Under the pieces are notes generated by a model. That model searched no databases, was not told the DNA's origin, and saw only the letters and a program-made list of their open reading frames with translations. Positions 1-64,000 of a DNA stretch of 64,000 bases are shown here, piece by piece. The position numbers were made by a program, and so were the translations under genes. The DNA is from Nocardioides panacisoli (GTDB taxonomy: Bacteria > Actinomycetota > Actinomycetes > Propionibacteriales > Nocardioidaceae). Numbering within the stretch: the stretch's first letter is position 1; each line of letters begins with the position of its first letter. The stretch covers positions 124,001 to 188,000 of the forward strand of contig NZ_CP080409.1 in assembly GCF_019448235.1 (NCBI RefSeq), written 5' to 3'.

Positions 1-1
1 C

Positions 2-2926
2 CCCGACCCGAGCATCCTCTACCGCGTGAACGCGGGTGGCCCCGAGATCGCCGCCCCCATCGGTCCGGTCTGGCAGGCGGACACGGCCGGGACTCCCTCC
101 CCGCACCTCAACGGCGGACAGCAGATCGCGAGCTGGGGCCCGGTCCCGACCGTCGACGGCACGGTGCCCTCGAGCACGCCGTCGGAGGTCTTCTCGACCG
201 AGCGGTGGGACCCCTCCTCGGCCCCGGAGCAGCAGTGGGACTTCTCGGTCCCGTCCGGGACGCCGCTGGAGGTGCGGTTGTACTTCGCCAACCGCTGTGA
301 CTGCACCGACCAGGTGGGGGAGCGCCGCTTCCACGTCGACATCGACGGCACGCGGGTGCTCAACGACCTCGACCTGGTGGCCAGCGTGGGTGACGACGTC
401 GGCACCATGCGGTCCTTCGCGGTGACCAGCGACGGCAACGTCGACATCGACCTCTTCCACCTCGTGGAGAACCCGCTCATCAACGCGATCGAGATCGTGC
501 GCACCGACGTGCCCCCCGTGGAGCCGGAGGACGGGGCGATCGAGCGGCGGCCGATGACCGAGACCACCGTGGGTGAGGCGCAGGCCGTGCCCGGGGGCGG
601 GATCGACTGGAACCAGGTCCGTGGTGCGTTCATGCTCAACGGGTGGCTCTACACGGCCACGAGCGACGGCATCTTCACGCGGCGTACCTTCGACGGCAAC
701 GCGTACGGCGCCCCGCAGCCGGTCGACGGGGCCGACCAGATCGTGGCGCTGACCGACTGGCGCTCCGACATCGGGAGCCTCACCGGCCTGTACTACGACT
801 CGGGCCGCATCTACTACACCCTCGCCGGATCGGACTTCCTCCACTACCGCTACTTCACCTCCGAGAGCGGCGTGGTGGGCGCGAAGCGCCTGGTGGCGGC
901 GAGCAGCACCGGCGAGATCGACTACTCCGAGGTGCGCGGTCTCTTCGGCACCGCCTCGCAGCTGTTCTGGGCGACCTCGTCGGGGGACCTGCGCCGCATC
1001 GACTGGCAGCACCAGGGTGCCTCCGGTGCCCCGGTCGCCGGCACGGCCACGACCGTCTCCGGGCCCGGCGCCGACGGCGTCGAGTGGGGCGCGCGCGACT
1101 ACTTCCTGGCCCAGGACGAGGACGGCCAGAACTCGGCCCCGAACCAGGCGCCGGTGGCGTCGTTCTCGGTGTCGTGTCTGGGGTTGACGTGTTCGTTCGA
1201 TGGTTCGGGTTCCTCGGATGCGGACGGGAGTGTGGCGTCGTATGCGTGGGACTTCGGTGATGGGGAGTCGGGGTCGGGTGCGTCGGTGTCGCACACGTAT
1301 GCGGATGCGGGGCCGCGGACTGTGGAGCTGACGGTCACTGATGACGATGGTGCGGTGGGTTCGGCCACGGAGCAGGCGGATCCGGAGGAGGGTCCGGTGG
1401 CTGCGGTGTCGTTCGTGGGGAGCGATTCGAGCAACACGAATGCGGCGGACCACACGGTGTTCGTGCCGGGTGGGGTGCAGGCCGGTGACCGGTTGTTGTT
1501 GTCGATGGCGGTGAACACCGAGGGGGTGTCGGTGGCGGATCCGGCGGGGTGGACGCCGTTGGAGAGTGTCGCGGGCAGCAATGTGCAGGGTCGGTTGTGG
1601 ACGCGTGCGGCGACGGCGTCGGATGCGGGGTCGCTGGTGGTGGTGAGCCTGGATGGGTTTGCGAAGGCTGACCTGACGGTGACGGCGCATCGGGGTTCGG
1701 GTGGTGCTGCGTCGGTGAGTGATTCGGGTGCGGAGATCTTGACTGCGGACGGGACGGCGCATGCGGTGCCGGACGTGTCGACGGGTCCGGGTGACTGGGT
1801 GGTGAGTTCGTGGGCGGCGAAGGCGTCGCATGCGGTGGCGTGGTCGGCGCCGGGTTCCTATGAGGTGCGTGCGGGGACTGATGGTGCTGGTGGTGGTCGG
1901 ATCACGTCGATGACTGCTGACACGGGTCCGGTTGCTGGTGGTGCGCAGTCGGGTGGGGTCGCGACCTCGGATCCCTCGGTACGCCGTGTGGTCGCCCTGA
2001 CCGCCGTCGTCAGCCCCGCCGGCGGCGGGGGCGGCGGCACGCCGAACCAGGCGCCGGTGGCGTCGTTCTCGGTGTCGTGTCTGGGGTTGACGTGTTCGTT
2101 CGATGGTTCGGGTTCCTCGGATGCGGACGGGAGTGTGGCGTCGTATGCGTGGGACTTCGGTGATGGGGAGTCGGGGTCGGGTGCGTCGGTGTCGCACACG
2201 TATGCGGATGCGGGGCCGCGGACGGTGGAGCTGACGGTCACTGATGACGATGGTGCGGTGGGTTCGGCCACGGAGCAGGCGGATCCGGAGGAGGGTCCGG
2301 TGGCTGCGGTGTCGTTCGTGGGGAGCGATTCGAGCAACACGAATGCGGCGGACCACACGGTGTTCGTGCCGGGTGGGGTGCAGGCCGGTGACCGGTTGTT
2401 GTTGTCGATGGCGGTGAACACCGAGGGGGTGTCGGTGGCGGATCCGGCGGGGTGGACGCCGTTGGAGAGTGTCGCGGGCAGCAATGTGCAGGGTCGGTTG
2501 TGGACGCGTGCGGCGACGGCGTCGGATGCGGGGTCGCTGGTGGTGGTGAGCCTGGATGGGTATGCGAAGGCTGACCTGACGGTGACGGCGCATCGGGGGT
2601 CGGGTGGTGCTGCGTCGGTGAGTGATTCGGGTGCGGACATCTTGACTGCGGACGGGACGGCGCATGCGGTGCCGGATGTGTCGACGGGTCCGGGTGACTG
2701 GGTGGTGAGTTCGTGGGCGGCGAAGGCGTCGCATGCGGTGGCGTGGTCGGCGCCGGGTTCCTATGAGGTGCGTGGGGGTTCGGATGGTGCTGGTGGTGGT
2801 CGGATCACGTCGATGACTGCTGACACGGGTCCGGTTGCGGGTGGTGCGCAGTCGGGTGGGGTCGCGACGTCGGATCCCTCGGTACGTCGTGTGGTCGCCC
2901 TGACCGCCGTCATCGGAGCTGGGTGA
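2..2926 (+). CDS. Secreted malectin-like / PKD-repeat surface protein (5'-truncated by window edge)
   Basis: The reading frame is open to the first base of the window, so the true start lies upstream; the ATG-like position at 26 is not the start. The visible part begins with L-Y-R-V-N-A-G-G, the opening of a malectin-type carbohydrate-binding domain, which covers roughly the first 150 residues. About 200 residues without a recognised domain follow, then two copies of a block of about 300 residues. Each block has a PKD domain (Y-A-W-D-F-G-D-G-E-S and H-T-Y-A-D-A-G) followed by a beta-rich domain of about 200 residues that I do not recognise. There are no transmembrane segments or sorting signal at the C-terminus. 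It is probably an exported glycan-binding or adhesive protein. The lipoprotein gene starts 13 bases after the stop. The repeat blocks use many codons ending in T or G, unlike the rest of the gene. Confidence 0.85.
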   Translation, partial: PDPSILYRVNAGGPEIAAPIGPVWQADTAGTPSPHLNGGQQIASWGPVPTVDGTVPSSTPSEVFSTERWDPSSAPEQQWDFSVPSGTPLEVRLYFANRCDCTDQVGERRFHVDIDGTRVLNDLDLVASVGDDVGTMRSFAVTSDGNVDIDLFHLVENPLINAIEIVRTDVPPVEPEDGAIERRPMTETTVGEAQAVPGGGIDWNQVRGAFMLNGWLYTATSDGIFTRRTFDGNAYGAPQPVDGADQIVALTDWRSDIGSLTGLYYDSGRIYYTLAGSDFLHYRYFTSESGVVGAKRLVAASSTGEIDYSEVRGLFGTASQLFWATSSGDLRRIDWQHQGASGAPVAGTATTVSGPGADGVEWGARDYFLAQDEDGQNSAPNQAPVASFSVSCLGLTCSFDGSGSSDADGSVASYAWDFGDGESGSGASVSHTYADAGPRTVELTVTDDDGAVGSATEQADPEEGPVAAVSFVGSDSSNTNAADHTVFVPGGVQAGDRLLLSMAVNTEGVSVADPAGWTPLESVAGSNVQGRLWTRAATASDAGSLVVVSLDGFAKADLTVTAHRGSGGAASVSDSGAEILTADGTAHAVPDVSTGPGDWVVSSWAAKASHAVAWSAPGSYEVRAGTDGAGGGRITSMTADTGPVAGGAQSGGVATSDPSVRRVVALTAVVSPAGGGGGGTPNQAPVASFSVSCLGLTCSFDGSGSSDADGSVASYAWDFGDGESGSGASVSHTYADAGPRTVELTVTDDDGAVGSATEQADPEEGPVAAVSFVGSDSSNTNAADHTVFVPGGVQAGDRLLLSMAVNTEGVSVADPAGWTPLESVAGSNVQGRLWTRAATASDAGSLVVVSLDGYAKADLTVTAHRGSGGAASVSDSGADILTADGTAHAVPDVSTGPGDWVVSSWAAKASHAVAWSAPGSYEVRGGSDGAGGGRITSMTADTGPVAGGAQSGGVATSDPSVRRVVALTAVIGAG
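1141..2926 (+). repeat. Tandem duplication, period 903 bp (301 codons)
   Basis: The block beginning at 1141 recurs at 2044 in the same frame; the second copy runs to the stop codon. The copies differ at only a few positions, for example Phe to Tyr, Glu to Asp, and Ala-Gly-Thr to Gly-Gly-Ser near the end of the unit. A Pro/Gly-rich linker joins the copies. Near-identity at synonymous positions indicates recent duplication or gene conversion. Confidence 0.95.
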
Positions 2927-2939
2927 GGACCGGGCACGC

Positions 2940-3752
2940 ATGAATCCACGACTCCTCGGTCTGACGCTCCCCGCCCTCCTGCTGGGAGGGTGCGCGGTGG
3001 GCGGGACCGCCCAGGGCGTCGCGTCGGAGGCGCGGTTCGCCGTGGCCGAGCCGGGGCTGCTCGCGTTGGAGTTCGACGACGTGGTGGCCGAGGTGGGGAC
3101 CGTGCTGTCCCGCGCGGAGAACCGCGGCTCGGCCCGCGTCCGGATCACCGTGACGACCGACAACGGGGGACGGGTCCGACTGGGCTCCGGTGCCCCGGGT
3201 GGCGCGGCGGAGATGCCGGTCCACACCGGTGCCGCGAGCGCGCCGGCGGCGGCCCTGGTGGTGACACCGATGGGGGACGAGGACGTCCTGCAGCCCGGTG
3301 ACGGGGACTTCTCCTTCGGTGCGCGCTTCAACCTCGACACGGAGTCGGAGGGGAGCGGCAACGACGACGGCAACAACCTGCTGCAACGTGGCCTCTTCTC
3401 CGGCGACGCGCAGTACAAGGTGCAACTCGACGGCGGAGTCCCGTCGTGCCGGATCGCGGGCACCGGCGGCGAGGCGCTGGTCAAGCTCGAGGAGCCGGTG
3501 CCGACCGAGCACTGGTTCCTGGTGGAGTGCAGCCGCCGCGGTGACGTGGTGAGCCTGCGCGTGGAGGACCTGGAGGCGGGGGAGGAGGTCAGCACCGCCT
3601 CGGTGAGTCGCCGGACCGGTGTCGTGGAGTTCAGCCACGACGAGGCACTCACCATCGGCGCGAAGGTCGGCAGCGACGGCACGATCCCGGAGAAGTCGAC
3701 CGACCAGTTCAACGGCACGATCGACGGCGTCTTCTACCGAGACCTGTCGTGA
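2940..3752 (+). CDS. Lipoprotein with LamG/concanavalin-like domain
   Basis: The 270-residue protein starts with a lipoprotein signal (L-L-L-G-G-C-A, lipidated Cys at about residue 18) and should be anchored to the outer face of the membrane. The rest is acidic and beta-rich, with no transmembrane segment. Residues from about 100 (F-S-F-G-A-R-F-N-L-D) to the C-terminus (N-G-T-I-D-G-V-F-Y-R-D) have the look of a concanavalin/LamG sandwich, which often binds glycans; that assignment is inference. It lies directly downstream of the malectin/PKD gene and overlaps or abuts the regulator gene, so the three may be co-transcribed. No catalytic motif is visible. Confidence 0.75.
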   Translation: MNPRLLGLTLPALLLGGCAVGGTAQGVASEARFAVAEPGLLALEFDDVVAEVGTVLSRAENRGSARVRITVTTDNGGRVRLGSGAPGGAAEMPVHTGAASAPAAALVVTPMGDEDVLQPGDGDFSFGARFNLDTESEGSGNDDGNNLLQRGLFSGDAQYKVQLDGGVPSCRIAGTGGEALVKLEEPVPTEHWFLVECSRRGDVVSLRVEDLEAGEEVSTASVSRRTGVVEFSHDEALTIGAKVGSDGTIPEKSTDQFNGTIDGVFYRDLS

Positions 3753-3775
3753 GCCTGCACAGGGAGGGGACCAGG

Positions 3776-4525
3776 GTGGGGAGGGTGTCGGCGCTGGGCC
3801 GACAGGGCCGCCGACCGCTCGGGAGGGTCGCGGTGGTCGCCGAGTTCAATCTCACCGGCGACTCGCTGCGTGTCGCCCTGTCGCGGCGGGGGTTCCAGGT
3901 GATGGGCGTGCCGCTCCCGGGGAGCACCGCGGAGATCCGCGAGCTCGGGATGCGGCTGCGTGCCTTCTCCCCCCACGCCGCCGTGCTGCTGCAGGAGCTG
4001 CCCGAGCCGGTGCAGCTGGTCTCGGCGATGCGCACGCTCGCCGAGCTCCGCGAGCACCGGTGGCTGCTGCTGACCGGTACGCCGCCCGGCCCGGAGTGGG
4101 GAGGCGGTCTGGCGTCGGGTGCGTCGGCGGTGATGTCGCTGACGACCAGCCTGGAGACCCTGGCGGCCGCGCTGTCGCGGCTGTGCCGCGGTGAGTCCGT
4201 GATGTCGCAGGCCGACCGGGACGCGCTGATCGAGGAGTGGATGGAGTCCTCCGCCTCGCGGCGAGCCCTGATGGACCGGTTGACCACGCTCACGCCGCGC
4301 GAGCTGGAGGTGCTCCAGGAGCTGCGGGCCGGACGGACGGTCACCGAGATCGCGGAGACCGGTGGCGTCACGATCGGGACGGTGCGCAGCCAGGTGAAGG
4401 CGATCCTGCGCAAGCTGGACGTGTCCTCACAGCTGGCCGCGGTCGCCGTCCTGCAGCACGCGACGAGCCTGGGTCACGACGAGGGGCTCGCCCCGGGGCC
4501 GTCGGCGGCCTCGGAGCAGGAGTGA
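3776..4525 (+). CDS. LuxR-family regulator with degenerate receiver domain
   Basis: The C-terminus is a LuxR/NarL helix-turn-helix: L-T-P-R-E-L-E-V-L-Q at about residue 170, then the recognition region T-I-G-T-V-R-S-Q-V-K and K-L-D-V-S-S-Q. The N-terminal 120 residues look like a response-regulator fold (G-R-V-A-V-V-A-E start), but the strand that normally ends in the phosphorylated Asp reads A-A-V-L-L-Q-E-L. It is therefore probably not phosphorylated. I chose GTG at 3776 because AGGGAGGGGA lies just upstream; an in-frame GTG at 3749 overlaps the lipoprotein stop and would add nine residues. The last 52 bases overlap the convergent transglycosylase-like gene. It probably regulates nearby surface genes (inference). 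Confidence 0.8.
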   Translation: MGRVSALGRQGRRPLGRVAVVAEFNLTGDSLRVALSRRGFQVMGVPLPGSTAEIRELGMRLRAFSPHAAVLLQELPEPVQLVSAMRTLAELREHRWLLLTGTPPGPEWGGGLASGASAVMSLTTSLETLAAALSRLCRGESVMSQADRDALIEEWMESSASRRALMDRLTTLTPRELEVLQELRAGRTVTEIAETGGVTIGTVRSQVKAILRKLDVSSQLAAVAVLQHATSLGHDEGLAPGPSAASEQE

Positions 4526-5901
4526 TCCTCGTCCTCGTCGGTCTCCTCGACGCCCTCGACCTCGTCGTCGGAGCCGTCCTCGGGTGACTCCTCGCCGTCG
4601 GCGGGAGCCTCGGTGCCCTCGGTCGGGTCGGGCTCGACGCCCTCCTCGGTCGCGGGAAGCCCGGTCGGGTCGGGGTCGGTCGGGTCGGTGCCGTCGGGGT
4701 CCTCGGCGGTCTCCTCGGCGGGGTCGAGCTCCTCGTCGGGGTCGGTCGGGGGCGTGCAGGTCGGCGCCTCGCCGTCCCCGTCGGCCTCACCGGGTCCCGG
4801 GGTCGGCTGGCCGGTCCCGCCGTCGCCCTTCGGTGGCTTGGGGGGCTTCGTGCCGTCCGGGCCCTTGCCGGTGTCCTCGCCCTTGGCGCCCTTCTTCCCG
4901 CCGTGGGGGCGGGTGTCGTCCCGGTCGTCCTTGCCGCCGGAGTCGCTGGTCGAGGGCTTCTTGACCGGGCGGGTGGTGGCGCCGTCGCTCGGGTCGGTGT
5001 CACCGCCCCGGCCCGTCGCCGGCGCGGTCGGCCCGACGGGGCGGGCGCGGACGATGGTGGTCGGCGGCGGCACCGGCACCGGTGCGTCGATCCGGACGGG
5101 GACGACGCTGCTGGCCGGGGTGGCGGCGTACTGCGTCGTGAGGGCGAGGACGCGCATCACGAACGCCTCGTCGCCGTAGGTCTCGAGGAGGGTGTCGCGG
5201 CGTTCGCGGAGGTCGGTGAGGTCGGCACCGGTGCTGCACAGCAGGACGGCGGTGGCGAGGGCGGCGTCGTCGAGGTCCTGGGGGTCGCGCAGCTCGTCGG
5301 CGTCGCCGTCGACGCCGATGGTGCGCCAGGCGGACGGGCTCAGCAGCATCGGTCCGACGGCGCGGTCGTGCCGGTCGTCGCCGTCGAGCTTGCCAGCGTC
5401 GCTGTCGGGGACCCGCTGGCCGGCGTCGTCGCGGAGGCGGTCGCCGACGATGGCGGGCCGGACGCGGTGCCGGTCGTCGAGCCGGTGGTCGCCGGAGAGG
5501 CGGCCGTGGTCGGTGAGGGCGTCGCCGAGGCCGGCGAGCAGCGTCCAGTCGAGGTGGCAGCCGGGGGCGGCGGCGTCGATGACCGCGGCGGCGTGGAGGT
5601 AGGCCGCGATCGCCACGGAGGGCGCGTCGGCGGTGCCGTCGGCGGACCGGTCGAGCAGGCCGACGGCGGGCAGTGTGAGGTCTGGCGCGACGACGCCGCG
5701 CGGTGGAGTCCCGACCTCCTCCGGCGCGGCGTCGTCGACGATGGTGGGGGCCGCCGGGGCGGCCGGAGGCGCCTGGTCGGCGAGCGTCACGCCGGGACCC
5801 TGGCTGGAGGTGGCGAGCAGGAAGGCGGCCGTGCTGACTGCGACGGCCGAGAAGAGCTTGGGCCGCAGGGCACGGGGCGTCGGTGGCTGAATGCGTCGCA
5901 C
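4474..5901 (-). CDS. Transglycosylase-like secreted protein with acidic Pro-rich tail, catalytic Glu apparently lost
   Basis: A signal sequence follows the start (K-L-F-S-A-V-A-V-S-T-A-A-F-L-L-A). Residues about 100-270 resemble the actinobacterial MltB/SLT-type lytic transglycosylase domain: L-D-W-T-L-L-A-G-L-G, D-H-G-R, G-P-M-L-L-S-P-S-A-W-R, D-P-Q-D-L-D-D-A-A-L-A. In that family the segment before D-H-G normally reads R-V-E-S, with Glu as the acid/base; here it reads D-A-L-T. The last 190 residues are a Lys-rich then Asp/Glu/Pro-rich low-complexity tail. I favour GTG at 5901, with GGAGG 11 bases upstream; the frame also allows 6009. The 3' end overlaps the convergent LuxR gene. It may be a wall-binding protein rather than an enzyme. 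Confidence 0.7.
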   Translation of the reverse strand: MRRIQPPTPRALRPKLFSAVAVSTAAFLLATSSQGPGVTLADQAPPAAPAAPTIVDDAAPEEVGTPPRGVVAPDLTLPAVGLLDRSADGTADAPSVAIAAYLHAAAVIDAAAPGCHLDWTLLAGLGDALTDHGRLSGDHRLDDRHRVRPAIVGDRLRDDAGQRVPDSDAGKLDGDDRHDRAVGPMLLSPSAWRTIGVDGDADELRDPQDLDDAALATAVLLCSTGADLTDLRERRDTLLETYGDEAFVMRVLALTTQYAATPASSVVPVRIDAPVPVPPPTTIVRARPVGPTAPATGRGGDTDPSDGATTRPVKKPSTSDSGGKDDRDDTRPHGGKKGAKGEDTGKGPDGTKPPKPPKGDGGTGQPTPGPGEADGDGEAPTCTPPTDPDEELDPAEETAEDPDGTDPTDPDPTGLPATEEGVEPDPTEGTEAPADGEESPEDGSDDEVEGVEETDEDEDHSCSEAADGPGASPSS

Positions 5902-6098
5902 GATCGTTGGAACCTCCAACGCCAAGTCTCGACCGCGACCCGTCCGCGGTAATCCCCCATTGTGGGGAGTGTGGGGACCCACCGCCACCGTTTCGCCGGA
6001 TTCGGTCACCGTCCACAGGTGAATTCTTCGGGGTGGCGGTCCGGCGCGCGCTCACTTAGGTTGCAGGGGCAACTTGATGTCGATCTCGGGACTTCACG

Positions 6099-6413
6099 GT
6101 GGCCCTGCTCTCCTCGCCCTCGGCGACCCCGCAACCAGACGCCGCCCTTGCGGCTGCACCGACGCCCGAGGACGTGGTGTCGGAGCTGGACGAGTCGCTG
6201 CGACGGCTGGTCCGTGCCGAGGGACTGGACCCACAACGCGAGGTCGACGCCGTACGCCGACTGGCCGAGGGCGTCGTACGCGAGCACGACGAGCGCAGCC
6301 TGACCGGCGTCGTCGCACCCGTGGCCGATGCCGCGGCGGTGGTCGCGGAGCTGGTCGCGCGGGTCTCGGGCTTCGGACCGCTCCAGCCGTTGCTCGACGA
6401 CCCGGAGATCGAG
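6099..6413 (+). pseudogene. tadA: tadA/cpaF pilus ATPase, 5' fragment (interrupted by element A)
   Basis: It encodes the N-terminal 105 residues of a Tad/CpaF secretion ATPase, ending ...G-F-G-P-L-Q-P-L-L-D-D-P-E-I-E. In intact homologues E-(I/V)-W-I-N follows at once; here the frame runs into element A and stops at 6470 after 19 unrelated residues. The missing E-V-W-I-N-Q codons are found at 17643-17660 and the catalytic remainder at 27348-28307. This fragment holds no Walker motif and cannot work alone. The GTG start at 6099 lies about 200 bases from the divergent start of the transglycosylase-like gene, so the pilus operon promoter is probably in 5902-6098. Confidence 0.9.
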
Positions 6414-6437
6414 AAGAGTTGCACAGTCGGACGACCT
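6410..6437. other. attL of element A (tadA / element A junction)
   Basis: Bases 6410-6413 (CGAG) recur at 17639-17642. To the left is tadA; to the right is the element arm ending in GACGACCT at 6430-6437, exactly 16 bases from CGAG. Its inverted partner AGGTCGTC at 17615-17622 is also exactly 16 bases from its CGAG. The 16-base inner arms also match in part (GAGTTG and GTC at equivalent places). This is the imperfect dyad expected of a large-serine-integrase attP split by integration. Confidence 0.85.
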
Positions 6438-6483
6438 GACAAAGCGGTCCGGATGATCCCGAGGCGATGAGACTCTGTCTACT

Positions 6484-7131
6484 GTGACCTGGCTAGAAGA
6501 CATCTCGGACGCGCTGCGCACTCTTGGCGGCAGCGCTACTCTCGCGCAGATTTACGACGAGGCCGCACAGCGGCGCGGGGTGCAGCGGACCAACGTCACC
6601 GAGGCGACAGTTCGGCGGATGATCCAGGATCACTCGTCTGACTCGCAGGGGTTCAAGCACGGGACTGATCTCTTCTTCTCCGTTCAGGGCCTGGGCGCCG
6701 GAGTCTGGGGGCTTCGAGATCAGGTCGAGGAGACTCCGGCCGCCGCCGACCTCGACGGTGGAGCCGTGCAACCCCAGCGCGCCGCCCAGCTCACGTACCG
6801 GATCTTGCGAGACACCCGTCTGGCGCGGCAGGTCAAGTTGCTTCACCGAGACAGGTGCCAGATCTGCGGCGAGGCCCTCAGGCTCGGTGACGGGCGCACC
6901 TACTCTGAGGGTCACCACATCATTCCTCTCGGGGGAGCCCACAACGGCCCAGACACGGCGGAGAACATCATCGTTCTCTGCCCTAATCACCACGCTCTCT
7001 GCGACTACGGCGCGATCAGACTCGACTTTGCAGCGCTGCGGCAGGTTCCTGGACACCAGATCTCGCAGGGCTCGATCGACTACCACAATCGCGAAATCTT
7101 TGGGCACCGCTTCCCACCGGTCAGGGCCTAG
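6484..7131 (+). CDS. Winged-helix + HNH endonuclease
   Basis: Residues 1-80 form a HARE-HTH-like winged helix (L-E-D-I-S-D-A-L start, A-T-V-R-R-M-I-Q, ending G-V-W-G-L-R-D). Residues about 115-185 are an HNH nuclease: C-Q-I-C, then G-H-H-I-I-P-L-G-G-A-H, E-N-I-I-V-L-C-P-N-H-H-A-L-C-D-Y-G, so both zinc Cys pairs and the beta-beta-alpha metal His are present. The arrangement resembles HNH restriction enzymes, including type IV-like ones, rather than packaging HNH proteins (inference from domain layout). GTG at 6484 has no clear Shine-Dalgarno sequence. It is the first gene inside element A, 70 bases from attL, and would lie next to the integrase across attP in the excised circle. Confidence 0.85.
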   Translation: MTWLEDISDALRTLGGSATLAQIYDEAAQRRGVQRTNVTEATVRRMIQDHSSDSQGFKHGTDLFFSVQGLGAGVWGLRDQVEETPAAADLDGGAVQPQRAAQLTYRILRDTRLARQVKLLHRDRCQICGEALRLGDGRTYSEGHHIIPLGGAHNGPDTAENIIVLCPNHHALCDYGAIRLDFAALRQVPGHQISQGSIDYHNREIFGHRFPPVRA

Positions 7132-7220
7132 GGGTGACGGTACAAGTCAGCGATCGATGCCGAGTAACACTGACTGACCCCATGCCGCTGAGTTCCCAGC
7201 TATCTGCTGGGCGCATACGA

Positions 7221-7844
7221 CTAGTTGTCGTAGTCGACGCCCGGGTTGCCTCTCCAATGGACGCGTCGAGGCGTTGCGTATTGAGCGTCGCCGTCGAGGG
7301 AGTACGTAACAGTTGCCTCCATCTCGACGAGCCTCTCCGGATCGCTAGCGATCGGCTTCGAGCGGTGGCAGAACACCTTCTCGCCTCGATGCAGTCGCAC
7401 GGGCAGATCGTTCTGGCCCTTGGCGAACATGGCGATCGTCGCCGTTAGGTCTTCGCCAACGTCGATCCATTTACCGGCATGAGGGCCGATCGGCACGTGC
7501 AGACGATCGATTCGCAGCCCGTGAACGAAGACGGTGGCCCCGTCGGACTCGAGTTCGGTCCCAGCGATTACGGTCCTCGCCTCGAGCGAGTCCACCGGCT
7601 CCCCGCGAGAGAAGAACGGAGTGAGGCGGAAGCCGACGTACATAGACGACTTCGCCACCTGCGCAGCGGCCTGACTTGCCTCTGCCGCCTTCTTCGCACT
7701 CCCCGCTGAGCGCTCCGAGGAGTCGGCTAGCCGCTTCGTCAGGATCGCGTACCAGCCCGTTAGGACGGCCAGAACGGCGGTGACCAGGAGCGGCCCCCAA
7801 TCAGCCGCAAACGAGGTTGCGTTTGCCCCGGCGGCAAGAATCAT
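7221..7844 (-). CDS. Small membrane-anchored protein, last gene of candidate defence operon
   Basis: The 207-residue protein has one N-terminal transmembrane helix (W-G-P-L-L-V-T-A-V-L-A-V-L-T-G-W-Y, about residues 16-33). A short Ala/Lys-rich helical stretch (S-A-G-S-A-K-K-A-A-E-A-S-Q-A-A) and a soluble beta-rich domain of about 140 residues follow. No enzyme motif is visible and I do not recognise the family. Its start overlaps the stop of the 501-residue gene by four bases (7841-7844), so the two are probably translationally coupled. In phage-defence operons such a component is often the membrane-acting partner, but nothing in this sequence proves that. Confidence 0.7.
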   Translation of the reverse strand: MILAAGANATSFAADWGPLLVTAVLAVLTGWYAILTKRLADSSERSAGSAKKAAEASQAAAQVAKSSMYVGFRLTPFFSRGEPVDSLEARTVIAGTELESDGATVFVHGLRIDRLHVPIGPHAGKWIDVGEDLTATIAMFAKGQNDLPVRLHRGEKVFCHRSKPIASDPERLVEMEATVTYSLDGDAQYATPRRVHWRGNPGVDYDN

Positions 7845-9346
7845 TCCTCGTCTCCCGTGTGCTGGCCCGCTTCCTCGACCGCGGCAGAACTATCAGAGGT
7901 ATCTGCCTCGTGTATGTCTTCGAACAAGTCACCCTGCGCTCCGTCAGCGATGAGCAGGTTTCCCACCGCTTCGGCTTCGTCGTCAGTGAGATCAACCAGG
8001 AAAGGCAGCGCGGCGCGGGCCAGATTCCCAATCGGCAGGACGGAACTAGTCGGGCCCAGGGCCGTCCGAGCGGGAATGTCGAGCGTGGCGATTCCTCCGC
8101 CCGGAATGGCCAGGGCAGCACGCTCAACCGACAGCCCGGGAACGTCCTGGGCCAACTGCGTCAGATCCTTGTCGCGTAAGACGTTCAGTCGCTCCTTACT
8201 CTCGTACGAAACGCCTCGATCGCCCTTCCCGAAGTCGACGCGGGTCACGGCCGTATTGGATGTTGCGGCGCGCTTCTTAAGCGTGTCAAGGGAGAATCCT
8301 TGTCGGACCTCGGGCGGTGGCAACTCCTCTGCGCGTCTTGCCGCAAAGTGAGCGATCCACTCTGCGCCGCGAATCGCGAGGCATCCTCTGTCGACAACCC
8401 AGCGCGGGAACTCCTCGGATTCCGACAGACGGACCTGTTGCCCAGTCGCGCGGATTCCCTTTGAGGTGAGGAACTCTAGGTTTGCAGTTACGAAAGTCTG
8501 AAGGCTTGCGGACGGGTCCTCAATGCGCAGCCGCCCCAATTGAGCTGTAGTGACGTTCTTTCCGACCCGTCGCCAGAAGTCGGCCGAAGCGTCCTCCAGC
8601 GTCGTCATTAGGTAGAAGAGATCGTCATCGGTCAGCGGGCCGGTCGACGATGTAGTCGGGAACGCCGAACCGGCCCCGCCGTTCCCCTCCCATACGGCGC
8701 GCAAGATTCGTGTGAATCGGCCCGCCTGTTGCGAGTCGAGGCTTCCTTCGAGGGAAGCGACGCTCTCGGTCATCGACCCAGCATTCAGCGCCTCGGCGTT
8801 CTCGAACGCCGTCTCGGTCGCCGTTGTCAGTCGCTCCACCGCTTGCCCGGTCGAGACGCCCTTGCCGCCGCGTACGAGAGCCTGCCCCAGGAGACCTATA
8901 ACCGCAGAGTCCTTGCGGGCTGTGGCTACACCACCGATCGCTGAGGGATCTGCGATCCAGGTGTCCGCGGATGCCGCAGAAGCCTGAAGGCGCTCGCTCG
9001 AAGCGGGTGGCCGCTCCTCGCGGTTCAGTTCCTCCTCCGCTGTCAGATCCTCCAGTGTGAAGATCACCGGACGGTGAGAGGACAGGGAGGCAATGTCATC
9101 TTCTAACCACGCCTCAGCCGCTGAAGGACGGAGGAACAAGAGTCGTTCCCGTGATTCTTCCGGCCAGCGAAGAACCATGTCCGGTACGACGACATGATTG
9201 AAGTAGTCGGTGAACTTGACGGAGACTGCTGGATCGGCAGCGCGGAACTCGGCCGTCACCGCCCTCTTGATGCGCTCGATTCGCGCGTCGGAGGTGTCCT
9301 GCTGACGGGCTTCGGCCATTGCTGTGGCGAACTCAGTTCGCACCAC
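7841..9346 (-). CDS. Large protein of unknown family in candidate defence operon
   Basis: The 501-residue protein is soluble and mixed alpha/beta, with no transmembrane segment or nucleotide-binding motif that I can see. The N-terminal 110 residues resemble a charged, possibly nucleic-acid-handling region (I-E-R-I-K-R-A-V-T-A-E-F-R). The middle is Ser/Thr/Ala-rich, and the C-terminus is acidic (D-L-F-E-D-I-H-E-A-D). GTG at 9346 directly follows the TAA of the nuclease gene with no spacer, and its own stop overlaps the next start. The three genes at 9949-7221 therefore form a compact operon. No function can be assigned. Codon use here is less GC-biased than in the host genes. Confidence 0.65.
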   Translation of the reverse strand: MVRTEFATAMAEARQQDTSDARIERIKRAVTAEFRAADPAVSVKFTDYFNHVVVPDMVLRWPEESRERLLFLRPSAAEAWLEDDIASLSSHRPVIFTLEDLTAEEELNREERPPASSERLQASAASADTWIADPSAIGGVATARKDSAVIGLLGQALVRGGKGVSTGQAVERLTTATETAFENAEALNAGSMTESVASLEGSLDSQQAGRFTRILRAVWEGNGGAGSAFPTTSSTGPLTDDDLFYLMTTLEDASADFWRRVGKNVTTAQLGRLRIEDPSASLQTFVTANLEFLTSKGIRATGQQVRLSESEEFPRWVVDRGCLAIRGAEWIAHFAARRAEELPPPEVRQGFSLDTLKKRAATSNTAVTRVDFGKGDRGVSYESKERLNVLRDKDLTQLAQDVPGLSVERAALAIPGGGIATLDIPARTALGPTSSVLPIGNLARAALPFLVDLTDDEAEAVGNLLIADGAQGDLFEDIHEADTSDSSAAVEEAGQHTGDEE

Positions 9347-9949
9347 TTACACCGCCTCTGCCGTAATCATCTTCACAACCTCGATGTAGTGCTCGCGGGT
9401 GAGAACGAGATCTTGCTGCTTGTCCGTGAAGGTCAGGAGCCAAACTCTCTCTGAAACCTTGACGAGGGCCTCGGCGTCGATCTGAGCTGCAGCCTCTGCC
9501 TCGTCATCGGTGCCGAAGATCCGGTGCCTGTTTCCCTGATGCAGGAGCGCCTTCTTGACACTCTCTGTCGACGTATGGGTGTCCCACGACTTCGCTTGGA
9601 AAGGCGACCAGGCGAACCAGAGGAAGTGATCGCACCGCGCTGGGTGCGCGAGAATCGCGACGTAACACTTCGCAAGGAAGTCGCGAAAGTGAGTCGGGAG
9701 GTTACTCTCGTTCTTGTACTTCTTGACCTCGGTGAGGAACGTCTGGTCTTGAAGGCCCGTCCCACGGAACTTCCCGCCAAGGTCAAACGAGAACGTCTCT
9801 TTTGCGTGCGGCCATTTGAACTCCAGCAGCTCCGAAAGCGGCTTGTCCCGATGAGTCCAACTCTCGTGAACTCGGGTCGTTCGATCTAGCCAGCGTTTGG
9901 CCTCGTGAAGACCATCCCGGCCGGTGTCCTGGTTGTCTTCTCCGGCCAT
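9347..9949 (-). CDS. PD-(D/E)XK-like nuclease, first gene of candidate defence operon
   Basis: The 200-residue protein has a restriction-nuclease-like core: F-S-F-D-L-G-G-K-F-R-G at about residues 53-63 and F-L-T-E-V-K-K-Y-K about 10 residues later. The Asp and the E-x-K pair match the PD-(D/E)XK spacing, and the preceding segment E-L-L-E-F-K-W may supply the helix Glu. Conserved-looking His/Trp residues follow (H-F-L-W-F-A-W). It starts with ATG at 9949 and is the first of three contiguous minus-strand genes. The association with a large partner and a membrane protein inside a mobile element suggests anti-phage function (inference). It could instead belong to a plain restriction family that I do not recall. 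Confidence 0.65.
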   Translation of the reverse strand: MAGEDNQDTGRDGLHEAKRWLDRTTRVHESWTHRDKPLSELLEFKWPHAKETFSFDLGGKFRGTGLQDQTFLTEVKKYKNESNLPTHFRDFLAKCYVAILAHPARCDHFLWFAWSPFQAKSWDTHTSTESVKKALLHQGNRHRIFGTDDEAEAAAQIDAEALVKVSERVWLLTFTDKQQDLVLTREHYIEVVKMITAEAV

Positions 9950-10084
9950 GCCATAACCCCCGCTAACGGATCCCGAGACACTCGTTTGGCGGGACGCTAC
10001 CGGAAGCGACCGTCAAGCGAAGGCAAGACCGTGGATGCGCTCCAGCCCACGAGAGGACGCTCCTCTCAAGGGCTGAGACCGCGC

Positions 10085-10366
10085 TCAGAACGGCGAACGC
10101 TCCGCCAGAAGACCGTCCGCCAGGAACGACAGGGCCCGGCCCCCCGTCGCGTCGTAGTACGCGCGGAAGAGCACGCCGTCCTCTCGTTGGTCAGGCTCCA
10201 GACCGTGAATGTCGCGTAGGTAGTCCTCCAGGAGGTCGACCCCAGCGAACGGCTCGACCGCCTCCTCGCGACGAGCGCGCTCTAGGATCTCCTCCGAAAC
10301 CACCACGCTAGGGAAGGGATCAGCGGTCGCGCGAGACGCCACAGCAGGCTCCCGACGCCGCCTCAC
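10085..10366 (-). CDS. Small phage-type hypothetical protein after the terminase small subunit
   Basis: GTG at 10366 overlaps the stop of the P27-like gene (GTGA), which fixes this start. The 93 residues are acidic and helical (V-S-E-E-I-L-E-R-A-R-R-E-E-A-V-E-P-F). The frame stays open far upstream, but that part lies inside the neighbouring gene and reads as Arg/Gly-rich shadow. No domain is recognised. The tight overlap suggests that it works with, or is expressed with, the terminase-like protein. Confidence 0.6.
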   Translation of the reverse strand: MRRRREPAVASRATADPFPSVVVSEEILERARREEAVEPFAGVDLLEDYLRDIHGLEPDQREDGVLFRAYYDATGGRALSFLADGLLAERSPF

Positions 10367-10737
10367 GAGGACCGCCGCCCAGGAGTCCGGCCCTGCCAGC
10401 GCTTCGATACCAGAGCCGCGCCAGCCGCCGACGCGCCCGACTGACCTGGCGCGCGTCCGAGGCTCTTTAGGAGCCCCATCGCCGCTGTCCGTGCGTGCCG
10501 TTCCTCCGGGATCAGCGGATTGACAACGCGAGATCGCGAGCCGTTGACGACGAAGCCCTCCTCGCCGATTGCCTCCGCCAACGCGTCGGCCCGCGCCAGT
10601 AGAGCGCACGCCTCGTATAGCGCGGCCCGTGTCGCCGCGTCGTCGCTCACCGCCTCCTCGACTTGGACGTAGGTCTCGCGAGCGGAGTCGCTCCAAGACT
10701 CTGGGAGCCCCTCGTATCTGTTCTCTTCGTCGGCCAC
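10363..10737 (-). CDS. P27-family phage terminase small subunit-like protein
   Basis: The 124-residue protein matches the size and pattern of P27-type TerS proteins. It has a helical core (A-L-Y-E-A-C-A-L-L-A-R-A-D-A-L), then a short strand region (G-F-V-V-N-G-S) and the motif N-P-L-I-P-E-E-R-H-A-R-T-A-A-M-G-L-L-K-S-L-G. TerS recognises phage DNA and hands it to the large terminase. The GTG start at 10737 has a strong AAAGGAGG eight to ten bases upstream. No TerL, portal or capsid gene lies nearby, so a lone TerS in an integrative element suggests hijacking of a helper phage's packaging, as in satellites, or a remnant. Confidence 0.65.
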   Translation of the reverse strand: MADEENRYEGLPESWSDSARETYVQVEEAVSDDAATRAALYEACALLARADALAEAIGEEGFVVNGSRSRVVNPLIPEERHARTAAMGLLKSLGRAPGQSGASAAGAALVSKRWQGRTPGRRSS

Positions 10738-10942
10738 GGGGGCCTCCTTTCATTGTTGTTCGGTGAGCGCTGTACATGCCGTTGGCGTACGCAAGAGGCG
10801 ATACGTGCCCTGCCTGCCGAGCCATGCCTCCCGGAAGAGAGGAAGAAGGGGGGAGGGGGAGGGTTCCCCCAGGGGGTGATCCAATGACCGGGAAGTCACC
10901 GCGGTGCTGGAGGGTTCACCAACTACGCGTGAGAATGGTCCT

Positions 10943-11977
10943 ATGGCACTTAACGTGTGGTGGGAGAACGATCCTGAGCAGCGCTACTGGATGGAGATCT
11001 TCACGGGTGACGACCCGGGTAATCAGCTGCTCGCGCCGCAGCTCGTCGGTGGTCACTGGTCGTACGAACTGCCCTCCCTCGTAAAGCCTGGCGACGTCAT
11101 TTTCCACTTCTCGACCGTGGGGGCGAGAGCGGGAAGCATCGTTGGTTGGTCCATCGCGCAGGGACCAGCCGAAACTCTGAGAAGGTTCCACTGGGAACCC
11201 CGTGGAGCGTCAGGGCGCGCCAATCAGACCGTCCATAGCGGAAAGGGATGGAAGGTCCGCCTAGGGGGTGTCAACGATCTCGGAAGCTCTGTCAACAAGT
11301 CGATGATTCAAGGCGCGCGCGCGGATCTAATGCAGCTCAAGGCTGAATTGCAGGAGAAAGTAGACGGGTCGGTCTACTTTCCTTGGTATGAGTACGGAGG
11401 GAATCAGCTCCGAGCTCAGCAGGGGTATTTGACGAAGTTTCCGAAAGAAGTCCTCAACCTATTGCCGGGGCTCAAGGTCGCACGGCCCTCAGACAGGTCT
11501 CAGGTCGACGATGAGCTTGTGGAGGACACCCAACGTCCGGGTGGTCGCGCGCCGAAGGGTCGTGTGACGCGAGCCCAAGACCCCGTGCTGAGGAAGGCAA
11601 TCGAGACTCACGCCGTCAACGCTGCGATCGACCACTACACAGCGTTGGGGGCGACTCGCATCAAAGAGCTGGGTAAACCCTACGATATCTGGCTGCAGCT
11701 TCACGGGATCGAACGGCACTGTGAAGTTAAGGGTAGTTCGATGCGTATCGACACTGTTGAGCTGACCATCAACGAAGTCGTGCACGGCCAGACATTCACG
11801 CCAACGGACCTCATCGTGGTGGACCAGATTCAGTGGGAGAGAAACCCCGATGGAACTGTCACGACCAGTGGCGGACAGATGAGAGTCTGGTCCGATTGGT
11901 CGCCGCTCGACGATGATCTCGCGGCCCGGAAGTTCGCATACAACCTGCCACCCGTGCCGGGCACAGATCCCGCCTAG
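10943..11977 (+). CDS. EVE-like / DUF3883-like fusion, probable modified-DNA restriction factor
   Basis: The N-terminal 100 residues (N-V-W-W-E-N-D-P-E-Q-R-Y-W-M-E-I, then P-G-D-V-I-F-H-F) resemble EVE/PUA-like domains, which read modified bases. The C-terminal 130 residues carry a DUF3883-like nuclease core: A-I-D-H-Y, P-Y-D-I-W-L, then C-E-V-K-G-S-S, giving the D...E-x-K pattern of PD-(D/E)XK enzymes. A reader domain joined to a nuclease is the layout of type IV restriction proteins (family knowledge); the exact assignment is inference. ATG at 10943 is preferred over an upstream in-frame start because the preceding 13 codons look non-coding. It stands alone on the plus strand among minus-strand genes. 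Confidence 0.65.
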   Translation: MALNVWWENDPEQRYWMEIFTGDDPGNQLLAPQLVGGHWSYELPSLVKPGDVIFHFSTVGARAGSIVGWSIAQGPAETLRRFHWEPRGASGRANQTVHSGKGWKVRLGGVNDLGSSVNKSMIQGARADLMQLKAELQEKVDGSVYFPWYEYGGNQLRAQQGYLTKFPKEVLNLLPGLKVARPSDRSQVDDELVEDTQRPGGRAPKGRVTRAQDPVLRKAIETHAVNAAIDHYTALGATRIKELGKPYDIWLQLHGIERHCEVKGSSMRIDTVELTINEVVHGQTFTPTDLIVVDQIQWERNPDGTVTTSGGQMRVWSDWSPLDDDLAARKFAYNLPPVPGTDPA

Positions 11978-12116
11978 TCTCCGGCCTGCCTCGTATCATC
12001 GAGCAGGGCGTCCAGTTCGGTCGTGAAGCACCTCAACGGGGGCCGGATGGTCAGACCCGGCCCCCATTCGAGGACTCCTCGACCTGAATCCGTCGGCGTT
12101 GCGAGTGTCTGCCGCG

Positions 12117-12329
12117 TCAGTCCTCCTCGGACCGACCTGCGTTACGCGGTTCATCTTGACCGCGGTTGAGCAGTGAAGCTCGCGAATGGGGACGGTCTGA
12201 GTGGGCGGATCGGATGTCGCCGCGCTTCAGTGGGCCGAGCACCCAGTCGGCGTCTCGCTCGTCGTGTCCGAGCCGTCGAGCCGATCGGGCGTCGTGTGTG
12301 TCTTCGACGTGGTCCCAGGGACCGACCAT
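12117..12329 (-). CDS. Small hypothetical protein, end of packed gene chain
   Basis: The 70-residue ORF starts at ATG 12329, three bases after the stop of the preceding small gene. It is rich in Asp, Arg and His with no recognised motif (D-H-V-E-D-T-H-D-A-R-S-A-R-R-L-G-H-D-E). The only support is its position at the end of a chain of overlapping minus-strand genes and its balanced composition. Confidence 0.4.
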   Translation of the reverse strand: MVGPWDHVEDTHDARSARRLGHDERDADWVLGPLKRGDIRSAHSDRPHSRASLLNRGQDEPRNAGRSEED

Positions 12330-12332
12330 CGT

Positions 12333-12539
12333 TTACACCTCCTCTTCGTCGGGCGGAGTCGAGTTCATGCGCTCCGCCAGGGGCACGCGGCCCTGTGCCC
12401 GGGCGCGTGCCGCTCGATCGTGCGCGGCCCGAGCACGCCGGGCGGCTCGTTCGCCGGGGGTGGGTGCCTCCCGGGCCGCAGGCTCGAATGCCGCGGGATG
12501 GACGGGTTCGAGTCCCGGACGTGGGCGCAGGAGTCCCAT
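12333..12539 (-). CDS. Small basic hypothetical protein
   Basis: The 68-residue protein starts M-G-L-L-R-P-R-P-G at ATG 12539, which overlaps the stop of the preceding 50-residue gene (ATGA). It has an Ala/Arg-rich helix (E-R-A-A-R-R-A-R-A-A-H-D-R-A-A) and an acidic end (P-P-D-E-E-E-V). Small proteins of this kind are common in actinophage and satellite genomes; no function is known to me. Confidence 0.5.
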   Translation of the reverse strand: MGLLRPRPGLEPVHPAAFEPAAREAPTPGERAARRARAAHDRAARARAQGRVPLAERMNSTPPDEEEV

Positions 12540-12691
12540 CAGTGGCCCCGTCGCTCGCGCGCGGCGCGGAAGAGGGCGTCGTCGTCCTCGCCCTGGGCCA
12601 GGCGTCGACGCGCCTCGGCAGCCTCGGCCGGGTCGGTGCTGTTCGCCTGCTCCTCGTGGACCATGCGCTCGATCTCCTCGCGTGACCTCAT
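12539..12691 (-). CDS. 50-residue hypothetical protein in overlapping chain
   Basis: The ORF was found by reading the minus strand. It begins M-R-S-R-E-E-I-E-R-M-V-H-E-E-Q at 12691, overlapping the stop of the 235-residue gene by four bases (ATGA), and ends R-A-A-R-E-R-R-G-H at 12539, overlapping the next ATG. Overlaps at both ends and a clean amphipathic helical composition (P-A-E-A-A-E-A-R-R-R-L-A-Q-G-E-D) make it credible despite its size. The function is unknown. Confidence 0.6.
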   Translation of the reverse strand: MRSREEIERMVHEEQANSTDPAEAAEARRRLAQGEDDDALFRAARERRGH

Positions 12692-13395
12692 CGGGTGCCC
12701 TCCTCGTTCTCGACGTGCTGCCAGCGGGTGCCGTGGACGGTGCCGGAGCCTTCGACGAGCATCGCTGCACGCGCGGTCGTCGTGAGGAGCCGGACGCCGC
12801 CCTCAGCGGCCTCGACCTCGACCAGGCCGCAGCGGTCTCCGGCGATCTCGGCGAGCGCGTACGTGTTGACCCAGTCGAGTCGCTCCAGCGGGTCGCCCAG
12901 CGGGGTCGTGACCAGGTGATCGGGCCTCAGTGGGTGGTCGGGCAGGACGAGGCCGTCCTGGGCCGGGTAATACGCCGCCTCGGCCTCGACCGAGGCGACG
13001 GCGGCGTCCACGCGGCGGGCGTGGGCCTCCAGTGCCAGGCGGGCGGCGATCTCGTCGACTCGCGTCTCGTGCGCAACGAGCGCGCCGACGAGACCCTGAG
13101 CGGCGACCGTGCGAGCCCGGTGAGCCGTGTTCAGCGCCGTCGCTTCGGCGCGGACCTTCTGGCCGACCTCGACGAGCCAGCGCTGCCGCTCGCCCGGCAC
13201 CCGGAGTGTGGACTCCATCGCGGAAGCCTCCGCGCGAGCGTGTACCGCTGCCGCCGCGCCGACCTCGGCCGATGCCGCCTTCAGGGCCTCCAGTGCCCGA
13301 CGTACCGCAGCGGGCATCCGCTTGTGCCGCAGGATCGCGCGGTCGGGCAGGTTCTCGATCGTTCCGCCGTGGTTGCGGACCTTCATCTCCAGCAT
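12688..13395 (-). CDS. Hypothetical helical protein of element A
   Basis: The 235-residue protein is mostly Ala/Glu/Arg-rich helices (residues about 30-150, probably a coiled coil). A C-terminal beta-like domain follows (L-D-W-V-N-T-Y-A-L-A-E-I-A-G-D-R-C-G-L-V-E-V), ending near the stop at 12688. It has no transmembrane segment or catalytic motif. It heads a chain of three or four genes joined by stop/start overlaps. I do not recognise the family. Confidence 0.6.
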   Translation of the reverse strand: MLEMKVRNHGGTIENLPDRAILRHKRMPAAVRRALEALKAASAEVGAAAAVHARAEASAMESTLRVPGERQRWLVEVGQKVRAEATALNTAHRARTVAAQGLVGALVAHETRVDEIAARLALEAHARRVDAAVASVEAEAAYYPAQDGLVLPDHPLRPDHLVTTPLGDPLERLDWVNTYALAEIAGDRCGLVEVEAAEGGVRLLTTTARAAMLVEGSGTVHGTRWQHVENEEGTR

Positions 13396-13440
13396 GTGTG
13401 TGTCTCCTCTAGGTGTTGGTGACCGTGTGTCGTTGCGCCG

Positions 13441-13968
13441 TCAGCGCTTGCGCCCGCCGAGACGAACTCGCGCACCCTCGACTGGGACGCCGCGCCGGAA
13501 GACGCGACGGGCCTGGGGGTCGTCGGGTGTGATCTCGCTCGACAGGGGAGCGCCGCGCAGGCGCTCGATGCCCCGCTCGTCGGCGACGGTCCGCGTGACG
13601 TCGAGGCGGACCCGCTCCGACTCCTCCAGCAGGAGCCCGCGTGTCAGGTCGTAGGTCCGCAGCGCTGCGCGTGAGCGGGCAAGCATCAGCCCGCCACCAT
13701 CGGCAGGGAGCCGGTCGAGTGCCTGCTCCAGTGCGGAGCGGAACAGGCGGGCGTAGGCGTCCAGGTGGTCGGACGACGTGCGCGGGGTGATCTCGTCGGC
13801 GCGGACCGGGGTCGTGCGGCGCGTGGTCGAGCGCGCCCGCTGCGCGCTGCTCGCGTGAGGGCCTCGACGGGGTCGAGACCTTCGGGCGGGGCGGCCAGGT
13901 GGCCGGTCGCCGCCACCGGCGCGCGGGCGTGAGCCGGTGGGCTGGGGGCGGGTGTTGGTCGTGCTCAT
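13441..13968 (-). CDS. Hypothetical protein of element A
   Basis: The 175-residue protein starts at ATG 13968. The first 55 residues are Arg/Pro/Thr-rich and probably disordered. The remainder is helical (Y-A-R-L-F-R-S-A-L-E-Q-A-L-D-R-L, L-A-R-S-R-A-A-L-R-T-Y-D-L-T-R-G) with a basic end. An overlapping longer frame (13409-13978) is Arg/Pro/His-rich throughout and was taken as its shadow. No family or function is recognised. Confidence 0.55.
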   Translation of the reverse strand: MSTTNTRPQPTGSRPRAGGGDRPPGRPARRSRPRRGPHASSAQRARSTTRRTTPVRADEITPRTSSDHLDAYARLFRSALEQALDRLPADGGGLMLARSRAALRTYDLTRGLLLEESERVRLDVTRTVADERGIERLRGAPLSSEITPDDPQARRVFRRGVPVEGARVRLGGRKR

Positions 13969-14336
13969 GAGAGCCCAACTCCTTCAGGGTGTCAGGACCG
14001 CGAGACCTCCTCGCGTATCCATAGGTCGCGCCCTTGTCGCGCGACGTGACCGCTCGCCGACCTGGTCGACGGGAGCGGAAGAGGTGACCCGTCCTGGGGT
14101 CGCGGCACGCGGAAGGAGTGCCGTGAGCAGCGGCGAAGGCACGCCGCGACCGCCAGGACGGAGTAGAGGCGCGGGAGCGGGAGCGCTCGACCGCGTGAGG
14201 GGGAGACCTCCCCGGAGCCGCTGACCCGGGCGCGCGGCAACCACTGAGGCCGCACTCGGACCGCTGACTCTTGTGTCAGTCGGTCCTAGACGGCTCCGGG
14301 GAGGAGAAGGGGACCGGCGCGGAGCCGGTCGGCCGC
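13969..14336. other. 368-bp intergenic stretch in element A
   Basis: No convincing gene lies here. The short ORFs on both strands are Arg/Pro/Gly-rich with no start signal. The stretch holds one strong hairpin (14258-14286), listed separately, and presumably the promoter for the minus-strand gene at 13968. I see nothing else. Confidence 0.5.
14258..14286 (-). terminator. Strong hairpin downstream of the 311-residue gene
   Basis: GGACCG-CTGAC and GTCAG-T-CGGTCC form an 11-bp stem with a single bulged T and a six-base loop. It lies 50 bases beyond the stop of the minus-strand gene at 14337, so it may end that transcript. No T-run follows, as is usual in actinomycetes. Confidence 0.5.
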
Positions 14337-15272
14337 TCAGGTGTGGCGGCGGTGCTGGGCCAGGTCGACGACGTCGCCGTCGGTGCCGGTCGCTCGGGGG
14401 GAGAGTCCGAGTCGGTCGCGCTGCTCGCGCAGGCGGGTGACGATCTCGCGGACCTCCTGGGCCTCGCGGATCTCTTCGTCGGTGTAGAGCGTCACGTCGT
14501 CCTCCATCTCTGGGACGGTCCAGTAGGCGCGGCCGTCCTCGGTCTTGCGTCGTGCGCCGAGCACTTCGTCGCCCACGCCGTAGAAACGGCGGGGCCCAGG
14601 GGCTCGCGCGGGGATCTCGCCGTCGTCGTCGACGGTCTCCTCGGCGTCGGCGAGTTCGGACAACATCGCGACCGCGTCAGCCAGGAGCGTCGCGGCGAAG
14701 GCTCGCGAGCCTGGAGCGGGTGCTTCCTCGTCGCCGTCCCAGCCGGTGCGCCACCCGTCGAGGTAGTAGCGAGACGATGCCTCCTCCTGGTGCCTGTAGC
14801 GCTCCCGGCGCTCGGTCTTCCGAGCGGTCTCGCCCTTCGGGTAGCGCCGCTCGCGTCGCTGCGAGCGGGCGGGGAGTGTCCGCCACCAGGCGCGGGCGGT
14901 GTCGACCGCGTAGGCGGTCGCGAGTCGGGGGGACTCGCGGGCGACGAGCCGCAGGTCGCGGTACACCGCTCCGGCGTCGTCACGGTCCGGAAGGTCCGCG
15001 AGCCGTGCCACGAGTCGCGCGGCGAGGTCGTGCAGCGACCAGGACAGCGGCTCGCCGCTCGTGGTCGTGAGCCCTCCGGAGCGGCCGACGCGGCAGATCC
15101 CCGCGCTCTCGCCGTCCGGGAAGAGCTCCGGGGTCGCGGCGAGCGTGGCGGGTGCCGGGAGCGTCGCGGTCAGGGTGACGCCGTCGGAGTCGAGTCGCAG
15201 CGCGCGGGGCCTGGGACCGCCGCGCGGCAGGTCGAGCGCCGCGAGGGCGTCGAGCGTGTCGGGGCTGAGCAT
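14337..15272 (-). CDS. Hypothetical protein of element A (311 residues)
   Basis: The protein is soluble and has no recognised domain. The N-terminus is beta-rich (R-L-D-S-D-G-V-T-L-T-A-T-L-P). A central basic segment contains R-R-E-R-R-Y-P-K-G-E-T-A-R-K, and the C-terminal part has Y-G-V-G-D-E-V-L-G-A-R-R-K-T-E-D-G-R-A and a long terminal helix. The composition suggests a nucleic-acid-associated accessory protein, but this is weak. It lies between the zinc-binding small protein and the strong hairpin on the same strand as integrase A. Confidence 0.6.
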   Translation of the reverse strand: MLSPDTLDALAALDLPRGGPRPRALRLDSDGVTLTATLPAPATLAATPELFPDGESAGICRVGRSGGLTTTSGEPLSWSLHDLAARLVARLADLPDRDDAGAVYRDLRLVARESPRLATAYAVDTARAWWRTLPARSQRRERRYPKGETARKTERRERYRHQEEASSRYYLDGWRTGWDGDEEAPAPGSRAFAATLLADAVAMLSELADAEETVDDDGEIPARAPGPRRFYGVGDEVLGARRKTEDGRAYWTVPEMEDDVTLYTDEEIREAQEVREIVTRLREQRDRLGLSPRATGTDGDVVDLAQHRRHT

Positions 15273-15400
15273 GGTCGGTCCTCTCGGGGCGGTCCAGCGG
15301 ACTGGTCGGAAGGTGTCCCAGTGGTGCTAGTGGTGGGTGTCTCTATTACTTCTTCGAGAGACGACGACTTGAGGGGTAATAGAGGGAGGGGTCACCTGCG

Positions 15401-15724
15401 TCATTGGGACTGGTTCGAGCCAGTCGGGGACGTCTCCTCCCGGCGCTCGCCCGCGAGTGCGCGGCGCAGCGCGAGGTCGTGGGTCTCTCGGAAGCCGGGC
15501 ACAGAGCGGAGCAGGTCGGCGTAGGTGCGCCACTGCTCCTCGGTGCCTTCGGTGCTGAGCAGCCGCTCGAACTCGCGCAGGACGTCGCGCTCGGAGCGCG
15601 CGCGGCGGCGGTTGCGGCGAGCGCGGCACCGGCCCGAGCAGGTCAGGCGGGGTCGCCCGCGTCGTGTGGTCAAGTGCATCAGGTCTCCGCACTCCGCGCA
15701 CGGCTGAGTCCATGACTCCGGCAT
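15401..15724 (-). CDS. Small zinc-ribbon-like protein
   Basis: The 107-residue protein begins with C-A-E-C at residues 9-12 and C-S-G-R-C at about 29-33, set in an Arg-rich sequence (R-C-R-A-R-R-N-R-R-R-A-R). This is a probable four-Cys zinc site with DNA-binding character. The C-terminal half is helical. It is close downstream of integrase A on the same strand. A role as excision factor or regulator is possible but unsupported. Confidence 0.55.
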   Translation of the reverse strand: MPESWTQPCAECGDLMHLTTRRGRPRLTCSGRCRARRNRRRARSERDVLREFERLLSTEGTEEQWRTYADLLRSVPGFRETHDLALRRALAGERREETSPTGSNQSQ

Positions 15725-15988
15725 GAGCGAGACCTCCTTTCTGGGCGTAGCGATCTAGAGGCAAACGAAAGGCGGGGAGCCTCCCGACCCTGCAAGGGCG
15801 TAAGACTCCACGCCGTGGCGCGGGCGACCGCCAGCCGCGACTCCGCTGAGCGCGAGTCGTCGGCGCGGGCTCTTCCCCGTGCCGAGGTAGGAATGGGCCT
15901 CAGGTGTGCCAACTGCTCACGCAAAACGCGGGAAGGCCCCGGAAGTCGGTCGACTTCCGGGGCCTCCGCAGCGGCAACACGGACCGCG

Positions 15989-17548
15989 TCAGCCGTCGTC
16001 GCCCTCGTCGCCGATCCAGCCGAACGACAGGCGCGTGACCGGGTCGAAGCGAGCGCCGCGCTTCGGGGCGGGCGTGACGGTCACCCGGACCAGAGCGAGG
16101 CGCAGGAGTTCCCGCTTCTCGTGCACGCTCGACTCGTCGAAGGCGGGGCGGGAGAGTTCGGGGTCGAGCAGACCGCCGAGGTCCGCCTCCGGAGCAGGCA
16201 GCGCCGAGAGACGCCCCCGGAGATCCGCCAGCGTGTCAGCCAGCGCGGCCGTGATTCGTGAGTGTCGCCCCTCGTCGAGGGTGCCCTTCACGTAGTGGTC
16301 ATCATCGGCGCGCGAGAGTCGTGCCTCCGCCTCCTCGACGCGGCCCGCGAGAGAGGCGCGCTCCTGGAGCGGTGCTGGGTCGTACCGCTTCAGCCAGCGG
16401 TCGGCGACCGCGTGCAGGAGTGTCGAGTCCGGGTCGTCGTCGAGGGCCGCAAGCCGCGCCACCCAGGCGCGTACGACCGCCTCCTCTAGGACTTCCTCCT
16501 TCACGCTCACCGGGCGCGGGCAGTCGCCCTCCTGCCCGCCGGCCATCCAGCGACGGCACCGGTATGACCCGCCGAAGGTGTTCATCGTGCGGCCACAGGA
16601 CGCGCAACGCACGAGCCCACCAAGGAGGCTTCGGGGCTGACGGACCGGCACTTTCCCACGTCCGTAGCGCCGGAGACGTTCATCCATGATTGTGAGCATC
16701 CGCGCTTGTTCGCCCTCGGTCGCGATCGCCTCGCAGCCGGGAGCCATGAGTGAGACCGTGTCGCCGTTCTGGTTGCGCCAGGCCCGAGTCTGCGACTTCC
16801 ACGTGCCGTCCTCGCCGCGTTGCTTCTCCGGTGTCAGCCCGACCAGGGTCGGCGACCGCAGCGCCCACGAGAGCGTGTTCACACGCCATGCCCCGCCGCG
16901 CCGTGTCGGGACTCTGCGCTCGTTTAGGTCGCGAACGATCGCGAGAAGGGTCTCCCCACCAACGATGCGTGAGACGACATCACGCATCACGGAATACTCC
17001 GGCTCCTTCGGCCGGAAGTGTCGCTCCTCGTCGACCTCGTAGCCGTAGGGCGGAGGCCCGCCGAGATAGCGGCCGTCAGCCCGATTGCGGTCCTTTCGGC
17101 TCTTCACGCGTAGAGACGTATTCACAGACTCCGACCGTGCGATCTCGCTCAGCACCATGATCGGCATGCGCGCCGCGTTGCCGGTCCGGGTGTCGAGGCC
17201 GTCCTTCAGGAAGACGAGTCGACCTCCGGCCCGCTCGACGTCGTCGAGGAACACCCCAACCTGTCCGGCTCCTTGTCGGGACAGCCGATCCAGTTTCCAG
17301 ACCGCGAGCGTCTTCGCCTCGCCGTCGACGATCGCCTTCAGCGCCGCATCGAAGCCTTCACGCTTGACCCCGCGTCGGTAGCCAGATCGTCCGTCGTCCC
17401 GCCAAACCTTGCGGACCTCCAAGCCCTCATTAGCCGCCCACTTGCGGAGGTCGGTTTCCTGTCGGTCGAGCGAGTCCGCTCCGTCGGCTGAGATCGACAG
17501 GCGGAGGTAGAGATCGACCAGGTTGACGGTCGCGGCTGCAGCAGGCAT
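15989..17548 (-). CDS. Large serine integrase of element A
   Basis: The 519-residue protein has the three parts of large serine integrases. The N-terminal resolvase domain has catalytic Ser18 in Y-L-R-L-S-I and the conserved W-K-L-D-R-L-S-R and R-S-E-S-V-N. The recombinase domain covers about residues 165-290 (G-P-P-P-Y-G-Y, L-N-E-R-R-V-P-T). A zinc ribbon follows (C-A-S-C-G-R ... C-R-R-W ... C-P-R-P), then a helical/coiled-coil region. It catalyses attP x attB recombination. Its ATG at 17548 is 66 bases from the conserved attP arm, the typical arrangement. Together with the tadA junctions, this makes it the enzyme that placed element A in tadA. Confidence 0.93.
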   Translation of the reverse strand: MPAAAATVNLVDLYLRLSISADGADSLDRQETDLRKWAANEGLEVRKVWRDDGRSGYRRGVKREGFDAALKAIVDGEAKTLAVWKLDRLSRQGAGQVGVFLDDVERAGGRLVFLKDGLDTRTGNAARMPIMVLSEIARSESVNTSLRVKSRKDRNRADGRYLGGPPPYGYEVDEERHFRPKEPEYSVMRDVVSRIVGGETLLAIVRDLNERRVPTRRGGAWRVNTLSWALRSPTLVGLTPEKQRGEDGTWKSQTRAWRNQNGDTVSLMAPGCEAIATEGEQARMLTIMDERLRRYGRGKVPVRQPRSLLGGLVRCASCGRTMNTFGGSYRCRRWMAGGQEGDCPRPVSVKEEVLEEAVVRAWVARLAALDDDPDSTLLHAVADRWLKRYDPAPLQERASLAGRVEEAEARLSRADDDHYVKGTLDEGRHSRITAALADTLADLRGRLSALPAPEADLGGLLDPELSRPAFDESSVHEKRELLRLALVRVTVTPAPKRGARFDPVTRLSFGWIGDEGDDG

Positions 17549-17614
17549 TGGGATCCTCCTCGGTTGAGCGGGTACGGCCGGAATGGGCCAGGGCCGGGAG
17601 CGCTGCTCAGACGA

Positions 17615-17687
17615 AGGTCGTCAGACACACCAACTCCCCGAGGAGGTCTGGATCAACCAGCCTGAATAGATCCGCTACTAGTTTCCT
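17615..17687. other. Joint attR(A)/attL(B) with an internal sliver of tadA
   Basis: From left to right: the element A arm (AGGTCGTC at 17615-17622), core CGAG (17639-17642), tadA codons GAG-GTC-TGG-ATC-AAC-CAG-CC (17643-17662), then the element B arm with CTACTAGT at 17675-17682. The tadA piece reads E-V-W-I-N-Q-P and fits exactly between the outer tadA fragments. The B arm at offsets 13-25 from the CC core matches, inverted, the arm at 27323-27335 at 10 of 13 positions. Confidence 0.87.
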
Positions 17688-17691
17688 CGCC

Positions 17692-17976
17692 ATGACAACT
17701 AGCAGAAGTTCAGACGAGGATAGAGCCGCGATCTGGTCGAGGGAATCGGCGGACCTCAGCAACGGCAACCTAATGAGCGTCTATGCCGAACTGCATGCTC
17801 AGTACGTCGCTCTCGTTCAGGCGGACGATGACGACGACGCGCTCGGCTGCGCTGAGGTCGGCCTTGCCAGCGTGAGCGCTGAAATGGAGCGTCGCCTAGA
17901 CGCCGGGCACCCTGATCGCGCTCCGGCGCGGTCGTCCTCTCAGGCCGGATTGGCCTCGTTCGGGGGTGGCCGATGA
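17692..17976 (+). CDS. Small acidic hypothetical protein, first gene of recombinase operon
   Basis: The 94-residue protein starts at ATG 17692, immediately beyond the element B att arm. Its stop overlaps the ATG of the tyrosine recombinase (ATGA at 17973-17976). It has an amphipathic helix with an acidic run (V-Q-A-D-D-D-D-D-A-L). Because its promoter must lie in the att region, its expression could differ between integrated and excised states (inference). The upstream extension of the frame back to 17548 crosses the att site and is not believed. Confidence 0.55.
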   Translation: MTTSRSSDEDRAAIWSRESADLSNGNLMSVYAELHAQYVALVQADDDDDALGCAEVGLASVSAEMERRLDAGHPDRAPARSSSQAGLASFGGGR

Positions 17977-19223
17977 GTCTGCCGACTGTTGCTGAGCTGC
18001 TCGCGCCGGGGCGGTTGCCGGTGTCGTGGGCGGATGAGGTCGCCGCGTGGGCTGAGCATCTTGCCGCGACGGGTAGGCGGGAGAGCACGGCGGCCGGGTA
18101 TGTGCTGCATGTGAGCTGGCTTGCGCGTGACATGGCGGAGACTTCGGCGGCCGAGCCGTGGGCGGTGACTCCGGCGGCGTTGACGGCGTGGCTTGACGGT
18201 CACAACTGGGCGGTGAAGACGCGGCGGAAGGTGACGGGCTCGCTGCGGAACTTCTACACCTGGGGCATGGTTGCCGGGTTGTGTCAGCGCTCACCTATGG
18301 CGGGGGTGTCGTCGGTTCCGCCTCGGCCGTCTGGGCCTGCACTGCTGCCGGTTCCGGGTGCGTGGGCTGAACCTGTCGAGGCGTGGTGCACGTGGTTGCG
18401 GGCTGGGGCGTGCTCGTCGGGCACGCTGCGCATTCGGCGGTTCTGGCTGCGCCGTTTGGCGGAGACGTACGCTGACCCGTGGGCGGTCACTCCCGATGAT
18501 CTAGCGCTGTTCATGGCGCGTGACGACTGGGCACCGGAGACCAAGCGTGGCGGTCGCACATCCCTGAGGCTGTTCTACCGGTGGGCTGAGCAGAACGGGC
18601 GGGTAGAGAAGTCACCTGCTACCGACCTGTCACCGGTGACGGTGCCTCGGAGCGTCCCCCGCCCGGCGTCCGATGAGGCCGTGGCGCTGGCGTTCGCTCA
18701 CGCTGACGACCGCACCCGTCTCGCCCTCGCGCTGGCATTGTTCGCCGGACTGCGTCGTGCCGAGGTCGCTGGGGTACATGCCAGTGACATCGGTTCCGAG
18801 ACGCTGCGGGTAAAGGGCAAGGGAGGTCATGAGCGCATGGTCCCGCTGCACCCCGAGCTTGCCCACATGCTGCGCGCCGAGCTGCGGCGTCGGCGTGAGG
18901 GCTTTCCGGCCACGGGTTGGCCGCGTGACCCTGAACCGGGCGGTTGGCTGTTCCCGGCCGTTGATCCGTCCGAGCACCTGACGCCGGACGCGGTAGGTCA
19001 CCTGATTGACGCCGTACTTCCGCGCGGCACGACTCCGCACATGCTGCGGCATCGGTTCGCCACTCAGGCCTACACCGCGAGCCGTGATCTGCGGGCGGTC
19101 CAGGAACTCTTGGGGCATGCCAATCCGGCGACCACTCAGCGTTACGCGGCGGTGCCAGAGGGCGCGCTCGTCGCGGCTGTCGGGGGCGTCTCGCTGCCGG
19201 TCATGTCGGGTGGTGAACTGTGA
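17973..19223 (+). CDS. Tyrosine recombinase with two tandem core-binding domains
   Basis: The 416-residue protein has the catalytic set R (G-L-R-R-A-E-V), K (V-K-G-K-G-G-H-E-R), H-x-x-R (H-M-L-R-H-R-F-A-T), H (L-L-G-H-A-N) and Y (T-T-Q-R-Y), so it should be active. Unusually, two SAM-like core-binding units occur in tandem before the catalytic domain. One ends in L-R-N-F-Y-T-W-G-M (about residues 20-105) and the other in L-R-L-F-Y-R-W-A-E (about 130-215); both contain P-W-A-V-T-P. Single-unit XerC/D proteins are about 300 residues. Its target is unknown; element B already has a serine integrase, so this enzyme may resolve multimers or invert DNA. It is translationally coupled to both neighbours. 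Confidence 0.85.
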   Translation: MSLPTVAELLAPGRLPVSWADEVAAWAEHLAATGRRESTAAGYVLHVSWLARDMAETSAAEPWAVTPAALTAWLDGHNWAVKTRRKVTGSLRNFYTWGMVAGLCQRSPMAGVSSVPPRPSGPALLPVPGAWAEPVEAWCTWLRAGACSSGTLRIRRFWLRRLAETYADPWAVTPDDLALFMARDDWAPETKRGGRTSLRLFYRWAEQNGRVEKSPATDLSPVTVPRSVPRPASDEAVALAFAHADDRTRLALALALFAGLRRAEVAGVHASDIGSETLRVKGKGGHERMVPLHPELAHMLRAELRRRREGFPATGWPRDPEPGGWLFPAVDPSEHLTPDAVGHLIDAVLPRGTTPHMLRHRFATQAYTASRDLRAVQELLGHANPATTQRYAAVPEGALVAAVGGVSLPVMSGGEL

Positions 19224-19591
19224 AGCGCCGGGGGCCGGTGCCGGGCTGGTCAACAGTGACGGCTGAGGTCGCGTGCCCGCGATGGTGCAAGCGGCCGCGT
19301 GGGCATTACTACGAGGATGCGCACCTGGGCGACGGGCTCGGCCGCGAGCACACTGCCACCTTGGCCGACGTTGGTGGGCTGCGGGTCGAGCTGACGCAGT
19401 GGGAGTACGCGGCCGGGGCGGCTGGGCCGGTCACGCTAGCCGCTCCTGAGGTCACGTTCAGGAGAGACGGAAACATGGTCGAGCTGCCCGACCCGTCACC
19501 TGAGGAACTGCGGCGGCTCGGCTCCGCGATTCTCGAGGTTGCAGAGCGACTGCCTCAGGCGTCGCTGTCGTCGTCGCGTGCTGAGACGTGA
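19220..19591 (+). CDS. DUF6907-like hypothetical protein
   Basis: The GTG at 19220 overlaps the recombinase stop (GTGA). The 123-residue protein has C-P-R-W-C, a following H-x-x-x-x-A-H and G-R-E-H, then V-E-L-T-Q-W and a short helical end. The pattern resembles the small DUF6907 proteins found on actinomycete plasmids and integrative elements; I give this from memory of the pattern. Function unknown. The last 37 bases overlap the convergent HTH gene. Confidence 0.6.
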   Translation: MKRRGPVPGWSTVTAEVACPRWCKRPRGHYYEDAHLGDGLGREHTATLADVGGLRVELTQWEYAAGAAGPVTLAAPEVTFRRDGNMVELPDPSPEELRRLGSAILEVAERLPQASLSSSRAET

Positions 19592-19785
19592 GCGAGAATC
19601 CGGCACACCTGCGGCTGGGACACTCCGGCGTAGGGCGCAACCTCGGCGGTGGTCATCCCCGCAACATCGACGGCGTACGCCACGAGGTCGTTGCGGGCGT
19701 TGCGGGCCCAAATGAGCCGCTGCTCAGCATCGCGGGTGGCCGCTCCGGCTGCGCGGATGCGCGTCATTAGGTCGGATAGTTCCAT
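19555..19785 (-). CDS. Small helix-turn-helix protein
   Basis: The 76-residue protein has an N-terminal helix pair (R-D-A-E-Q-R-L-I-W-A-R-N-A-R-N-D-L-V) and then a clear HTH (M-T-T-A-E-V-A-P-Y-A-G-V-S-Q-P-Q-V-C-R-I-L). ATG at 19785 lies under a G-rich leader. It is convergent with the recombinase operon and overlaps it, so it could act as an antisense or repressor element. The product is probably a DNA-binding regulator of element B (inference). Confidence 0.65.
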   Translation of the reverse strand: MELSDLMTRIRAAGAATRDAEQRLIWARNARNDLVAYAVDVAGMTTAEVAPYAGVSQPQVCRILAHVSARDDDSDA

Positions 19786-20006
19786 CGGGGGACCTGCCTG
19801 TTACTCGGGGTAATGCGCGGAGGTATCGCGCCTATGTCCAGGAGTATCGGGCGGGTTCCTCGGGGGAACTATCATCCGCTCGACGTGTCGTCTGAGCGTG
19901 ATGCCCGCGCGCATAGGTGCGTTCCCCTCGGGTGACAACGGGACCCGGCGGGGAACACGCGGGCGCCCACCCGACCCACCCTGCTTGAAGGCATAGCCTC
20001 GATCGA

Positions 20007-20420
20007 ATGGATCATCTGCCAGAGTGGATCGCGGCTATCGGAACGGCGGGTGCGACCCTACTTGCCGCAGCCGCGCTGTACCGGACCTCCTTGGATGCGC
20101 GGAAACGTCAGGCCGTGCTCATAGCGATCTGGTACTCCGGCCAGGTCTATGTGCGCAACTCCAGCAATCTTCCAGCGTGGGGAATCCATGTCGAGGTACT
20201 AGCGCGCAACGGCGACACGCGAGATGACACCGGACAGGCAAGTCTGCAACCCGGCGAGGAGTGGATTGCGTTCACCGACTTCCCGGAGTCGCTCCAGGAC
20301 GAGTTACACGCGGACCGAGCAACGCTCCGCCTCCGATTCACCGACAGCTCTGGCCGCAGATGGCAACGTGCTTGGCCGAGCGGACGATTGACGCGCGTTC
20401 GCAGCGAATCCGATGGGTAA
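20007..20420 (+). CDS. Single-helix membrane protein, unknown
   Basis: The 137-residue protein has an N-terminal transmembrane helix (W-I-A-A-I-G-T-A-G-A-T-L-L-A-A-A-A-L-Y) followed by a beta-rich soluble domain (V-R-N-S-S-N-L-P-A-W-G-I-H-V-E-V, L-R-L-R-F-T-D-S-S-G-R-R-W). The same plan, one helix then a small immunoglobulin-like domain, occurs in 7221-7844 of element A, although the sequences do not look related. The ATG lies 221 bases from the divergent HTH gene. Function unknown. Confidence 0.6.
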   Translation: MDHLPEWIAAIGTAGATLLAAAALYRTSLDARKRQAVLIAIWYSGQVYVRNSSNLPAWGIHVEVLARNGDTRDDTGQASLQPGEEWIAFTDFPESLQDELHADRATLRLRFTDSSGRRWQRAWPSGRLTRVRSESDG

Positions 20421-21433
20421 ACATCGCGGCTTCTTGGTCGGCACCCCTACGAGGATGGTCGGGCGAGGGGCCGGGCAGCTAGGCCGCGCCGGGCTGACCT
20501 CGCCGCCGAGGCTGGCCGGGCAGCGGGCAGCAGCACCGGGTGCGAGGGACCGAGCAGTGCACCCATGTCAGCTGCTCGACCGGGTGCAGCACGGTCGGCC
20601 AGCTGCTCGACACCTTGCCCGTATGCGCTGCCCGGCCAGCCGCGCCGTTCACTCCCCGGCCACGCGCCTGGGCACGCCGCCCGGGCATGCTCCTGGGCGT
20701 GCTGATTGGCGTCGGGGCGGGACGCCGCTACCCGGGCGTGCTCGCCGTGCTCGCTTGCGCCGCCGAGCAGCGCGCCCTGGCGACGTGCTCGCCCTCGCCG
20801 CCGAGCAACGCCACCCGTGCGGGCAGGGTGCACAGCGGCGACCGGTCACACCCGGGAACACCCGACCGTGCCCACCGTCGAGCAGCTGATCGAGCAGCGC
20901 ACACGGACAGGCTGCCGAGCATCCGGCCGACCGTGCTGCACCCGGTCGAGCAGCTGGCCCAGCAGCACGCCCAGGAGCGTGCCCGAGCGCACCGGAGCAG
21001 CTGGCCGGGCAGTGCACCCCGATCCGCGTGCCCAGCAGCGTGCATGCCGTGCACGCCCTCGCGGCCGAGGAGCATGCTCTCAGGAGTGAACCGGCGCGGC
21101 TGGCCGGGCAGCGCATACGGGCAGGGTGTCGAGCAGCTGACCCGGGCGTGCTCGCCGTGCTCGCTTTCGCCGCCGAGCAACGCCACCCCCGCGGGGCAGG
21201 TCGCCGAGCAACGAACCGGGAGAGCGTGCGCAACGGCCGACCGGTCACACCCATGGGGGCCAGGGATCGGGACGCGCTGGGCGCGCGCTCCGGCTGGCGA
21301 TGAAGCCGCTTGGGCGCGCTGCTGGGTCAGCGCTGCGCACGTACCCGGCCACGCGCTCCTAGGGGACGGTTCAGCTGGGTCGCTTGGGTAGGTCGTGGGG
21401 CGCTACATCGTGGCCCAGCTGCTGACCGATGCA
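20421..21433. repeat. Gene-free mosaic-repeat tract 1
   Basis: About 1 kb without a credible gene; the ORFs through it have no codon bias and mirror each other. It is a patchwork of short modules that recur here and in 22923-23850, in both orientations. A module starting CAGCTGCTCGACCGG occurs at 20569 and 23462. A block with CACCCGTGCGGGCAGG at 20810 occurs inverted near 23190 and 23420. A 155-bp block at 20985-21139 is the inverted copy of 23493-23647. GAGCAGCTGG-type words occur throughout, so the RNA or single strand would be highly structured. Confidence 0.8.
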
Positions 21434-22036
21434 TCATTCCCCCGCCGAGCGTCGTCGCTGATCGCGGCGACTATCGAGGTCGCCGACTTGGGCATGACTC
21501 ATTCGGGACCTTGCGACGCCGTGCATGACGACGGACCTAGCGAGCGCCACAACGTCCAGTGCGGCGACGAGGAAGAGCGTCGTCTCCACGCCGAACCACC
21601 ACGCCTCACCCGTGCTTGGCACTTGCGATGCTGCAGCACCGTACGAGACCCCGCCAATCAAGACGGTGACCTGCAGGCCAATGGCGATCATGAAGGGGCT
21701 CAGGAAGCCCACCACGCCGTCGCCGCTCCCGTCCTCATCTAGCAGCCGCAGATAGTCGGTTGTGAACAGCCCAACGACTAGGGCCAGGGCAGCAAAGACG
21801 ATGCCGAGAAGCGCGCCAGCGAGGGGGAGATACGAGTCAACCAGGTTCGCTCGCGCAGCCAGGTCCGCGTTGTGGATCATCCAGAGAGAGCCGCCTACTC
21901 CTAGGACGATGCCGCCACCAATCTCCGGAGTGACGAGGACGCGGAGGTCTTGACGCCCTACCGCTGCCCAGAAACCTGCACGGCGTCGCAGACTACCCAC
22001 GGTCTTGTCGCCTCCCCGCCGCTCTTCTGAGTGCAC
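21434..22036 (-). CDS. Multi-pass membrane protein, second gene of flanked module
   Basis: The 200-residue protein has about four transmembrane helices (I-V-L-G-V-G-G-S-L-W-M-I, L-A-G-A-L-L-G-I-V-F-A-A-L-A-L-V-V-G-L-F, P-F-M-I-A-I-G-L-Q-V-T-V-L-I-G-G-V, and T-T-L-F-L-V-A-A-L-D-V-V-A-L) with a basic C-terminus. Its start overlaps the end of the 308-residue gene by 44 bases, so the two are coupled. No family is recognised. A soluble protein coupled to a small membrane protein is a common abortive-infection layout, but here that is only an analogy. Confidence 0.6.
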   Translation of the reverse strand: MHSEERRGGDKTVGSLRRRAGFWAAVGRQDLRVLVTPEIGGGIVLGVGGSLWMIHNADLAARANLVDSYLPLAGALLGIVFAALALVVGLFTTDYLRLLDEDGSGDGVVGFLSPFMIAIGLQVTVLIGGVSYGAAASQVPSTGEAWWFGVETTLFLVAALDVVALARSVVMHGVARSRMSHAQVGDLDSRRDQRRRSAGE

Positions 22037-22919
22037 CTAGCACGGCATCTCTCGCCTGCTGCCAATCGCTGCTGAGCGGGTCCACTCGCTCCCGGGCGAT
22101 TGCTTCCTTCTGGTTGAAGGTCGCCCTCTTACCGTGACGGTAGCCCCTACCGAGGACATAACCGAAGGCCGCCATGGCCGCAGCTAGGAAGGCTCGGTTG
22201 GTGTCGTCATTCGCCACCGCCTCGACGTCCAAGCTGGCCTCTTCCCCTTTCGCCGTGATCCGCTGCTCGATCTGGTCAGCCCCCATGGAAGTGATCCGCT
22301 GATCCAGCCGCGCGAAAAGTTCCTCAGCATCCGGGTTCGGCTGCCGGAAAACGAACCTCACCTCCGTTAGGCGATCCAGCGATCCGAGCCAGTCAAGAAA
22401 CTGGGATTCATCGCCGACTGGCTCCACTGCCCACTCGGTGGTCGGAATCCTCCTCGTGGACTCGCCGAAGTTGAGCAGCGACTCCATAGCGCTGGCGACG
22501 TTCTGAGGCGTGAAGCTGGAGTGGCGCATCACCCCCAAGTAGTGCCCGTCAACCAGGACCGCGAATGGAGCCACCGCTGAGGTCTTGCGCCGCCTACGTT
22601 CGGTTTGCCAATGGTCGTTGGTCTCGTCGTAGGTGTGCTCCGGTTCCTCCGGACCTTGCCTGTCCCAACCGAGGAGTCCGGTCATGAAGTCGTCGCCGCG
22701 CTCGCGGTCACCCGTTGCCCACTTGCGTTGGAACTGTCGGCCCGTAAGAGCGGTGTGACCGCCAGCGAGCACCTGTTCCACGTGTTCCAGCAGCGGGGGG
22801 CGCCTGAAGAGCTGCGGGTCACTGGTTAGGGGCCGGCGGTTCAGCCGGTAGATCAGTACGTCGGTATCCCTGCCGCTGAACCACGCCTCGGCGTCGTGAC
22901 GCGCCCGAGCCTCTTCCAT
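21993..22919 (-). CDS. Soluble protein of unknown family, first gene of flanked module
   Basis: The 308-residue protein (ATG 22919) contains V-L-I-Y-R-L-N-R-R-P-L, A-P-F-A-V-L-V-D-G-H-Y-L-G-V-M, E-V-R-F-V-F-R-Q-P-N-P-D-A-E-E-L-F and a C-terminal G-Y-R-H-G-K-R segment. The mixed alpha/beta order and the phrase V-R-F-V-F-R-Q-P-N-P suggest a real conserved fold, but I cannot name it. It shows no nuclease, NTPase or kinase motif. It is the only soluble gene between the two copies of the 155-bp inverted repeat and is coupled to the membrane gene. Codon use is less GC-rich than in the host genes. Confidence 0.65.
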   Translation of the reverse strand: MEEARARHDAEAWFSGRDTDVLIYRLNRRPLTSDPQLFRRPPLLEHVEQVLAGGHTALTGRQFQRKWATGDRERGDDFMTGLLGWDRQGPEEPEHTYDETNDHWQTERRRRKTSAVAPFAVLVDGHYLGVMRHSSFTPQNVASAMESLLNFGESTRRIPTTEWAVEPVGDESQFLDWLGSLDRLTEVRFVFRQPNPDAEELFARLDQRITSMGADQIEQRITAKGEEASLDVEAVANDDTNRAFLAAAMAAFGYVLGRGYRHGKRATFNQKEAIARERVDPLSSDWQQARDAVLGALRRAAGRRQDRG

Positions 22920-22922
22920 CAC

Positions 22923-23850
22923 CTGATGCCCACCTCCTACCTGTGGACCCTATGTGTGATCAGCTGCTTGGCGAGGAAGCGCGCCATTGGACACGCTGCT
23001 CGGGACCCTCTTGGCACGCTCCTTGGCGTGTTGCTCAGCCAGCTGCTCGACCCGCTCGGCCAGCTGCTTCGGCGCGGGAGACGGGCACGTCGATCAAGCA
23101 GCTCGGGGCAGCTGATCGACGGTGGGCAAGGCGGGCGTTCCCGGCGGTGACCGTTCGGCCGCCGTGCACCCTGCCCGCGCGGGTGGCGTTGCTAGGTGCC
23201 GAGGGCGGAGGACGTCGAGCACGTCGCTTGGTGGCACTGCTCGGCCCGTCACTCCCTGGACGTTCTCCGGCGTGACTCCTTTTGGGGAGACTCCTGGGCG
23301 TGCTGCTGGGCCAGCTGCTCGACGGCGAACGCGGCCGGGTCAGCTGCTCGACGGTGGGCACGGCGGGTGTTCCCGGGTGTGACCGTTCGGCCGCCGTGCA
23401 CCCTGCCCGCACCGGTGGCGTTGCTCCGCGTCGAGGGTGAGCACTGCGAACGCGGCCGGGTCAGCTGCTCGACCGGGTGCAGCACGGTCGGCCAGCTGCT
23501 CGACACCCTGCCCGTGTGCGCTGCCCGGCCAGCCGCGCCGGTTCACTCCTGAGAGCATGCTCCTCGGCCGCGAGGGCGTGCACGGCATGCACGCTGCTGG
23601 GCACGCGGATCGGGGTGCACTGCCCGGCCAGCTGCTCCGGTGCGCTCAGCGCGGGTGCTCTTGGGCAACGCTGCCCGGTGTCGAGCGCTGATGACTCCTG
23701 GGCGCGCTGCCCGGGCAGGTCGAGCACGCCGTTCGGGCGGCTGCTCGGCCCGTCGCGCCGTTGCTGCTGCGGCTGCTGCGCACGCTGTCCGGGCACGTCG
23801 CGCGGGGCGCTCCTGGGTGCGCTGCTCGGGTGTGTGCTGCTTCTAGTTGC
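22923..23850. repeat. Gene-free mosaic-repeat tract 2
   Basis: The same module family as tract 1, largely in the opposite orientation. One module beginning TCGACGGTGGGCA occurs at 23117 and again near 23348, and inverted at 20806-20888. The 155-bp block 23493-23647 is the inverted partner of 20985-21139. No ORF here has a credible start or coding bias. The two tracts bracket the 21434-22919 gene pair. Confidence 0.8.
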
Positions 23851-24088
23851 ATCATCATCATTCGCAGGCACGTACGTTCCGCGCAGATTCGCTCGCTTCG
23901 ACCCTCGCGCGGTACGTCACGTAACGATGCATGCGTGCGTGCGGGAAGGAGTGCAACGCAAGGTTGCGTGCGAGCTTGCACGAAATGATGATGAGTTGAG
24001 CGAAGCGAGCGAGCGAGCGTGATGCGAAGCGAGCGCGCGCCGCGATCCTCAGGTTGTTCCTCTGTTCCTCCTGAAGTGTGGTCCTCGG
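23851..24088. other. AT-richer stretch with interleaved inverted repeats before the iterons
   Basis: A contrast to its GC-rich surroundings: ATCATCATCATTCG near 23852 pairs with CGAAATGATGATGAG near 23979 (one extra A), and TCGCTCGCTTCG at 23889-23900 pairs exactly with CGAAGCGAGCGA near 24001. The order is A-B-A'-B', which is not a simple hairpin and could fold as a pseudoknot in RNA. Alternatively it is a melting region of a replication origin. It contains no gene. Confidence 0.55.
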
Positions 24089-24190
24089 CCCCAACTCAGC
24101 GTTGGGCAACGCCCCAACTCAGCGTTGGGCAACGCCCCAACCCAGCGTTGGGCAACGCCCCAACCCAGCGTTGGGCAACGCCCCAACCCA
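24089..24190. repeat. Iteron-like array: four 23-bp units plus a partial fifth
   Basis: Units start at 24089, 24112, 24135 and 24158, with ten bases of a fifth at 24181. Each has the dyad CCCAAC-nCAGC-GTTGGG followed by a second overlapping dyad CGTTG-GG-CAACG. Units 1-2 carry T and units 3-4 carry C at one position. The exact 23-bp spacing, about two helical turns, is typical of protein-binding iterons at replication or partition origins. The winged-helix gene downstream is a candidate ligand. Confidence 0.85.
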
Positions 24191-24395
24191 CTCAGGAGCG
24201 AGAATCCCGACCAACGACACGCCGACCCCCTGTGTCGAGTGGAGCGACCCCGCCTCATATGCTCAGCGCGCGGGCTGCCCAGTGATTGGGGTGGTGCGCC
24301 CGGTACCGGCGCCGGATTGGTCGTCGTGAGTTTCGTTCGTTCCTCTCAGCGGGAATCGGACACAAGGCTTCGTCATGCCTTAGGAGCTCCGACCA

Positions 24396-24602
24396 ATGTC
24401 CACGATTGCTCGTGAACACGCCCGCGTTGCCTCACTTTCCCGATCCCGCAAGCCTGACGATCCCGAACTCATCGAGGCCAAGCGCAACCTTCGCGCGGCT
24501 CGACTGAAGGCTTACGTACGCCGGGTTGTCGACAGTGCTCCGCCGCTCACTGACGACCAGCGCGACGAGATCGCCAGCATCTTGCGTGGAGCTAGTCAGT
24601 GA
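24396..24602 (+). CDS. Small conserved actinobacterial element protein
   Basis: The 68-residue protein (ATG 24396) contains D-D-P-E-L-I-E-A-K-R-N-L-R-A-A-R-L and V-D-S-A-P-P-L-T-D-D-Q-R-D-E-I-A. This charged two-helix pattern appears in many small proteins on actinomycete prophages and integrative plasmids, usually near replication or excision genes (from memory). It is followed 90 bases later by the winged-helix gene on the same strand. Its function is unknown; it may bind DNA. Confidence 0.65.
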   Translation: MSTIAREHARVASLSRSRKPDDPELIEAKRNLRAARLKAYVRRVVDSAPPLTDDQRDEIASILRGASQ

Positions 24603-24692
24603 GGGCGAGCGAACGCCGCCCGGCGCGATCCTCCGAGCGGCGCTCAAAGTCGTGTGGCAACGACACCAGGAGTCTATCGGCAGGGGCGACCG

Positions 24693-25070
24693 ATGGGCGC
24701 TAACCTTGTGCGCGCAGTTTGGGACCAGCGAGCCAGCGACCCAGGCAAGCACCTCAGCGTTCACGCGCTCTTGATCCTCGTCAAGATGGCGCACACCGCG
24801 CTCGACACACCGCGAGACGGCAAGCCGGCGGCGCTCTACTGGGCAGGGTGGGACCCACTCATTGAGACGATGCGCGGCGCGGTACCCGACACCTGCGGCT
24901 CGGGCGGCAACTGCCGGTGCGCTCCTTGCAAGAAGTACCGGAGCGACACTGAGTTTGTACGTCGGAAAGTCGCCGAGTTGCAGCGTCATGGACTCATTGA
25001 GCGCGCGACCCGAGCACGCCCAGGACGACGCCAGGAGTACCGCATTCTCCTCACGCCGCCCCAACACTGA
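24693..25070 (+). CDS. Small winged-helix protein, candidate replication initiator or regulator
   Basis: The 125-residue protein starts at ATG 24693, with AGGGGCG just upstream; an in-frame GTG at 24654 is less likely. It opens A-N-L-V-R-A-V-W-D-Q and has a winged-helix layout: H-A-L-L-I-L-V-K-M-A, a helix with W-D-P-L-I-E-T-M-R-G, then F-V-R-R-K-V-A-E-L-Q-R-H-G-L-I-E-R and the wing R-R-Q-E-Y-R-I-L-L. A Cys cluster (C-G-S-G-G-N-C-R-C-A-P-C) sits in the middle and may bind metal. The position after the iterons suggests that it binds them (inference). Confidence 0.65.
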   Translation: MGANLVRAVWDQRASDPGKHLSVHALLILVKMAHTALDTPRDGKPAALYWAGWDPLIETMRGAVPDTCGSGGNCRCAPCKKYRSDTEFVRRKVAELQRHGLIERATRARPGRRQEYRILLTPPQH

Positions 25071-25079
25071 GTTGGGGCG
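25057..25079. terminator. Perfect 9-bp-arm hairpin at the stop of the winged-helix gene
   Basis: CGCCCCAAC and GTTGGGGCG flank a five-base loop that contains most of the TGA stop. The arms match the iteron dyad (CCCAAC/GTTGGG), so this may be a terminator, a further binding site for the same protein, or both. Confidence 0.6.
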
Positions 25080-25234
25080 TTTCCGACGCTGAGTTCGCTG
25101 CTGGGCACGATGAGGTGACTCTTGGGCGCGCTGCTGCGCGGGTCGAGCGCGTCGAGGACGCTCCTGGGCACGGCTGCTCGGCCAGCTGCTGCTGGGCTGC
25201 GGCTGCGCGGGTCGTTGCTCGTGGCCGCGCTCTC
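25080..25234. repeat. Short mosaic-repeat tract 3
   Basis: It contains GGCCAGCTGCTGCTGGGCT, GGACGCTCCTGGGCA and other words of the same family as tracts 1 and 2. I see no gene. Confidence 0.55.
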
Positions 25235-25864
25235 TCAACTGCGCTCAGCTGCGCGTCGCCGTTTGTACTCTTCGTGAATCCGTAGCAGGGGGAGGCTCGG
25301 CACGTTCGCGGCCCGCGCCATGTCAAGGATCGGGATTAGAGCTTCCTCCGCGAGAAGTGTCTGACGTCCAAGTCCGCACCTGCCCTCATGGGGAAGGTGT
25401 TCCGGTGTCCTTGGCCCTAGAAGCAGGTCCGAGTGCCGCCGCGCTCGGCGCTGTAGTAGTTGCCCGTCGTCTAGGAATCCGTCCAGGCGGTCGCACTCAA
25501 GGACGTATCCCACTCGGTACGTGTCGGGGTGAGGTACGTCGGGCAGCGCCCCGGCGTGACGCTCAATGCTCGGCAGCGTGTGGATTGGGTGAAACCCGCG
25601 TTGGCGCGGGTCGTCCCGACTGATAAACAGCTTGCGGCCGGGATCGGTGAGTTCGTATCGGCCACGACCAGGGGATGACCACCATCTGAGCTCCCCGGTG
25701 GCCGTGGTGCCGTAGCGAAACGTAATGACGGTGTATGGGGCACGCTGTTTCGCTGCGTGGTCGCAGTACGTCTTGTGGTCGTCGCAATAGATCTTGTGGT
25801 CGCAGTAGACGGTGAGGGAAAACGTGACTGCCGGATCGGGTTGCGGGGACCTATGGGCCGTCAC
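25235..25864 (-). CDS. Hypothetical protein with Y-C-D-H repeats, coupled to integrase B
   Basis: The GTG at 25864 overlaps the integrase B stop (GTGA). The 209-residue protein has three near-repeats at the N-terminus (V-Y-C-D-H-K-I, Y-C-D-D-H-K-T, Y-C-D-H-A-A-K), a likely metal-binding patch made by a small tandem DNA repeat. The middle is beta-rich (R-W-W-S-S-P-G-R-G-R-Y-E-L-T-D-P-G-R-K-L-F). Near the end is A-L-I-P-I-L-D-M-A-R-A. Co-expression with the integrase would suit a directionality factor or att-binding protein, but there is no homology basis for that. Part of the middle may be low-quality coding. Confidence 0.5.
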   Translation of the reverse strand: MTAHRSPQPDPAVTFSLTVYCDHKIYCDDHKTYCDHAAKQRAPYTVITFRYGTTATGELRWWSSPGRGRYELTDPGRKLFISRDDPRQRGFHPIHTLPSIERHAGALPDVPHPDTYRVGYVLECDRLDGFLDDGQLLQRRARRHSDLLLGPRTPEHLPHEGRCGLGRQTLLAEEALIPILDMARAANVPSLPLLRIHEEYKRRRAAERS

Positions 25865-27318
25865 GACTCGTCTCCGAACGTGATCGGCACAGACTCGGGG
25901 TTGAACTCCGCGCCATTGCCGGGGCCTATCCGATCGATAGCAATCTTCATCTTGAGGCGGTCAGAAAGCGCGCGGAGCACGCGGCGTTTTCTCTCAACGT
26001 CGGCGCGCTTCCATGCCTGCCGGGCCGTGTCGCCGGTGAACTCTGACAGATCGTCGTCCGGCTCTGACCTGTGTAGGCGTGCCCTCTCGGCCTCCAGCTC
26101 GGGGCGGACTCTAGCGGTGATCCGCGTCAACTGCTCGCCGTCGATGAGGTCGTTGCTGAACTGATCGGCGGCTAGGTCGAGCTTGGCCCTCAGCTCCTTG
26201 ATTCGGGTGCGCGCCTCCTCAGCTGCGGCCGGGTCGCCACCCAACATCTTGACGCCGTTCCGCTCTAGGAGGTCGATTACGACACTCTCGACAACCTCGT
26301 CAACGTCGGACATGCGACGCTGCACCTTCATGCAACCGGCGTGAGGGCACTTGTATGAGTGCGGGTAAACACGGAGTTTCGTGGGCGCTTCGGTCGCGTT
26401 CTTCCGCTTGTATCCCTTCACCTTGTATGTGAACTCGTTGGTTCCTACAACGGGCCGGTCGCACTCGCCACACAGCGCGATGCCCGTCAGGAGATAGCGG
26501 ATCGCTGTCCCGCGGTTGTTCGCCCGGCGTGCCGGATCGGTCAGGGTCGCTATGACCCTCTCGTGCGTCTCTCGGTCGATGATCTGCGCCCATTGGCCCG
26601 GTCCGACCTCCCGGCCGCGATGGGATCGCACGCCACAGTTGCGCCATCTCAGGAGCATCCGTCGCAACGTCTGTGTCTGCCACGGCCCACCGGTCGCGGT
26701 GGTTATTCCTCGGTCGTTCAGGTCGTTGCGGATCTTCCATAGCCCCTCGCCCGCGAGGAGGCGCCTCACGCACTCGCGGATGACTGCGGCTTCGGCTTGG
26801 TTCACCCGTAGGTTCTTCTGCCCGTCGGTGTCCACGAAATCCCAGCCGAATGGCCTGGGACCGACATGCCGTCCGGCTGAGGCCAGCTCGGCATGCTTGG
26901 CTCTGAGTCTGCGTGAGGATTGCTCGACCTCGTATCGGGCCACCGTGCCCTTCATTCTTGCGAGCATCCTGCCTTGCTCGGTCGCGAGGTCAATGTCACC
27001 GCCGACGCTCGCCAGCCTCAGGCCTTGCCGCTCGGCCCAGTCGATGACGTCCTCTAGCTCTCGCGGCGTGCGTGTGAGCCGGTCAACATCCCAGACTATG
27101 ACGGCTTCGATCTGCCCGCGCTCGATGTCACGAACCATTCGTGCGTACGCCGGTCGCTCCCTTCCGCTGGTTGCGCTTACGTCGTTGTCCTCGTACACGT
27201 GCTGGACATGCCAACCTAGGCGGGCTGCCAACGCCTCGCAGTCGGTGCGTTGCCGAGCGACACCGAGCCCAGTGCCGTCCGTGTCGCTGCTGATCCGCAC
27301 ATAGATCCCGGCTCTCAT
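25861..27318 (-). CDS. Large serine integrase of element B
   Basis: The 485-residue protein begins M-R-A-G-I-Y-V-R-I-S-S-D with catalytic Ser10. The resolvase domain has W-D-V-D-R-L-T-R and Y-E-V-E-Q-S-S-R-R. The recombinase domain follows (G-P-R-P-F-G-W, L-N-D-R-G-I-T-T), then a zinc ribbon (C-G-E-C-D-R ... C-P-H-A-G-C) and a helical C-terminus. I chose ATG 27318 because upstream codons cross the att arm. It is clearly a different protein from integrase A. Its start lies 30 bases from the tadA junction at 27348, as expected for the enzyme that inserted element B. Confidence 0.93.
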   Translation of the reverse strand: MRAGIYVRISSDTDGTGLGVARQRTDCEALAARLGWHVQHVYEDNDVSATSGRERPAYARMVRDIERGQIEAVIVWDVDRLTRTPRELEDVIDWAERQGLRLASVGGDIDLATEQGRMLARMKGTVARYEVEQSSRRLRAKHAELASAGRHVGPRPFGWDFVDTDGQKNLRVNQAEAAVIRECVRRLLAGEGLWKIRNDLNDRGITTATGGPWQTQTLRRMLLRWRNCGVRSHRGREVGPGQWAQIIDRETHERVIATLTDPARRANNRGTAIRYLLTGIALCGECDRPVVGTNEFTYKVKGYKRKNATEAPTKLRVYPHSYKCPHAGCMKVQRRMSDVDEVVESVVIDLLERNGVKMLGGDPAAAEEARTRIKELRAKLDLAADQFSNDLIDGEQLTRITARVRPELEAERARLHRSEPDDDLSEFTGDTARQAWKRADVERKRRVLRALSDRLKMKIAIDRIGPGNGAEFNPESVPITFGDES

Positions 27319-27322
27319 GTGC

Positions 27323-27349
27323 AAGAGACTACTAGTGAACACTTGACCC
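27323..27349. other. attR of element B (element B / tadA junction)
   Basis: The arm 27323-27335 is the inverted partner of 17675-17687 at equal distance (13-25 bases) from the CC core at 27348-27349. Rightward the tadA frame resumes as C-C-C-G-A-C-C-G-G (Pro-Asp-Arg). An in-frame TGA at 27336-27338 closes the tadA frame upstream, so no fusion protein can be made from element B. Confidence 0.83.
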
Positions 27350-28307
27350 CGACCGGGTGTTCGTCGCCCGCGACGGTCGCCACGAGCTGACGAACCTCGT
27401 CCTCACCGAGTCGCAGGTGACCGAGCTGGTCGAACGGATGCTGAAGACGACCGGTCGGCGCATCGACCTGTCGCGCCCGTTCGTCGATGCGATGCTGCCC
27501 GGCGGCCACCGCCTCCACGTGGTGCTGCAGGGCATCACCCACGGCTTCACGGCCGTCAACATCCGCAAGTACGTCGTCCGCGCCCACCAGCTCTCCGAAC
27601 TGGTCGAGCTGGGCAGCATGCCGCTGGAGGCGGCGCGCTTCCTGGAGGCGTCGATGCGGGCGGGCCTCAACGTCCTCATCGCCGGCGGGACCCAGGCGGG
27701 CAAGACGACCCTGCTCAATTGCATGGCCGCCGCGATCCCCGGGGGCGAGCGGGTGGTGAGTGCGGAGGAGGTCTTCGAGATCCAGTTCGCGCACCCGGAC
27801 TGGGTGGCGATGCAGACCCGCCAGGAGGGACTGGAGGGCACCGGCGAGGTCCGGCTGCGCGACCTGATCAAGGAAGCGCTCCGCATGCGCCCCAGTCGAC
27901 TCATCGTGGGTGAGGTGCGTGCCGAGGAGGCCCTCGACCTGCTCCTGGCGTTGAACAGCGGTCTGCCGGGGCTCTGCACCATCCACGCCAACAGCGCCCG
28001 GGAGGCCCTCACCAAGGCCTGCACGCTGCCGCTCCTGGCCGGTGAGAACATCTCGGCCCGTTTCGTCGTCCCCACGGTCGCCTCCGCGGTGGATCTCGTG
28101 GTCCACCTGGAGGTCAGCACCAAGGGCCAGCGCCGGGTGACCGAGATCGTGGCCGTGCCGGGGCGCAGCGAGTCCGACATCATCGAGACCACGCCGATCT
28201 TCGAGCTGGTCGACGGTCGCCTCCGTCGCGGCCTGGGCATGCCGCCGCGGCTGGAGAACTTCGAACGCGCGGGCATCGACGTCCACCGCCTGTTGCAGGG
28301 GGCGTGA
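27348..28307 (+). pseudogene. tadA: tadA/cpaF pilus ATPase, 3' fragment with catalytic core
   Basis: It encodes P-D-R-V-F-V-A-R-D-G-R-H-E-L-T onward, 319 residues, including the Walker A loop G-G-T-Q-A-G-K-T-T, the Asp-box/Walker B region (L-I-V-G-E-V-R-A-E-E-A) and the His box (C-T-I-H-A-N-S). TadA is the cytoplasmic hexameric ATPase that powers Tad pilus assembly. The fragment lacks the N-terminal domain. An in-frame GTG at 27357 could start a 316-residue truncated protein, but no good ribosome site is seen. Its stop is 3 bases from the tadB ATG. The codons are intact, with no frameshift, so disruption is recent or reversible. Confidence 0.92.
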
Positions 28308-28310
28308 GCG

Positions 28311-29177
28311 ATGGGCGCACTGGTCGGGCTCGGCTTCGGGTTGGGGGCGCTGCTGATCTTCTCGGCGTTCGCCTGGCCGTCGGTCCAGCGCACCTCGGCG
28401 GGGCGGCCGGGCCGGTGGGCCCGTCTCCTCGAGGAGGCCGGCATGAGCACCGTCTCCCCGCGATCCTTGGCGCTGCTGAGTCTCGTTGCCGGTCTCGGCG
28501 CCGCCCTCGTGGCGCTGGTCGTCTCACGCACCGCTCCGATCGCGATGGTCGTGGGAGCACTCGCGGCGTACCTCCCCGTGGCGGTCGTCTCCGGTCGTGT
28601 ACGACGTCGTCGCCGGGAGTTCGCGGAGGTGTGGCCCGAAGCGGTCGACGACCTGGCCAGCGCGGTCCGGGCGGGCATGTCGCTGCCTGATGCCGTCGCG
28701 GCGCTCGCAGACCGTGGCCCGGAGTCCCTGCAACCCGCCTTCGCCGCCTTCGCGCTGGACTACCAGCTCTCCGGCCGCTTCGGTGAGAGCCTCGATCGGC
28801 TCAAGGTCCGGCTGGCCGACCCCGTCGGGGACCGGGTGATCGAGGGACTCCGCGTCGCGCGCGACGTGGGTGGCGGCGAGCTGGGCCGACTCCTGCGCAA
28901 CCTGTCGGGCTACCTGCGGGAGGACCTCCGCACCCGGTCCGAGCTCGAGGCCCGGCAGTCGTGGGCGGTCAACGGTGCACGCCTGGCTGTGGCCGCGCCG
29001 TGGCTGACGTTGTTGCTGATGAGTTTCCAGACCGACGTCGTCACCCGCTACCGGTCGGCGACCGGCGCCCTGATTCTCGCCGGAGGCGCGATCGCGTGTG
29101 TTGTCGCCTACCGCGTGATGATGCGGATCGGTCGCCTCCCGGCCGAGCGTCGGGTGCTGCACGGCGGGCCGGCATGA
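28311..29177 (+). CDS. tadB: Tad pilus inner-membrane platform protein TadB
   Basis: The 288-residue protein has N-terminal helices (L-V-G-L-G-F-G-L-G-A-L-L-I-F and a pair around residues 45-90), a cytoplasmic T2SSF domain (W-P-E-A-V-D-D-L-A-S-A-V-R-A-G-M-S-L-P-D-A-V) and C-terminal helices (W-L-T-L-L-L-M-S-F-Q). TadB and TadC form the membrane platform on which TadA acts. The ATG is 3 bases after the tadA stop, and its own stop overlaps tadC (ATGA). Expression may be reduced by the interruption of tadA upstream. Confidence 0.9.
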   Translation: MGALVGLGFGLGALLIFSAFAWPSVQRTSAGRPGRWARLLEEAGMSTVSPRSLALLSLVAGLGAALVALVVSRTAPIAMVVGALAAYLPVAVVSGRVRRRRREFAEVWPEAVDDLASAVRAGMSLPDAVAALADRGPESLQPAFAAFALDYQLSGRFGESLDRLKVRLADPVGDRVIEGLRVARDVGGGELGRLLRNLSGYLREDLRTRSELEARQSWAVNGARLAVAAPWLTLLLMSFQTDVVTRYRSATGALILAGGAIACVVAYRVMMRIGRLPAERRVLHGGPA

Positions 29178-30103
29178 GTCTCGCGATCTGGGGCGGCGTG
29201 CTCGGGGGACTGCTGGGGAGCGGTCTCCTCCTGGTGGTGGCGCGGGTCCTCGTGCTGCGCCGCGCTCCGCTGGAGGCCCGGGTCCTGCCCTACGTTCGGG
29301 ACCTGGCGCCGGTGGCGCCGGCGCCCGTGGCGGCCCCGTCGGCCGGCGTGGTCGGTGCGGTTTTCGGCCCGCTGCTGCGCCGGGCCGCTGACGGGGTCGA
29401 GCGGGTCCTCGGCGGTGCCCCGTCGGTACGCCGCCGCCTCGCCCGCGCGGGCATCGACCGCACCGTCCACGACTTCCGTGTCGAGCAGGTGCAGTGGGGG
29501 CTGGTTGGCTTCTCCGTCACCGCGGCGTACGGCGTGCTGCGCACCTGGACCGCGGCGACCAATCCGGTGCCCATGGTCGTGCTGGCCCTGGTGGGGTTCG
29601 TGCTCGGCGTGTTGTGGCGCGACAACCGACTCACCGCTCAGGTCAAGCAGCGCGAGCGGGCCGTGCTCGCCGAGTTCCCGATCCTCGCCGAGCTGCTCGC
29701 ACTCGCGGTGGCGGCCGGCGAGGGTCCGGTCGCGGCCCTCGACCGAGTCGTCCGCCGCAGCGGTGGCGCACTGTCGGCGGACCTGTCCCGCGTGCTCGCC
29801 GCCGTCCGGACCGGGCAACCGGTGGCCGACGCCTTCGACGAGTTGGCCGCGACGACCGGGGTGCCGGTGGTGGCGCGCTTCGCCCACGGGCTCGCCGTCG
29901 CCCTCGAGCGCGGCACGCCCCTCGCCGACGTCCTGCACGCCCAGGCAGCCGACGTGCGGGAGTCGGGTCGCCGCGAGCTCATCGAGCAGGGGTCGCGCCG
30001 GGAGATCTTCATGATGGTCCCCGTCGTGTTCCTCGTGCTCCCGGTGACCGTGATCTTCGCCTTCTGGCCCGGGCTGGTGGGCCTCTCCCTGACCACACCA
30101 TGA
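29174..30103 (+). CDS. tadC: Tad pilus inner-membrane platform protein TadC
   Basis: ATG 29174 overlaps the tadB stop; the longer open frame upstream is the shadow of tadB. The 309 residues have a first transmembrane helix at once (G-G-V-L-G-G-L-L-G-S-G-L-L-L-V), a pair in the middle (M-V-V-L-A-L-V-G-F-V-L-G-V-L-W), a T2SSF domain (F-P-I-L-A-E-L-L-A-L-A-V-A-A-G-E-G-P-V-A-A-L) and a final helix (V-V-F-L-V-L-P-V-T-V-I-F-A-F-W-P). It is the partner of TadB. Confidence 0.9.
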   Translation: MSLAIWGGVLGGLLGSGLLLVVARVLVLRRAPLEARVLPYVRDLAPVAPAPVAAPSAGVVGAVFGPLLRRAADGVERVLGGAPSVRRRLARAGIDRTVHDFRVEQVQWGLVGFSVTAAYGVLRTWTAATNPVPMVVLALVGFVLGVLWRDNRLTAQVKQRERAVLAEFPILAELLALAVAAGEGPVAALDRVVRRSGGALSADLSRVLAAVRTGQPVADAFDELAATTGVPVVARFAHGLAVALERGTPLADVLHAQAADVRESGRRELIEQGSRREIFMMVPVVFLVLPVTVIFAFWPGLVGLSLTTP

Positions 30104-30115
30104 GGAAGGAACCCG

Positions 30116-30310
30116 ATGAACCCGATACTGCTCACCCTGCTGGGGTGGTGGACCGCCCTCTCGGCGCGGTTCGACCGCGATGACCGCGGAGACGTCCCCG
30201 GCTGGGTGCTGGTGACCGTGATGACCGTGGCGCTCGTCGCCGGGATCTGGACCATCGCCGAGACGGAGCTGCGCCAGATGCTCCGCTCCGCGCTCAACTC
30301 CGTGCAGTGA
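30116..30310 (+). CDS. flp: Flp-type pilin-like small protein
   Basis: The 64-residue protein has D-D-R-G-D-V-P-G-W-V-L-V-T-V-M-T-V-A-L-V-A-G-I-W, a charged start followed by one hydrophobic helix, as in Flp pilins, which are cut before the hydrophobic segment and polymerised. Position between tadC and tadE fits. The GAGGAAGG ribosome site lies just before ATG 30116. The canonical G-x(4)E-Y motif is not seen, so processing is uncertain. No prepilin peptidase lies in the window. Confidence 0.75.
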   Translation: MNPILLTLLGWWTALSARFDRDDRGDVPGWVLVTVMTVALVAGIWTIAETELRQMLRSALNSVQ

Positions 30311-30705
30311 CGTCCCGGCACGGCCCGCGGCGCGGGCGCGAGAGGGGCGCCGCCGTCGTCGACTTCGTGCTCGTCGTGGTGCTGCTGCTCCCGATCGTGC
30401 TCGGCATCATCCAGGTCGGGCTGGTGCTCCACGTCCGCAGCACCCTGGCGGCCGCGGCCTCGGAGGGAGCGAGGTACGGCGCCACGGCCGACCGCACGGC
30501 GATCGACGGCGCGGCGTACACCCGTCGACAGATCCGCGACGCGATCGGTGGCGAGTTCGCCTCGCGGGTCTCTGGCCGGTTGGCGCTGGTGGACGGCCGA
30601 CCGGGGGTCGAGGTGCGCGTGCGTGCCACCGTCCCGGCGTTGGGCCTGGGTGGGCCCGGGGTGTCGTTCTCCGTCGCGGGCCACGCGGTGGCGGAGCAGC
30701 CGTGA
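30307..30705 (+). CDS. TadE-like pseudopilin
   Basis: The 132-residue protein starts with a basic segment then G-A-A-V-V-D-F-V-L-V-V-V-L-L-L-P-I-V-L-G, the TadE signature hydrophobic helix. An extracellular domain follows (A-S-E-G-A-R-Y-G-A). GTG at 30307 overlaps the Flp stop. TadE proteins are minor pilins needed for Flp pilus assembly. Confidence 0.82.
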   Translation: MTSRHGPRRGRERGAAVVDFVLVVVLLLPIVLGIIQVGLVLHVRSTLAAAASEGARYGATADRTAIDGAAYTRRQIRDAIGGEFASRVSGRLALVDGRPGVEVRVRATVPALGLGGPGVSFSVAGHAVAEQP

Positions 30706-31142
30706 GGCGCCGCGACGACCGGGGCACTGCCGTGGTGGAGATGACGTGGCTGACGGTGCTGCTCCTCGTCCCGCTGCTGTGGGTCGTGGTGTCCGTCTTC
30801 GATGTGCAGAGCGGTGCGTTCGGCACCAGCGCCGCGGCCCGCGCTGCGGGCCGTGCCTACGCCCTTGCGCCGTCGGACGCGGTGGGGGAGCAGCGAGCGG
30901 AGGCGGCCGCCCGCCAGGCGCTGGCCGACCAAGGACACCAGGACGTGCCGCTGTCGGTGCAGGTGAGCTGTACGCCGTTCCCGCGCCGGTGCCACAGCGG
31001 CACGTCGGTCATCACGGTCCGGGTCGCGACCAGCGTGCACCTGCCACTGCTGCCGGACCTCTTCGGCATGGGGCAGCCGCGGTTCGCCCTGGACGCGACG
31101 CACACCGTCCCGATCGGCCAGTACCGGGAGGTCGCGCCGTGA
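30702..31142 (+). CDS. TadE/TadF-like pseudopilin
   Basis: The 146-residue protein begins R-R-R-D-D-R-G-T-A-V-V-E-M-T-W-L-T-V-L-L-L-V-P-L-L-W, again the TadE-type start with the conserved Glu of pseudopilin processing. A mostly beta extracellular part follows with two Cys (V-S-C-T-P-F-P-R-R-C) likely to form a disulphide. Its start overlaps the preceding stop (GTGA) and its stop overlaps the next gene. Confidence 0.8.
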   Translation: MRRRDDRGTAVVEMTWLTVLLLVPLLWVVVSVFDVQSGAFGTSAAARAAGRAYALAPSDAVGEQRAEAAARQALADQGHQDVPLSVQVSCTPFPRRCHSGTSVITVRVATSVHLPLLPDLFGMGQPRFALDATHTVPIGQYREVAP

Positions 31143-31594
31143 GGCGGCCGATGAGTCGGTCGTCCTCCGACCGCGGCCAGGCCAGCGTGATCATCGTCGG
31201 GTTCGCGTTCGTGATCCTCATGCTGGTGGTGGTCGTGGTCGACGCGAGTGCTGCCTATCTCAAGCGGCAGAGCCTGGACTCCCTCGCCGACGGTGCGGCG
31301 CTGCGCGGCGCCGACCTGGCTGCGCAGGGGGAGGAGGTCTACTCCGGCGGCCTGGACGAGGGCGACCTCGCCCTCAGTCGCGCCGAGGCGCACGCGGCCG
31401 TCCGGACCTACCTGCGTGAGGTCGGCGCACGCCGCGACCACCCCGGCCTGACCTACACCGTCTCGGTCAGCGCGGACCGCATCGTCGTCCGTGTCACCGC
31501 CCCCGCGGACCTGCCGTTGCAGCTGCCCGGGGGCGCGATCGACACCACGGTCACCTCCACCGGATCGGCCGTCGTACGCCCCGAGGTCGACTGA
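31139..31594 (+). CDS. TadG/Rv3654c-like pilus-locus membrane protein
   Basis: The 151-residue protein (GTG 31139, overlapping the previous stop; a nearby in-frame ATG at 31151 is possible) starts with [25 protein letters not shown] and then [18 protein letters not shown], the motif of TadG-like and Rv3654c-like proteins that end actinobacterial tad operons. A beta domain follows. It is the last pilus gene before prfB. Confidence 0.8.
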
Positions 31595-31655
31595 GCACGG
31601 CGCAGGGCCTGCCGGGGTTCGGCGCACGCCGACCGAGGTCGTAACCTTGGCACTT

Positions 31656-32771
31656 GTGGCAGCCACCGACTTCGACTCCGCAATCAGCGAGCTCTCCGCG
31701 ACCATCCGCACGGTCGAGCAGGTGCTCGACCCGGCCGCGATGCAGCGCGAGATCGACGACCTCGGCGAGCAGGCGGCCGCCCCCGACCTGTGGGACGACC
31801 AGGCCAACGCCACGCGCGTCACAGGTCGGCTCTCGATGCTGCAGGGCCAGCTCGACCGGTTCAACGCCCTCAAGGAGCGGGTCGACGACCTGAGCGTGCT
31901 CGTCGAGCTCGCCGCCGAGGAGAACGACGCCGACGCCCGCGCCGAGGCCGACTCCGAGCTCGCCAAGCTCCGCAAGGCCGTGGACACCCTCGAGGTCCGC
32001 ACCCTCCTCAACGGCGAGTACGACGAGCGCGAGGCCCTGGTGACCATCCGCTCCGGCGCCGGCGGCGTCGACGCCGCCGACTTCGCCGAGATGCTGATGC
32101 GGATGTATGTCCGCTGGTCCGACCAGAACGGCTACAAGGTCGAGGTCTTCGACACCTCCTACGCCGAGGAGGCCGGCCTGAAGTCGGCCACCTTCGCCGT
32201 CCATGCGCCGTACGCCTACGGCACGCTCTCGGTCGAGGCCGGCACCCACCGGCTGGTGCGCATCAGCCCGTTCGACAACCAGGGCCGCCGCCAGACCAGC
32301 TTCGCCGCCGTCGAGGTCGTCCCCCTGCTGGAGCAGACCGACGACGTCGAGATCGCCGACGAGGACCTCAAGGTCGACGTCTACCGCTCCTCGGGCCCCG
32401 GCGGCCAGAGCGTCAACACCACCGACTCCGCGGTCCGGCTGACCCACATCCCCACCGGCACGGTCGTCAGCTGCCAGAACGAGAAGAGCCAGATCCAGAA
32501 CAAGGCCAGCGCCATGGTCATCCTCAAGGCCAAGCTGCTCGCGATGAAGCGGGCCGAGGAGGAGGCGCACCTCAAGGAGCTCAAGGGCGACGTCGCCGCC
32601 AGCTGGGGCGACCAGATGCGCAACTACGTGCTGCACCCCTACCAGGTGGTCAAGGACCTGCGCACCGGCCACGAGGTCGGCAACACCCAGGCCGTGTTCG
32701 ACGGCGGCATCGACGACTTCCTCGAGGCCGGCATCCGCTGGCGCCGCGGCGCCGACGCCGAGCAGAACTGA
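31656..32771 (+). CDS. prfB: Peptide chain release factor 2
   Basis: The 371-residue protein carries the RF2 anticodon-like tripeptide S-P-F ([10 protein letters not shown]) and the catalytic G-G-Q loop ([14 protein letters not shown]). It terminates at UGA and UAA on the ribosome. GTG at 31656 gives the usual length and fits the N-terminal start (D-F-D-S-A-I-S-E-L). There is no internal programmed frameshift, as is normal in actinomycetes. It precedes ftsEX as in many relatives. Confidence 0.95.
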
Positions 32772-32784
32772 CCGCCCGGGCCGC

Positions 32785-33396
32785 TCAGGTCCGCGCCGCC
32801 TCCGCGACCGCCACGCACCACGTGCCGGCCCGCTCCAGCAGCGCCTGCCGCGGCTCGCTGTTCGGCAGCGCCAGCGTGCACGACAGCCACGCGTCGCCGA
32901 ACAGCCCCCGGTAGGAGGCGAAGGTCCGGTTCGGGCCCTCGCACACCAGCGCCACGCTCGGGGCGCCGTACGCCGGCGCGTCGCCCCGCGCCTCGCAGTT
33001 CGACTCCGCGGTCGCCGCCTCGGCGAGCTCCCGGCCACGCGCCGGCGTCACCGGGGGAGCGAGCACCCACGCCCGCGCCTCCGGACCGTCCTCGGTCCGC
33101 AGCTGGCAGCCGTACTCGTGCACCACGCCCACCCCGGGCAACTCGTCACCGTCGACCCACACCGTCCGGTCGCTGACCTCGCCGCCGAGCACCTCGGTCA
33201 CCGGCTCCTCGGCGAGCAGGTCGCAGAACGGCCCCCGGGTGATCGCGATGGTGCTGGTGTCGACGTCCTCCAGCAGCGTCGGCTCGTACGCCGGCGGCGG
33301 GGCCGGGGCGGGTTCGTCGGTCAGCCACACTCCGGTGCCCACGAGCACCGCCGTCGCCCCGATGGCGGCGAGGACGGCATGGAGGGGGTGACGCAC
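32785..33396 (-). CDS. Secreted or membrane-anchored Cys-rich protein, DUF3558-like
   Basis: The 203-residue protein has an N-terminal hydrophobic helix (A-V-L-A-A-I-G-A-T-A-V-L-V-G-T-G-V), then a Pro-rich linker and an extracytoplasmic domain with six Cys (F-C-D-L, Y-G-C-Q-L, N-C-E-A, V-C-E-G, S-C-T-L, W-C-V-A), probably three disulphides. Two Cys-containing motifs around D-L-L and G-C resemble DUF3558 lipoproteins, but no lipobox is present. I chose GTG 33396 because the upstream extension lacks coding character. It is convergent with prfB. Confidence 0.65.
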   Translation of the reverse strand: MRHPLHAVLAAIGATAVLVGTGVWLTDEPAPAPPPAYEPTLLEDVDTSTIAITRGPFCDLLAEEPVTEVLGGEVSDRTVWVDGDELPGVGVVHEYGCQLRTEDGPEARAWVLAPPVTPARGRELAEAATAESNCEARGDAPAYGAPSVALVCEGPNRTFASYRGLFGDAWLSCTLALPNSEPRQALLERAGTWCVAVAEAART

Positions 33397-33476
33397 GCCT
33401 GCACTGTAGGCGGTGCGCGATGGCTCACACGTTCGCCTCCTGTGTCGGTTGGGTTCGGTCACGTACCGTCAGCCCG

Positions 33477-34160
33477 GTGATCCGCTTCGAGAAAGTCACC
33501 AAGCTCTACCCCGGCGGTGACCATCCCGCCCTGGACCGGGTGACGGTGGACATCGACAAGGGGGAGTTCGTCTACCTCGTCGGCCAGTCCGGCTCGGGCA
33601 AGTCGACCGCCCTGGCGATGGTGCTGCGCGAGGTGCGCCCCAGCGAGGGCCGCATCTACGTCGCCGGCAAGGAGATCAACCGCATGGCCGGGTGGAAGGT
33701 GCCGCGGCTGCGGCGCCAGATCGGCACCGTGTTCCAGGACTACCGGCTGCTGGCCAACAAGACCGTCTCCGAGAACGTCGCCTTCGCCCAGCAGGTCATC
33801 GGCAAGTCCAAGCGCGAGATCAAGCACGCCGTCCCCGAGACGCTCGAGCTGGTGGGTCTGGGCGACAAGGGCGGCCGGATGCCCGATGAGCTGTCCGGTG
33901 GTGAGCAGCAGCGCGTCGCGATCGCGCGCGCCTTCGTCAACGGCCCGATGATCCTCATCGCCGACGAGCCCACCGGCAACCTGGACCCGAGCACCTCGCA
34001 GGAGATCATGCACCTGCTGGAGGAGATCAACGGTCGCGGCACGACGATCGTGATGGCGACCCACGACAACGCCCTGGTGGACCGCAACCGCAAGCGCGTC
34101 GTGGAGCTGGTCCACGGCCGCGTGCAGCGCGACGACGCCGCCGGCGGGTACGCCGTCTGA
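33477..34160 (+). CDS. ftsE: Cell-division ATP-binding protein FtsE
   Basis: The 227-residue ABC ATPase has Walker A G-Q-S-G-S-G-K-S-T, signature L-S-G-G-E-Q-Q-R-V, Walker B M-I-L-I-A-D-E-P-T-G and the switch His (M-A-T-H-D). Start GTG 33477 (V-I-R-F-E-K-V-T-K-L-Y-P-G-G). FtsE works with FtsX in the cytoplasmic membrane to activate peptidoglycan hydrolases; the M23 protein downstream is the likely partner. Confidence 0.95.
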   Translation: MIRFEKVTKLYPGGDHPALDRVTVDIDKGEFVYLVGQSGSGKSTALAMVLREVRPSEGRIYVAGKEINRMAGWKVPRLRRQIGTVFQDYRLLANKTVSENVAFAQQVIGKSKREIKHAVPETLELVGLGDKGGRMPDELSGGEQQRVAIARAFVNGPMILIADEPTGNLDPSTSQEIMHLLEEINGRGTTIVMATHDNALVDRNRKRVVELVHGRVQRDDAAGGYAV

Positions 34161-34190
34161 GCGGCGCGAGAGGAATTCCGAGGTAGACCG

Positions 34191-35126
34191 ATGCAGTTGC
34201 GTTACGTCTTCAGTGAGTTGCGCCAGGGCCTGCGCCGCAACCTGTCCATGAACGTCGCCGTCGTGCTGACGCTGTTCGTGTCCCTCGCCCTCGCGGGCGG
34301 CGGACTGCTGCTGCAGCGGCAGGCGGACCGCACCGCGGAGGTGCTGGGCGACCAGCTCCAGATCATGGTCAACCTGTGCACCGTCGACGACCCCTCGGGC
34401 AACGCGAACTGCGCCGGGGGAGAGGTCACCGACCCCCAGCGCACCGAGGTCGAGCGGGCACTGGAGGAGTCCTCCGAGGTCGCGACGTATGAGTTCCAGA
34501 CCAAGGCGGAGGGCTTCGCCAAGGCCAAGGAGAGCTATCCCCCCGAGGTCTTCGAGGGCGAGGACCCGGTGATCAGCGAGGAGGACTGGCCCGCGGCGTA
34601 CTGGGTCACCCTCGAGGACCCGTCGGAGGCCGACGGCGTCACCAGTGCCGTCCGCGGCCTGGACGGGGTCAGCGGCGTGCAGGACCCACGCGACGAGCTG
34701 CGCAAGATCTTCGGGATCATCGACTCCCTCGAGATCGGCTCCTGGGCCGGCGCCGGCGTCCTGCTGGTCGCCGCGCTGCTGCTGGTGGCCAACACCATCC
34801 GTCTCGCCGCGATCGCGCGGCGCCGCGAGATCGAGATCATGCGCCTGGTCGGCGCCTCGACGCTCTACATCGCGCTGCCCTTCCTGCTGGAGGCGCTCGT
34901 CGCCGCGGTGGTGGGGGCGGGACTGGCCGCGCTCGCGCTCGCAGCCTTCCTCAAGCTGGCAATCATGGACGGCCTCGCCGAAGCCCTCGGGTTCCTGCCC
35001 TGGGTGGGGTGGGACGACTACGTCCAGGTGCTCATCGGCACCTGGCCGCCCGGCATCGCCCTGATCGCGCCCGCGCTGACCCTGATCCCGACACTCCTGT
35101 TGGCGAGGAAATACACCAGAGTGTGA
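34191..35126 (+). CDS. ftsX: Cell-division permease-like protein FtsX
   Basis: The 311-residue protein has four transmembrane helices: one near the N-terminus (V-A-V-V-L-T-L-F-V-S-L-A-L-A-G-G) and three at the C-terminus (G-A-G-V-L-L-V-A-A-L-L-L-V-A, F-L-L-E-A-L-V-A-A-V-V-G, I-A-L-I-A-P-A-L-T). A large extracellular loop of about 130 residues with two Cys (N-L-C, N-C-A) lies between. R-L-V-G-A-S is the conserved FtsX motif. It follows ftsE by 30 bases with a GAGGTAG-type ribosome site. Confidence 0.95.
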   Translation: MQLRYVFSELRQGLRRNLSMNVAVVLTLFVSLALAGGGLLLQRQADRTAEVLGDQLQIMVNLCTVDDPSGNANCAGGEVTDPQRTEVERALEESSEVATYEFQTKAEGFAKAKESYPPEVFEGEDPVISEEDWPAAYWVTLEDPSEADGVTSAVRGLDGVSGVQDPRDELRKIFGIIDSLEIGSWAGAGVLLVAALLLVANTIRLAAIARRREIEIMRLVGASTLYIALPFLLEALVAAVVGAGLAALALAAFLKLAIMDGLAEALGFLPWVGWDDYVQVLIGTWPPGIALIAPALTLIPTLLLARKYTRV

Positions 35127-35197
35127 TGCCCGGCGGTTACCGTCGAGTGGTTCCTCTTCCCCGGACCGCTGTGTCCCGAACACCGAAAGTTGACCCC

Positions 35198-36484
35198 GTG
35201 CGCTCCTTCCCCAGCGCCGAAGGGCTGACCCACACCCTTCGCACCCGCATACGTTCGCGACATCTCCCGTCGTTGCTCGCCCTCGTCGTCGCCAGTGCCC
35301 TGTTCGTGGTGCCGGCGGCGTTGGCCGACGACGACGATGACCTCGAGCGCTGGAAGAACAAGGTCGAGAAGAAGATCGAGGGCGCGGAGCACGACCTGCA
35401 CCGCTCGAGCAAGAAGGTCCAGCGCCTCAACGGCAAGCTCAGCAAGGCCGAGGGGCGGCTCAGGGCCTCCCGGTCACGACTGGACAACGTCCGGACGCAG
35501 CTGCACCAGGCCCGTGCGAAGTCCGACCGCGTGACCGCCCAGCTCCGGCAGGCCGAGCAGCGGCTGGAGCAGGTCTCCGCGGAGCTGGAGCAGGCACGCG
35601 AGGAGGTCAGCGTGCAGCGCGGGGAGGTCCGTACGACGGTCACCGACCTCGCCACCGACGGCGACCCCCGCGTGGAGGCGCTCACGTCGATGCTCGACAG
35701 CGGCTCGCTCGAGGAGCTGATGATCAAGCGCACCGCCGGCGAGCTGGTCGTCAACACCCAGTTCCGCTCCCTGGAGGACCTCGAGGCCGCCGAGGAGGCG
35801 ATGACCGAGCGCAAGCAGCAGGTGAAGCAGGCGCGCAACGCGGTCGCGTCGAAGAAGCGGCAGGCCGACCGGCTCGTCAGCCGCAAGCGTGACCTCGTGG
35901 GCGAGGCCGCCACGGTCAAGAAGCGCGTCCGCTCCCTGGTGACCTCCACCGCCAAGGCTCGCAAGTGGGCCGAGACGGCCCGCAACCACGACCGGATCGC
36001 CCTGCAGCGCCTGCAGAAGCGCGAGCGCTCGATCCGCCGCAAGATCCTCGCCGCCCGTGGCGCCAACGGTCGCTTCCGCGGCAACCCCGACGGCTACCTC
36101 CGCCGGCCCAGCAACGGTGCGATCAGCTCGCCGTTCGGCTATCGGACCCACCCGATCTACGGCTACCGCGGCCTGCACAACGGCACGGACTTCGCCGCCA
36201 GCTGTGGCTCCCCGCTTTACGCCGGCTCGGACGGCAAGGTCGTCCACGCCTACTACGACCAGGTCTACGGCTACCGCCTCTACCTGGACATCGGACGGGT
36301 CAACGGCAACCGGATCACGCTGGTCTACAACCACATGCGGGGTCTCCGCGCCAGCGCCGGTGCGACGTTCGCCCGCGGCGACGTCGTCGGTCGCGTCGGG
36401 ACCACGGGCTGGTCCACGGGCTGCCACCTCCACTTCACGGTGCTGCGCAACGGCAAGCCGGTCGACCCGATGGGCTATCTCTGA
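35198..36484 (+). CDS. Secreted M23 peptidase with coiled coil (EnvC/NlpD type)
   Basis: The 428-residue protein has a signal peptide ([18 protein letters not shown]), a long coiled coil over about residues 45-280, and a C-terminal LytM/M23 domain: S-P-F-G-Y-R, H-N-G-T-D-F-A, then H-L-H-F. Both zinc His motifs are intact, so it may be an active endopeptidase. The coiled coil is of the kind controlled by FtsEX. It sits directly downstream of ftsX, which supports that role (known pattern). GTG 35198 is preferred; a start at 35126 would overlap ftsX and place extra residues before the signal. Confidence 0.88.
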
Positions 36485-36507
36485 GCCTGGCTGGGAGAAT
36501 GCCGGGC

Positions 36508-37017
36508 ATGGCCAAGAAGTCGGGCAAGAAGCGCGCGCCCCAGGACACGGGGGACGGGCGGCAGATGATCGCGTCCAACCGCAGGGCGCGCCACGACTTC
36601 CACATCTCCGACACCTACGAGGCCGGCCTGGTGCTGCAGGGCACCGAGGTGAAGTCGCTGCGGATGGGTCGCGCGTCGCTCGCCGACGGCTTCGTCGACA
36701 TCGAGCGCGGGGAGGCGTGGCTGCACAACGTCCACATCCCCGAGTACAGCCAGGGCACGTGGACGAACCACGCCGCCCGCCGCAAGCGCAAGCTGCTGCT
36801 GCACCGGCTGGAGATCGACAAGATCGAGCGCCACGTCAACGCCAAGGGCTTCACGGTGGTGCCGCTCTCGCTGTACTTCGTCAAGGGACGCGCCAAGATC
36901 GAGCTCGGCCTGGCCAAGGGCAAGCAGACCTGGGACAAGCGCCAGACGATCGCCAAGCGCGAGGCCGACCGGGAGAAGCAGGCCGAGCTGGGCCGTCACC
37001 TCAAGGGCATGGACTGA
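36508..37017 (+). CDS. smpB: SsrA-binding protein SmpB
   Basis: The 169-residue protein has the OB-fold signatures [27 protein letters not shown] and the C-terminal basic tail ([14 protein letters not shown]). It brings tmRNA to stalled ribosomes. ATG 36508 has GGGAG ten bases upstream, which is better than ATG 36499. The tmRNA gene follows 70 bases downstream. Confidence 0.95.
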
Positions 37018-37087
37018 CCCACCGTGCCGGAATACCGACGTGCTCCGGCTCGTTGGGACCACTAGAGTGTTCTTCACAACTCAAGAG

Positions 37088-37461
37088 GGGCTGATCGGTT
37101 TCGACTGGGGACGCTTGTCCCAGGTGAAGCGAGCCGAGGAGCCAGCGTCATCTCGTAAACGATCGCTGGGAACCAATAACTGCCGATTCCAAGCGCAGTT
37201 CCTTCGCTCTCGCCGCCTGATTGCGGTGATCGAAGCGTCAGTCAGGGCATCCGTCTCCGTCCCTGAACCTGGCGTCGACTAGGAGACTTGCTGGATCACT
37301 CCCGCCGGGAGGGTGATCCGGGACTAACTCCCGGCTGTGGTCCGTCGGCGACGTGTCCGTGCGAGCGCCGGGACCGAGCAACACGGTGATCACGGACTGC
37401 GCTCGGAGAAGACCTGGGTCAGTGCCCGAGGACGCGGGTTCGATTCCCGCCAGCTCCACCA
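37088..37461 (+). ncRNA. ssrA: tmRNA (transfer-messenger RNA)
   Basis: It begins GGGGCTGATCGGTTTCGAC and ends with the T-arm G-G-G-T-T-C-G-A-T-T-C-C-C and encoded CCA after GCTCCA; the two ends pair as the acceptor stem. The tag reading frame is at 37183-37221: A-D-S-K-R-S-S-F-A-L-A-A then TGA. It rescues stalled ribosomes with SmpB, and the tag directs proteolysis. The length of about 374 nt is normal. Confidence 0.95.
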
Positions 37462-37466
37462 ACCAA

Positions 37467-37503
37467 CGAAGCGGCGTGCCCCGACCGGGGTCACGCCGCT
37501 TCG
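37467..37503 (+). terminator. Terminator of ssrA
   Basis: A perfect 12-bp stem (CGAAGCGGCGTG with CACGCCGCTTCG) continues inward through CCCC/GGGG after one bulged T, with loop GACC, six bases after the tmRNA CCA end. A very stable intrinsic terminator without a long T-run. Confidence 0.85.
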
Positions 37504-37541
37504 TCGTGCCGGGGGCGCCGAGGCGCGCGGTCCGGGGCTGC

Positions 37542-38210
37542 TCAGCCCAGGCGCCAGCCACCGTCGGTCGGGATGATCGCCCCGTGGACGTAGGACGCCT
37601 CGGGGGAGGCGAGCCACCACACCGCGGCCGCGGCCTCCTCGGGTCGCCCCAGCCGCCGGGCGGGCACGTCCCGGCGTACCGCAGCCCGGAAGTCCGGGTC
37701 GGCGACCGTCTCGGGCGGGAAGTAGGAGGGGTTCTCGATGTAGTTCGGGGCGATCCCGTTGACCCGGATCCCGTCGGGGGCCAGCTCGCGGGCGACGCCC
37801 TCCACGAAGGCGACCTGCGCGGCGCGGGCCGTCTGGTAGCCCGTGATCGGGTTGCCCGCCGCGCGCAGTGCGGTCGCCGAGGTCGGGACGACGATCGCGC
37901 CCCCGCCGGCGTCGCGCATCGCGGGCACGCACGCATCCACCAACCAGAACAGCGGGTGCACCAGTCGTTCGAAGAGCTGCCGCAGGGTCGCGTCGTCGTG
38001 CTCGGCGGCGGGTGCGACGGTGATCGGGACCTCGAGGTTGGCCACCACCACGTCGAAGGGGCCGTGCTCGGCGACCACGGCGTGCGCCTCCTCGCGCGAG
38101 CGCAGCGGCTCCTCGAGCGCGACCACGTCCTCACCCTCCGCACGGAAGCGCGGCACCACCCCGGGCCCGAGGAACTCCCCGGCCTCGGTGACGAGGACCC
38201 GGCGCGTCAC
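37542..38210 (-). CDS. Halohydrin dehalogenase-like SDR protein
   Basis: The 222-residue SDR-fold protein lacks the Gly-rich NAD motif; the start reads V-L-V-T-E-A-G-E-F-L-G-P-G. The catalytic region is T-S-A-T-A-L then G-Y-Q-T-A-R, so the usual Lys is Arg, giving a Ser-Tyr-Arg set. The following A-P-N-Y-I-E-N-P-S-Y-F-P-P-E-T resembles the halide-site segment of HheC-type halohydrin dehalogenases (recalled as P-N-Y followed by S-P-Y-F). There is one extra residue between Ser and Tyr. These enzymes convert halohydrins to epoxides. GTG 38210 overlaps the upstream gene's stop. It might instead be a divergent SDR. Confidence 0.65.
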   Translation of the reverse strand: MTRRVLVTEAGEFLGPGVVPRFRAEGEDVVALEEPLRSREEAHAVVAEHGPFDVVVANLEVPITVAPAAEHDDATLRQLFERLVHPLFWLVDACVPAMRDAGGGAIVVPTSATALRAAGNPITGYQTARAAQVAFVEGVARELAPDGIRVNGIAPNYIENPSYFPPETVADPDFRAAVRRDVPARRLGRPEEAAAAVWWLASPEASYVHGAIIPTDGGWRLG

Positions 38211-38860
38211 GCCCGGGCAGCGATCGCGTCGGTGATCGTGTCCTCGCCCGAGACCAGGTTCCACTGGTGGTGGATGGTCCGGTCGTCCTCGAGCACCGCT
38301 GCCAGCACCGCGGCCACGTCGGCACGCGGCACCTCGGCCCGCTCCACGTCGGGACCCAGCGCCACCCTGCCGGTGCCGGGCTCGTCGGTGAGGCGTCCGG
38401 GCCGGATGATCGTCCAGTCCAGGTCGCTGCGTCGTACGGCGATGTCCGCGTCACGCTTGGCGGCGACGTACGCCGCCCACACCTCGCCCGCGTCCTCGGG
38501 CACGGGCTGGTCGACGTTGATCGCCGAGACCTGCACGAAGCGACGGATCCCGGCCAGGTGGGCGCCGTCCATCGACTTCAGCGAGCCCTCGAGGTCCACG
38601 GTCTGCTTGCGGTCCTTGTTGCCGTCCGCGCCCGCGCCGGCGGTGAACACCACGGCCTCGCAGCCTCCGAAGGCGGCGGCGTACGCCGGGGCCTCCTCCT
38701 GCTCGAGGTCCAGCAGCCGCGCCTCGGCGCCGAGCTCCTCGAGCTCGGCGCGGTACTCGGCACTGCGGACCAGGGCGACCGGGGTGTGCCCGGCCGCGGC
38801 CAACAACGGATGCAACTGCAGGGCGATCTTTCCGTGACCGCCGACGATCGCGATACGCAC
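38207..38860 (-). CDS. NAD(P)-binding atypical SDR (NmrA/YwnB-like)
   Basis: The 217-residue protein opens M-R-I-A-I-V-G-G-H-G-K-I-A-L-Q-L, an atypical-SDR Gly motif. It continues with V-V-F-T-A-G-A-G, F-V-Q-V-S-A-I-N, Y-V-A-A-K-R-D-A-D and W-T-I-I-R-P-G-R-L, so a Y-x-x-x-K pair is present. It binds NAD(P) and may act as a reductase or redox sensor; the substrate is unknown. Its stop overlaps the halohydrin dehalogenase-like gene, making a two-gene operon. Confidence 0.8.
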   Translation of the reverse strand: MRIAIVGGHGKIALQLHPLLAAAGHTPVALVRSAEYRAELEELGAEARLLDLEQEEAPAYAAAFGGCEAVVFTAGAGADGNKDRKQTVDLEGSLKSMDGAHLAGIRRFVQVSAINVDQPVPEDAGEVWAAYVAAKRDADIAVRRSDLDWTIIRPGRLTDEPGTGRVALGPDVERAEVPRADVAAVLAAVLEDDRTIHHQWNLVSGEDTITDAIAARA

Positions 38861-39207
38861 GCCCCCAATCTACGAGGCGCCGGAAAGCACCCGGTCGGCC
38901 CGTTGCCCCTGTCGCTCCGGCGCCGGTGATGGTTTGATCGGGGGATCGTGGTGTGCCACGTCACACCGCTGCTCCCGCGCGGCTCGGGCCGCACCGACAC
39001 CCCCTGGGGGACCGCCATGGGCGCCCGACCCGCCACCAGCCACCGCCGCGAGACCCGACGGCTCAGCGTGCTCTTCCGCCGCCGCCGCAAGCGCCGACGA
39101 CGGGTCGCCACCGTCTCCATCCCGCGCCACTGACGGCCAGGAGCACGGGCGACGTGAGTTCACGGCGAGGTCGCCGAGAGGTCACGTCGATCCGCTGTGC
39201 TCGCCCG

Positions 39208-40371
39208 GTGACCACTTCTCGGACCCCCGCCCCTGCCCTCCACCGACCCCGCCGCGCCCGCATCCTCGCCGGGCTCACCGCACTCGCGGCCCTCCTCGCC
39301 ACCCCCGTCCTGGTCGGCACCACCCCGGCCCACGCCGACCCGAGCACCACCGGCCGGGCGCACGCCGGACACGGCGACCCGCTGGTCATCGCCCACCGCG
39401 GGGCCTCCGGCTACCGGCCCGAGCACACGCTCGCGGCGTACGAGCTCGCCATCGAGATGGGCGCCGACCACATCGAGCCCGACCTCGTCCCCACCAAGGA
39501 CGGCGTGCTGGTCGCACGCCACGAGAACGAGATCGGAGGCACCACCGACGTCGCCGACCGCCCCGAGTTCGCCGACCGCCGCACCACCAAGACCATCGAC
39601 GGCCGCTCGGTCACCGGCTGGTTCACCGAGGACTTCACCCTGGCCGAGCTCAAGACGCTGCGTGCGGTGGAGCGGCTGCCGGGAGTCCGTCCCGACAGCG
39701 CGGCGTACGACGGCCGCTTCCAGGTGCCCACCTTCGAGGAGGTCCTCGACCTCGTCCAGCGCGTCGAGGCCGAGACCGGCCGCGTCGTCGGCCTCGCGCC
39801 CGAGACCAAGCACCCGACCTACTTCGACCGCCTCGGGCTGTCGCCGGAGGAGCCACTGGTCGCGACGCTGCACGCGCACGGCCTGCGCACGAAGAAGGAC
39901 CCGGTGGTGCTGCAGTCCTTCGAGGTCACCAACCTGCGCGAGCTGGACCGCATGACGCGGCTGCCGATCGCCCAGCTCCTGGGCAGCGGAGCGCCGTACG
40001 ACCAGGTCGCCGCGGGGACCGGCCTCACCTACGCCGACATGCGCACCCGTGCCGGCCTCAGGGCCGTCTCGAAGTACGCCGACTGGCTCGCCCCGGAGAA
40101 GAGCCAGGTGCTGCCCCGCACGGCCCACGGCACGGTGGGCGAGCCGAGCGGACTGGTCGCCGACGCGCACCGCGCCGGGCTGCTCGTGGTCGTCTACACG
40201 CTGCGTGCGGAGAACCAGTTCATGCCCGCCGACTACCGCAGCGACGGCGGCCCGAACGAGTTCGGCGACCTCGCGGCCGAGATCACCGACCTGCTCGACC
40301 TCGGCGTGGACGCGGTGTTCTCCGACCACCCGGACCTCGCCGTCGCCGCACGCGACGACTGGCTGGACTGA
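39208..40371 (+). CDS. Secreted glycerophosphodiester phosphodiesterase
   Basis: The 387-residue protein has a signal peptide (I-L-A-G-L-T-A-L-A-A-L-L-A-T-P-V) and a GDPD domain: I-A-H-R-G-A-S-G-Y-R-P-E-H-T, the metal site I-E-P-D-L-V-P-T-K-D-G and V-A-R-H-E-N-E-I. The C-terminal V-D-A-V-F-S-D-H-P-D closes the barrel. It hydrolyses glycerophosphodiesters outside the cell. GTG 39208 puts the signal near the N-terminus; GTG 39154 has a better ribosome site (CAGGAG) and would add 18 residues. Confidence 0.88.
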   Translation: MTTSRTPAPALHRPRRARILAGLTALAALLATPVLVGTTPAHADPSTTGRAHAGHGDPLVIAHRGASGYRPEHTLAAYELAIEMGADHIEPDLVPTKDGVLVARHENEIGGTTDVADRPEFADRRTTKTIDGRSVTGWFTEDFTLAELKTLRAVERLPGVRPDSAAYDGRFQVPTFEEVLDLVQRVEAETGRVVGLAPETKHPTYFDRLGLSPEEPLVATLHAHGLRTKKDPVVLQSFEVTNLRELDRMTRLPIAQLLGSGAPYDQVAAGTGLTYADMRTRAGLRAVSKYADWLAPEKSQVLPRTAHGTVGEPSGLVADAHRAGLLVVVYTLRAENQFMPADYRSDGGPNEFGDLAAEITDLLDLGVDAVFSDHPDLAVAARDDWLD

Positions 40372-40396
40372 ACCCGACACCGATCGCCACCGCAGT

Positions 40397-40422
40397 GCCG
40401 GACCCGACAGCACGGGTCCGGC
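40397..40422 (+). terminator. Hairpin after the GDPD gene
   Basis: GCCGGACCC and GGGTCCGGC form a perfect 9-bp GC stem with an eight-base loop, 26 bases after the GDPD stop and just before the HIT gene. Confidence 0.7.
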
Positions 40423-40442
40423 GCTGCCCTATCCTCGGCCGC

Positions 40443-40868
40443 ATGGCCGAGTGCGTCTTCTGTGCGATCGCGGCGGGCGACGCCCCGGCCGACGTCGTCC
40501 TCGACGAGCCCGACCTGCTCGCCTTCCTCGACCGCCGGCCGCTGTTCAAGGGCCACGTCCTGCTCGTCCCGCGGCACCACGTCGAGACGCTGCCCGACCT
40601 CCCCGCCGGCCAGCGCGACGGCTTCCTCGCCGCCGGGCAGGGCCTCGCGACCGCGATGATCGAGGCGTTGGGGGCACAGGGCAGCTTCTGCGCGATCAAC
40701 AACACCGTCAGCCAGTCGGTGCCGCACCTGCACCTGCACGTCGTGCCGCGCACCAAGGGCGACGGGCTGCGCGGCTTCTTCTGGCCCCGGCGCAGGTACG
40801 CCGACGGCGAGGCCGCCTCCTACGCCGCCCGGCTCCGCGACGCCTACCGGCCGGGGGACCCGGCATGA
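40443..40868 (+). CDS. HIT-family nucleotide hydrolase/transferase
   Basis: The 141-residue protein has the HIT motif H-L-H-L-H-V-V-P and an N-terminal C-V-F-C pair that usually binds zinc in the HinT-like branch. R-R-P-L-F-K-G-H-V-L-L-V-P-R-H-H is also typical. It should cleave AMP or similar groups from small phosphoramidates or dinucleotides in the cytoplasm. ATG 40443; its stop overlaps the antiporter start. Confidence 0.9.
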   Translation: MAECVFCAIAAGDAPADVVLDEPDLLAFLDRRPLFKGHVLLVPRHHVETLPDLPAGQRDGFLAAGQGLATAMIEALGAQGSFCAINNTVSQSVPHLHLHVVPRTKGDGLRGFFWPRRRYADGEAASYAARLRDAYRPGDPA

Positions 40869-42133
40869 GTGCCGTGCTGGTCCTCGCCGTCGGGGTGGCG
40901 GCGTACGCCCTGGTCTCGCAGCGCACCGCGCGGCTGCCGATCACCGCGCCGATGGTCTTCGTCGCCCTCGGCGCACTCACTGCCGCGTTGGGGATCGTCG
41001 ACGTGCCGGTCGCTGGCGAGGCCACCTCGGTCCTCATCGAGGCGACGCTCGTGCTGGTCCTCTTCAGCGACGCGGTCTCGGTCGACCTGCGCACCCTACG
41101 GCGCAACGCATGGCTCCCGCTGCGGCTGCTGGCCATCGGGCTCCCGCTCGTGCTCGGCCTGGGGTGGCTGGTCGCGACCTGGGTGCTGCCCTCGCTCACC
41201 CTCGTCGAGGCCGCCCTGCTGGCCGCGCTCCTCACGCCCACCGACGCCGCGCTCGGGCAGGCGGTGGTCACCGACCGGCGACTCCCCGAACGGCTCCGCG
41301 AGGGCATCAGCGTCGAGAGCGGCCTCAACGACGGGATCATGGTGCCGGTCGTGACGGTGCTGCTCGCCTTCGCCGTCCGCGACGAGGAGGGCGCCTCGGC
41401 CGGCTCCGCGGTGCGGCTCGCGGCCGAGCAGGTCGGGTACGGCGTCGCCGCCGGCGTCGGGTTCGGCCTCCTCGGCGGCCACCTGCTCCACCGTGGCTCG
41501 CTGCGGCGCGAGGTCTCCGGCGTCTACCGGCAGCTCGGCACGCTCGCCGTGCCGGTGGCGGCGTACGCCGCGGCCCACCTGGCCGGGGGCAACGGCTTCA
41601 TCGCCGCGTTCGTGGCCGGGCTGTCCTTCGGTGCGATGACCTGCGCGCAGTGCCGCGACACCGCCGACGTCACCACCGACGACGGCGTGCTGCTGACGAC
41701 GATCGCGTTCTTCGTCTTCGGGGCCGCCTTCCTGGCGCCCGCGCTGGGCAAGGTCACGCCCGCCCACCTGCTCTACGTCGTCCTGAGCCTGACTGTGGTG
41801 CGGATGCTGCCGGTCGGCCTCGCACTGCTCGGCACGCCCACGACCCGGCAGACGCGGGTCTTCATCGGCTGGTTCGGGCCCCGGGGGCTGGCGACGATCC
41901 TGTTCATCCTGCTCCTCACCCAGGAGCTGGACACCGCCGGCGCCGAGGTCGTGGCCACGGTCGCCACCGTCGCGGTGGGCGTCAGCGTCCTCCTGCACGG
42001 CGCGACCGCCGCCCCGTGGGCCGGCCACCTCGCCGCCGGCCTGGCGGGGGAGGGCCCGCAGCCGACCGCTGCTCGGGCCAGCCACCGCGTGCACCGACGC
42101 GCCGATCGCAGCGTGGACGCGCCACACCCGTGA
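40865..42133 (+). CDS. Cation:proton antiporter, CPA family
   Basis: The 422-residue membrane protein has about 12 helices with the family residues T-P-T-D-A-A-L-G (ion-site Asp in the fifth helix) and V-E-S-G-L-N-D-G. It exchanges Na+ or K+ for H+ at the cytoplasmic membrane. The ATG overlaps the HIT stop (ATGA). The short cytoplasmic tail is rich in Ala, Arg and His. Confidence 0.87.
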   Translation: MSAVLVLAVGVAAYALVSQRTARLPITAPMVFVALGALTAALGIVDVPVAGEATSVLIEATLVLVLFSDAVSVDLRTLRRNAWLPLRLLAIGLPLVLGLGWLVATWVLPSLTLVEAALLAALLTPTDAALGQAVVTDRRLPERLREGISVESGLNDGIMVPVVTVLLAFAVRDEEGASAGSAVRLAAEQVGYGVAAGVGFGLLGGHLLHRGSLRREVSGVYRQLGTLAVPVAAYAAAHLAGGNGFIAAFVAGLSFGAMTCAQCRDTADVTTDDGVLLTTIAFFVFGAAFLAPALGKVTPAHLLYVVLSLTVVRMLPVGLALLGTPTTRQTRVFIGWFGPRGLATILFILLLTQELDTAGAEVVATVATVAVGVSVLLHGATAAPWAGHLAAGLAGEGPQPTAARASHRVHRRADRSVDAPHP

Positions 42134-42220
42134 CGGCCGCGGCGCCCGATGCCGTCGTATGGTGCCTGCTGGACTTGCAGACCGCCCGGGCCGACCGGGC
42201 GCAGGAGAGGAGCATCATCC

Positions 42221-42997
42221 ATGGGTCGTTTCGACGGACGCGTCGTCGTCATCTCCGGTGCCGCCCGCGGCATCGGGTTCGGCACTGCCACCAAGTTCGC
42301 CGAGGAGGGCGCTTCCGTCGCGATCGTCGACCTCGACGAGGCCGCCGCCAGCGAGGCCGCCGCCAAGCTGCCGGTCACCGGTGACGCGAAGGCGATCGGC
42401 GTCGGCGCCGACGTCGCCGACGGGGCCTCCGTCGACGCCGCGATCGAGCGCGTCGTCAGCGAGCTCGGTGGCATCCACGTGCTGGTCAACAACGCCGGCA
42501 TCACCCGCGACAACCTGATGTTCAAGATGTCCGAGGACGACTGGGACCTGGTCATCAACGTCCACCTCAAGGGCGCCTTCCTGATGACCAAGGCCGCACA
42601 GAAGCACTTCACCGAGCAGAAGTACGGCAAGGTCGTCAACACCTCCTCCATCTCCGCCCTGGGCAACCGCGGGCAGGTCAACTACTCCTCGGCCAAGATG
42701 GGCCTGCAGGGCTTCACCAAGACCCTGGGCATCGAGCTCGGCCCCTTCGGCATCAACGTCAACGCCGTCGCGCCGGGCTTCATCGCCACCGAGATGACCG
42801 ACGCCACCGCGGCCCGGCTGAAGATGGACGTCGAGGAGTTCCGCCAACTCAACGCCGAGGCCAACCCGGTCAAGCGGGTCGGCTTCCCCGAGGACATCGC
42901 CGCGGCCGTGCTCTTCCTGGCCAGCGACGAGGCCTCCTACATCACCGGCCAGACGCTGTACGTCGACGGTGGCGCCTCCCTCTCGCGGTTGAGCTGA
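42221..42997 (+). CDS. fabG: 3-oxoacyl-ACP reductase-like SDR
   Basis: The 258-residue classical SDR has NAD motif S-G-A-A-R-G-I-G, N-N-A-G-I-T, catalytic Ser (T-S-S-I-S-A) and Y-S-S-A-K. It is the typical FabG length with the C-terminal Y-V-D-G-G-A. It reduces 3-oxoacyl substrates with NADPH in fatty-acid or related synthesis; paralogues are many, so the exact pathway is uncertain. ATG 42221 follows AGGAGAGG. The DUF3048 gene starts 3 bases after its stop. Confidence 0.82.
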   Translation: MGRFDGRVVVISGAARGIGFGTATKFAEEGASVAIVDLDEAAASEAAAKLPVTGDAKAIGVGADVADGASVDAAIERVVSELGGIHVLVNNAGITRDNLMFKMSEDDWDLVINVHLKGAFLMTKAAQKHFTEQKYGKVVNTSSISALGNRGQVNYSSAKMGLQGFTKTLGIELGPFGINVNAVAPGFIATEMTDATAARLKMDVEEFRQLNAEANPVKRVGFPEDIAAAVLFLASDEASYITGQTLYVDGGASLSRLS

Positions 42998-43000
42998 CCG

Positions 43001-44023
43001 ATGCGCCGCCACGCCTTCGTCCGTACGACGGTCGCCACCGCGACCCTGGCCTTCGCCCTCGCCGCCTGCGGTGGTGAGGAGCCCGAGGAGAGCAGTCCCG
43101 AGCCTGCCGAGTCCTCGGCGCCGGCCGAGCCCGAGACCTGGCCGCTGACCGGTCTCGAGGCCGACGGCTCGGTCGCCAAGGACCGCCCGCCGCTGGTGGT
43201 GAAGTACGACAACACCGCCAGCAGCGCCCCCCAGGTCGGCCTGGGGCGGGCGGACCTCGTGGTCGAGGAGCTCGTCGAGGGTGGCTACACCCGGCTGGCG
43301 GCGTTCTTCTACTCCAAGGTGCCCCAGGAGGTCGGGCCGGTGCGGTCGATGCGCACCAGCGACATCGGCATCGTCTCGCCGGTCGGTGCCGAGATCGTCA
43401 CCAGTGGTGGCGCGGCCCGCACCGTCGGCGCGATCAAGAACGCCGGCATCACCTTCCACTCCGAGGGCTCGCCCGGCTTCGGGCGCGACAGCGGGCGGGC
43501 GGCGCCGTACAACCTGATGACGAACCTCGCCGAGACGGCCAAGGCGACCGAGGACGGCACCGAGGACACCCCGCCGGACTACCTCGCATGGGGCGACGCG
43601 GCCGACCTGCCGCAGGGCAAGCCGGCCTCCTCGATCCAGGCCAGCTTCGGCAGCCGGGTCACCGAGTGGCAGTTCCGCGGCGGCAAGTACCGCAACACCA
43701 ACTCCTACGCCGCCGAGGACGACCGGTTCGTCGCCGACACCGTGCTGGCGCTGAAGGTGCAGATCGGCGACGCCGGCTACCTCGACCCCGCGGGCAGCTT
43801 CGTGCCCGAGACCAAGTTCGAGGGCCAGGGCAAGGCGGTGCTCTTCCACGACGGCCGCGCCATCCAGGCGACCTGGAGCAAGGACGCCCTGGACGGCGAG
43901 GTGACCCTGAGTACGTCGGAGGGCGACCTCGCGGTGCCGCCCGGTCGGACCTGGATCGAGCTCGTGCCGGCCAACGACGCCGCGGGCAAGCTGCGGCCCG
44001 GCGACATCACCTTCCAGAAGTAG
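43001..44023 (+). CDS. DUF3048 (YerB-like) lipoprotein
   Basis: The 340-residue protein has a lipobox (F-A-L-A-A-C-G-G) and an acidic Glu/Pro-rich linker. The DUF3048 domain follows: P-L-V-V-K-Y-D-N-T, Q-V-G-L-G-R-A-D-L-V-V-E-E-L-V-E-G-G, G-P-V-R-S-M-R-T-S-D, and the C-terminal part with F-R-G-G-K-Y. It is an outer-leaflet lipoprotein, probably linked to cell-wall metabolism, with unproven biochemistry. Closely linked to fabG. Confidence 0.9.
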   Translation: MRRHAFVRTTVATATLAFALAACGGEEPEESSPEPAESSAPAEPETWPLTGLEADGSVAKDRPPLVVKYDNTASSAPQVGLGRADLVVEELVEGGYTRLAAFFYSKVPQEVGPVRSMRTSDIGIVSPVGAEIVTSGGAARTVGAIKNAGITFHSEGSPGFGRDSGRAAPYNLMTNLAETAKATEDGTEDTPPDYLAWGDAADLPQGKPASSIQASFGSRVTEWQFRGGKYRNTNSYAAEDDRFVADTVLALKVQIGDAGYLDPAGSFVPETKFEGQGKAVLFHDGRAIQATWSKDALDGEVTLSTSEGDLAVPPGRTWIELVPANDAAGKLRPGDITFQK

Positions 44024-44035
44024 GCGGCGCCGGGA

Positions 44036-44716
44036 TCACTCGCCCCCGCGGGTGGGGAAGACGGCCGCCAGGCCGTCCCCGCTCTCGACCATCAGCTGCA
44101 CGCCCGAGAGGAGCAGCCCGATCGCGTCCTCGACGCGTTGGGCTGCCTCCTCCGGGTCCTCGGCGGTGGTGACGGACTCGCCGGCCGAGGACATCGCGCC
44201 GAAGAAGATCCGGGCGAAGGTGTCGAGCATCGGGCCGTCCAGCGTCCACGAGCCGGCCTCGAGAACGGCGCGCACGATCTCGACGATGTTGGGGTAGGTC
44301 GAACGCTCCTCCATCTCGCGGTAGCGCTCATAACCCAGCACCGACGGGCCCTCCTGGATCACGATGCGCCGGTAGCGCGGCTCCTGCACCACGTCGAGGA
44401 ACGCCCGCAGCCCGGTGCGGGCCTTGTCCCACGGGTCACGGGGGTCGCGCAGCGAGCGCTGGATCCGCTTGGCCGCGTCGGCCTCGACCCGCTCGAAGAC
44501 GGTCTCGAAGAGCGCGGCCTTGCCGCCGAAGTGGTGGTAGAAGGCGCCCTTGGTGACCTTGGCGCCGGCCACGATCGCGTCGAGCGAGGTGCCGGCGTAC
44601 CCGTTGTCGGTGAAGAGGGTCTCGGCGACGTCGACGAGTCGGCGCTTCGTGCCGCCGCCGTGGACCGAGGGCACGCTGGGCACCCGGGGCTTGAGCTTGG
44701 AGACCGACTTCGCCAT
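44036..44716 (-). CDS. TetR-family transcriptional regulator
   Basis: The 226-residue protein has the TetR DNA-binding domain at about residues 23-75 (T-K-R-R-L-V-D-V-A-E-T-L-F, G-Y-A-G-T-S-L-D-A-I-V, G-A-F-Y-H-H-F-G-G-K). A helical ligand domain follows. It is divergent from the 181-residue gene, and the interval between them holds a clear 28-bp dyad that may be its operator. The ligand is unknown. Confidence 0.88.
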   Translation of the reverse strand: MAKSVSKLKPRVPSVPSVHGGGTKRRLVDVAETLFTDNGYAGTSLDAIVAGAKVTKGAFYHHFGGKAALFETVFERVEADAAKRIQRSLRDPRDPWDKARTGLRAFLDVVQEPRYRRIVIQEGPSVLGYERYREMEERSTYPNIVEIVRAVLEAGSWTLDGPMLDTFARIFFGAMSSAGESVTTAEDPEEAAQRVEDAIGLLLSGVQLMVESGDGLAAVFPTRGGE

Positions 44717-44819
44717 CGGGCCAGCCTAGGGAACCTGCGGCTGTGACGTGGCTCAATGGCGGTCGTCACGTGGGCGGGATCACGGCCCCGGATGCTTGGC
44801 TGCACCGTCGACACCTCGC

Positions 44820-44847
44820 CATACTCGGAGTACGTACTGGCGGTATG
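44820..44847. promoter_or_regulatory. 28-bp dyad, candidate TetR operator
   Basis: CATAC-n4-AGTAC directly abuts GTACT-n4-GTATG, so the 10-bp centre is a perfect palindrome with matching outer pentamers. It lies between the divergent tetR-type gene (start 44716) and the gene at 44889. The size and symmetry are those of TetR-family operators binding two dimers. Confidence 0.65.
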
Positions 44848-44888
44848 CCGACCGGTCCACCGCCACGGACCAGACCTAGGAGCTGACC

Positions 44889-45434
44889 ATGACCTGGCAG
44901 ACCTTCCACCACCGCGGCGACGTGCTCCGCGCCGTGATCGATGCCGCCGAGGCCCGCCGTGACGGCGAACTCCCCATGGACGTCGACGGCGTCGACGAGA
45001 CCTTCCGCGACGAGCTCGACCTGCTCGCCGCGCTGTCGCTGAAGTGGCACACCCGCCTCTCGGGCAAGGTGCACCGCGCGCTCGAGGGCGAGCCGCTCGA
45101 CCTCGAGGACGCCGTGTGCCGCGGCTGGAGTGCCGCCGCGACCGAGCTCGGCGGCGTGCGCCTCATCCTGGACAACTACCGCGACCACCCCGTCGACTAC
45201 GCGATGGCGGGCGCGATGCTGAAGTCCACCAACAAGGAGCGCCAGCTCCTCGCCGTGCTCGCGGGCCGTGCCGGCCTCGGTCGGGCCACCAGTCCCGACG
45301 CCGACCCGGCCGCGGTGCGCATCGGTGCCGAGATCGAGGAGCGCGCCCGCGAGCTCCACCGCGTGACGCCGGTCGTGCCCGTCGTGCGGCGCCGCCGTTT
45401 CGTGGACCTGCTGCGCGAGGCACTTGCGGCATGA
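44889..45434 (+). CDS. Conserved hypothetical actinobacterial protein
   Basis: The 181-residue soluble protein (ATG 44889, strong GGAGCTGACC leader) has W-H-T-R-L-S-G-K-V-H-R-A-L, D-A-V-C-R-G-W-S-A-A-A-T-E-L-G-G-V-R and D-Y-A-M-A-G-A-M-L-K-S-T-N-K-E. It is mainly helical. I do not know its function. Divergence from the TetR gene across the dyad suggests that it is controlled by that regulator. Confidence 0.65.
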   Translation: MTWQTFHHRGDVLRAVIDAAEARRDGELPMDVDGVDETFRDELDLLAALSLKWHTRLSGKVHRALEGEPLDLEDAVCRGWSAAATELGGVRLILDNYRDHPVDYAMAGAMLKSTNKERQLLAVLAGRAGLGRATSPDADPAAVRIGAEIEERARELHRVTPVVPVVRRRRFVDLLREALAA

Positions 45435-45441
45435 TGGAGGG

Positions 45442-46089
45442 GTGAGCAGGACCCCTGGCAACCCTGGCGACCCCGGCCACGCTGGCGACGCCGACGACCC
45501 GCTCGGCCCCGAGTGGCCCGAGGGCCCGGCCGAGCCCGTCGCGCCGGCGCCCGGCGTGCTGCTGCTCGCCACCCCCGCACTGGTGGACCCCAACTTCGCC
45601 GACACGGTCGTGCTCCTCCTCGACGTCAACGAGGAGGGCGCGCTCGGGGTGGTCATCAACCGGCCCAGCGCCCTCCCCGTCTCGGAGGTCCTGGGGGAGT
45701 GGGGCGAGGTCGTGGAGGAGCCCGAGGTGCTCTTCCAGGGCGGCCCGGTCTCCACCGACGGCGCCATCGCGGTCGCCCTCGCCACCCACGGCGCGGACTC
45801 GGCCGGCTTCCGTCCCGTCGACCACGACCTGGGCGTCCTGGACCTCGACACGCCCCGCGAGCTGGTCAACGGCTCCGTCGAGCGCCTGCGCATCTTCGCC
45901 GGGTACGCCGGCTGGGACGGCGGGCAGCTCGAGTCCGAGATCGCCGAGGGCAGCTGGTACGTCGTCCCTGGCCACCCCGAGGACGCCTTCGTCCTCGACA
46001 CCGCCGGCCTGTGGCGGGCCGTGATGCGTCGCCAGCCCGGCGGCCTCGCCCTGCACGCCACGCGTCCGGCCGACCCCGACCTCAACTGA
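45442..46089 (+). CDS. YqgE/AlgH family protein (DUF179)
   Basis: The 215-residue protein carries the DUF179 signatures P-G-V-L-L-L-A-T-P, F-A-D-T-V-V-L-L-L-D, G-A-L-G-V-V-I-N-R-P, F-Q-G-G-P-V and F-A-G-Y-A-G-W-D-G-G-Q-L-E-S-E. It is cytoplasmic and of uncertain function. GTG 45442 is preferred; a TTG at 45424 overlaps the previous gene. The Pro/Asp-rich first 35 residues are an extension typical of actinomycetes. Confidence 0.87.
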   Translation: MSRTPGNPGDPGHAGDADDPLGPEWPEGPAEPVAPAPGVLLLATPALVDPNFADTVVLLLDVNEEGALGVVINRPSALPVSEVLGEWGEVVEEPEVLFQGGPVSTDGAIAVALATHGADSAGFRPVDHDLGVLDLDTPRELVNGSVERLRIFAGYAGWDGGQLESEIAEGSWYVVPGHPEDAFVLDTAGLWRAVMRRQPGGLALHATRPADPDLN

Positions 46090-46112
46090 TCCGACCCCCT
46101 AGAGTGGACCCC

Positions 46113-46385
46113 GTGAGCACCATCGGCTTCTCCGCAGGCAGCGACACCCTCGAGGATCGCCGCACCGTCCCCACCGACAACGGGGACCACGAGCGGTTCT
46201 CCCACTACGTCGAGAAGGACAAGCTCACCGACGCGATGGTCAACGGCACCGCCGTGCGTGCCCTCTGCGGCAAGATGTGGGTGCCCAGCCGTGCTCCGGA
46301 GAAGTTCCCGGTCTGCCCGACCTGCAAGGAGATCTGGGAAGGCTTCCCTGACGACTCCGGCGACGACGACTCGCCCGCGGAGTGA
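46113..46385 (+). CDS. DUF3039 small zinc-type protein
   Basis: The 90-residue protein has E-R-F-S-H-Y-V, then C-G-K-M-W-V-P and C-P-T-C-K-E-I-W, the DUF3039 pattern with a likely zinc site. It is found across actinobacteria next to the helicase gene that follows. Its stop overlaps the helicase GTG, so co-translation is likely. Confidence 0.88.
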   Translation: MSTIGFSAGSDTLEDRRTVPTDNGDHERFSHYVEKDKLTDAMVNGTAVRALCGKMWVPSRAPEKFPVCPTCKEIWEGFPDDSGDDDSPAE

Positions 46386-48178
46386 GCGGCGGCCACGACG
46401 CCGAGCCCCTCACCTCCCTCGGTCCGGCATGGCCGGAGCGAGCGGCCTGGGGCACGGCCTCCTCACTGCGTGCGTGGCAGGCCTCTGCGCTGCGCGACTA
46501 CCTCGACCGGCGGCCCCGCGACTTCCTGACCGTCGCGACGCCGGGTGCGGGCAAGACGACCTTCGCCCTCTCGGTCGCCTCCGAACTGCTGGGACGCCGG
46601 ATCGTCGACCGGATCGTCGTGGTCGCGCCGACCGAGCACCTCAAGCACCAGTGGGCCGCCGCGGCGGAGAAGGCCGGGCTGCCGATCGACCCGACCTACT
46701 CGGCCGGCAAGGGCAAGATCGCCGGCGACTACGTCGGGGTCGCGGTGACCTATGCCGGGGTGGCGGTCAACCCCCTCGCCATGCGCATCCGCACCGAGCG
46801 GTTCAAGACTCTGGTGATCCTCGACGAGATCCACCACGCCGGTGACGCGCTCACCTGGGGTGACGGCGTACGCGAGGCGTTCGAGCCGGCCGCGCACCGG
46901 CTGTCGCTGACCGGTACGGCGTTCCGCTCCGACGTGAACCCGATCCCGTTCGTCACCTACGCGCCCGGCAGCGACGGGATCCCGCGCTCGGTCGCGGACT
47001 ACACCTACGGCTATGCCGACGCGCTGACCGACCACGTGGTGCGTCCGGTGCTCTTCCTCGCCTACTCCGGGGAGATGCAGTGGCGCACACGGGCAGGGGA
47101 GGAGGTCGCCGCCAGTCTCGGCGAGCCCCTGACCAAGGACCTCGCCGCCCAGGCGCTGCGCACCGCGCTGGACCCGCAGGGCTCGTGGATCCCGTCGGTG
47201 CTGCAGGCCGCGGACAAGCGCCTCTCCGAGGTACGCCGCCACGTGCCCGACGCCGGCGGGCTCGTCATCGCGACCGACCAGGACTCCGCGCGCGCCTACG
47301 CCAAGGTGTTGCGCCAGATCTCCGGCGAGCCCGCGACGGTCGTGCTCTCGGACGAGAAGGCGGCGTCGAAGAAGATCGCGGAGTTCAGCGACAACGACCG
47401 CCGCTGGATGGTCGCGGTGCGGATGGTCTCCGAGGGCGTCGACGTGCCACGGCTGGCGGTGGGCGTCTACGCGACCACCACGGCGACGCCGCTGTTCTTC
47501 GCCCAGGCGATCGGCCGCTTCGTGCGCGCCCGCAACCGGGGCGAGGTGGCGTCGGTCTTCCTGCCCTCGGTGCCGAACCTGCTGGGCTTCGCCGGGGAGC
47601 TCGAGGCCGAGCGCGACCACGTGCTGGGGCGCACCGACACCGGTGACGAGGCGAACCCGTTCGCGACCGAGGAGGACCTGATGGCGCGCGCCAACGCGTC
47701 GGAGTCGGCCTCCGCGGAGGAGGAGGGCGTGCCGTGGGAGGCGCTGGACTCCCGTGCGCGGTTCGACCACGCCCTCTACGACGGTGCGCAGTTCGGCCAC
47801 GAGGGCGAGATCCAGGTGGGGTCGGAGGAGGAGATGGACTTCCTCGGCATCCCCGGCCTGCTCGAGCCCGACCAGATGCGGGACCTGCTGCAGCAGCGGC
47901 AGGCCGACCGCGCCCGCAGTCGCGCGCCGCGGCCCGCGACTGCGGAGCCGGACACCGTCGAGCAGGTGACCACGCACGAGCAGCTGGCGGTCCTGCGCCG
48001 CGAGCTCAACGGGTTGGTGGCCGCCTGGCACCACCGCACCGGCCAGGCGCACGGCATCACCCACTCGGCGCTGCGCAAGGAGTGCGGCGGCCCGGCGGCC
48101 GCGGTGGCCAACGCCGAGCAGCTGCGCCAACGCATCGACAGGATCCGCGACTGGGCGACGGCGAGGAAGTCCTCCTAG
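46382..48178 (+). CDS. DEAD/DEAH-box superfamily 2 helicase
   Basis: The 598-residue protein has Walker A A-T-P-G-A-G-K-T-T, D-E-I-H-H-A (motif II), S-L-T-G-T-A (motif III), S-E-G-V-D-V-P-R (motif V) and Q-A-I-G-R-F-V-R-A-R (motif VI). It is the XPB/RAD25-type helicase common in actinobacteria, with an acidic linker and a short C-terminal helical domain. It acts on duplex DNA or RNA; its role is undefined. Coupled to the DUF3039 gene. Confidence 0.9.
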   Translation: MSGGHDAEPLTSLGPAWPERAAWGTASSLRAWQASALRDYLDRRPRDFLTVATPGAGKTTFALSVASELLGRRIVDRIVVVAPTEHLKHQWAAAAEKAGLPIDPTYSAGKGKIAGDYVGVAVTYAGVAVNPLAMRIRTERFKTLVILDEIHHAGDALTWGDGVREAFEPAAHRLSLTGTAFRSDVNPIPFVTYAPGSDGIPRSVADYTYGYADALTDHVVRPVLFLAYSGEMQWRTRAGEEVAASLGEPLTKDLAAQALRTALDPQGSWIPSVLQAADKRLSEVRRHVPDAGGLVIATDQDSARAYAKVLRQISGEPATVVLSDEKAASKKIAEFSDNDRRWMVAVRMVSEGVDVPRLAVGVYATTTATPLFFAQAIGRFVRARNRGEVASVFLPSVPNLLGFAGELEAERDHVLGRTDTGDEANPFATEEDLMARANASESASAEEEGVPWEALDSRARFDHALYDGAQFGHEGEIQVGSEEEMDFLGIPGLLEPDQMRDLLQQRQADRARSRAPRPATAEPDTVEQVTTHEQLAVLRRELNGLVAAWHHRTGQAHGITHSALRKECGGPAAAVANAEQLRQRIDRIRDWATARKSS

Positions 48179-48197
48179 GGCACCGGCTCGCGGTGGG

Positions 48198-48620
48198 TCA
48201 GGAGTGGTCGACGGCCCGGGGGAGTGACGCCATCAGCGCCGTCCAGCTCGCTGGCAGGTCGTGGTCGAGCGTGCGGGCCTCGGCCGCGAGTTCGGGGTCG
48301 GCGTCGAGGTGGGTCGCGCCCCACAGTCCGATCGTGGCCAGCACGGGTACCAGGTCCACGCCGCGGTCGGTGAGGGTGTAGGTCGACTTCTGGCGGTGGC
48401 TCGGGTCGTCCTCGCGGACCAGGACCCCGGCGTCCACGAGTCGCTCGACGCGATCGGCCAGCACGCTGCTGGTGAGGCCCTCCTGGGACTCGCGCAGCAG
48501 CTCCCGGAAGTGGCGGCGGTCGGCGAACACGATGTCGCGCAGGATCAGCAGCGTCCATCGGTCACCGAGGAGTTCGACGGTGAGGTTGATCGGGCAGCCC
48601 GATCGCTGCGTCGCGGCCAT
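48198..48620 (-). CDS. HxlR-family regulator
   Basis: The 140-residue protein begins with Cys-containing S-G-C-P-I-N-L-T-V-E-L-L-G-D-R-W-T-L-L-I-L-R-D-I, the HxlR signature. A winged helix follows (F-R-E-L-L-R-E-S-Q-E-G-L-T-S-S-V-L-A-D-R). It is probably a redox- or metabolite-responsive repressor of the adjacent hydrolase gene. ATG 48620 is the start; the upstream extension is non-coding. Confidence 0.88.
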   Translation of the reverse strand: MAATQRSGCPINLTVELLGDRWTLLILRDIVFADRRHFRELLRESQEGLTSSVLADRVERLVDAGVLVREDDPSHRQKSTYTLTDRGVDLVPVLATIGLWGATHLDADPELAAEARTLDHDLPASWTALMASLPRAVDHS

Positions 48621-48675
48621 GGGTGCTCTCCTCCCGGGGCGGACGGTACGTCGTGGATCGCAGGTAGGGGGAACC

Positions 48676-49425
48676 TCACCCGGCCTGGGCAGCGTAGTGG
48701 TGGGCCTCGGTCGTGAGCAGGTCCGCAACCGCGTCCGGTTGGCTGACCATCGGCCAGTGACCGCTGGTGAGGGTACGGCGGCGCCACGCGTCGGCGTCGC
48801 GGGCCGGCGCCGGCGCCGTCGCCCAGGCGTCCTCGTGGCCGTGCGGTGACAGGGCCACGTAGGTCGTGGGTTGCTCCGCGACCGGTCGCGTCATCCGGGC
48901 GGGATCGAGGACGGTCGACCCCGGGTGGTCGCGGAATCCCCGGGTCAGGTGCCGGCGGTCCTCGGCGGTGAGGTCCGGGACCGTGCGGAGGACCTCGTCG
49001 GTCGGCGCGGGCCACAGGTTGCCGGCGGCGGCGATGTCGTCCGCTTCCTGCTCGCGCGCGGCCCGGCTGTCGCCCCAGTCGTCGAGCAGGGAACGGCCGT
49101 CGCGGGGGAGGAAGCCACCGACGTGGACCACCCCGTCGACGAGCGCAGGAGCCCGATCGGCCACCTGCGCGGCCACGACGCCGGAGTAGGAGTGGGACAC
49201 CAGCGTGACCGGTGTGTCGCCGGCGCCGAGGACGTCGAGCACTTGGGTGACGTGGTCGGCGAGGGTGATGGCACCGGTGTCCGGCGGTGGGTCGGCCTCC
49301 AGTCCGCGGAGGGTGAGGGTGTCGGCCCCGACCCCGCGCGATCGGAGCCGCTCCACGGTCGGTTCCCAGATCCAACTGCCCATCCAGGCGCCGGGGAGGA
49401 GGAGCAGGCGAGGTGTGGCAGGCAT
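48676..49425 (-). CDS. Alpha/beta hydrolase
   Basis: The 249-residue protein has the oxyanion region L-L-L-P-G-A-W-M-G-S-W-I-W, the nucleophile elbow S-H-S-Y-S-G-V-V and the final S-G-H-W-P-M catalytic His, so the triad is intact. It resembles salicylate-esterase-like / RutD-like hydrolases; the substrate is unknown. ATG 49425 fits the domain start. It lies upstream of the HxlR gene on the same strand, 55 bases apart. Confidence 0.85.
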   Translation of the reverse strand: MPATPRLLLLPGAWMGSWIWEPTVERLRSRGVGADTLTLRGLEADPPPDTGAITLADHVTQVLDVLGAGDTPVTLVSHSYSGVVAAQVADRAPALVDGVVHVGGFLPRDGRSLLDDWGDSRAAREQEADDIAAAGNLWPAPTDEVLRTVPDLTAEDRRHLTRGFRDHPGSTVLDPARMTRPVAEQPTTYVALSPHGHEDAWATAPAPARDADAWRRRTLTSGHWPMVSQPDAVADLLTTEAHHYAAQAG

Positions 49426-49645
49426 GGCGACTCCAGGTGACTGGTTGCGTTTCGCGATCAGTTTGACGATAGGGGAACTGGTTGCACAATGCAACCGGTG
49501 CAGTGGGGATCGCCCCACGGTGCCTTGGCACATGACGCCCTCGACGGCCTCGCTGGTCACTCGGGGTTCGCATGTCGGTTGCCTGCGGCGTCACGTCGGA
49601 GCGGTAATCTCGCCCCTCCGTGTGAGCGAGAGTCGAGGTCTGGTC

Positions 49646-51163
49646 GTGAGTTCGTCCCCACCCGTTGAGTTCGTCGTCGATGCCACGGTGCACCCCGAGC
49701 CCACGGCAACCGTCGTCGACGCCCTGGGCGCACAGGTCGAGAGCGACCACCGGGTGCGGTCGGTGTGGTTGGACACCCACGACTGGTTGTTGCGGCGCGC
49801 CGGGTGCGTGCTCGAGCACCGCACCGTCCCGGGTGGTCCGTGGCTGGTGCTGGTCGAGGGCGACGGCCGCTCGACGCGCCAGCAGGCCGGGCGCACCGTG
49901 CCGACCGTCGACACCCTGCCCGACGGCGCGATCGCCGACCGGGTGCGCGACATCGTCGGCATCCGTGCGCTGCTGCCGCAGGTCGAGGCCACCGGACCGG
50001 TGACCGTGGTGGCGGTGCTCGACGACCTCGAGAAGACCGTGGCGCGGGTCGTCCTCGAGGGGCCGAGCGAGGTCCGCGACGGCGAGGAGCTGCCGGTCCG
50101 CGCGCGTGTCGAGACCATGCGGGGCTACGAGAAGTCCGCCAAGCGGGCGGCGAAACAGCTCAGGTCGCTGGACGGCGTACGCCGCGCGGTGCCGCGGTTC
50201 GAGGCGATCTGCCGCGCCGCGGAGGTCGACCCGCTGGCCCACCGCAACAAGCCCGATCTCGCCTTCACCCCCGACCTGCCCGCCGGCGAGGCCTTCGCCG
50301 ACACCTTCGCCCAGCTGCTTGCGATCCTGCGGGACAACCTCGACGGCACCCTGGCCCAGACCGACACCGAGTTCCTGCACGACTTCCGGGTGACCGTCCG
50401 ACGGGCACGTGCGGTGCTCAAGTTCGCCGAGGGCGTCGTGGACGACGACACCCGGGCGCAGTACGCCGCCGAGCTGAAGTGGCTGGGCGACCAGACCTCG
50501 AAGAGCCGCGACCTCGACGTCTACCTCCTCGACTGGGAGGACCTCGCGGGGCGGGTCAGCGACCCCGACTCCCTCGCGCCGTTCCGCCAGCGGTTGGTGC
50601 GCCAGCACCGCTCGGCCCACGCGGCGCTGAACAAGACGCTGCGCTCGGACCGGTTCGCCGCGCTGCTCCACGGCTGGCAGGAGGACCTCGCCGGACACCA
50701 CACCGGCCCGCTGGCCGACAGCCCGGTCATCGACGTGGCGGTGCAGCGACTGGACAAGTCGTGGAAGAAGGTGCACAAGCGCGGCCGCGCCATCACCGAC
50801 GAGTCACCGGCCGAGTCGCTCCACGACCTCCGCAAGCGGGGCAAGGAGCTGCGCTACCTGCTCGAGCTCTTCGCCAGCCTGCACGACCCGAAGGCTCACC
50901 AGCGGCTGGTCAAGGAGCTCAAGCGGCTCCAGGACAACCTCGGCGACTTCCAGGACTACGAGGCGCAGGCCCACTTCGTCCTCGAGCACGCCGACGCGCT
51001 CGGTCGCACCACGACGCCCGCGACGACGCTGATGAGCATGGGGCGCCTGGAGCAGCAGCTGGAGGAGGGCCAGCACGCCGCCCGTGCCGAGTTCGCCGCC
51101 CGCTGGCGTGCGTTCGACACCAAGCAGAACCAGCGGCTCTACGACGGATTGGTGGCCCAGTGA
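49646..51163 (+). CDS. CYTH-CHAD domain protein
   Basis: The 505-residue protein has an N-terminal CYTH-like region (about 1-200; V-E-F-V-V-D-A-T-V, V-W-L-D-T-H-D-W-L-L, V-E-G-D-G-R), in which the standard E-x-E-x-K is not obvious. A C-terminal CHAD domain covers about 225-500 with the polyphosphate-binding His/Arg pattern: F-L-H-D-F-R-V-T-V-R-R-A-R, S-L-H-D-L-R-K-R-G-K-E-L-R-Y-L-L, and L-Q-D-N-L-G-D-F-Q-D. CHAD proteins bind inorganic polyphosphate. GTG 49646 is chosen; GTG 49622 would add eight residues. Its stop overlaps the ParA-like ATG (TGATG). Confidence 0.9.
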   Translation: MSSSPPVEFVVDATVHPEPTATVVDALGAQVESDHRVRSVWLDTHDWLLRRAGCVLEHRTVPGGPWLVLVEGDGRSTRQQAGRTVPTVDTLPDGAIADRVRDIVGIRALLPQVEATGPVTVVAVLDDLEKTVARVVLEGPSEVRDGEELPVRARVETMRGYEKSAKRAAKQLRSLDGVRRAVPRFEAICRAAEVDPLAHRNKPDLAFTPDLPAGEAFADTFAQLLAILRDNLDGTLAQTDTEFLHDFRVTVRRARAVLKFAEGVVDDDTRAQYAAELKWLGDQTSKSRDLDVYLLDWEDLAGRVSDPDSLAPFRQRLVRQHRSAHAALNKTLRSDRFAALLHGWQEDLAGHHTGPLADSPVIDVAVQRLDKSWKKVHKRGRAITDESPAESLHDLRKRGKELRYLLELFASLHDPKAHQRLVKELKRLQDNLGDFQDYEAQAHFVLEHADALGRTTTPATTLMSMGRLEQQLEEGQHAARAEFAARWRAFDTKQNQRLYDGLVAQ

Positions 51164-51906
51164 TGCAGATCGTTGCCTCGTACAGCATCAAGGGTGGTGT
51201 CGGGAAGACGACCACTTGCGCCAACCTGGCGTGGCTGGCCGCGTCGGAGGGCCGCCGCGTGCTGCTGTGGGACCTCGACCCGCAGGGCGGCGCGACCTAC
51301 CTCTTCCGCGTCCGCGCCAAGGTCAAGGGCGGCGGCGAGGCGCTGGTGTCGGGCAAGCGCGACCTGTTGCAGGCGGTCAAGGCCAGCGACTACGAGAACC
51401 TCGACCTGCTGCCCGCCGACTTCTCCTACCGCAACCTCGACCTGTTGCTGGACGCGCAGAAGAAGCCCACCAAGCGGCTCTCCCGGCTGCTGGCCGAGAT
51501 GGCCGACGAGTACGACGTGGTGTTCCTCGACTGCGCCCCGAGCGTCTCGCTGGTCTCGGAGAGCATCGTGCGTGCAGCCGACCTCGTCCTCGCACCCATC
51601 CTGCCGGCGCCGCTGTCGGTGCGGACCCTGGAGCAGCTGCGGGACTTCATCGACGACACCAAGGGCTCCTCGCCCGCGCTGCTGGGGTTCCTCTCGATGG
51701 TCGATCGGCGGCGCAAGCTCCACAAGGACCTCGTCGCCTCGCTGCCCGAGGAGTACGACGACATCGCGACCACCGCGATCCCGGCCGCCTCGGCCGTGGA
51801 GCAGATGGGCGTCCGACGCGCCCCGATCGTGTCGTGGGCGCCCACCGCCGCGGCCTCCAAGGCCTACCGTGCCCTGTGGGACGAGGCCCGCGCAGCGCTG
51901 CCCTGA
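51163..51906 (+). CDS. ParA/Soj-like ATPase coupled to CHAD gene
   Basis: The 247-residue protein has the deviant Walker A K-G-G-V-G-K-T-T, the A' region W-D-L-D-P-Q-G-G-A-T and Walker B V-F-L-D-C-A-P-S. It is a MinD/ParA ATPase that should dimerise on DNA or membrane and position a cargo. No parB or centromere sites lie nearby. Translational coupling to the CHAD gene suggests that the cargo is a polyphosphate body (inference). Confidence 0.88.
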   Translation: MQIVASYSIKGGVGKTTTCANLAWLAASEGRRVLLWDLDPQGGATYLFRVRAKVKGGGEALVSGKRDLLQAVKASDYENLDLLPADFSYRNLDLLLDAQKKPTKRLSRLLAEMADEYDVVFLDCAPSVSLVSESIVRAADLVLAPILPAPLSVRTLEQLRDFIDDTKGSSPALLGFLSMVDRRRKLHKDLVASLPEEYDDIATTAIPAASAVEQMGVRRAPIVSWAPTAAASKAYRALWDEARAALP

Positions 51907-51916
51907 GTGCGCGACG

Positions 51917-53050
51917 TCAGGACAGCTTGAACCGCGCCAGCAATGGGCGGTGGTCGCTGTGCAGGCCGTCGACCGTCAGGTGCTTGAGGAACTCCACCCG
52001 CTCCTGCCGGACGTCCGGGGTGGCGGCGTACACGTAGTCGATGTTGCGCCCCGACACCGGATGGGTCACCGGCAGGCCCTTGCCGCCCAGTGCCTGGTAG
52101 GACGACGTCGCGTGGCCGCGCAGGGTCCGCGTGGGGCCGCGGTGGGGCTCGACCCGCCGTTCGTTGCTGACGTCGAAGTTCATGTCGCCCGTGCCGAGGA
52201 CCCACCGTCCCGGTGAGTTGTCGAAGGCGCGGGCGAAGGCCGAGAGCTGGCTCCGGGCGCGCTCGGCGTTCGGGGTGCTGCGCCAGCGGCCGGGCTGGTC
52301 CTCGTTCTCGATGGCCTGCGGGAGGTGGGTCGTCAGGATGCTGACGTTGTGCCCGGTCGCGCGGTCGCGCAGCACGACGCGGAGGACGTACCGGTCGCTG
52401 ACGGGGTGGTCGGTGGAGGGGTCCACGCCGGGTGCGACGCGGCGGCGGTCGGCGCGGACGAAGACGAACTGCTCCTTGCGCCACGAGACGGCGAGCTCCT
52501 CCGAGCCCCCCGCCGCCCAGGCGGTGCCCCAGCCCAGCTTGCTCAGCTGGTTGCGCACCTGACCCATCCGGTAGGCCTCCTGCCACCCGATGATGTCGAC
52601 CCAGTCCTTGCGCGCGAGGGTGCGTGCGTCCTGCACGGTCTGTTCGAGGCTGAGTTGCTTGTAGGCGTTGAAGGAGACCAGCCCGATGCGGCGCGACGGG
52701 GTCTTCCGCGGCTGTGCCGTCGCGCTCGTGGTGGGCTCGGCCGTCTCCGACTCCGTCGGCTCCTCCTCGGCCGGGGCGCTCGGCGACTCGGTGGCCCCGG
52801 TGGACTCCGGGACGTCGGCGCTCGCGGTCGAGGTCTCGGTCGAGGACGGGGTCGAGGTCGGGGTCGAGGTCGGGGTCTCGGTCGGTGTGGTCTCCGGTGT
52901 CGCGGACGGCTCGCTCGAGGCGAGCCGCGCGAGGTCGCCGGCCGTCGGCGTGGAGACGTCGGCGCCACTGCTCAGGACTGCGACGCCGTAGAGCACGACG
53001 GTGGTGAGCAGGAGCAATGGGGGAGGCCCGGACCAGCGTCGTCGCGGCAC
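51917..53050 (-). CDS. Membrane-anchored endonuclease/exonuclease/phosphatase-family protein
   Basis: The 377-residue protein has an N-terminal hydrophobic segment (L-L-L-L-T-T-V-V-L-Y-G-V-A-V-L) and a Ser/Thr/Pro/Glu low-complexity linker with P-T-S-T-P-T-S-T repeats (about 45-110). An EEP domain follows: S-F-N-A-Y-K, I-G-W-Q-E-A, T-T-H-L-P, T-G-D-M-N-F-D and S-D-H-R-P. All metal and catalytic residues are present. It acts outside the membrane on phosphodiesters; the substrate could be DNA or lipid-linked. Confidence 0.85.
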   Translation of the reverse strand: MPRRRWSGPPPLLLLTTVVLYGVAVLSSGADVSTPTAGDLARLASSEPSATPETTPTETPTSTPTSTPSSTETSTASADVPESTGATESPSAPAEEEPTESETAEPTTSATAQPRKTPSRRIGLVSFNAYKQLSLEQTVQDARTLARKDWVDIIGWQEAYRMGQVRNQLSKLGWGTAWAAGGSEELAVSWRKEQFVFVRADRRRVAPGVDPSTDHPVSDRYVLRVVLRDRATGHNVSILTTHLPQAIENEDQPGRWRSTPNAERARSQLSAFARAFDNSPGRWVLGTGDMNFDVSNERRVEPHRGPTRTLRGHATSSYQALGGKGLPVTHPVSGRNIDYVYAATPDVRQERVEFLKHLTVDGLHSDHRPLLARFKLS

Positions 53051-53176
53051 GGGGGCCTCCGTCCTTCGGTCAGCAGCGGTGGCGGCCCGGTGGCCGCGGA
53101 CCCACGCTAATTGCCGCGGTGGGCAGCGACGTGGACCCGCGGCGGAATGTCGGCCGGCGGCGGACCCGCCGCCGGC

Positions 53177-54400
53177 TCACGCGGTGTCGCCGACCAACTC
53201 GGCCGCGGCCTCGTCGGTGGAGTGTCGGGCGGGGGCCCCGTGCAGGGCGCGGTGGACGGTCCGCGCCCCGAGCAGCGCGATGACCACGCCCGTGGTGACG
53301 GCGATCGCGCCGAACCAGAACGGCGCGTGCACTCCCTGCTGCTCGGCGAGTCGCAGCGCGAGGTAGGGCCCGAGCGCGCCGCCGGTGAACCTCACGAACG
53401 AGTACGCCGCGGAGGCCACCGGCCGCTCCACCGGCGCGACGCCCATGACGGCTTCGGTGACGAGGGTGTTGATCACGCCGAGTACGGCGCCGGCGGCGAT
53501 GATGCCGGTCGCGACGGCGACCTCGCTCTCGGCCCACCAGGCCAGCAGTGCCAGGTCGAGGCCGAAGAGCCCGAGGCAGGCGATCATCGTGGGGATGGTG
53601 CCCCAGCGCCGTTGCAGGCCCGGTGCGACGGCGACCGAGGTGATGGCCAGCAGGAGGCCCCAGCCGAAGAAGACCCAACCGATCTGCATGATGCCCAGGC
53701 TGGGCAGCGCGAACGGCCCCGCGGCCAGGAGGGTGAAGAACCCGAGGTTGTAGCAGACGGCGACCAGGGCCAGCGCCAGGAGCGCGGGGTGCGCCAGTGC
53801 ACGGAACGGGTCGGCGAGGGAGGTACGCCGTCCGGCGGGTGGTGTCTCGGGGAGGAACCATGCGGTGGCCAGCAGCGCGATCGTCATCAGGACCGAGACG
53901 CCGAAGAAGGGGCCGCGCCAGGAGACGTTGCCGAGCAGTCCGCCGATCAGGGGGCCCGAGGCGATGCCGAGGCCGAGCGCCGCCTCGAACAGGATGATGG
54001 CCTGGGCGAGTGAGCCGCTCGCGGCACTCACGATCGTGGAGAGTGCGGTCGCGATGAACAGGGCGTTGCCCAGGCCCCAGCCCGCACGGAACCCGATGAT
54101 CGCCCCGACCGAGCCGGAGGCACCGGCGAGACCGGCGAACACGATGATGAGCAACAGGCCGAGGAGCAGGGTCCGCTTGGCGCCGATCCGGCTGGAGACC
54201 ACGCCGGTCACCAGCATCGCAACGCCCATCACCGCCATGTAGCTGGTGAACAGCAACGACACCTGGCTCGGCGTGGCGTCGAGCTGGGCGGCGATCTCCT
54301 TCAGGATCGGGTCGACGAGACCGATCCCCATGAAGGCGATCACGCAGGCGAAGGCCACTGCCCAGACGGCGCGTGGTTGACGGAGGATGGAACTGCTCAC
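53177..54400 (-). CDS. MFS efflux-type transporter
   Basis: The 407-residue protein has 12 predicted helices and the MFS loop motif between helices 2 and 3 (G-V-V-S-S-R-I-G-A-K-R). The second helix starts S-L-L-F-T-S-Y-M-A-V-M-G, as in drug:H+ antiporters. GTG 54400 overlaps the MarR stop, so the regulator and pump form an operon. The substrate is unknown. Confidence 0.87.
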   Translation of the reverse strand: MSSSILRQPRAVWAVAFACVIAFMGIGLVDPILKEIAAQLDATPSQVSLLFTSYMAVMGVAMLVTGVVSSRIGAKRTLLLGLLLIIVFAGLAGASGSVGAIIGFRAGWGLGNALFIATALSTIVSAASGSLAQAIILFEAALGLGIASGPLIGGLLGNVSWRGPFFGVSVLMTIALLATAWFLPETPPAGRRTSLADPFRALAHPALLALALVAVCYNLGFFTLLAAGPFALPSLGIMQIGWVFFGWGLLLAITSVAVAPGLQRRWGTIPTMIACLGLFGLDLALLAWWAESEVAVATGIIAAGAVLGVINTLVTEAVMGVAPVERPVASAAYSFVRFTGGALGPYLALRLAEQQGVHAPFWFGAIAVTTGVVIALLGARTVHRALHGAPARHSTDEAAAELVGDTA

Positions 54401-54834
54401 GGGGTGGCGTCTCCTTCGGGTCGTTCGAGCAGGTCGCGCAGCACGGCCACGGCGGTGGCCACGTCCGCGGCGTCGTGACGGCCGTCGGCGGTGATGCGAT
54501 CGGCGACCAGTCGGCCGTTCGACTCACGCACCCTCCGGAGCTCACGCCGGCCGGCCGTGGTGAGGGCCACCAGGCTCGCCCGGGCGTCCTCGGGATGGCG
54601 CTGCTTGGTGACCCAGCCGCGGTCGACGAGCTGGCGCACCGCGCCGGTCATCGTCGGCTGGGAGCACCGGTCGGCGTCCGCGAGGGCGGTCACGCCGAGC
54701 GGGCCGTGCTGGTCCAGCAGCGAGAGGACCCTCGTGGTGGCCGGGTGGGGGACCTCGTGGCGGACCGTGCGGACCAGCCGCGCGGCGTACACGACGAGGT
54801 CGCTGCTGAGTTCGTCCAGGTCCGGTGCCGTCAC
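54397..54834 (-). CDS. MarR-family repressor
   Basis: The 145-residue winged-helix protein has V-L-S-L-L-D-Q-H-G-P-L-G-V-T-A-L-A, the recognition helix C-S-Q-P-T-M-T-G-A-V-R-Q-L-V and the wing D-A-R-A-S-L-V-A-L-T. It probably represses its own operon with the MFS pump. It is divergent from clpS. Confidence 0.88.
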   Translation of the reverse strand: MTAPDLDELSSDLVVYAARLVRTVRHEVPHPATTRVLSLLDQHGPLGVTALADADRCSQPTMTGAVRQLVDRGWVTKQRHPEDARASLVALTTAGRRELRRVRESNGRLVADRITADGRHDAADVATAVAVLRDLLERPEGDATP

Positions 54835-54949
54835 GTCCTCCGACGTTAGATAGGGAACCTATGTAATGCAAGGTCGATCACGTCACACCTGCGTGTGGCT
54901 GCCCTGTCGTGCTCCCGGGGGCGACCTCGCCGTGTGCCACGATGGGGGC

Positions 54950-55258
54950 GTGACTGCCAGTCCCGCCGAGGTCGATCCGGGTGTCGAGGCCGAGGCCCTC
55001 CCCGAGGACGCCACGTTGGCCGACACCCCGTGGGTGACGGTGGTGTGGAACGACCCGGTGAACCTGATGTCCTACGTCACCCACGTGTTCCAGGAGTACT
55101 TCGGCTACGGCCGCCGCAAGGCGGAGAAGCTGATGATGGAGGTCCACAAGGACGGGCGGTCCGCGGTCAGCCACGGTTCCCGCGAGGAGATGGAGCGCGA
55201 CGTCCAGGCGATGCACGAGTACGGACTGTGGGCGACGTTGCAGAAGGCCGACGCGTGA
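54950..55258 (+). CDS. clpS: ATP-dependent Clp protease adaptor ClpS
   Basis: The 102-residue protein has the ClpS core W-V-T-V-V-W-N-D-P-V-N-L-M-S-Y-V and F-G-Y-G-R-R-K-A-E-K-L-M-M-E-V-H. It delivers N-degron substrates to ClpAP/ClpCP. GTG 54950 lies a few bases after a G-rich leader. The DUF2017 gene follows by 10 bases. Confidence 0.93.
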   Translation: MTASPAEVDPGVEAEALPEDATLADTPWVTVVWNDPVNLMSYVTHVFQEYFGYGRRKAEKLMMEVHKDGRSAVSHGSREEMERDVQAMHEYGLWATLQKADA

Positions 55259-55268
55259 GGCGGCCGGC

Positions 55269-55844
55269 ATGACCGGGTTCGTGCGCCACCGTCGCAGCCA
55301 GCGGATCCACGCCACGTTCGCCGGCTTCGAGGCCGACCTGCTGCGCTCGCTGGCCGGTCAGCTGGTGGAGTTGCTGCGCAACGAGGAGGCGGAGCCCGGC
55401 GGGACGGATCCGCTGGAGGCGATGCTCGACTTCTCCGGACCCACCACGGCCCCGGAGGACCCAGTCCTGGCGCGGCTGTTCCCGACGGCGTATCACGACG
55501 ACGAGGAGGCGGCCGCCGACTTCCGGCGGTTCACCGAGTCGACCCTGCGCGACGGCAAGGCCCGTGCGGCCGTGGTGGTCATCGACACCCTCGAGGAGGC
55601 CGGACTGCCGCCGGACGGTCCCGGGGACGACATCACGATCGATGTCGAGCTCGACCACGATGCGGCGCGCACGTGGCTGCGCTCCTTCAACGACCTACGG
55701 CTCGCGCTCGGCACGAGGCTCGAGGTCGAAGAGGGCGACGAGGACTACTGGGCCTCGCTGCCCGAGGACGATCCCCGAGGCCAGATGCACCACGTCTACG
55801 ACTGGCTCGGCTACCTGCAGGAGACGCTGGTCCGCGCTCTCTGA
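55269..55844 (+). CDS. DUF2017 family protein
   Basis: The 191-residue helical acidic protein has F-E-A-D-L-L-R-S-L-A-G-Q-L-V-E-L-L, P-V-L-A-R-L-F-P-T-A-Y and W-L-R-S-F-N-D-L-R-L-A-L-G-T-R-L. It is consistently found next to clpS in actinobacteria, so a proteolysis-linked role is likely but unproved. Confidence 0.88.
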   Translation: MTGFVRHRRSQRIHATFAGFEADLLRSLAGQLVELLRNEEAEPGGTDPLEAMLDFSGPTTAPEDPVLARLFPTAYHDDEEAAADFRRFTESTLRDGKARAAVVVIDTLEEAGLPPDGPGDDITIDVELDHDAARTWLRSFNDLRLALGTRLEVEEGDEDYWASLPEDDPRGQMHHVYDWLGYLQETLVRAL

Positions 55845-55847
55845 GTC

Positions 55848-57170
55848 TCAGGCGGCGGTCCAGGCGAGCTCGATGCGGACCCGCCCCGGGGCGGGTGGTC
55901 CGGTGATGGGTGGTGCCTGGGAGTCGTAGTGGTGGCCGGTCGGCGTGGTCGTGGTGACGGTGTGGCCGACCGGGTGGGTGAGCGTGCTGGTCCAGCCGGG
56001 CGCCTGCTTGGCGTGGTTGCAGGACTCGCAGAGCCCCTGCCCGTTGGCGGCCGTGGTGCGTCCGCCGTCGCCGTGGGGGACGAGGTGGTCGGTGTGGCGG
56101 ATGGGTGCGTGGCACCACGGGGTCCGGCAAGTGCGGTCGCGGAGCCGGATGAACTCCGCCAGCCGGTGGGGAAAGCAGCGGGCACGGGACTCCATCGCGA
56201 CCAGGTCGCGGCCGTCGGGACTGGCGAAAAGGCGCCGCAGGGCCGCGGCACCGTGGTCGGGGGCAGCTGCCTGGGTGGTCAGGTCGCGGGCGAGGTCGGC
56301 CGGGATCGGCCCCCATCCGTCGAGGTGGACCACGTCGCCCTCGGCATCGTCCAGGAGGGCATCGGGTGTGAGGACGAGGTTGAGCGTGACCGGGACCGGC
56401 GTGGCGGCGGGGCGTCCGGTGACGCGCTCGAGCAACGTGTCGGCCATGGCCCTGCCGCGGCTGGTGGCCAGCCCGGTGCCGACGGCGTGGTCGGCGGTGG
56501 CCCGCAAAGTGGCGTACATCGCGACGGCGTCGGCCACGGGGAGCAGGGCAGTGAACCAGGCCATCGTGTCCGGTGCCGGTCGCAGACTGACGTGGCGGTC
56601 TGCCTCGGCGTTGCGGCGCCGCTGCGCGACCGAGGCGGGGTCGAGTCGCGCAGCGAGTCGGCGCGCTTCCGCGACCACCTCGCGGTCACTGAGCGCCTCC
56701 AGCCGGTCGCGGTCTCCAGCGAGGCGGCGGTCGACCTCCCTTCGGTGGTCCAGCGGCAGGCAGGCGGTCTCGCGGGCCAGGAGCGTGGCACGCCACTCAC
56801 CGATCGCGCCGGTGACCAGCGCGTGGCGCGTGTGGGGCATCTCCCGGTCCGGCACCCGTGCCAGGCCGGTGTGGCGCTGGCCGCGGTGGGGCGACTCGCG
56901 GCGCGCGAGGGCGACCTGGTGCCCGATGCCTCGTCCCCGGCGCTCCGCCGGGACGCCCAGCGCGGCCGCCCGATCGCGCTGGGAGGCGTCGAACGCGGCC
57001 GTCTCGCGGAGCTGGCGTCCCTCGACCACGCACTTGAGCTCCTCCAGCGCCCGCAGTGCGTCGACGCGGTCGGCGTCGTCGCCGGCGAGCCCACCGGTGA
57101 CCAGGCGGCCGGTGATCGCAGCCAGCTCCGCGGTGGTCACTCCCACCTGCTGCCGTGTCATCGCGATCAC
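55848..57170 (-). CDS. DUF222/HNH endonuclease-family protein
   Basis: The 440-residue protein has the DUF222 region (about 30-320) and a C-terminal HNH motif: C-R-T-P-W-C, then R-H-T-D-H-L-V-P-H-G-D-G-G-R-T and G-L-C-E-S-C-N-H-A-K. Such genes are highly repeated in Nocardioides and mycobacteria and behave as mobile or 13E12-like families. Whether it cuts DNA is not established. It is convergent with DUF2017, with 3 bases between the two stops. Confidence 0.9.
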   Translation of the reverse strand: MIAMTRQQVGVTTAELAAITGRLVTGGLAGDDADRVDALRALEELKCVVEGRQLRETAAFDASQRDRAAALGVPAERRGRGIGHQVALARRESPHRGQRHTGLARVPDREMPHTRHALVTGAIGEWRATLLARETACLPLDHRREVDRRLAGDRDRLEALSDREVVAEARRLAARLDPASVAQRRRNAEADRHVSLRPAPDTMAWFTALLPVADAVAMYATLRATADHAVGTGLATSRGRAMADTLLERVTGRPAATPVPVTLNLVLTPDALLDDAEGDVVHLDGWGPIPADLARDLTTQAAAPDHGAAALRRLFASPDGRDLVAMESRARCFPHRLAEFIRLRDRTCRTPWCHAPIRHTDHLVPHGDGGRTTAANGQGLCESCNHAKQAPGWTSTLTHPVGHTVTTTTPTGHHYDSQAPPITGPPAPGRVRIELAWTAA

Positions 57171-57267
57171 TCCCGAGCATCGAACCGTGGTCCGACTCTA
57201 GGGGCGACCACCGACAGTGCTTCCCCAGTGCGGGGAAGCGTTCCAGCGCCCCCGGCGTTGCCACTGC

Positions 57268-57684
57268 ATGGCAGACGACGCGGGGCAGGGGACGGTGCGG
57301 CAGTTGCGCCTGGTGGTGCATGCCGCGGACTTCGAGGCGGCGGTGCGGTTCTACCGCGACACCCTCGGCATGCCGGAGGAGGAGTCCTACTCCGGTGAGG
57401 GCGGCGCCGAGGTGGTGATCCTCGACGCCGGCCGGGCGACGCTCGAGCTCGCCAACACCGCGCAGGTCGAGATGATCGACGACGTCGAGGTCGGCCGGCG
57501 GGTGGCGCCGCACTTCCGCGTCGCGCTCGAGGTGGCCGACACCGACGCCACGACCCGGACCGCGGTCACCGGCGGCGCGACCCTGGTGGCCGAGCCGACC
57601 GTGACGCCGTGGCGGTCGAGGAACGCACGCCTCGACGCGCCCGCGGACGTGCAGTTGACGCTGTTCGAGGAGCTCGACGCCTGA
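57268..57684 (+). CDS. VOC/glyoxalase-family protein
   Basis: The 138-residue protein has two beta-alpha-beta halves: R-L-V-V-H-A-A-D-F-E-A-A-V-R-F-Y-R-D-T-L-G-M and F-R-V-A-L-E-V-A-D-T-D-A. It is a metal-binding VOC fold of unknown substrate. ATG 57268 is used; upstream codons look like leader. Confidence 0.85.
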   Translation: MADDAGQGTVRQLRLVVHAADFEAAVRFYRDTLGMPEEESYSGEGGAEVVILDAGRATLELANTAQVEMIDDVEVGRRVAPHFRVALEVADTDATTRTAVTGGATLVAEPTVTPWRSRNARLDAPADVQLTLFEELDA

Positions 57685-57694
57685 CCACCCCGCG

Positions 57695-58042
57695 TCAGGG
57701 CTTCACGGCCAGGACCGGCACCGTCGCGTCCAGCAGGATCTGCTGGGCCAACGAGCCGAAGAGCAGCTTGCCGGTGGGGCTGCGATGCTTGATCCCGATC
57801 ACGATCACCGAGGCGCCGTGACGAGCGGCGGCGTCGAGCAGCCCACCCCCCGCGTCGCGCTGCCGGGGGTCGGACTGCTCGACCCGCACCGCGATGCCGG
57901 CGTCCTCCTCCACGGTCGGTGCCCGGTGGCGGGCCAGGTCGAAGACGACCAGGTCCTCCGAGCGGCGACGGGCCTCGTCAGCACCGGCGCGCAGCGCAGC
58001 GGCACTCTCGGGCGTGTCCAGATGTGCGACCAGCACGGTCAT
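57695..58042 (-). CDS. Universal stress protein (UspA family)
   Basis: The 115-residue protein is short and lacks a full N-terminal strand set (starts V-L-V-A-H-L-D-T-P-E-S-A-A-A-L). It retains the ATP-site ending G-I-K-H-R-S-P-T-G-K-L-L-F-G-S-L-A-Q-Q-I-L, the classic G-x(2)-R-x(9)-G-S-type motif with changes. It lies downstream of tctA on the same strand, probably in the same operon. Confidence 0.82.
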   Translation of the reverse strand: MTVLVAHLDTPESAAALRAGADEARRRSEDLVVFDLARHRAPTVEEDAGIAVRVEQSDPRQRDAGGGLLDAAARHGASVIVIGIKHRSPTGKLLFGSLAQQILLDATVPVLAVKP

Positions 58043-58081
58043 GGGGTCCTCCTGGGTCGGGTCGGGGACGAAGGCGTCGGA

Positions 58082-59590
58082 TCAGACATCGGCCATCGCA
58101 CGGCTGCGCACGCCCTGCCGGGCCTTGAGCCCGACCACCAGGGCGAGCAGGCCGTAGAGCACCAGCGGAATGGGGCCGGAGACGAAGACGGAGTAGTCCC
58201 CGTCCGAACTCAGCAGCGCCTCACGCATGCTCGACTCGGCCAACGGTCCGAGCACCATGCCGATCAGCATCGGCGCGACGGGTACGCCGTAGCGCCGCAT
58301 CACGAAGCCCAGGCAGCCGATCGCGAGGAACAGCAACAGGTCGAAGGTCGACTGCGAGGTCGCGTAGATGCCGAGCCCGCAGAAGACCACGATCCCGCCG
58401 TAGAGGTACGGCGCCGGGATCAGCAGCAACCGTGACCACAGGTGCGCGAAGGGCAGGTTGATGACCAGCAGCACCACCATCGCGAGGAAGAAGCTGGCGA
58501 GCAGCGCCCACACGAGGTCGGCGGAGTTGTCGAAGAGCAGCGGGCCGGGCTGCAGGCCGTACTGCTGGAACGCGGCGAGCATGATCGCCGCGGTCGCCGA
58601 CACCGGCAGTCCCAGCGCCAGCAGTGCGGCCATGGCCATGCCGGTCGTCGCGTTGCCCGCGGACTCCGGCGCCGCGAGCCCGCGCAGCGCACCCGTGCCG
58701 AACTTCGGCCGACCCGAGCGCCGGTCCAGCCGGCGCTCGACGTCGTAGGCCAGGAAGGTCGGGACCTCCGCGCCACCGACCGGGATCACGCCGAAGGGCA
58801 GACCGATGGCCGTGCCGCGTGCCCAGGCCGGCGCGGCCTCCTTCACCTCGGCCCGCGACAGGTGGGCACGGTCGCCCCTGGTGCCCAGCTGGGCGGGCTT
58901 GGGGTCGCGGGCGAAGCGGCTCGCGACCTTGAGGACCTCGCCCATCGCCAGCAGTGCGACCGCGACGACCACGAGCGACACCCCGTCGAAGAGGTTGGGG
59001 GAGCCGAAGGTGAACCGCTCCGCCCCGGTGAAGGCGTCGAGGCCGACGGTGGCGAGGACCAGTCCCAGCACGAGGGCGCTCAGGCCCTTCACCGCGGAGT
59101 CCGCGACCACCGAGGAGATCGCGCCGAAGGCGAGCAGCGACAGCGCGAAGTACTCCGCCGGACCGAAGCTCGTCGACCACTCCGCCAGGGAGGGGGCGAG
59201 GAAGACCACCAGGACGGAGGCGACGATGCCGCCGATGAAGGCGCCGATCGCGGCCACCGCCAGTGCCTGCGGTGCCCGGCCGTCCTTGGCCATCGCGTGT
59301 CCCTCGAAGGTGGACGCGATCGCCGACCCCTGGCCGGGCGTGTTCATCAAGATGCCCATCGTGGAGTCGCCGAACAGGCCACCGAAGTAGACGCCGGCGA
59401 AGAGGATGAACGCGGCCGTCGGGTCCAGCGCGAAGGTCATCGGCAGCAGCAGCGCGACGGCCATGGACGACCCGAGCCCGGGGAGGACGCCGACGGCGGT
59501 GCCGATCAGGCAGCCCAGGACCACCCAGAGCAGGTTCATCGGGGTGAGGGCTCCGGAGAAGCCCTCCATCAGCAGGTCGAGCTGTTCCAT
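58082..59590 (-). CDS. tctA: Tripartite tricarboxylate transporter large permease TctA
   Basis: The 502-residue protein has about 12 helices and the family motif P-G-L-G-S-S-M-A-V-A-L-L-L-P, with Y-F-G-G-L-F-G-D-S-T and G-L-A-A-P-E-S-A-G-N-A in the second half. It moves citrate or another organic acid with TctB and a periplasmic TctC. ATG 59590 overlaps the tctB stop (ATGA); the longer frame upstream is the shadow of tctB. Confidence 0.93.
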   Translation of the reverse strand: MEQLDLLMEGFSGALTPMNLLWVVLGCLIGTAVGVLPGLGSSMAVALLLPMTFALDPTAAFILFAGVYFGGLFGDSTMGILMNTPGQGSAIASTFEGHAMAKDGRAPQALAVAAIGAFIGGIVASVLVVFLAPSLAEWSTSFGPAEYFALSLLAFGAISSVVADSAVKGLSALVLGLVLATVGLDAFTGAERFTFGSPNLFDGVSLVVVAVALLAMGEVLKVASRFARDPKPAQLGTRGDRAHLSRAEVKEAAPAWARGTAIGLPFGVIPVGGAEVPTFLAYDVERRLDRRSGRPKFGTGALRGLAAPESAGNATTGMAMAALLALGLPVSATAAIMLAAFQQYGLQPGPLLFDNSADLVWALLASFFLAMVVLLVINLPFAHLWSRLLLIPAPYLYGGIVVFCGLGIYATSQSTFDLLLFLAIGCLGFVMRRYGVPVAPMLIGMVLGPLAESSMREALLSSDGDYSVFVSGPIPLVLYGLLALVVGLKARQGVRSRAMADV

Positions 59591-60105
59591 CACAGGCCTC
59601 CCAGGAGTCCGGAGGGCAGCGGCAGTCCGAGGCCGGTGCCGAAGACGAGGTAGATCCCGCTCGACACCACCAGTGCGACGGTGGTGTCGAAGCCGGGACG
59701 AGTGCTGCCGAAGCCGCGGGCCACGCACCAGAAGAGCAGCGCAGCGCCGAGGATCCAGCCGAGCAGGTCCAGCAGCACGGCGAAGACCAGGAACCCGCCG
59801 GCGACCCAGGCGAACGCGCCCCAGTCGCTGTGCGTGCGGTGCTCCCCGGCCGTCGCACGGTCGGGGTGGCGCAGGTAGTGCACCGTCAACAGCGCGGTGA
59901 GCAGGTAGCCGGCGACCGCGAGCAGCGTCGGGAAGAAGCGCGGACCGGGGAACGTCGCCTCGGCCGGGACCTCCATGCGCAGCACGCCGATCACCACCAG
60001 CGTGCTGACCACGCCGAGGATCGCCGGCACCAGCAGTGCGCCGTGCCCACGGGTCGCGGACGGGGCCGGGGGCGTGGTGTCGGTGGGAGTCGATGTCGTC
60101 GTCAC
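59590..60105 (-). CDS. tctB: Tripartite tricarboxylate transporter small permease TctB
   Basis: The 171-residue protein has four helices (L-L-V-P-A-I-L-G-V-V-S-T-L-V-V-I, F-F-P-T-L-L-A-V-A-G-Y-L-L, W-V-A-G-G-F-L-V-F-A-V-L-L-D, and V-A-L-V-V-S-S-G-I-Y-L-V-F). F-P-G-P-R-F-F-P is the conserved TctB motif. Its start overlaps the tctC stop and its stop overlaps tctA. Confidence 0.9.
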   Translation of the reverse strand: MTTTSTPTDTTPPAPSATRGHGALLVPAILGVVSTLVVIGVLRMEVPAEATFPGPRFFPTLLAVAGYLLTALLTVHYLRHPDRATAGEHRTHSDWGAFAWVAGGFLVFAVLLDLLGWILGAALLFWCVARGFGSTRPGFDTTVALVVSSGIYLVFGTGLGLPLPSGLLGGL

Positions 60106-61124
60106 AGGTCCAGCTCCTCGTACAGCTCGGCCACGCGGGCCTCCTCCTCGGCGAGGAACTCGCGGAAGTCCTCACCGTCCAACCACACGTCGGTCCACTG
60201 GTTGCGGGAGACCGCGCTCTCCCACTCCTCGGTCGCGACGATCTCCTCGTAGACCTCGCGCATCTCCTCGGCCTCGTCCGCGGAGATGTCGGGTGGCCCG
60301 AAGACCGCCCGCCAGTTCGTCAGCGTCACGTCGTAGCCCAGCGAGGGCAGCGTCGGGATGTCGACCCCGTCCAGGGGCTCCTCCGCCACGAGGCCCAGCG
60401 CGCGGAGACGACCGGACTCGATCTGGTCGTCGACGTCCGGGAAGCCCGAGGCCGCGGCGGCCGCGGTCTCGGTCACCAGTGACTGCGCGACCTCACCACC
60501 ACCCGAGGCGGGGATGTAGGACACGTCCGCGGGGTCGATGCCGGCGGAGAGGGCGAGCTCGGCCATCACCAGCTGGTCGAAGCTGCCGCCGCCGGTGAAG
60601 GGCACCTTGCCGGGGTCCTTGCGCCAGGCGCGGACCAGGTCGTCCAGCGTCTCGTAGGGCGAGTCGCCCGGGACGACGATGACGTCGTACTCCTCCACCA
60701 CGCGGGCGATCGGTGTCACGTCGGACAGCGTCACCGCGGAGTCGAGCTGCTCCACGCCGGCGACGAGGCCGGTGCCGCCCACCATCGCCGTGCCGGCCTC
60801 GCCCTCGCGACGCTCCAGGCTGGTCAGGCCGATCGTGCCGGCGGCCCCCGGCACGTTGAGGACCTGCACGTTGGTGGCGACGTCGTTCTCGCGCATGGCG
60901 TTCTGCGACTCGCGCATGAAGGTGTCCCAACCACCACCGGCGGCCGCCGGGGCGATCAGCGTCGCCTTCGTGCGCAGGCCGGGGGAGACGCCGGCACGCT
61001 GGATCGAGGACGCCACCGCGGCGGTGACGATCACCGTGGCCACCACGGCGTAGACCACGAGGGCGACCCGGGTGCGGGTCCGTCGGGTCGTCGCGCCGGT
61101 GGCGGACGGGTGCGGGCTGGTCAT
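60102..61124 (-). CDS. tctC: TctC-type solute-binding protein, membrane-anchored
   Basis: The 340-residue protein has an N-terminal helix (V-A-L-V-V-Y-A-V-V-A-T-V-I-V-T-A-A) with no lipobox Cys, so it is anchored or secreted. The TctC fold shows I-A-P-A-A-A-G-G-G-W-D, N-V-P-G-A-A-G-T-I-G and F-T-G-G-G-S-F-D-Q-L. It captures the organic acid for TctAB. First of the pair upstream of tctB. Confidence 0.9.
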   Translation of the reverse strand: MTSPHPSATGATTRRTRTRVALVVYAVVATVIVTAAVASSIQRAGVSPGLRTKATLIAPAAAGGGWDTFMRESQNAMRENDVATNVQVLNVPGAAGTIGLTSLERREGEAGTAMVGGTGLVAGVEQLDSAVTLSDVTPIARVVEEYDVIVVPGDSPYETLDDLVRAWRKDPGKVPFTGGGSFDQLVMAELALSAGIDPADVSYIPASGGGEVAQSLVTETAAAAASGFPDVDDQIESGRLRALGLVAEEPLDGVDIPTLPSLGYDVTLTNWRAVFGPPDISADEAEEMREVYEEIVATEEWESAVSRNQWTDVWLDGEDFREFLAEEEARVAELYEELDL

Positions 61125-61181
61125 GGGGTTCCTCCTGTCGGGGACATGGGACGAGTGCTGGGGGACGGGGTGCTGCGCGCG

Positions 61182-62183
61182 TCAGGGACGCAGGCCGAGG
61201 CGGCGCAGCGTGGTGGTGACGCGGTCCTCCTGGTCGGCCAGGAAGTCGGCGAAGTCCTCGCCGGTGAGGAAGCCGTCGCGCCATCCGTTGCGGTCCAGTG
61301 CCTGTTGCCACTGGTCGGTGCCGCGCATCCGGTCGAAGTGCTCGACCAGCTCGGCGCGACGTTCCTCGGAGATGCCGGGAGGAGCCATCACGCCGCGCCA
61401 GTTGCTGAAGACCAGGTCGACGCCGGACTCGGTCAGCGTCGGTGCGGCGACCGCGCTGGACCGGTCCTCGCCGGAGACCGCGAGCACCCGCAGGCTCCCG
61501 TTGGCCACCTGCCCGCGCAGCTCACCGACGCCGCTGAACCCGACGTCCACGTCGGCCTGCAGCAGCGACGTGGTGAGGGGGCCGCCGCCGTCGTAGGAGC
61601 GGTAGCGCACCCGGGTGGGGTCGACGCCGAGCTCGTCGGCCAGTCGCATCCCGAACAGGTGGTCCGGTCCGCCGATGCCGGACCCGCCGCCGACGGTGAT
61701 CGCCGCCGGGTCACGACGCCACGCGCGGGCGAGGTCCTGCACGTCCTGCCAGGGGGAGTCGGCCGGTACGACGATCCCCTCCGCCTCGCGGACCAGGCGA
61801 GCGATGGGGGTGAGGTCGGTCGCGGTGGTCTCGCTGTCGCTGGCCGCGGCAGCGCCCACGACTCCCAGTCCCATCGTCAGCACGAGGTCCTCGGCGCCGC
61901 GCTCGTTGCGCATCCGCTGCAGCGCGACCGTGCCGCTGCCGCCGCGGACGTGGGCGATCTCGACCGGCCCGGCCAGGTCGTTGTCCTCCAGTGCCTTCGC
62001 CGCGGCACGCCCGGTCAGGTCGTAGCCGCCGCCGGGGCTGTTGGGGATGAACATCCGCAGCGGCGGATCGGCCGGGGCAGGTGCACTGCAACCGCTGAGG
62101 GGGAGCAGGAGCGCGAGGCCGGCGAGCAGCGGGACGACCGCGGCAGCGAGGGAGTGACGGCCCGCGTCGGTGGTGCTGCGCAT
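61182..62183 (-). CDS. tctC: Second TctC-type solute-binding lipoprotein
   Basis: The 333-residue protein has a lipobox (L-L-P-L-S-G-C-S) and the TctC core I-P-N-S-P-G-G-G-Y-D, G-G-S-G-T-V-A-L and V-G-G-G-S-G-I-G-G. It is clearly a paralogue of the next gene but lipid-anchored. Two binding proteins with one permease suggest two substrates or two affinities. It is the first gene of the operon, divergent from the sensor kinase. Confidence 0.9.
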   Translation of the reverse strand: MRSTTDAGRHSLAAAVVPLLAGLALLLPLSGCSAPAPADPPLRMFIPNSPGGGYDLTGRAAAKALEDNDLAGPVEIAHVRGGSGTVALQRMRNERGAEDLVLTMGLGVVGAAAASDSETTATDLTPIARLVREAEGIVVPADSPWQDVQDLARAWRRDPAAITVGGGSGIGGPDHLFGMRLADELGVDPTRVRYRSYDGGGPLTTSLLQADVDVGFSGVGELRGQVANGSLRVLAVSGEDRSSAVAAPTLTESGVDLVFSNWRGVMAPPGISEERRAELVEHFDRMRGTDQWQQALDRNGWRDGFLTGEDFADFLADQEDRVTTTLRRLGLRP

Positions 62184-62316
62184 CGACGTCCTCCTTCGGT
62201 TCCTCGGTCCTGCGGATCGGTCCCCGGCGCGCTCGGGTCGCGTTCCGGTCATGCGAGCATGGCCCCCGGACGTGGCGCTCGTCACGCTTGCGAAGGCAAG
62301 GGAGGTTGTGGTCGTT

Positions 62317-64000
62317 GTGGTCGCGCCGCACGCTGCCCCTCCCCGACGCCGCGAGTTCACCCTCGCCGGCCAGTTCCTGGTGTGGCAGCTGGTCGTCGTC
62401 GCGGTGCTGCTGGGCATCGTCGCCGTGCTGAGCGTGCGCCAGTCCACCGACAGCTTCGAGACCCAGCGCGGCGCCCAGATGCGTTCCACCGCGGAGTACG
62501 TCGCCAACCTCGAGGTCGTGCGCGCCCAGCTCATCGCGGCCGCGGGTGATGAGGTGGTCCGTGCCGCCCTGCCGCGCACCCTCGCGCCGGCGGTCGAGCG
62601 CGGCGTCAGCCTGTCCGGGGCCAGTGACGTGCTCGTCGTGGGCACGGCCGGCACCGTGGTCGTGGCGGCCGACCCGAGCCGCAACGGCACCGACGCCGAG
62701 CTGGGCGAGAGCGACGCCCTCTCCGGGCGGGGCTGGACCGGCGCGGTGCCGGGCGCCGACGGCCGCGCCGTCGCGGCCCACGCCCCGGTCTTCGACGACG
62801 ACGGCGCCCTGCTCGGCATCGTGGTCGCCGAGGAGACCTACCCGACGGTGTGGGAGCGACTGACCAGCGCCACCCCAGACCTGGGACTCTTCCTCGGCAT
62901 CGGTGCGCTGCTGGGGGTCGCGGGCAGCTACGGCGTCTCGCGACTGGTGAAGCGGCGTACGCGCGGCCTGGGGGCGACCGACATCGAGCGGCTGGCCGAC
63001 CACCGCGAGGCCCTGCTGCACGCGATCCGGGAGGGCGTCGTGGCCGTCGGCACCGACCAGCGGGTGACGATGATGAACGACGCCGCCCGCCGCACGCTCG
63101 GCCTGGACGCGCCGGACGCCCCGCCCCCGGTGGGGCGACACGTCGACGAGCTCGGCCTCGACCCGCACGTCGTCGCCCTGCTCACCGGCGCCCCGGAGGT
63201 CGGAGACGTCCGCGACGCCGTCGCGTTGGTCGGCACCCAGGTGGTGGTGTTCAACCGCCGGGAGGCGGTCACCCACGGCCGCGGCATCGGTGGTGTGACG
63301 ACGCTGCGCGACCGCACCCAGCTGGTGTCGCTGCAGAGCCAGCTCAGCTCCAACCTCACCATCACCGACACGCTGCGGGCGCAGGCGCACGAGTTCGACA
63401 ACCGGCTCCACACCATCTCCGGGCTGGTCCAGCTGGGGGAGTACGACGAGGTGGCGGCCCTGGTGGGATCCCTCACCACCCGGCGCGCGGAGGTCACCGC
63501 CGCCGTCGCCGACCGGCTGCACGACTCCGCCGTCGCCGCACTGATGGTGGCCAAGCACGCGGTCGCCGAGGAGGCCGGCGTCGCGCTCGAGCTCGACCCG
63601 GGGTCGTGGCTGCCGCCGCTGGCCCCGGACCTCAGCGGCGACCTCACCACGGTGGTGGGCAACCTGGTCGACAACGCCGTGGACGCGTGCGCGGGCCGGG
63701 AGGCCGCCCTGGTGGAGGTGTGGCTCCGCCGCGACGGCGACACGGTCCACGTCCGGGTGCGGGACAACGGTCCCGGCGTCCCGGTCGACCAGCGGGAGGC
63801 GATCTTCGTGCGCGGCCACTCGACCAAGCCCGACGTGCCGGGCGGGCGCGGCATCGGCCTGCCGCTGGTCCGCCTCATCTGCACCCAGCGGGGCGGTCGC
63901 GTCACGGTGGGGGAGAACCGCGGGGGCGGCGCGGAGTTCCACGTCCACGTGCCGCTGGGCGAGGTGCCCGGCGACGACCGGAGCAGCGAGGAGGTGCCGG
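62317..64000 (+). CDS. CitA/DcuS-type sensor histidine kinase (3'-truncated by window edge)
   Basis: The frame is open to the window end. It has an N-terminal helix (F-L-V-W-Q-L-V-V-V-A-V-L-L-G-I-V-A-V), an extracytoplasmic PAS-type sensor (about 50-175), a second helix (L-G-L-F-L-G-I-G-A-L-L-G-V-A), a cytoplasmic PAS, the phospho-acceptor His in Q-A-H-E-F-D-N-R-L-H, and the ATP-binding boxes N-L-V-D-N-A-V-D-A, D-N-G-P-G-V-P and G-R-G-I-G-L-P-L. It should sense an external carboxylate and control the divergent tct operon. GTG 62317 is the nearest plausible start; 62308 and 62251 are also in frame. The response regulator presumably lies beyond the window. Confidence 0.9.
   Translation, partial: MVAPHAAPPRRREFTLAGQFLVWQLVVVAVLLGIVAVLSVRQSTDSFETQRGAQMRSTAEYVANLEVVRAQLIAAAGDEVVRAALPRTLAPAVERGVSLSGASDVLVVGTAGTVVVAADPSRNGTDAELGESDALSGRGWTGAVPGADGRAVAAHAPVFDDDGALLGIVVAEETYPTVWERLTSATPDLGLFLGIGALLGVAGSYGVSRLVKRRTRGLGATDIERLADHREALLHAIREGVVAVGTDQRVTMMNDAARRTLGLDAPDAPPPVGRHVDELGLDPHVVALLTGAPEVGDVRDAVALVGTQVVVFNRREAVTHGRGIGGVTTLRDRTQLVSLQSQLSSNLTITDTLRAQAHEFDNRLHTISGLVQLGEYDEVAALVGSLTTRRAEVTAAVADRLHDSAVAALMVAKHAVAEEAGVALELDPGSWLPPLAPDLSGDLTTVVGNLVDNAVDACAGREAALVEVWLRRDGDTVHVRVRDNGPGVPVDQREAIFVRGHSTKPDVPGGRGIGLPLVRLICTQRGGRVTVGENRGGGAEFHVHVPLGEVPGDDRSSEEVP

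Follow-up and report, generated by a model that had tools for sequence, protein, structure and literature searches.

The fdxN element is a gene-intervening element that is excised during development. SP-beta, which lies in spsM, is another such element (PMC4191935). Elements are also described in genes for DNA uptake, where they break comYC, comK, comFA (at two sites), comM and comEC (Croucher et al., 2016, PMC4774983), and competence genes are over-represented among the targets of integrases; 12.4% of site-specific integrases use a magnesium chelatase/protease gene (Durrant et al., 2022, PMC10083194). In Micrococcus luteus, deleting any tad gene of either cluster, bar one, abolished transformation (PMC4322843).

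The locus described here lies in a 64,000-nucleotide stretch of Nocardioides panacisoli DNA (the window, whose positions are used throughout). As with SP-beta and the fdxN element, a host gene, tadA, is split by recombinase-bearing elements, and the two integrases concerned, Int1 and Int2, have a weak similarity to XisF that is far under the cut-off. Unlike those systems, there is no conserved element and no known developmental programme, and several unrelated elements use the one gene. The splitting of tadA as a target gene also resembles the cases of Croucher et al. (PMC4774983), in that unrelated integrases insert inside coding genes for DNA uptake in several species; however, the target here is the actinobacterial Tad/Flp pilus motor operon, whose role in competence is putative in this genus, and there are 16 groups of positions within one gene, with at most two inserts per gene, whereas two sites were described in comFA. 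With Durrant et al. (PMC10083194), our observations have in common a single target gene used by diverse integrases, alongside the competence-gene enrichment reported there; the main text of that paper does not mention pilus, ATPase or secretion. We found no open-access paper that, by its title or the start of its abstract, describes integrases targeting tadA or the Tad pilus.

The features of the locus are as follows.

6099..6413, + strand: 5' piece of tadA, codons 1-105, last residues E-I-E
6410..6413, + strand: attL of element 1, block CGAG common to both ends (also at 17639-17642)
6414..17642: element 1, 11,229 bp between cores
6484..7131, + strand: HNH nuclease, cargo of element 1, partial match to type IV restriction enzymes
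10904..11977, + strand: NOV_C (Protein NO VEIN C-terminal) domain protein, cargo of element 1
15989..17548, - strand: Int1, large serine integrase, 519 aa, ~90 bp from the attR core of element 1
17643..17660, + strand: tadA sliver, 6 codons, E-V-W-I-N-Q
17661..17662, + strand: attL of element 2, core CC (second copy at 27348-27349)
17663..27349: element 2, 9,687 bp between cores
17973..19223, + strand: tyrosine recombinase (XerC/D-like), within element 2, adjoining its left end
25861..27342, - strand: Int2, large serine integrase, 493 aa, ~5 bp from the attR core of element 2
27348..28307, + strand: 3' piece of tadA, 319 codons (27348-28304) plus stop, T2SSE ATPase domain
28311..29177, + strand: tadB, single open frame downstream of tadA
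29174..30103, + strand: tadC, single open frame downstream of tadB

An earlier note on this DNA had placed the three pieces of tadA at these positions, which proved exact to the base, and had joined them into an unbroken TadA, which translation bears out: 6099-6413, 17643-17660 and 27348-28307 form a single frame of 430 residues with one terminal stop. The 3' piece matches PF00437 (T2SSE) with an E value of 8e-31, and the 316-residue piece matches the TadA family TIGR03819 at 7e-67, yet under the family cut-off; the T2SSE ATPase domain together with the downstream tadB and tadC identifies the gene as one for a TadA/CpaF Tad pilus ATPase. To judge from the sequence, both elements cut the N-terminal part off this Tad/Flp pilus motor. 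We compared the motif at the join in 29 relatives, two of which have tadA broken at the same place and were set aside, and the other 27 read EE(V/I/L)W(I/V)N(S/T/D)P(D/S/T)RVF, from which we conclude that the expected join is right. The earlier expectation that uninterrupted relatives read E-V-W-I-N-Q-P held for the motif and the join and failed at one variable position, the sixth codon of the sliver, which is Q in the window and S, T or D in the 27 relatives; this is the sole departure. An assembly artefact is unlikely, because the source genome is one 3.57 Mb contig with an estimated completeness of 100% and split tadA genes are seen in many other assemblies.

By their domains, cores and attP symmetry, elements 1 and 2 are large serine recombinase integrative elements. 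Int1 and Int2 look intact in sequence, contain the Y-x-R-x-S and DRL(S/T)R motifs and match the Resolvase, Recombinase and zinc-ribbon families of Pfam, the zinc ribbon of Int2 being under the cut-off (20.4 vs 25.3 bits). Both elements have short identical cores at their two ends and an integrase near one of them. The crossover of element 1 would lie at GA within CGAG, and around it the predicted attP1 is dyad-symmetric at 18 of 25 arm positions, a value that none of 5000 shuffles reached; the predicted attP2 around CC has a weaker symmetry (13/25 arm positions, p 0.048). At ~10 kb, the elements are short for tailed prophages. No structural or lysis genes were found among the element proteins scanned (17 with Pfam and 10 with PHROGs), and no phage structural or conjugation genes were seen among those scanned from element 1.

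The GA and CC cores are ~20 bp apart in tadA. A single composite element was considered and rejected, and the window evidently holds two independent elements, because the relatives of each integrase occur elsewhere at the same codon without the other. An Int1-type integrase without an Int2-type one is found at this site in a genome of another genus (G187), where tadA resumes at codon 85, and Int2-type integrases without an Int1-type one are found at codons 90-95 in six genomes (G079, G090, G264, G301, G330 and G151), G301 and G330 having a second tadA insert at another codon besides. The earlier note had described a pair of serine-integrase elements, unrelated to each other, at adjacent codons, as these single occurrences confirm, and had called tadA an integration hotspot, which was if anything an understatement, other Nocardioides using further sites throughout the gene.

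Among 215 Nocardioides genomes, tadA is full-length in at least 139 and, among the matches listed, is split by inserts in 43, or roughly one in five of the sequenced species. The other 76 genomes comprise these 43, 11 that were not counted (G247, G307, G099, G320, G136, G031, G328, G144, G069, G048 and G075; G048 was excluded because its two tadA pieces, which are at the ends of contigs, have a 141-bp overlap), three with a frameshift and no insert (G080, G060 and G323) and 19 with no clear tadA among the matches listed, two of which keep short remnants. Nine counted genomes have some pieces on other contigs or strands (G079, G082, G014, G021, G116, G066, G132, G260 and G104, the last inverted), and the breaks in G123 and G105 have transposon-like ends. 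The matches listed give 49 insertions in 16 position groups, with two inserts each in six genomes. Integrases near the junctions were located by profile search and assigned by element side; a serine integrase lies on the element side within 1.5 kb of the junction in 42 of the 49 insertions, and none was found in the stretches read for the other seven. The integrases of different sites are at most 44% identical (median 28%, over 527 pairs aligning across 250 residues) and fall mostly into site-specific clades. The tree carries the wrong integrase for three insertions (G301 codon 213, G330 codon 92 and G305 codon 160); assignment by element side replaces the first two and leaves none for the third. 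In G014 and G121 the integrases are 99.1% identical and the tadA DNA only 76.8%. The median dN/dS is 0.19 for tadA pieces vs 0.09 for intact genes (Mann-Whitney p 4e-5), a weak comparison because the intact set is biased to close relatives of one query.

Genes other than tadA are also affected. Inserts in tadB occur in at least 4 of 194 genomes, a count based on ~150 full-length matches and five genomes with two matches, genomes with a single weaker match (e.g., G140 and G304) being left out, and in tadC the breaks are confined to the final ~30 residues, so that the gene may survive them. A match to ComEC was obtained in at least 211 of the 215 genomes; in G301, a genome with two tadA inserts, an integrase element of ~10.2 kb interrupts comEC, and in G312 a break in comEC coincides with an integrase frame. 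In the data seen, comEC breaks are far rarer than tadA breaks, most of comEC being outside the Pfam domain searched. We also took a census of 36 integrases from 59 genomes that were not chosen by target. Fourteen abut tadA, tadB, tadC, a tadA paralogue or second tadA-like gene, or comM (eight in split tadA, two in tadB, one at the end of tadC, and one each beside a second tadA-like gene, a tadA paralogue and a truncated comM-type gene), and the other 22 adjoin other or unidentified genes. By coordinates, 25 lie outside the tad genes; the flanks of all 25 were searched for tadA, tadB, tadC and comEC, and a selection of the flanking ORFs was scanned with Pfam. Clustering by chance was rejected, because tadA, tadB and tadC, which together occupy ~3 kb of a multi-megabase genome, draw 11 of the 36 integrases. 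Across Nocardioides and some related genera, these sequence comparisons establish that tadA is a sink in which unrelated integrases integrate at many sites, with tadB and tadC serving less often.

On balance, we think it probable that the elements block transformation of their host, and hence their own deletion, and that tadA was chosen as attB for the inactivation of the pilus motor. We propose that each integrase lineage took its own conserved stretch of tadA as attB because an element there inactivates the motor. If the Tad pilus of Actinobacteria serves in DNA uptake, a host without transformation could neither import an allele with an empty site nor recombine the element away, and integration in tadA would act as an anti-curing device. 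The 20 bp between the two cores in the window would leave each element about the half-site that it needs beside the other. A broader form of the proposal seems to us about evenly balanced: the Nocardioidaceae would take up DNA by means of the Tad pilus, integrases from at least 14 site groups would have tiled the gene for its motor with attachment sites by convergence, the elements thereby disarming the transformation that would delete them, and the elements in comEC, comM, tadB and tadC would be further strikes on the same pathway. The in-register junctions, the attP symmetry, the 16 position groups, the serine integrases at 42 of the 49 insertions, their diversity and the hits in tadB, tadC, comEC and comM speak for a block to transformation, as do the near-identical integrases of G014 and G121 in divergent tadA genes, the M. 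luteus deletions, the published competence-gene targets and the ComEC matches in at least 211 of the 215 genomes. Against it, tadA is also broken or missing with no integrase involved, by frameshift, at transposon-like ends and by absence, as expected if it were merely dispensable, and comEC, an equally good target as the uptake channel, is far less often broken. The seven insertions without a serine integrase and the 22 census integrases beside other or unidentified genes also count against it, as do the higher dN/dS of the tadA pieces and the position of the tadC breaks, which may not destroy that gene.

The same frameshifts, absences and census integrases elsewhere would suit a conserved, non-essential gene that offers a reliable attB and is cheap to lose, its inactivation bringing the element no benefit, and diverse serine integrases do share a conserved site within the coding sequence of a prolyl isomerase (PMC10083194). 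We consider this unlikely, as tadB, which adjoins tadA and belongs to the same pathway, has so few inserts (the 4 of 194 genomes being a lower bound), the tadA paralogues among the matches listed are mostly unbroken over ~300 residues (one, in G025, is adjoined by an integrase), and the hits in comEC and comM suggest a common pathway. Pili are common phage receptors, and breaking the Tad pilus could shield host and element from competing phages, a role with which the nuclease-like, perhaps defence-like, cargo of element 1 would agree. This seems to us distinctly improbable: it leaves unexplained the elements in comEC and comM, neither of which makes a pilus, and we found no paper in the open-access literature linking Tad pili to a phage receptor or to phage resistance.

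It is also conceivable that the elements act as a genetic switch, leaving tadA under certain conditions and thereby restoring it, as happens with SP-beta and spsM. The junctions in the window are clean and in frame, Int1 and Int2 look intact, and in only one of the 43 sets of pieces do the ungapped matched parts contain an in-frame stop. However, among the matches listed, ten of the 43 genomes have pieces flagged for stops (perhaps where the match overruns the break), some split genes are also frameshifted (G305 and G247), and the pieces are more than 100 kb apart in G067, G022, G121, G134 and G107. A switch of this kind would moreover have to be built from many unrelated elements rather than one conserved element, and double insertions would require two excisions, making it very improbable in our view.

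With 16 groups of integration positions in 1.2 kb, spread over 43 of 215 species genomes among the matches listed, tadA represents a natural experiment on site choice, and the dozens of serine integrases with predicted attachment sites may serve as genome-engineering tools. If the elements do protect themselves from deletion by blocking transformation, Tad pili would be predicted to mediate transformation beyond Micrococcus, in a phylum whose DNA uptake is little known.

The tadA gene of the window, which encodes the motor ATPase of the Tad/Flp pilus, lies in three pieces on the one 3.57-Mb contig of the source genome (G000; other G numbers denote related genomes and L numbers loci read from them):

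6099-6413, first piece of tadA
17643-17660, second piece (the sliver), codons E-V-W-I-N-Q
27348-28307, third piece of tadA

A scripted join of these pieces gave 430 residues and one terminal stop, confirming the proposal of the earlier note that they can be joined. The same note expected intact relatives to read E-V-W-I-N-Q-P. This stood except for the Q: of 29 relatives compared, two were broken at the motif and the other 27 follow EE(V/I/L)W(I/V)N(S/T/D)P(D/S/T)RVF, so that Q, absent there, is the sole unusual residue of the window motif.

Alignment in the register of the codon consensus shows CGAG at both ends of element 1. For element 2 the junction script gave no shared core; a core CC, found at both ends, was deduced from the codon register. 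The inferred attP of element 1 has a strong dyad about GA (18 of 25 arm positions, a value that none of 5000 shuffles reached) and that of element 2 a weaker one about CC (13 of 25, p 0.048), and these centres place the cores ~20 bp apart. The sliver presumably corresponds to about one half-site of each attB, given the half-site length we assume. Family profile matches identified Int1 and Int2, the integrases of elements 1 and 2, as serine integrases, as had been claimed. Both are distant from integrases of sequenced phages, with all matches below 60% identity (among the matches listed, Int2 shows about 36% and Int1 27-34%), and no phage structural genes were found among the scanned proteins of both elements, a subset of the ORFs (17 with Pfam, 10 with PHROGs). 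The cargo of element 1 includes an HNH protein, part of which resembles type IV restriction enzymes, and a NOV_C protein. Besides its serine integrase, element 2 has a XerC/D-like tyrosine recombinase near its left end (17973-19223), an iteron-like array (24088-24190; 4.5 copies of the 23-bp unit GCCCCAACCCAGCGTTGGGCAAC) and, within 20567-23647, a two-gene cassette (21434-22922) flanked by long inverted repeats (158 nt, 99% complementary, with several shorter inverted pairs); one cassette gene has a weak DUF4747 likeness.

Both sites are used elsewhere. Searching 245 genomes of the family with Int2 (E up to 1e-60) returned 26 integrases including Int2 itself, of which 15 adjoin tadA, 4 more the 3' end of tadC and 7 neither, shares that are biased by the Int2 query. 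Int2-type integrases occur at codons 90-95 in G079, G090, G301 and G330 (genus of G000), in G264 (another genus) and in G151; the 6 loci that genome_contigs gave with this integrase alignment all fall at these codons, and they belong to the same six genomes. In G187, of another genus, tadA resumes at codon 85, the Int1 site, beside the one Int1 relative at the search threshold in the same 245 genomes.

A search with an intact TadA gave a full-length row in 139 of 215 Nocardioides genomes (count among the 150 matches listed), and the remaining 76 were searched a second time. The earlier suggestion of an integration hotspot was borne out: among the matches listed, tadA is split by an insert in 43 of the 215 genomes. 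These hold 49 insertions in 16 position groups, a group comprising crossovers within about five codons of each other:

tadA insertion groups, near codons 84, 92, 128, 135, 144, 160, 208, 213
tadA insertion groups, continued, near codons 235, 240, 271, 287, 295, 311, 321, 330

In 42 of the 49 insertions, spread over 14 of the 16 groups, a serine integrase is no more than 1.5 kb from a junction, on the element side, and six genomes (G000, G301, G330, G132, G305, G107) have two inserts each. The seven insertions without a nearby serine integrase are in G024, G123, G105, G096, G285, G316 and, for one of its two, G305. Close to the G024 junction there is a match resembling a tyrosine recombinase; the insertions of G123 (L067) and G105 (L083/L152) end in short inverted repeats (TTATCT...AGATAA) and are probably transposons, not integrase elements; long shared stretches in G096, G285 and G316 perhaps point to tyrosine integrases. 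In G067, G022, G121, G134 and G107 the tadA pieces are separated by 119 to 227 kb of a single contig, and either large or stacked elements or rearrangements may account for this. In the 4.4-kb tadA element of G133 (L145, 870-5330), among the smallest of the set, a serine integrase is accompanied by a replication-associated protein (PF23343) and by a larger gene that has weak matches only, e.g., HEPN_RiboL-PSP, below cut-off. In G235, of another genus (L172), one tad operon is broken twice, at tadA codon 210 and at the tadC end, with an integrase at each break.

Identity between integrases of different tadA sites does not exceed 44%, with a median of 28% over the 527 pairs that align across 250 residues; at the single site of codon 295 it drops as low as 25%. 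In the integrase tree, used as first built with three mis-assigned rows whose assignments were corrected by element side, most sites each correspond to a single clade, unrelated integrases occur at codons 84, 208 and 295, and codon 240 is ambiguous. G014 and G121 have integrases 99.1% identical over 577 residues in tadA genes with 76.8% DNA identity, which argues for recent horizontal spread to one site. An in-frame stop occurs in 1 of 43 tadA piece sets (ungapped matched parts), and dN/dS of the sets is 0.02-0.28; the pieces are thus still gene-like, and the insertions would be young relative to species divergence, or reversible. In the longer search rows, stops were flagged in pieces from 10 of the 43 genomes; these may fall where the match overran the break. 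Median dN/dS was 0.19 for split versus 0.09 for intact tadA (p 4e-5; the intact reference set is biased).

For tadB, 194 of 215 genomes matched, all at full length among the matches listed. Five gave two matches: four through an insert, with an integrase at the break in G025, G080 and G023 and 2.9 kb away in G308, and G315 through a frameshift; tadB inserts thus occur in at least four genomes, those with a single weaker match falling outside the count. Paralogues of tadA (38-45% identity) are mostly unbroken across about 300 residues, a few being partial, among the matches listed. A census independent of target (PF07508, E up to 1e-10, 59 genomes) gave 36 integrases, and misses some, Int1 itself falling under the threshold. 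By coordinates, 8 lie in split tadA, 2 in tadB (G025, G023) and 1 at the tadC end (G029). The other 25 include one each beside a second tadA-like gene (G004), a tadA paralogue (G025) and a truncated ComM-type gene (G051), bringing tad and comM-type targets to 14 of 36; the other 22 adjoin other genes or genes without assignment. The sequences show unrelated integrases inserted at defined sites, concentrated in tadA.

ComEC matched in 211 of 215 genomes by a Pfam domain covering one third of the protein, beyond which inserts escape the search. The 16 genomes that had given two matches or a weak one were searched again (G069, weak, was excluded), and six were then read. An insert of about 10.2 kb interrupts comEC of G301, whose tadA has two inserts, and a serine integrase sits at the interruption; in G312 a serine integrase frame is found at a comEC break, close to where the stretch read ends. 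Frameshifts also occur in comEC of G312 and G021, and its pieces are adjacent, without insert, in G305, G325 and G304. Of 72 IMG/VR contigs, one had an integrase of this kind close to a partial ComEC and one had it close to tadC.

In a study of M. luteus, deleting any tad gene of either cluster but one abolished transformation, and deletion of the exception, tadB, reduced it more than 100-fold for one orientation of the marker (PMC4322843). Other work states that breaking competence genes benefits elements, as transformation removes integrated ones (PMC4774983), and that competence genes are enriched among serine integrase targets (PMC10083194). From M. luteus and other systems we infer the corresponding link to transformation in Nocardioides. 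Alternatively the Tad pilus may matter as a phage receptor, a reading we favor less than blocked DNA uptake because elements are also in comEC and comM. That tadA is frameshifted in some genomes and missing from others shows that cells tolerate its loss in any case, which counts against blocked uptake. Elements in competence genes are already known, whereas here the target is the Tad motor, a single gene of which holds 16 position groups as well as stacked elements. The Tad motor as such a target was not found in the literature searched; the supplementary tables of PMC10083194 may list single tadA cases. Under the favored reading of blocked uptake, the elements in tadA would keep DNA from entering the cell and hence prevent their own removal.
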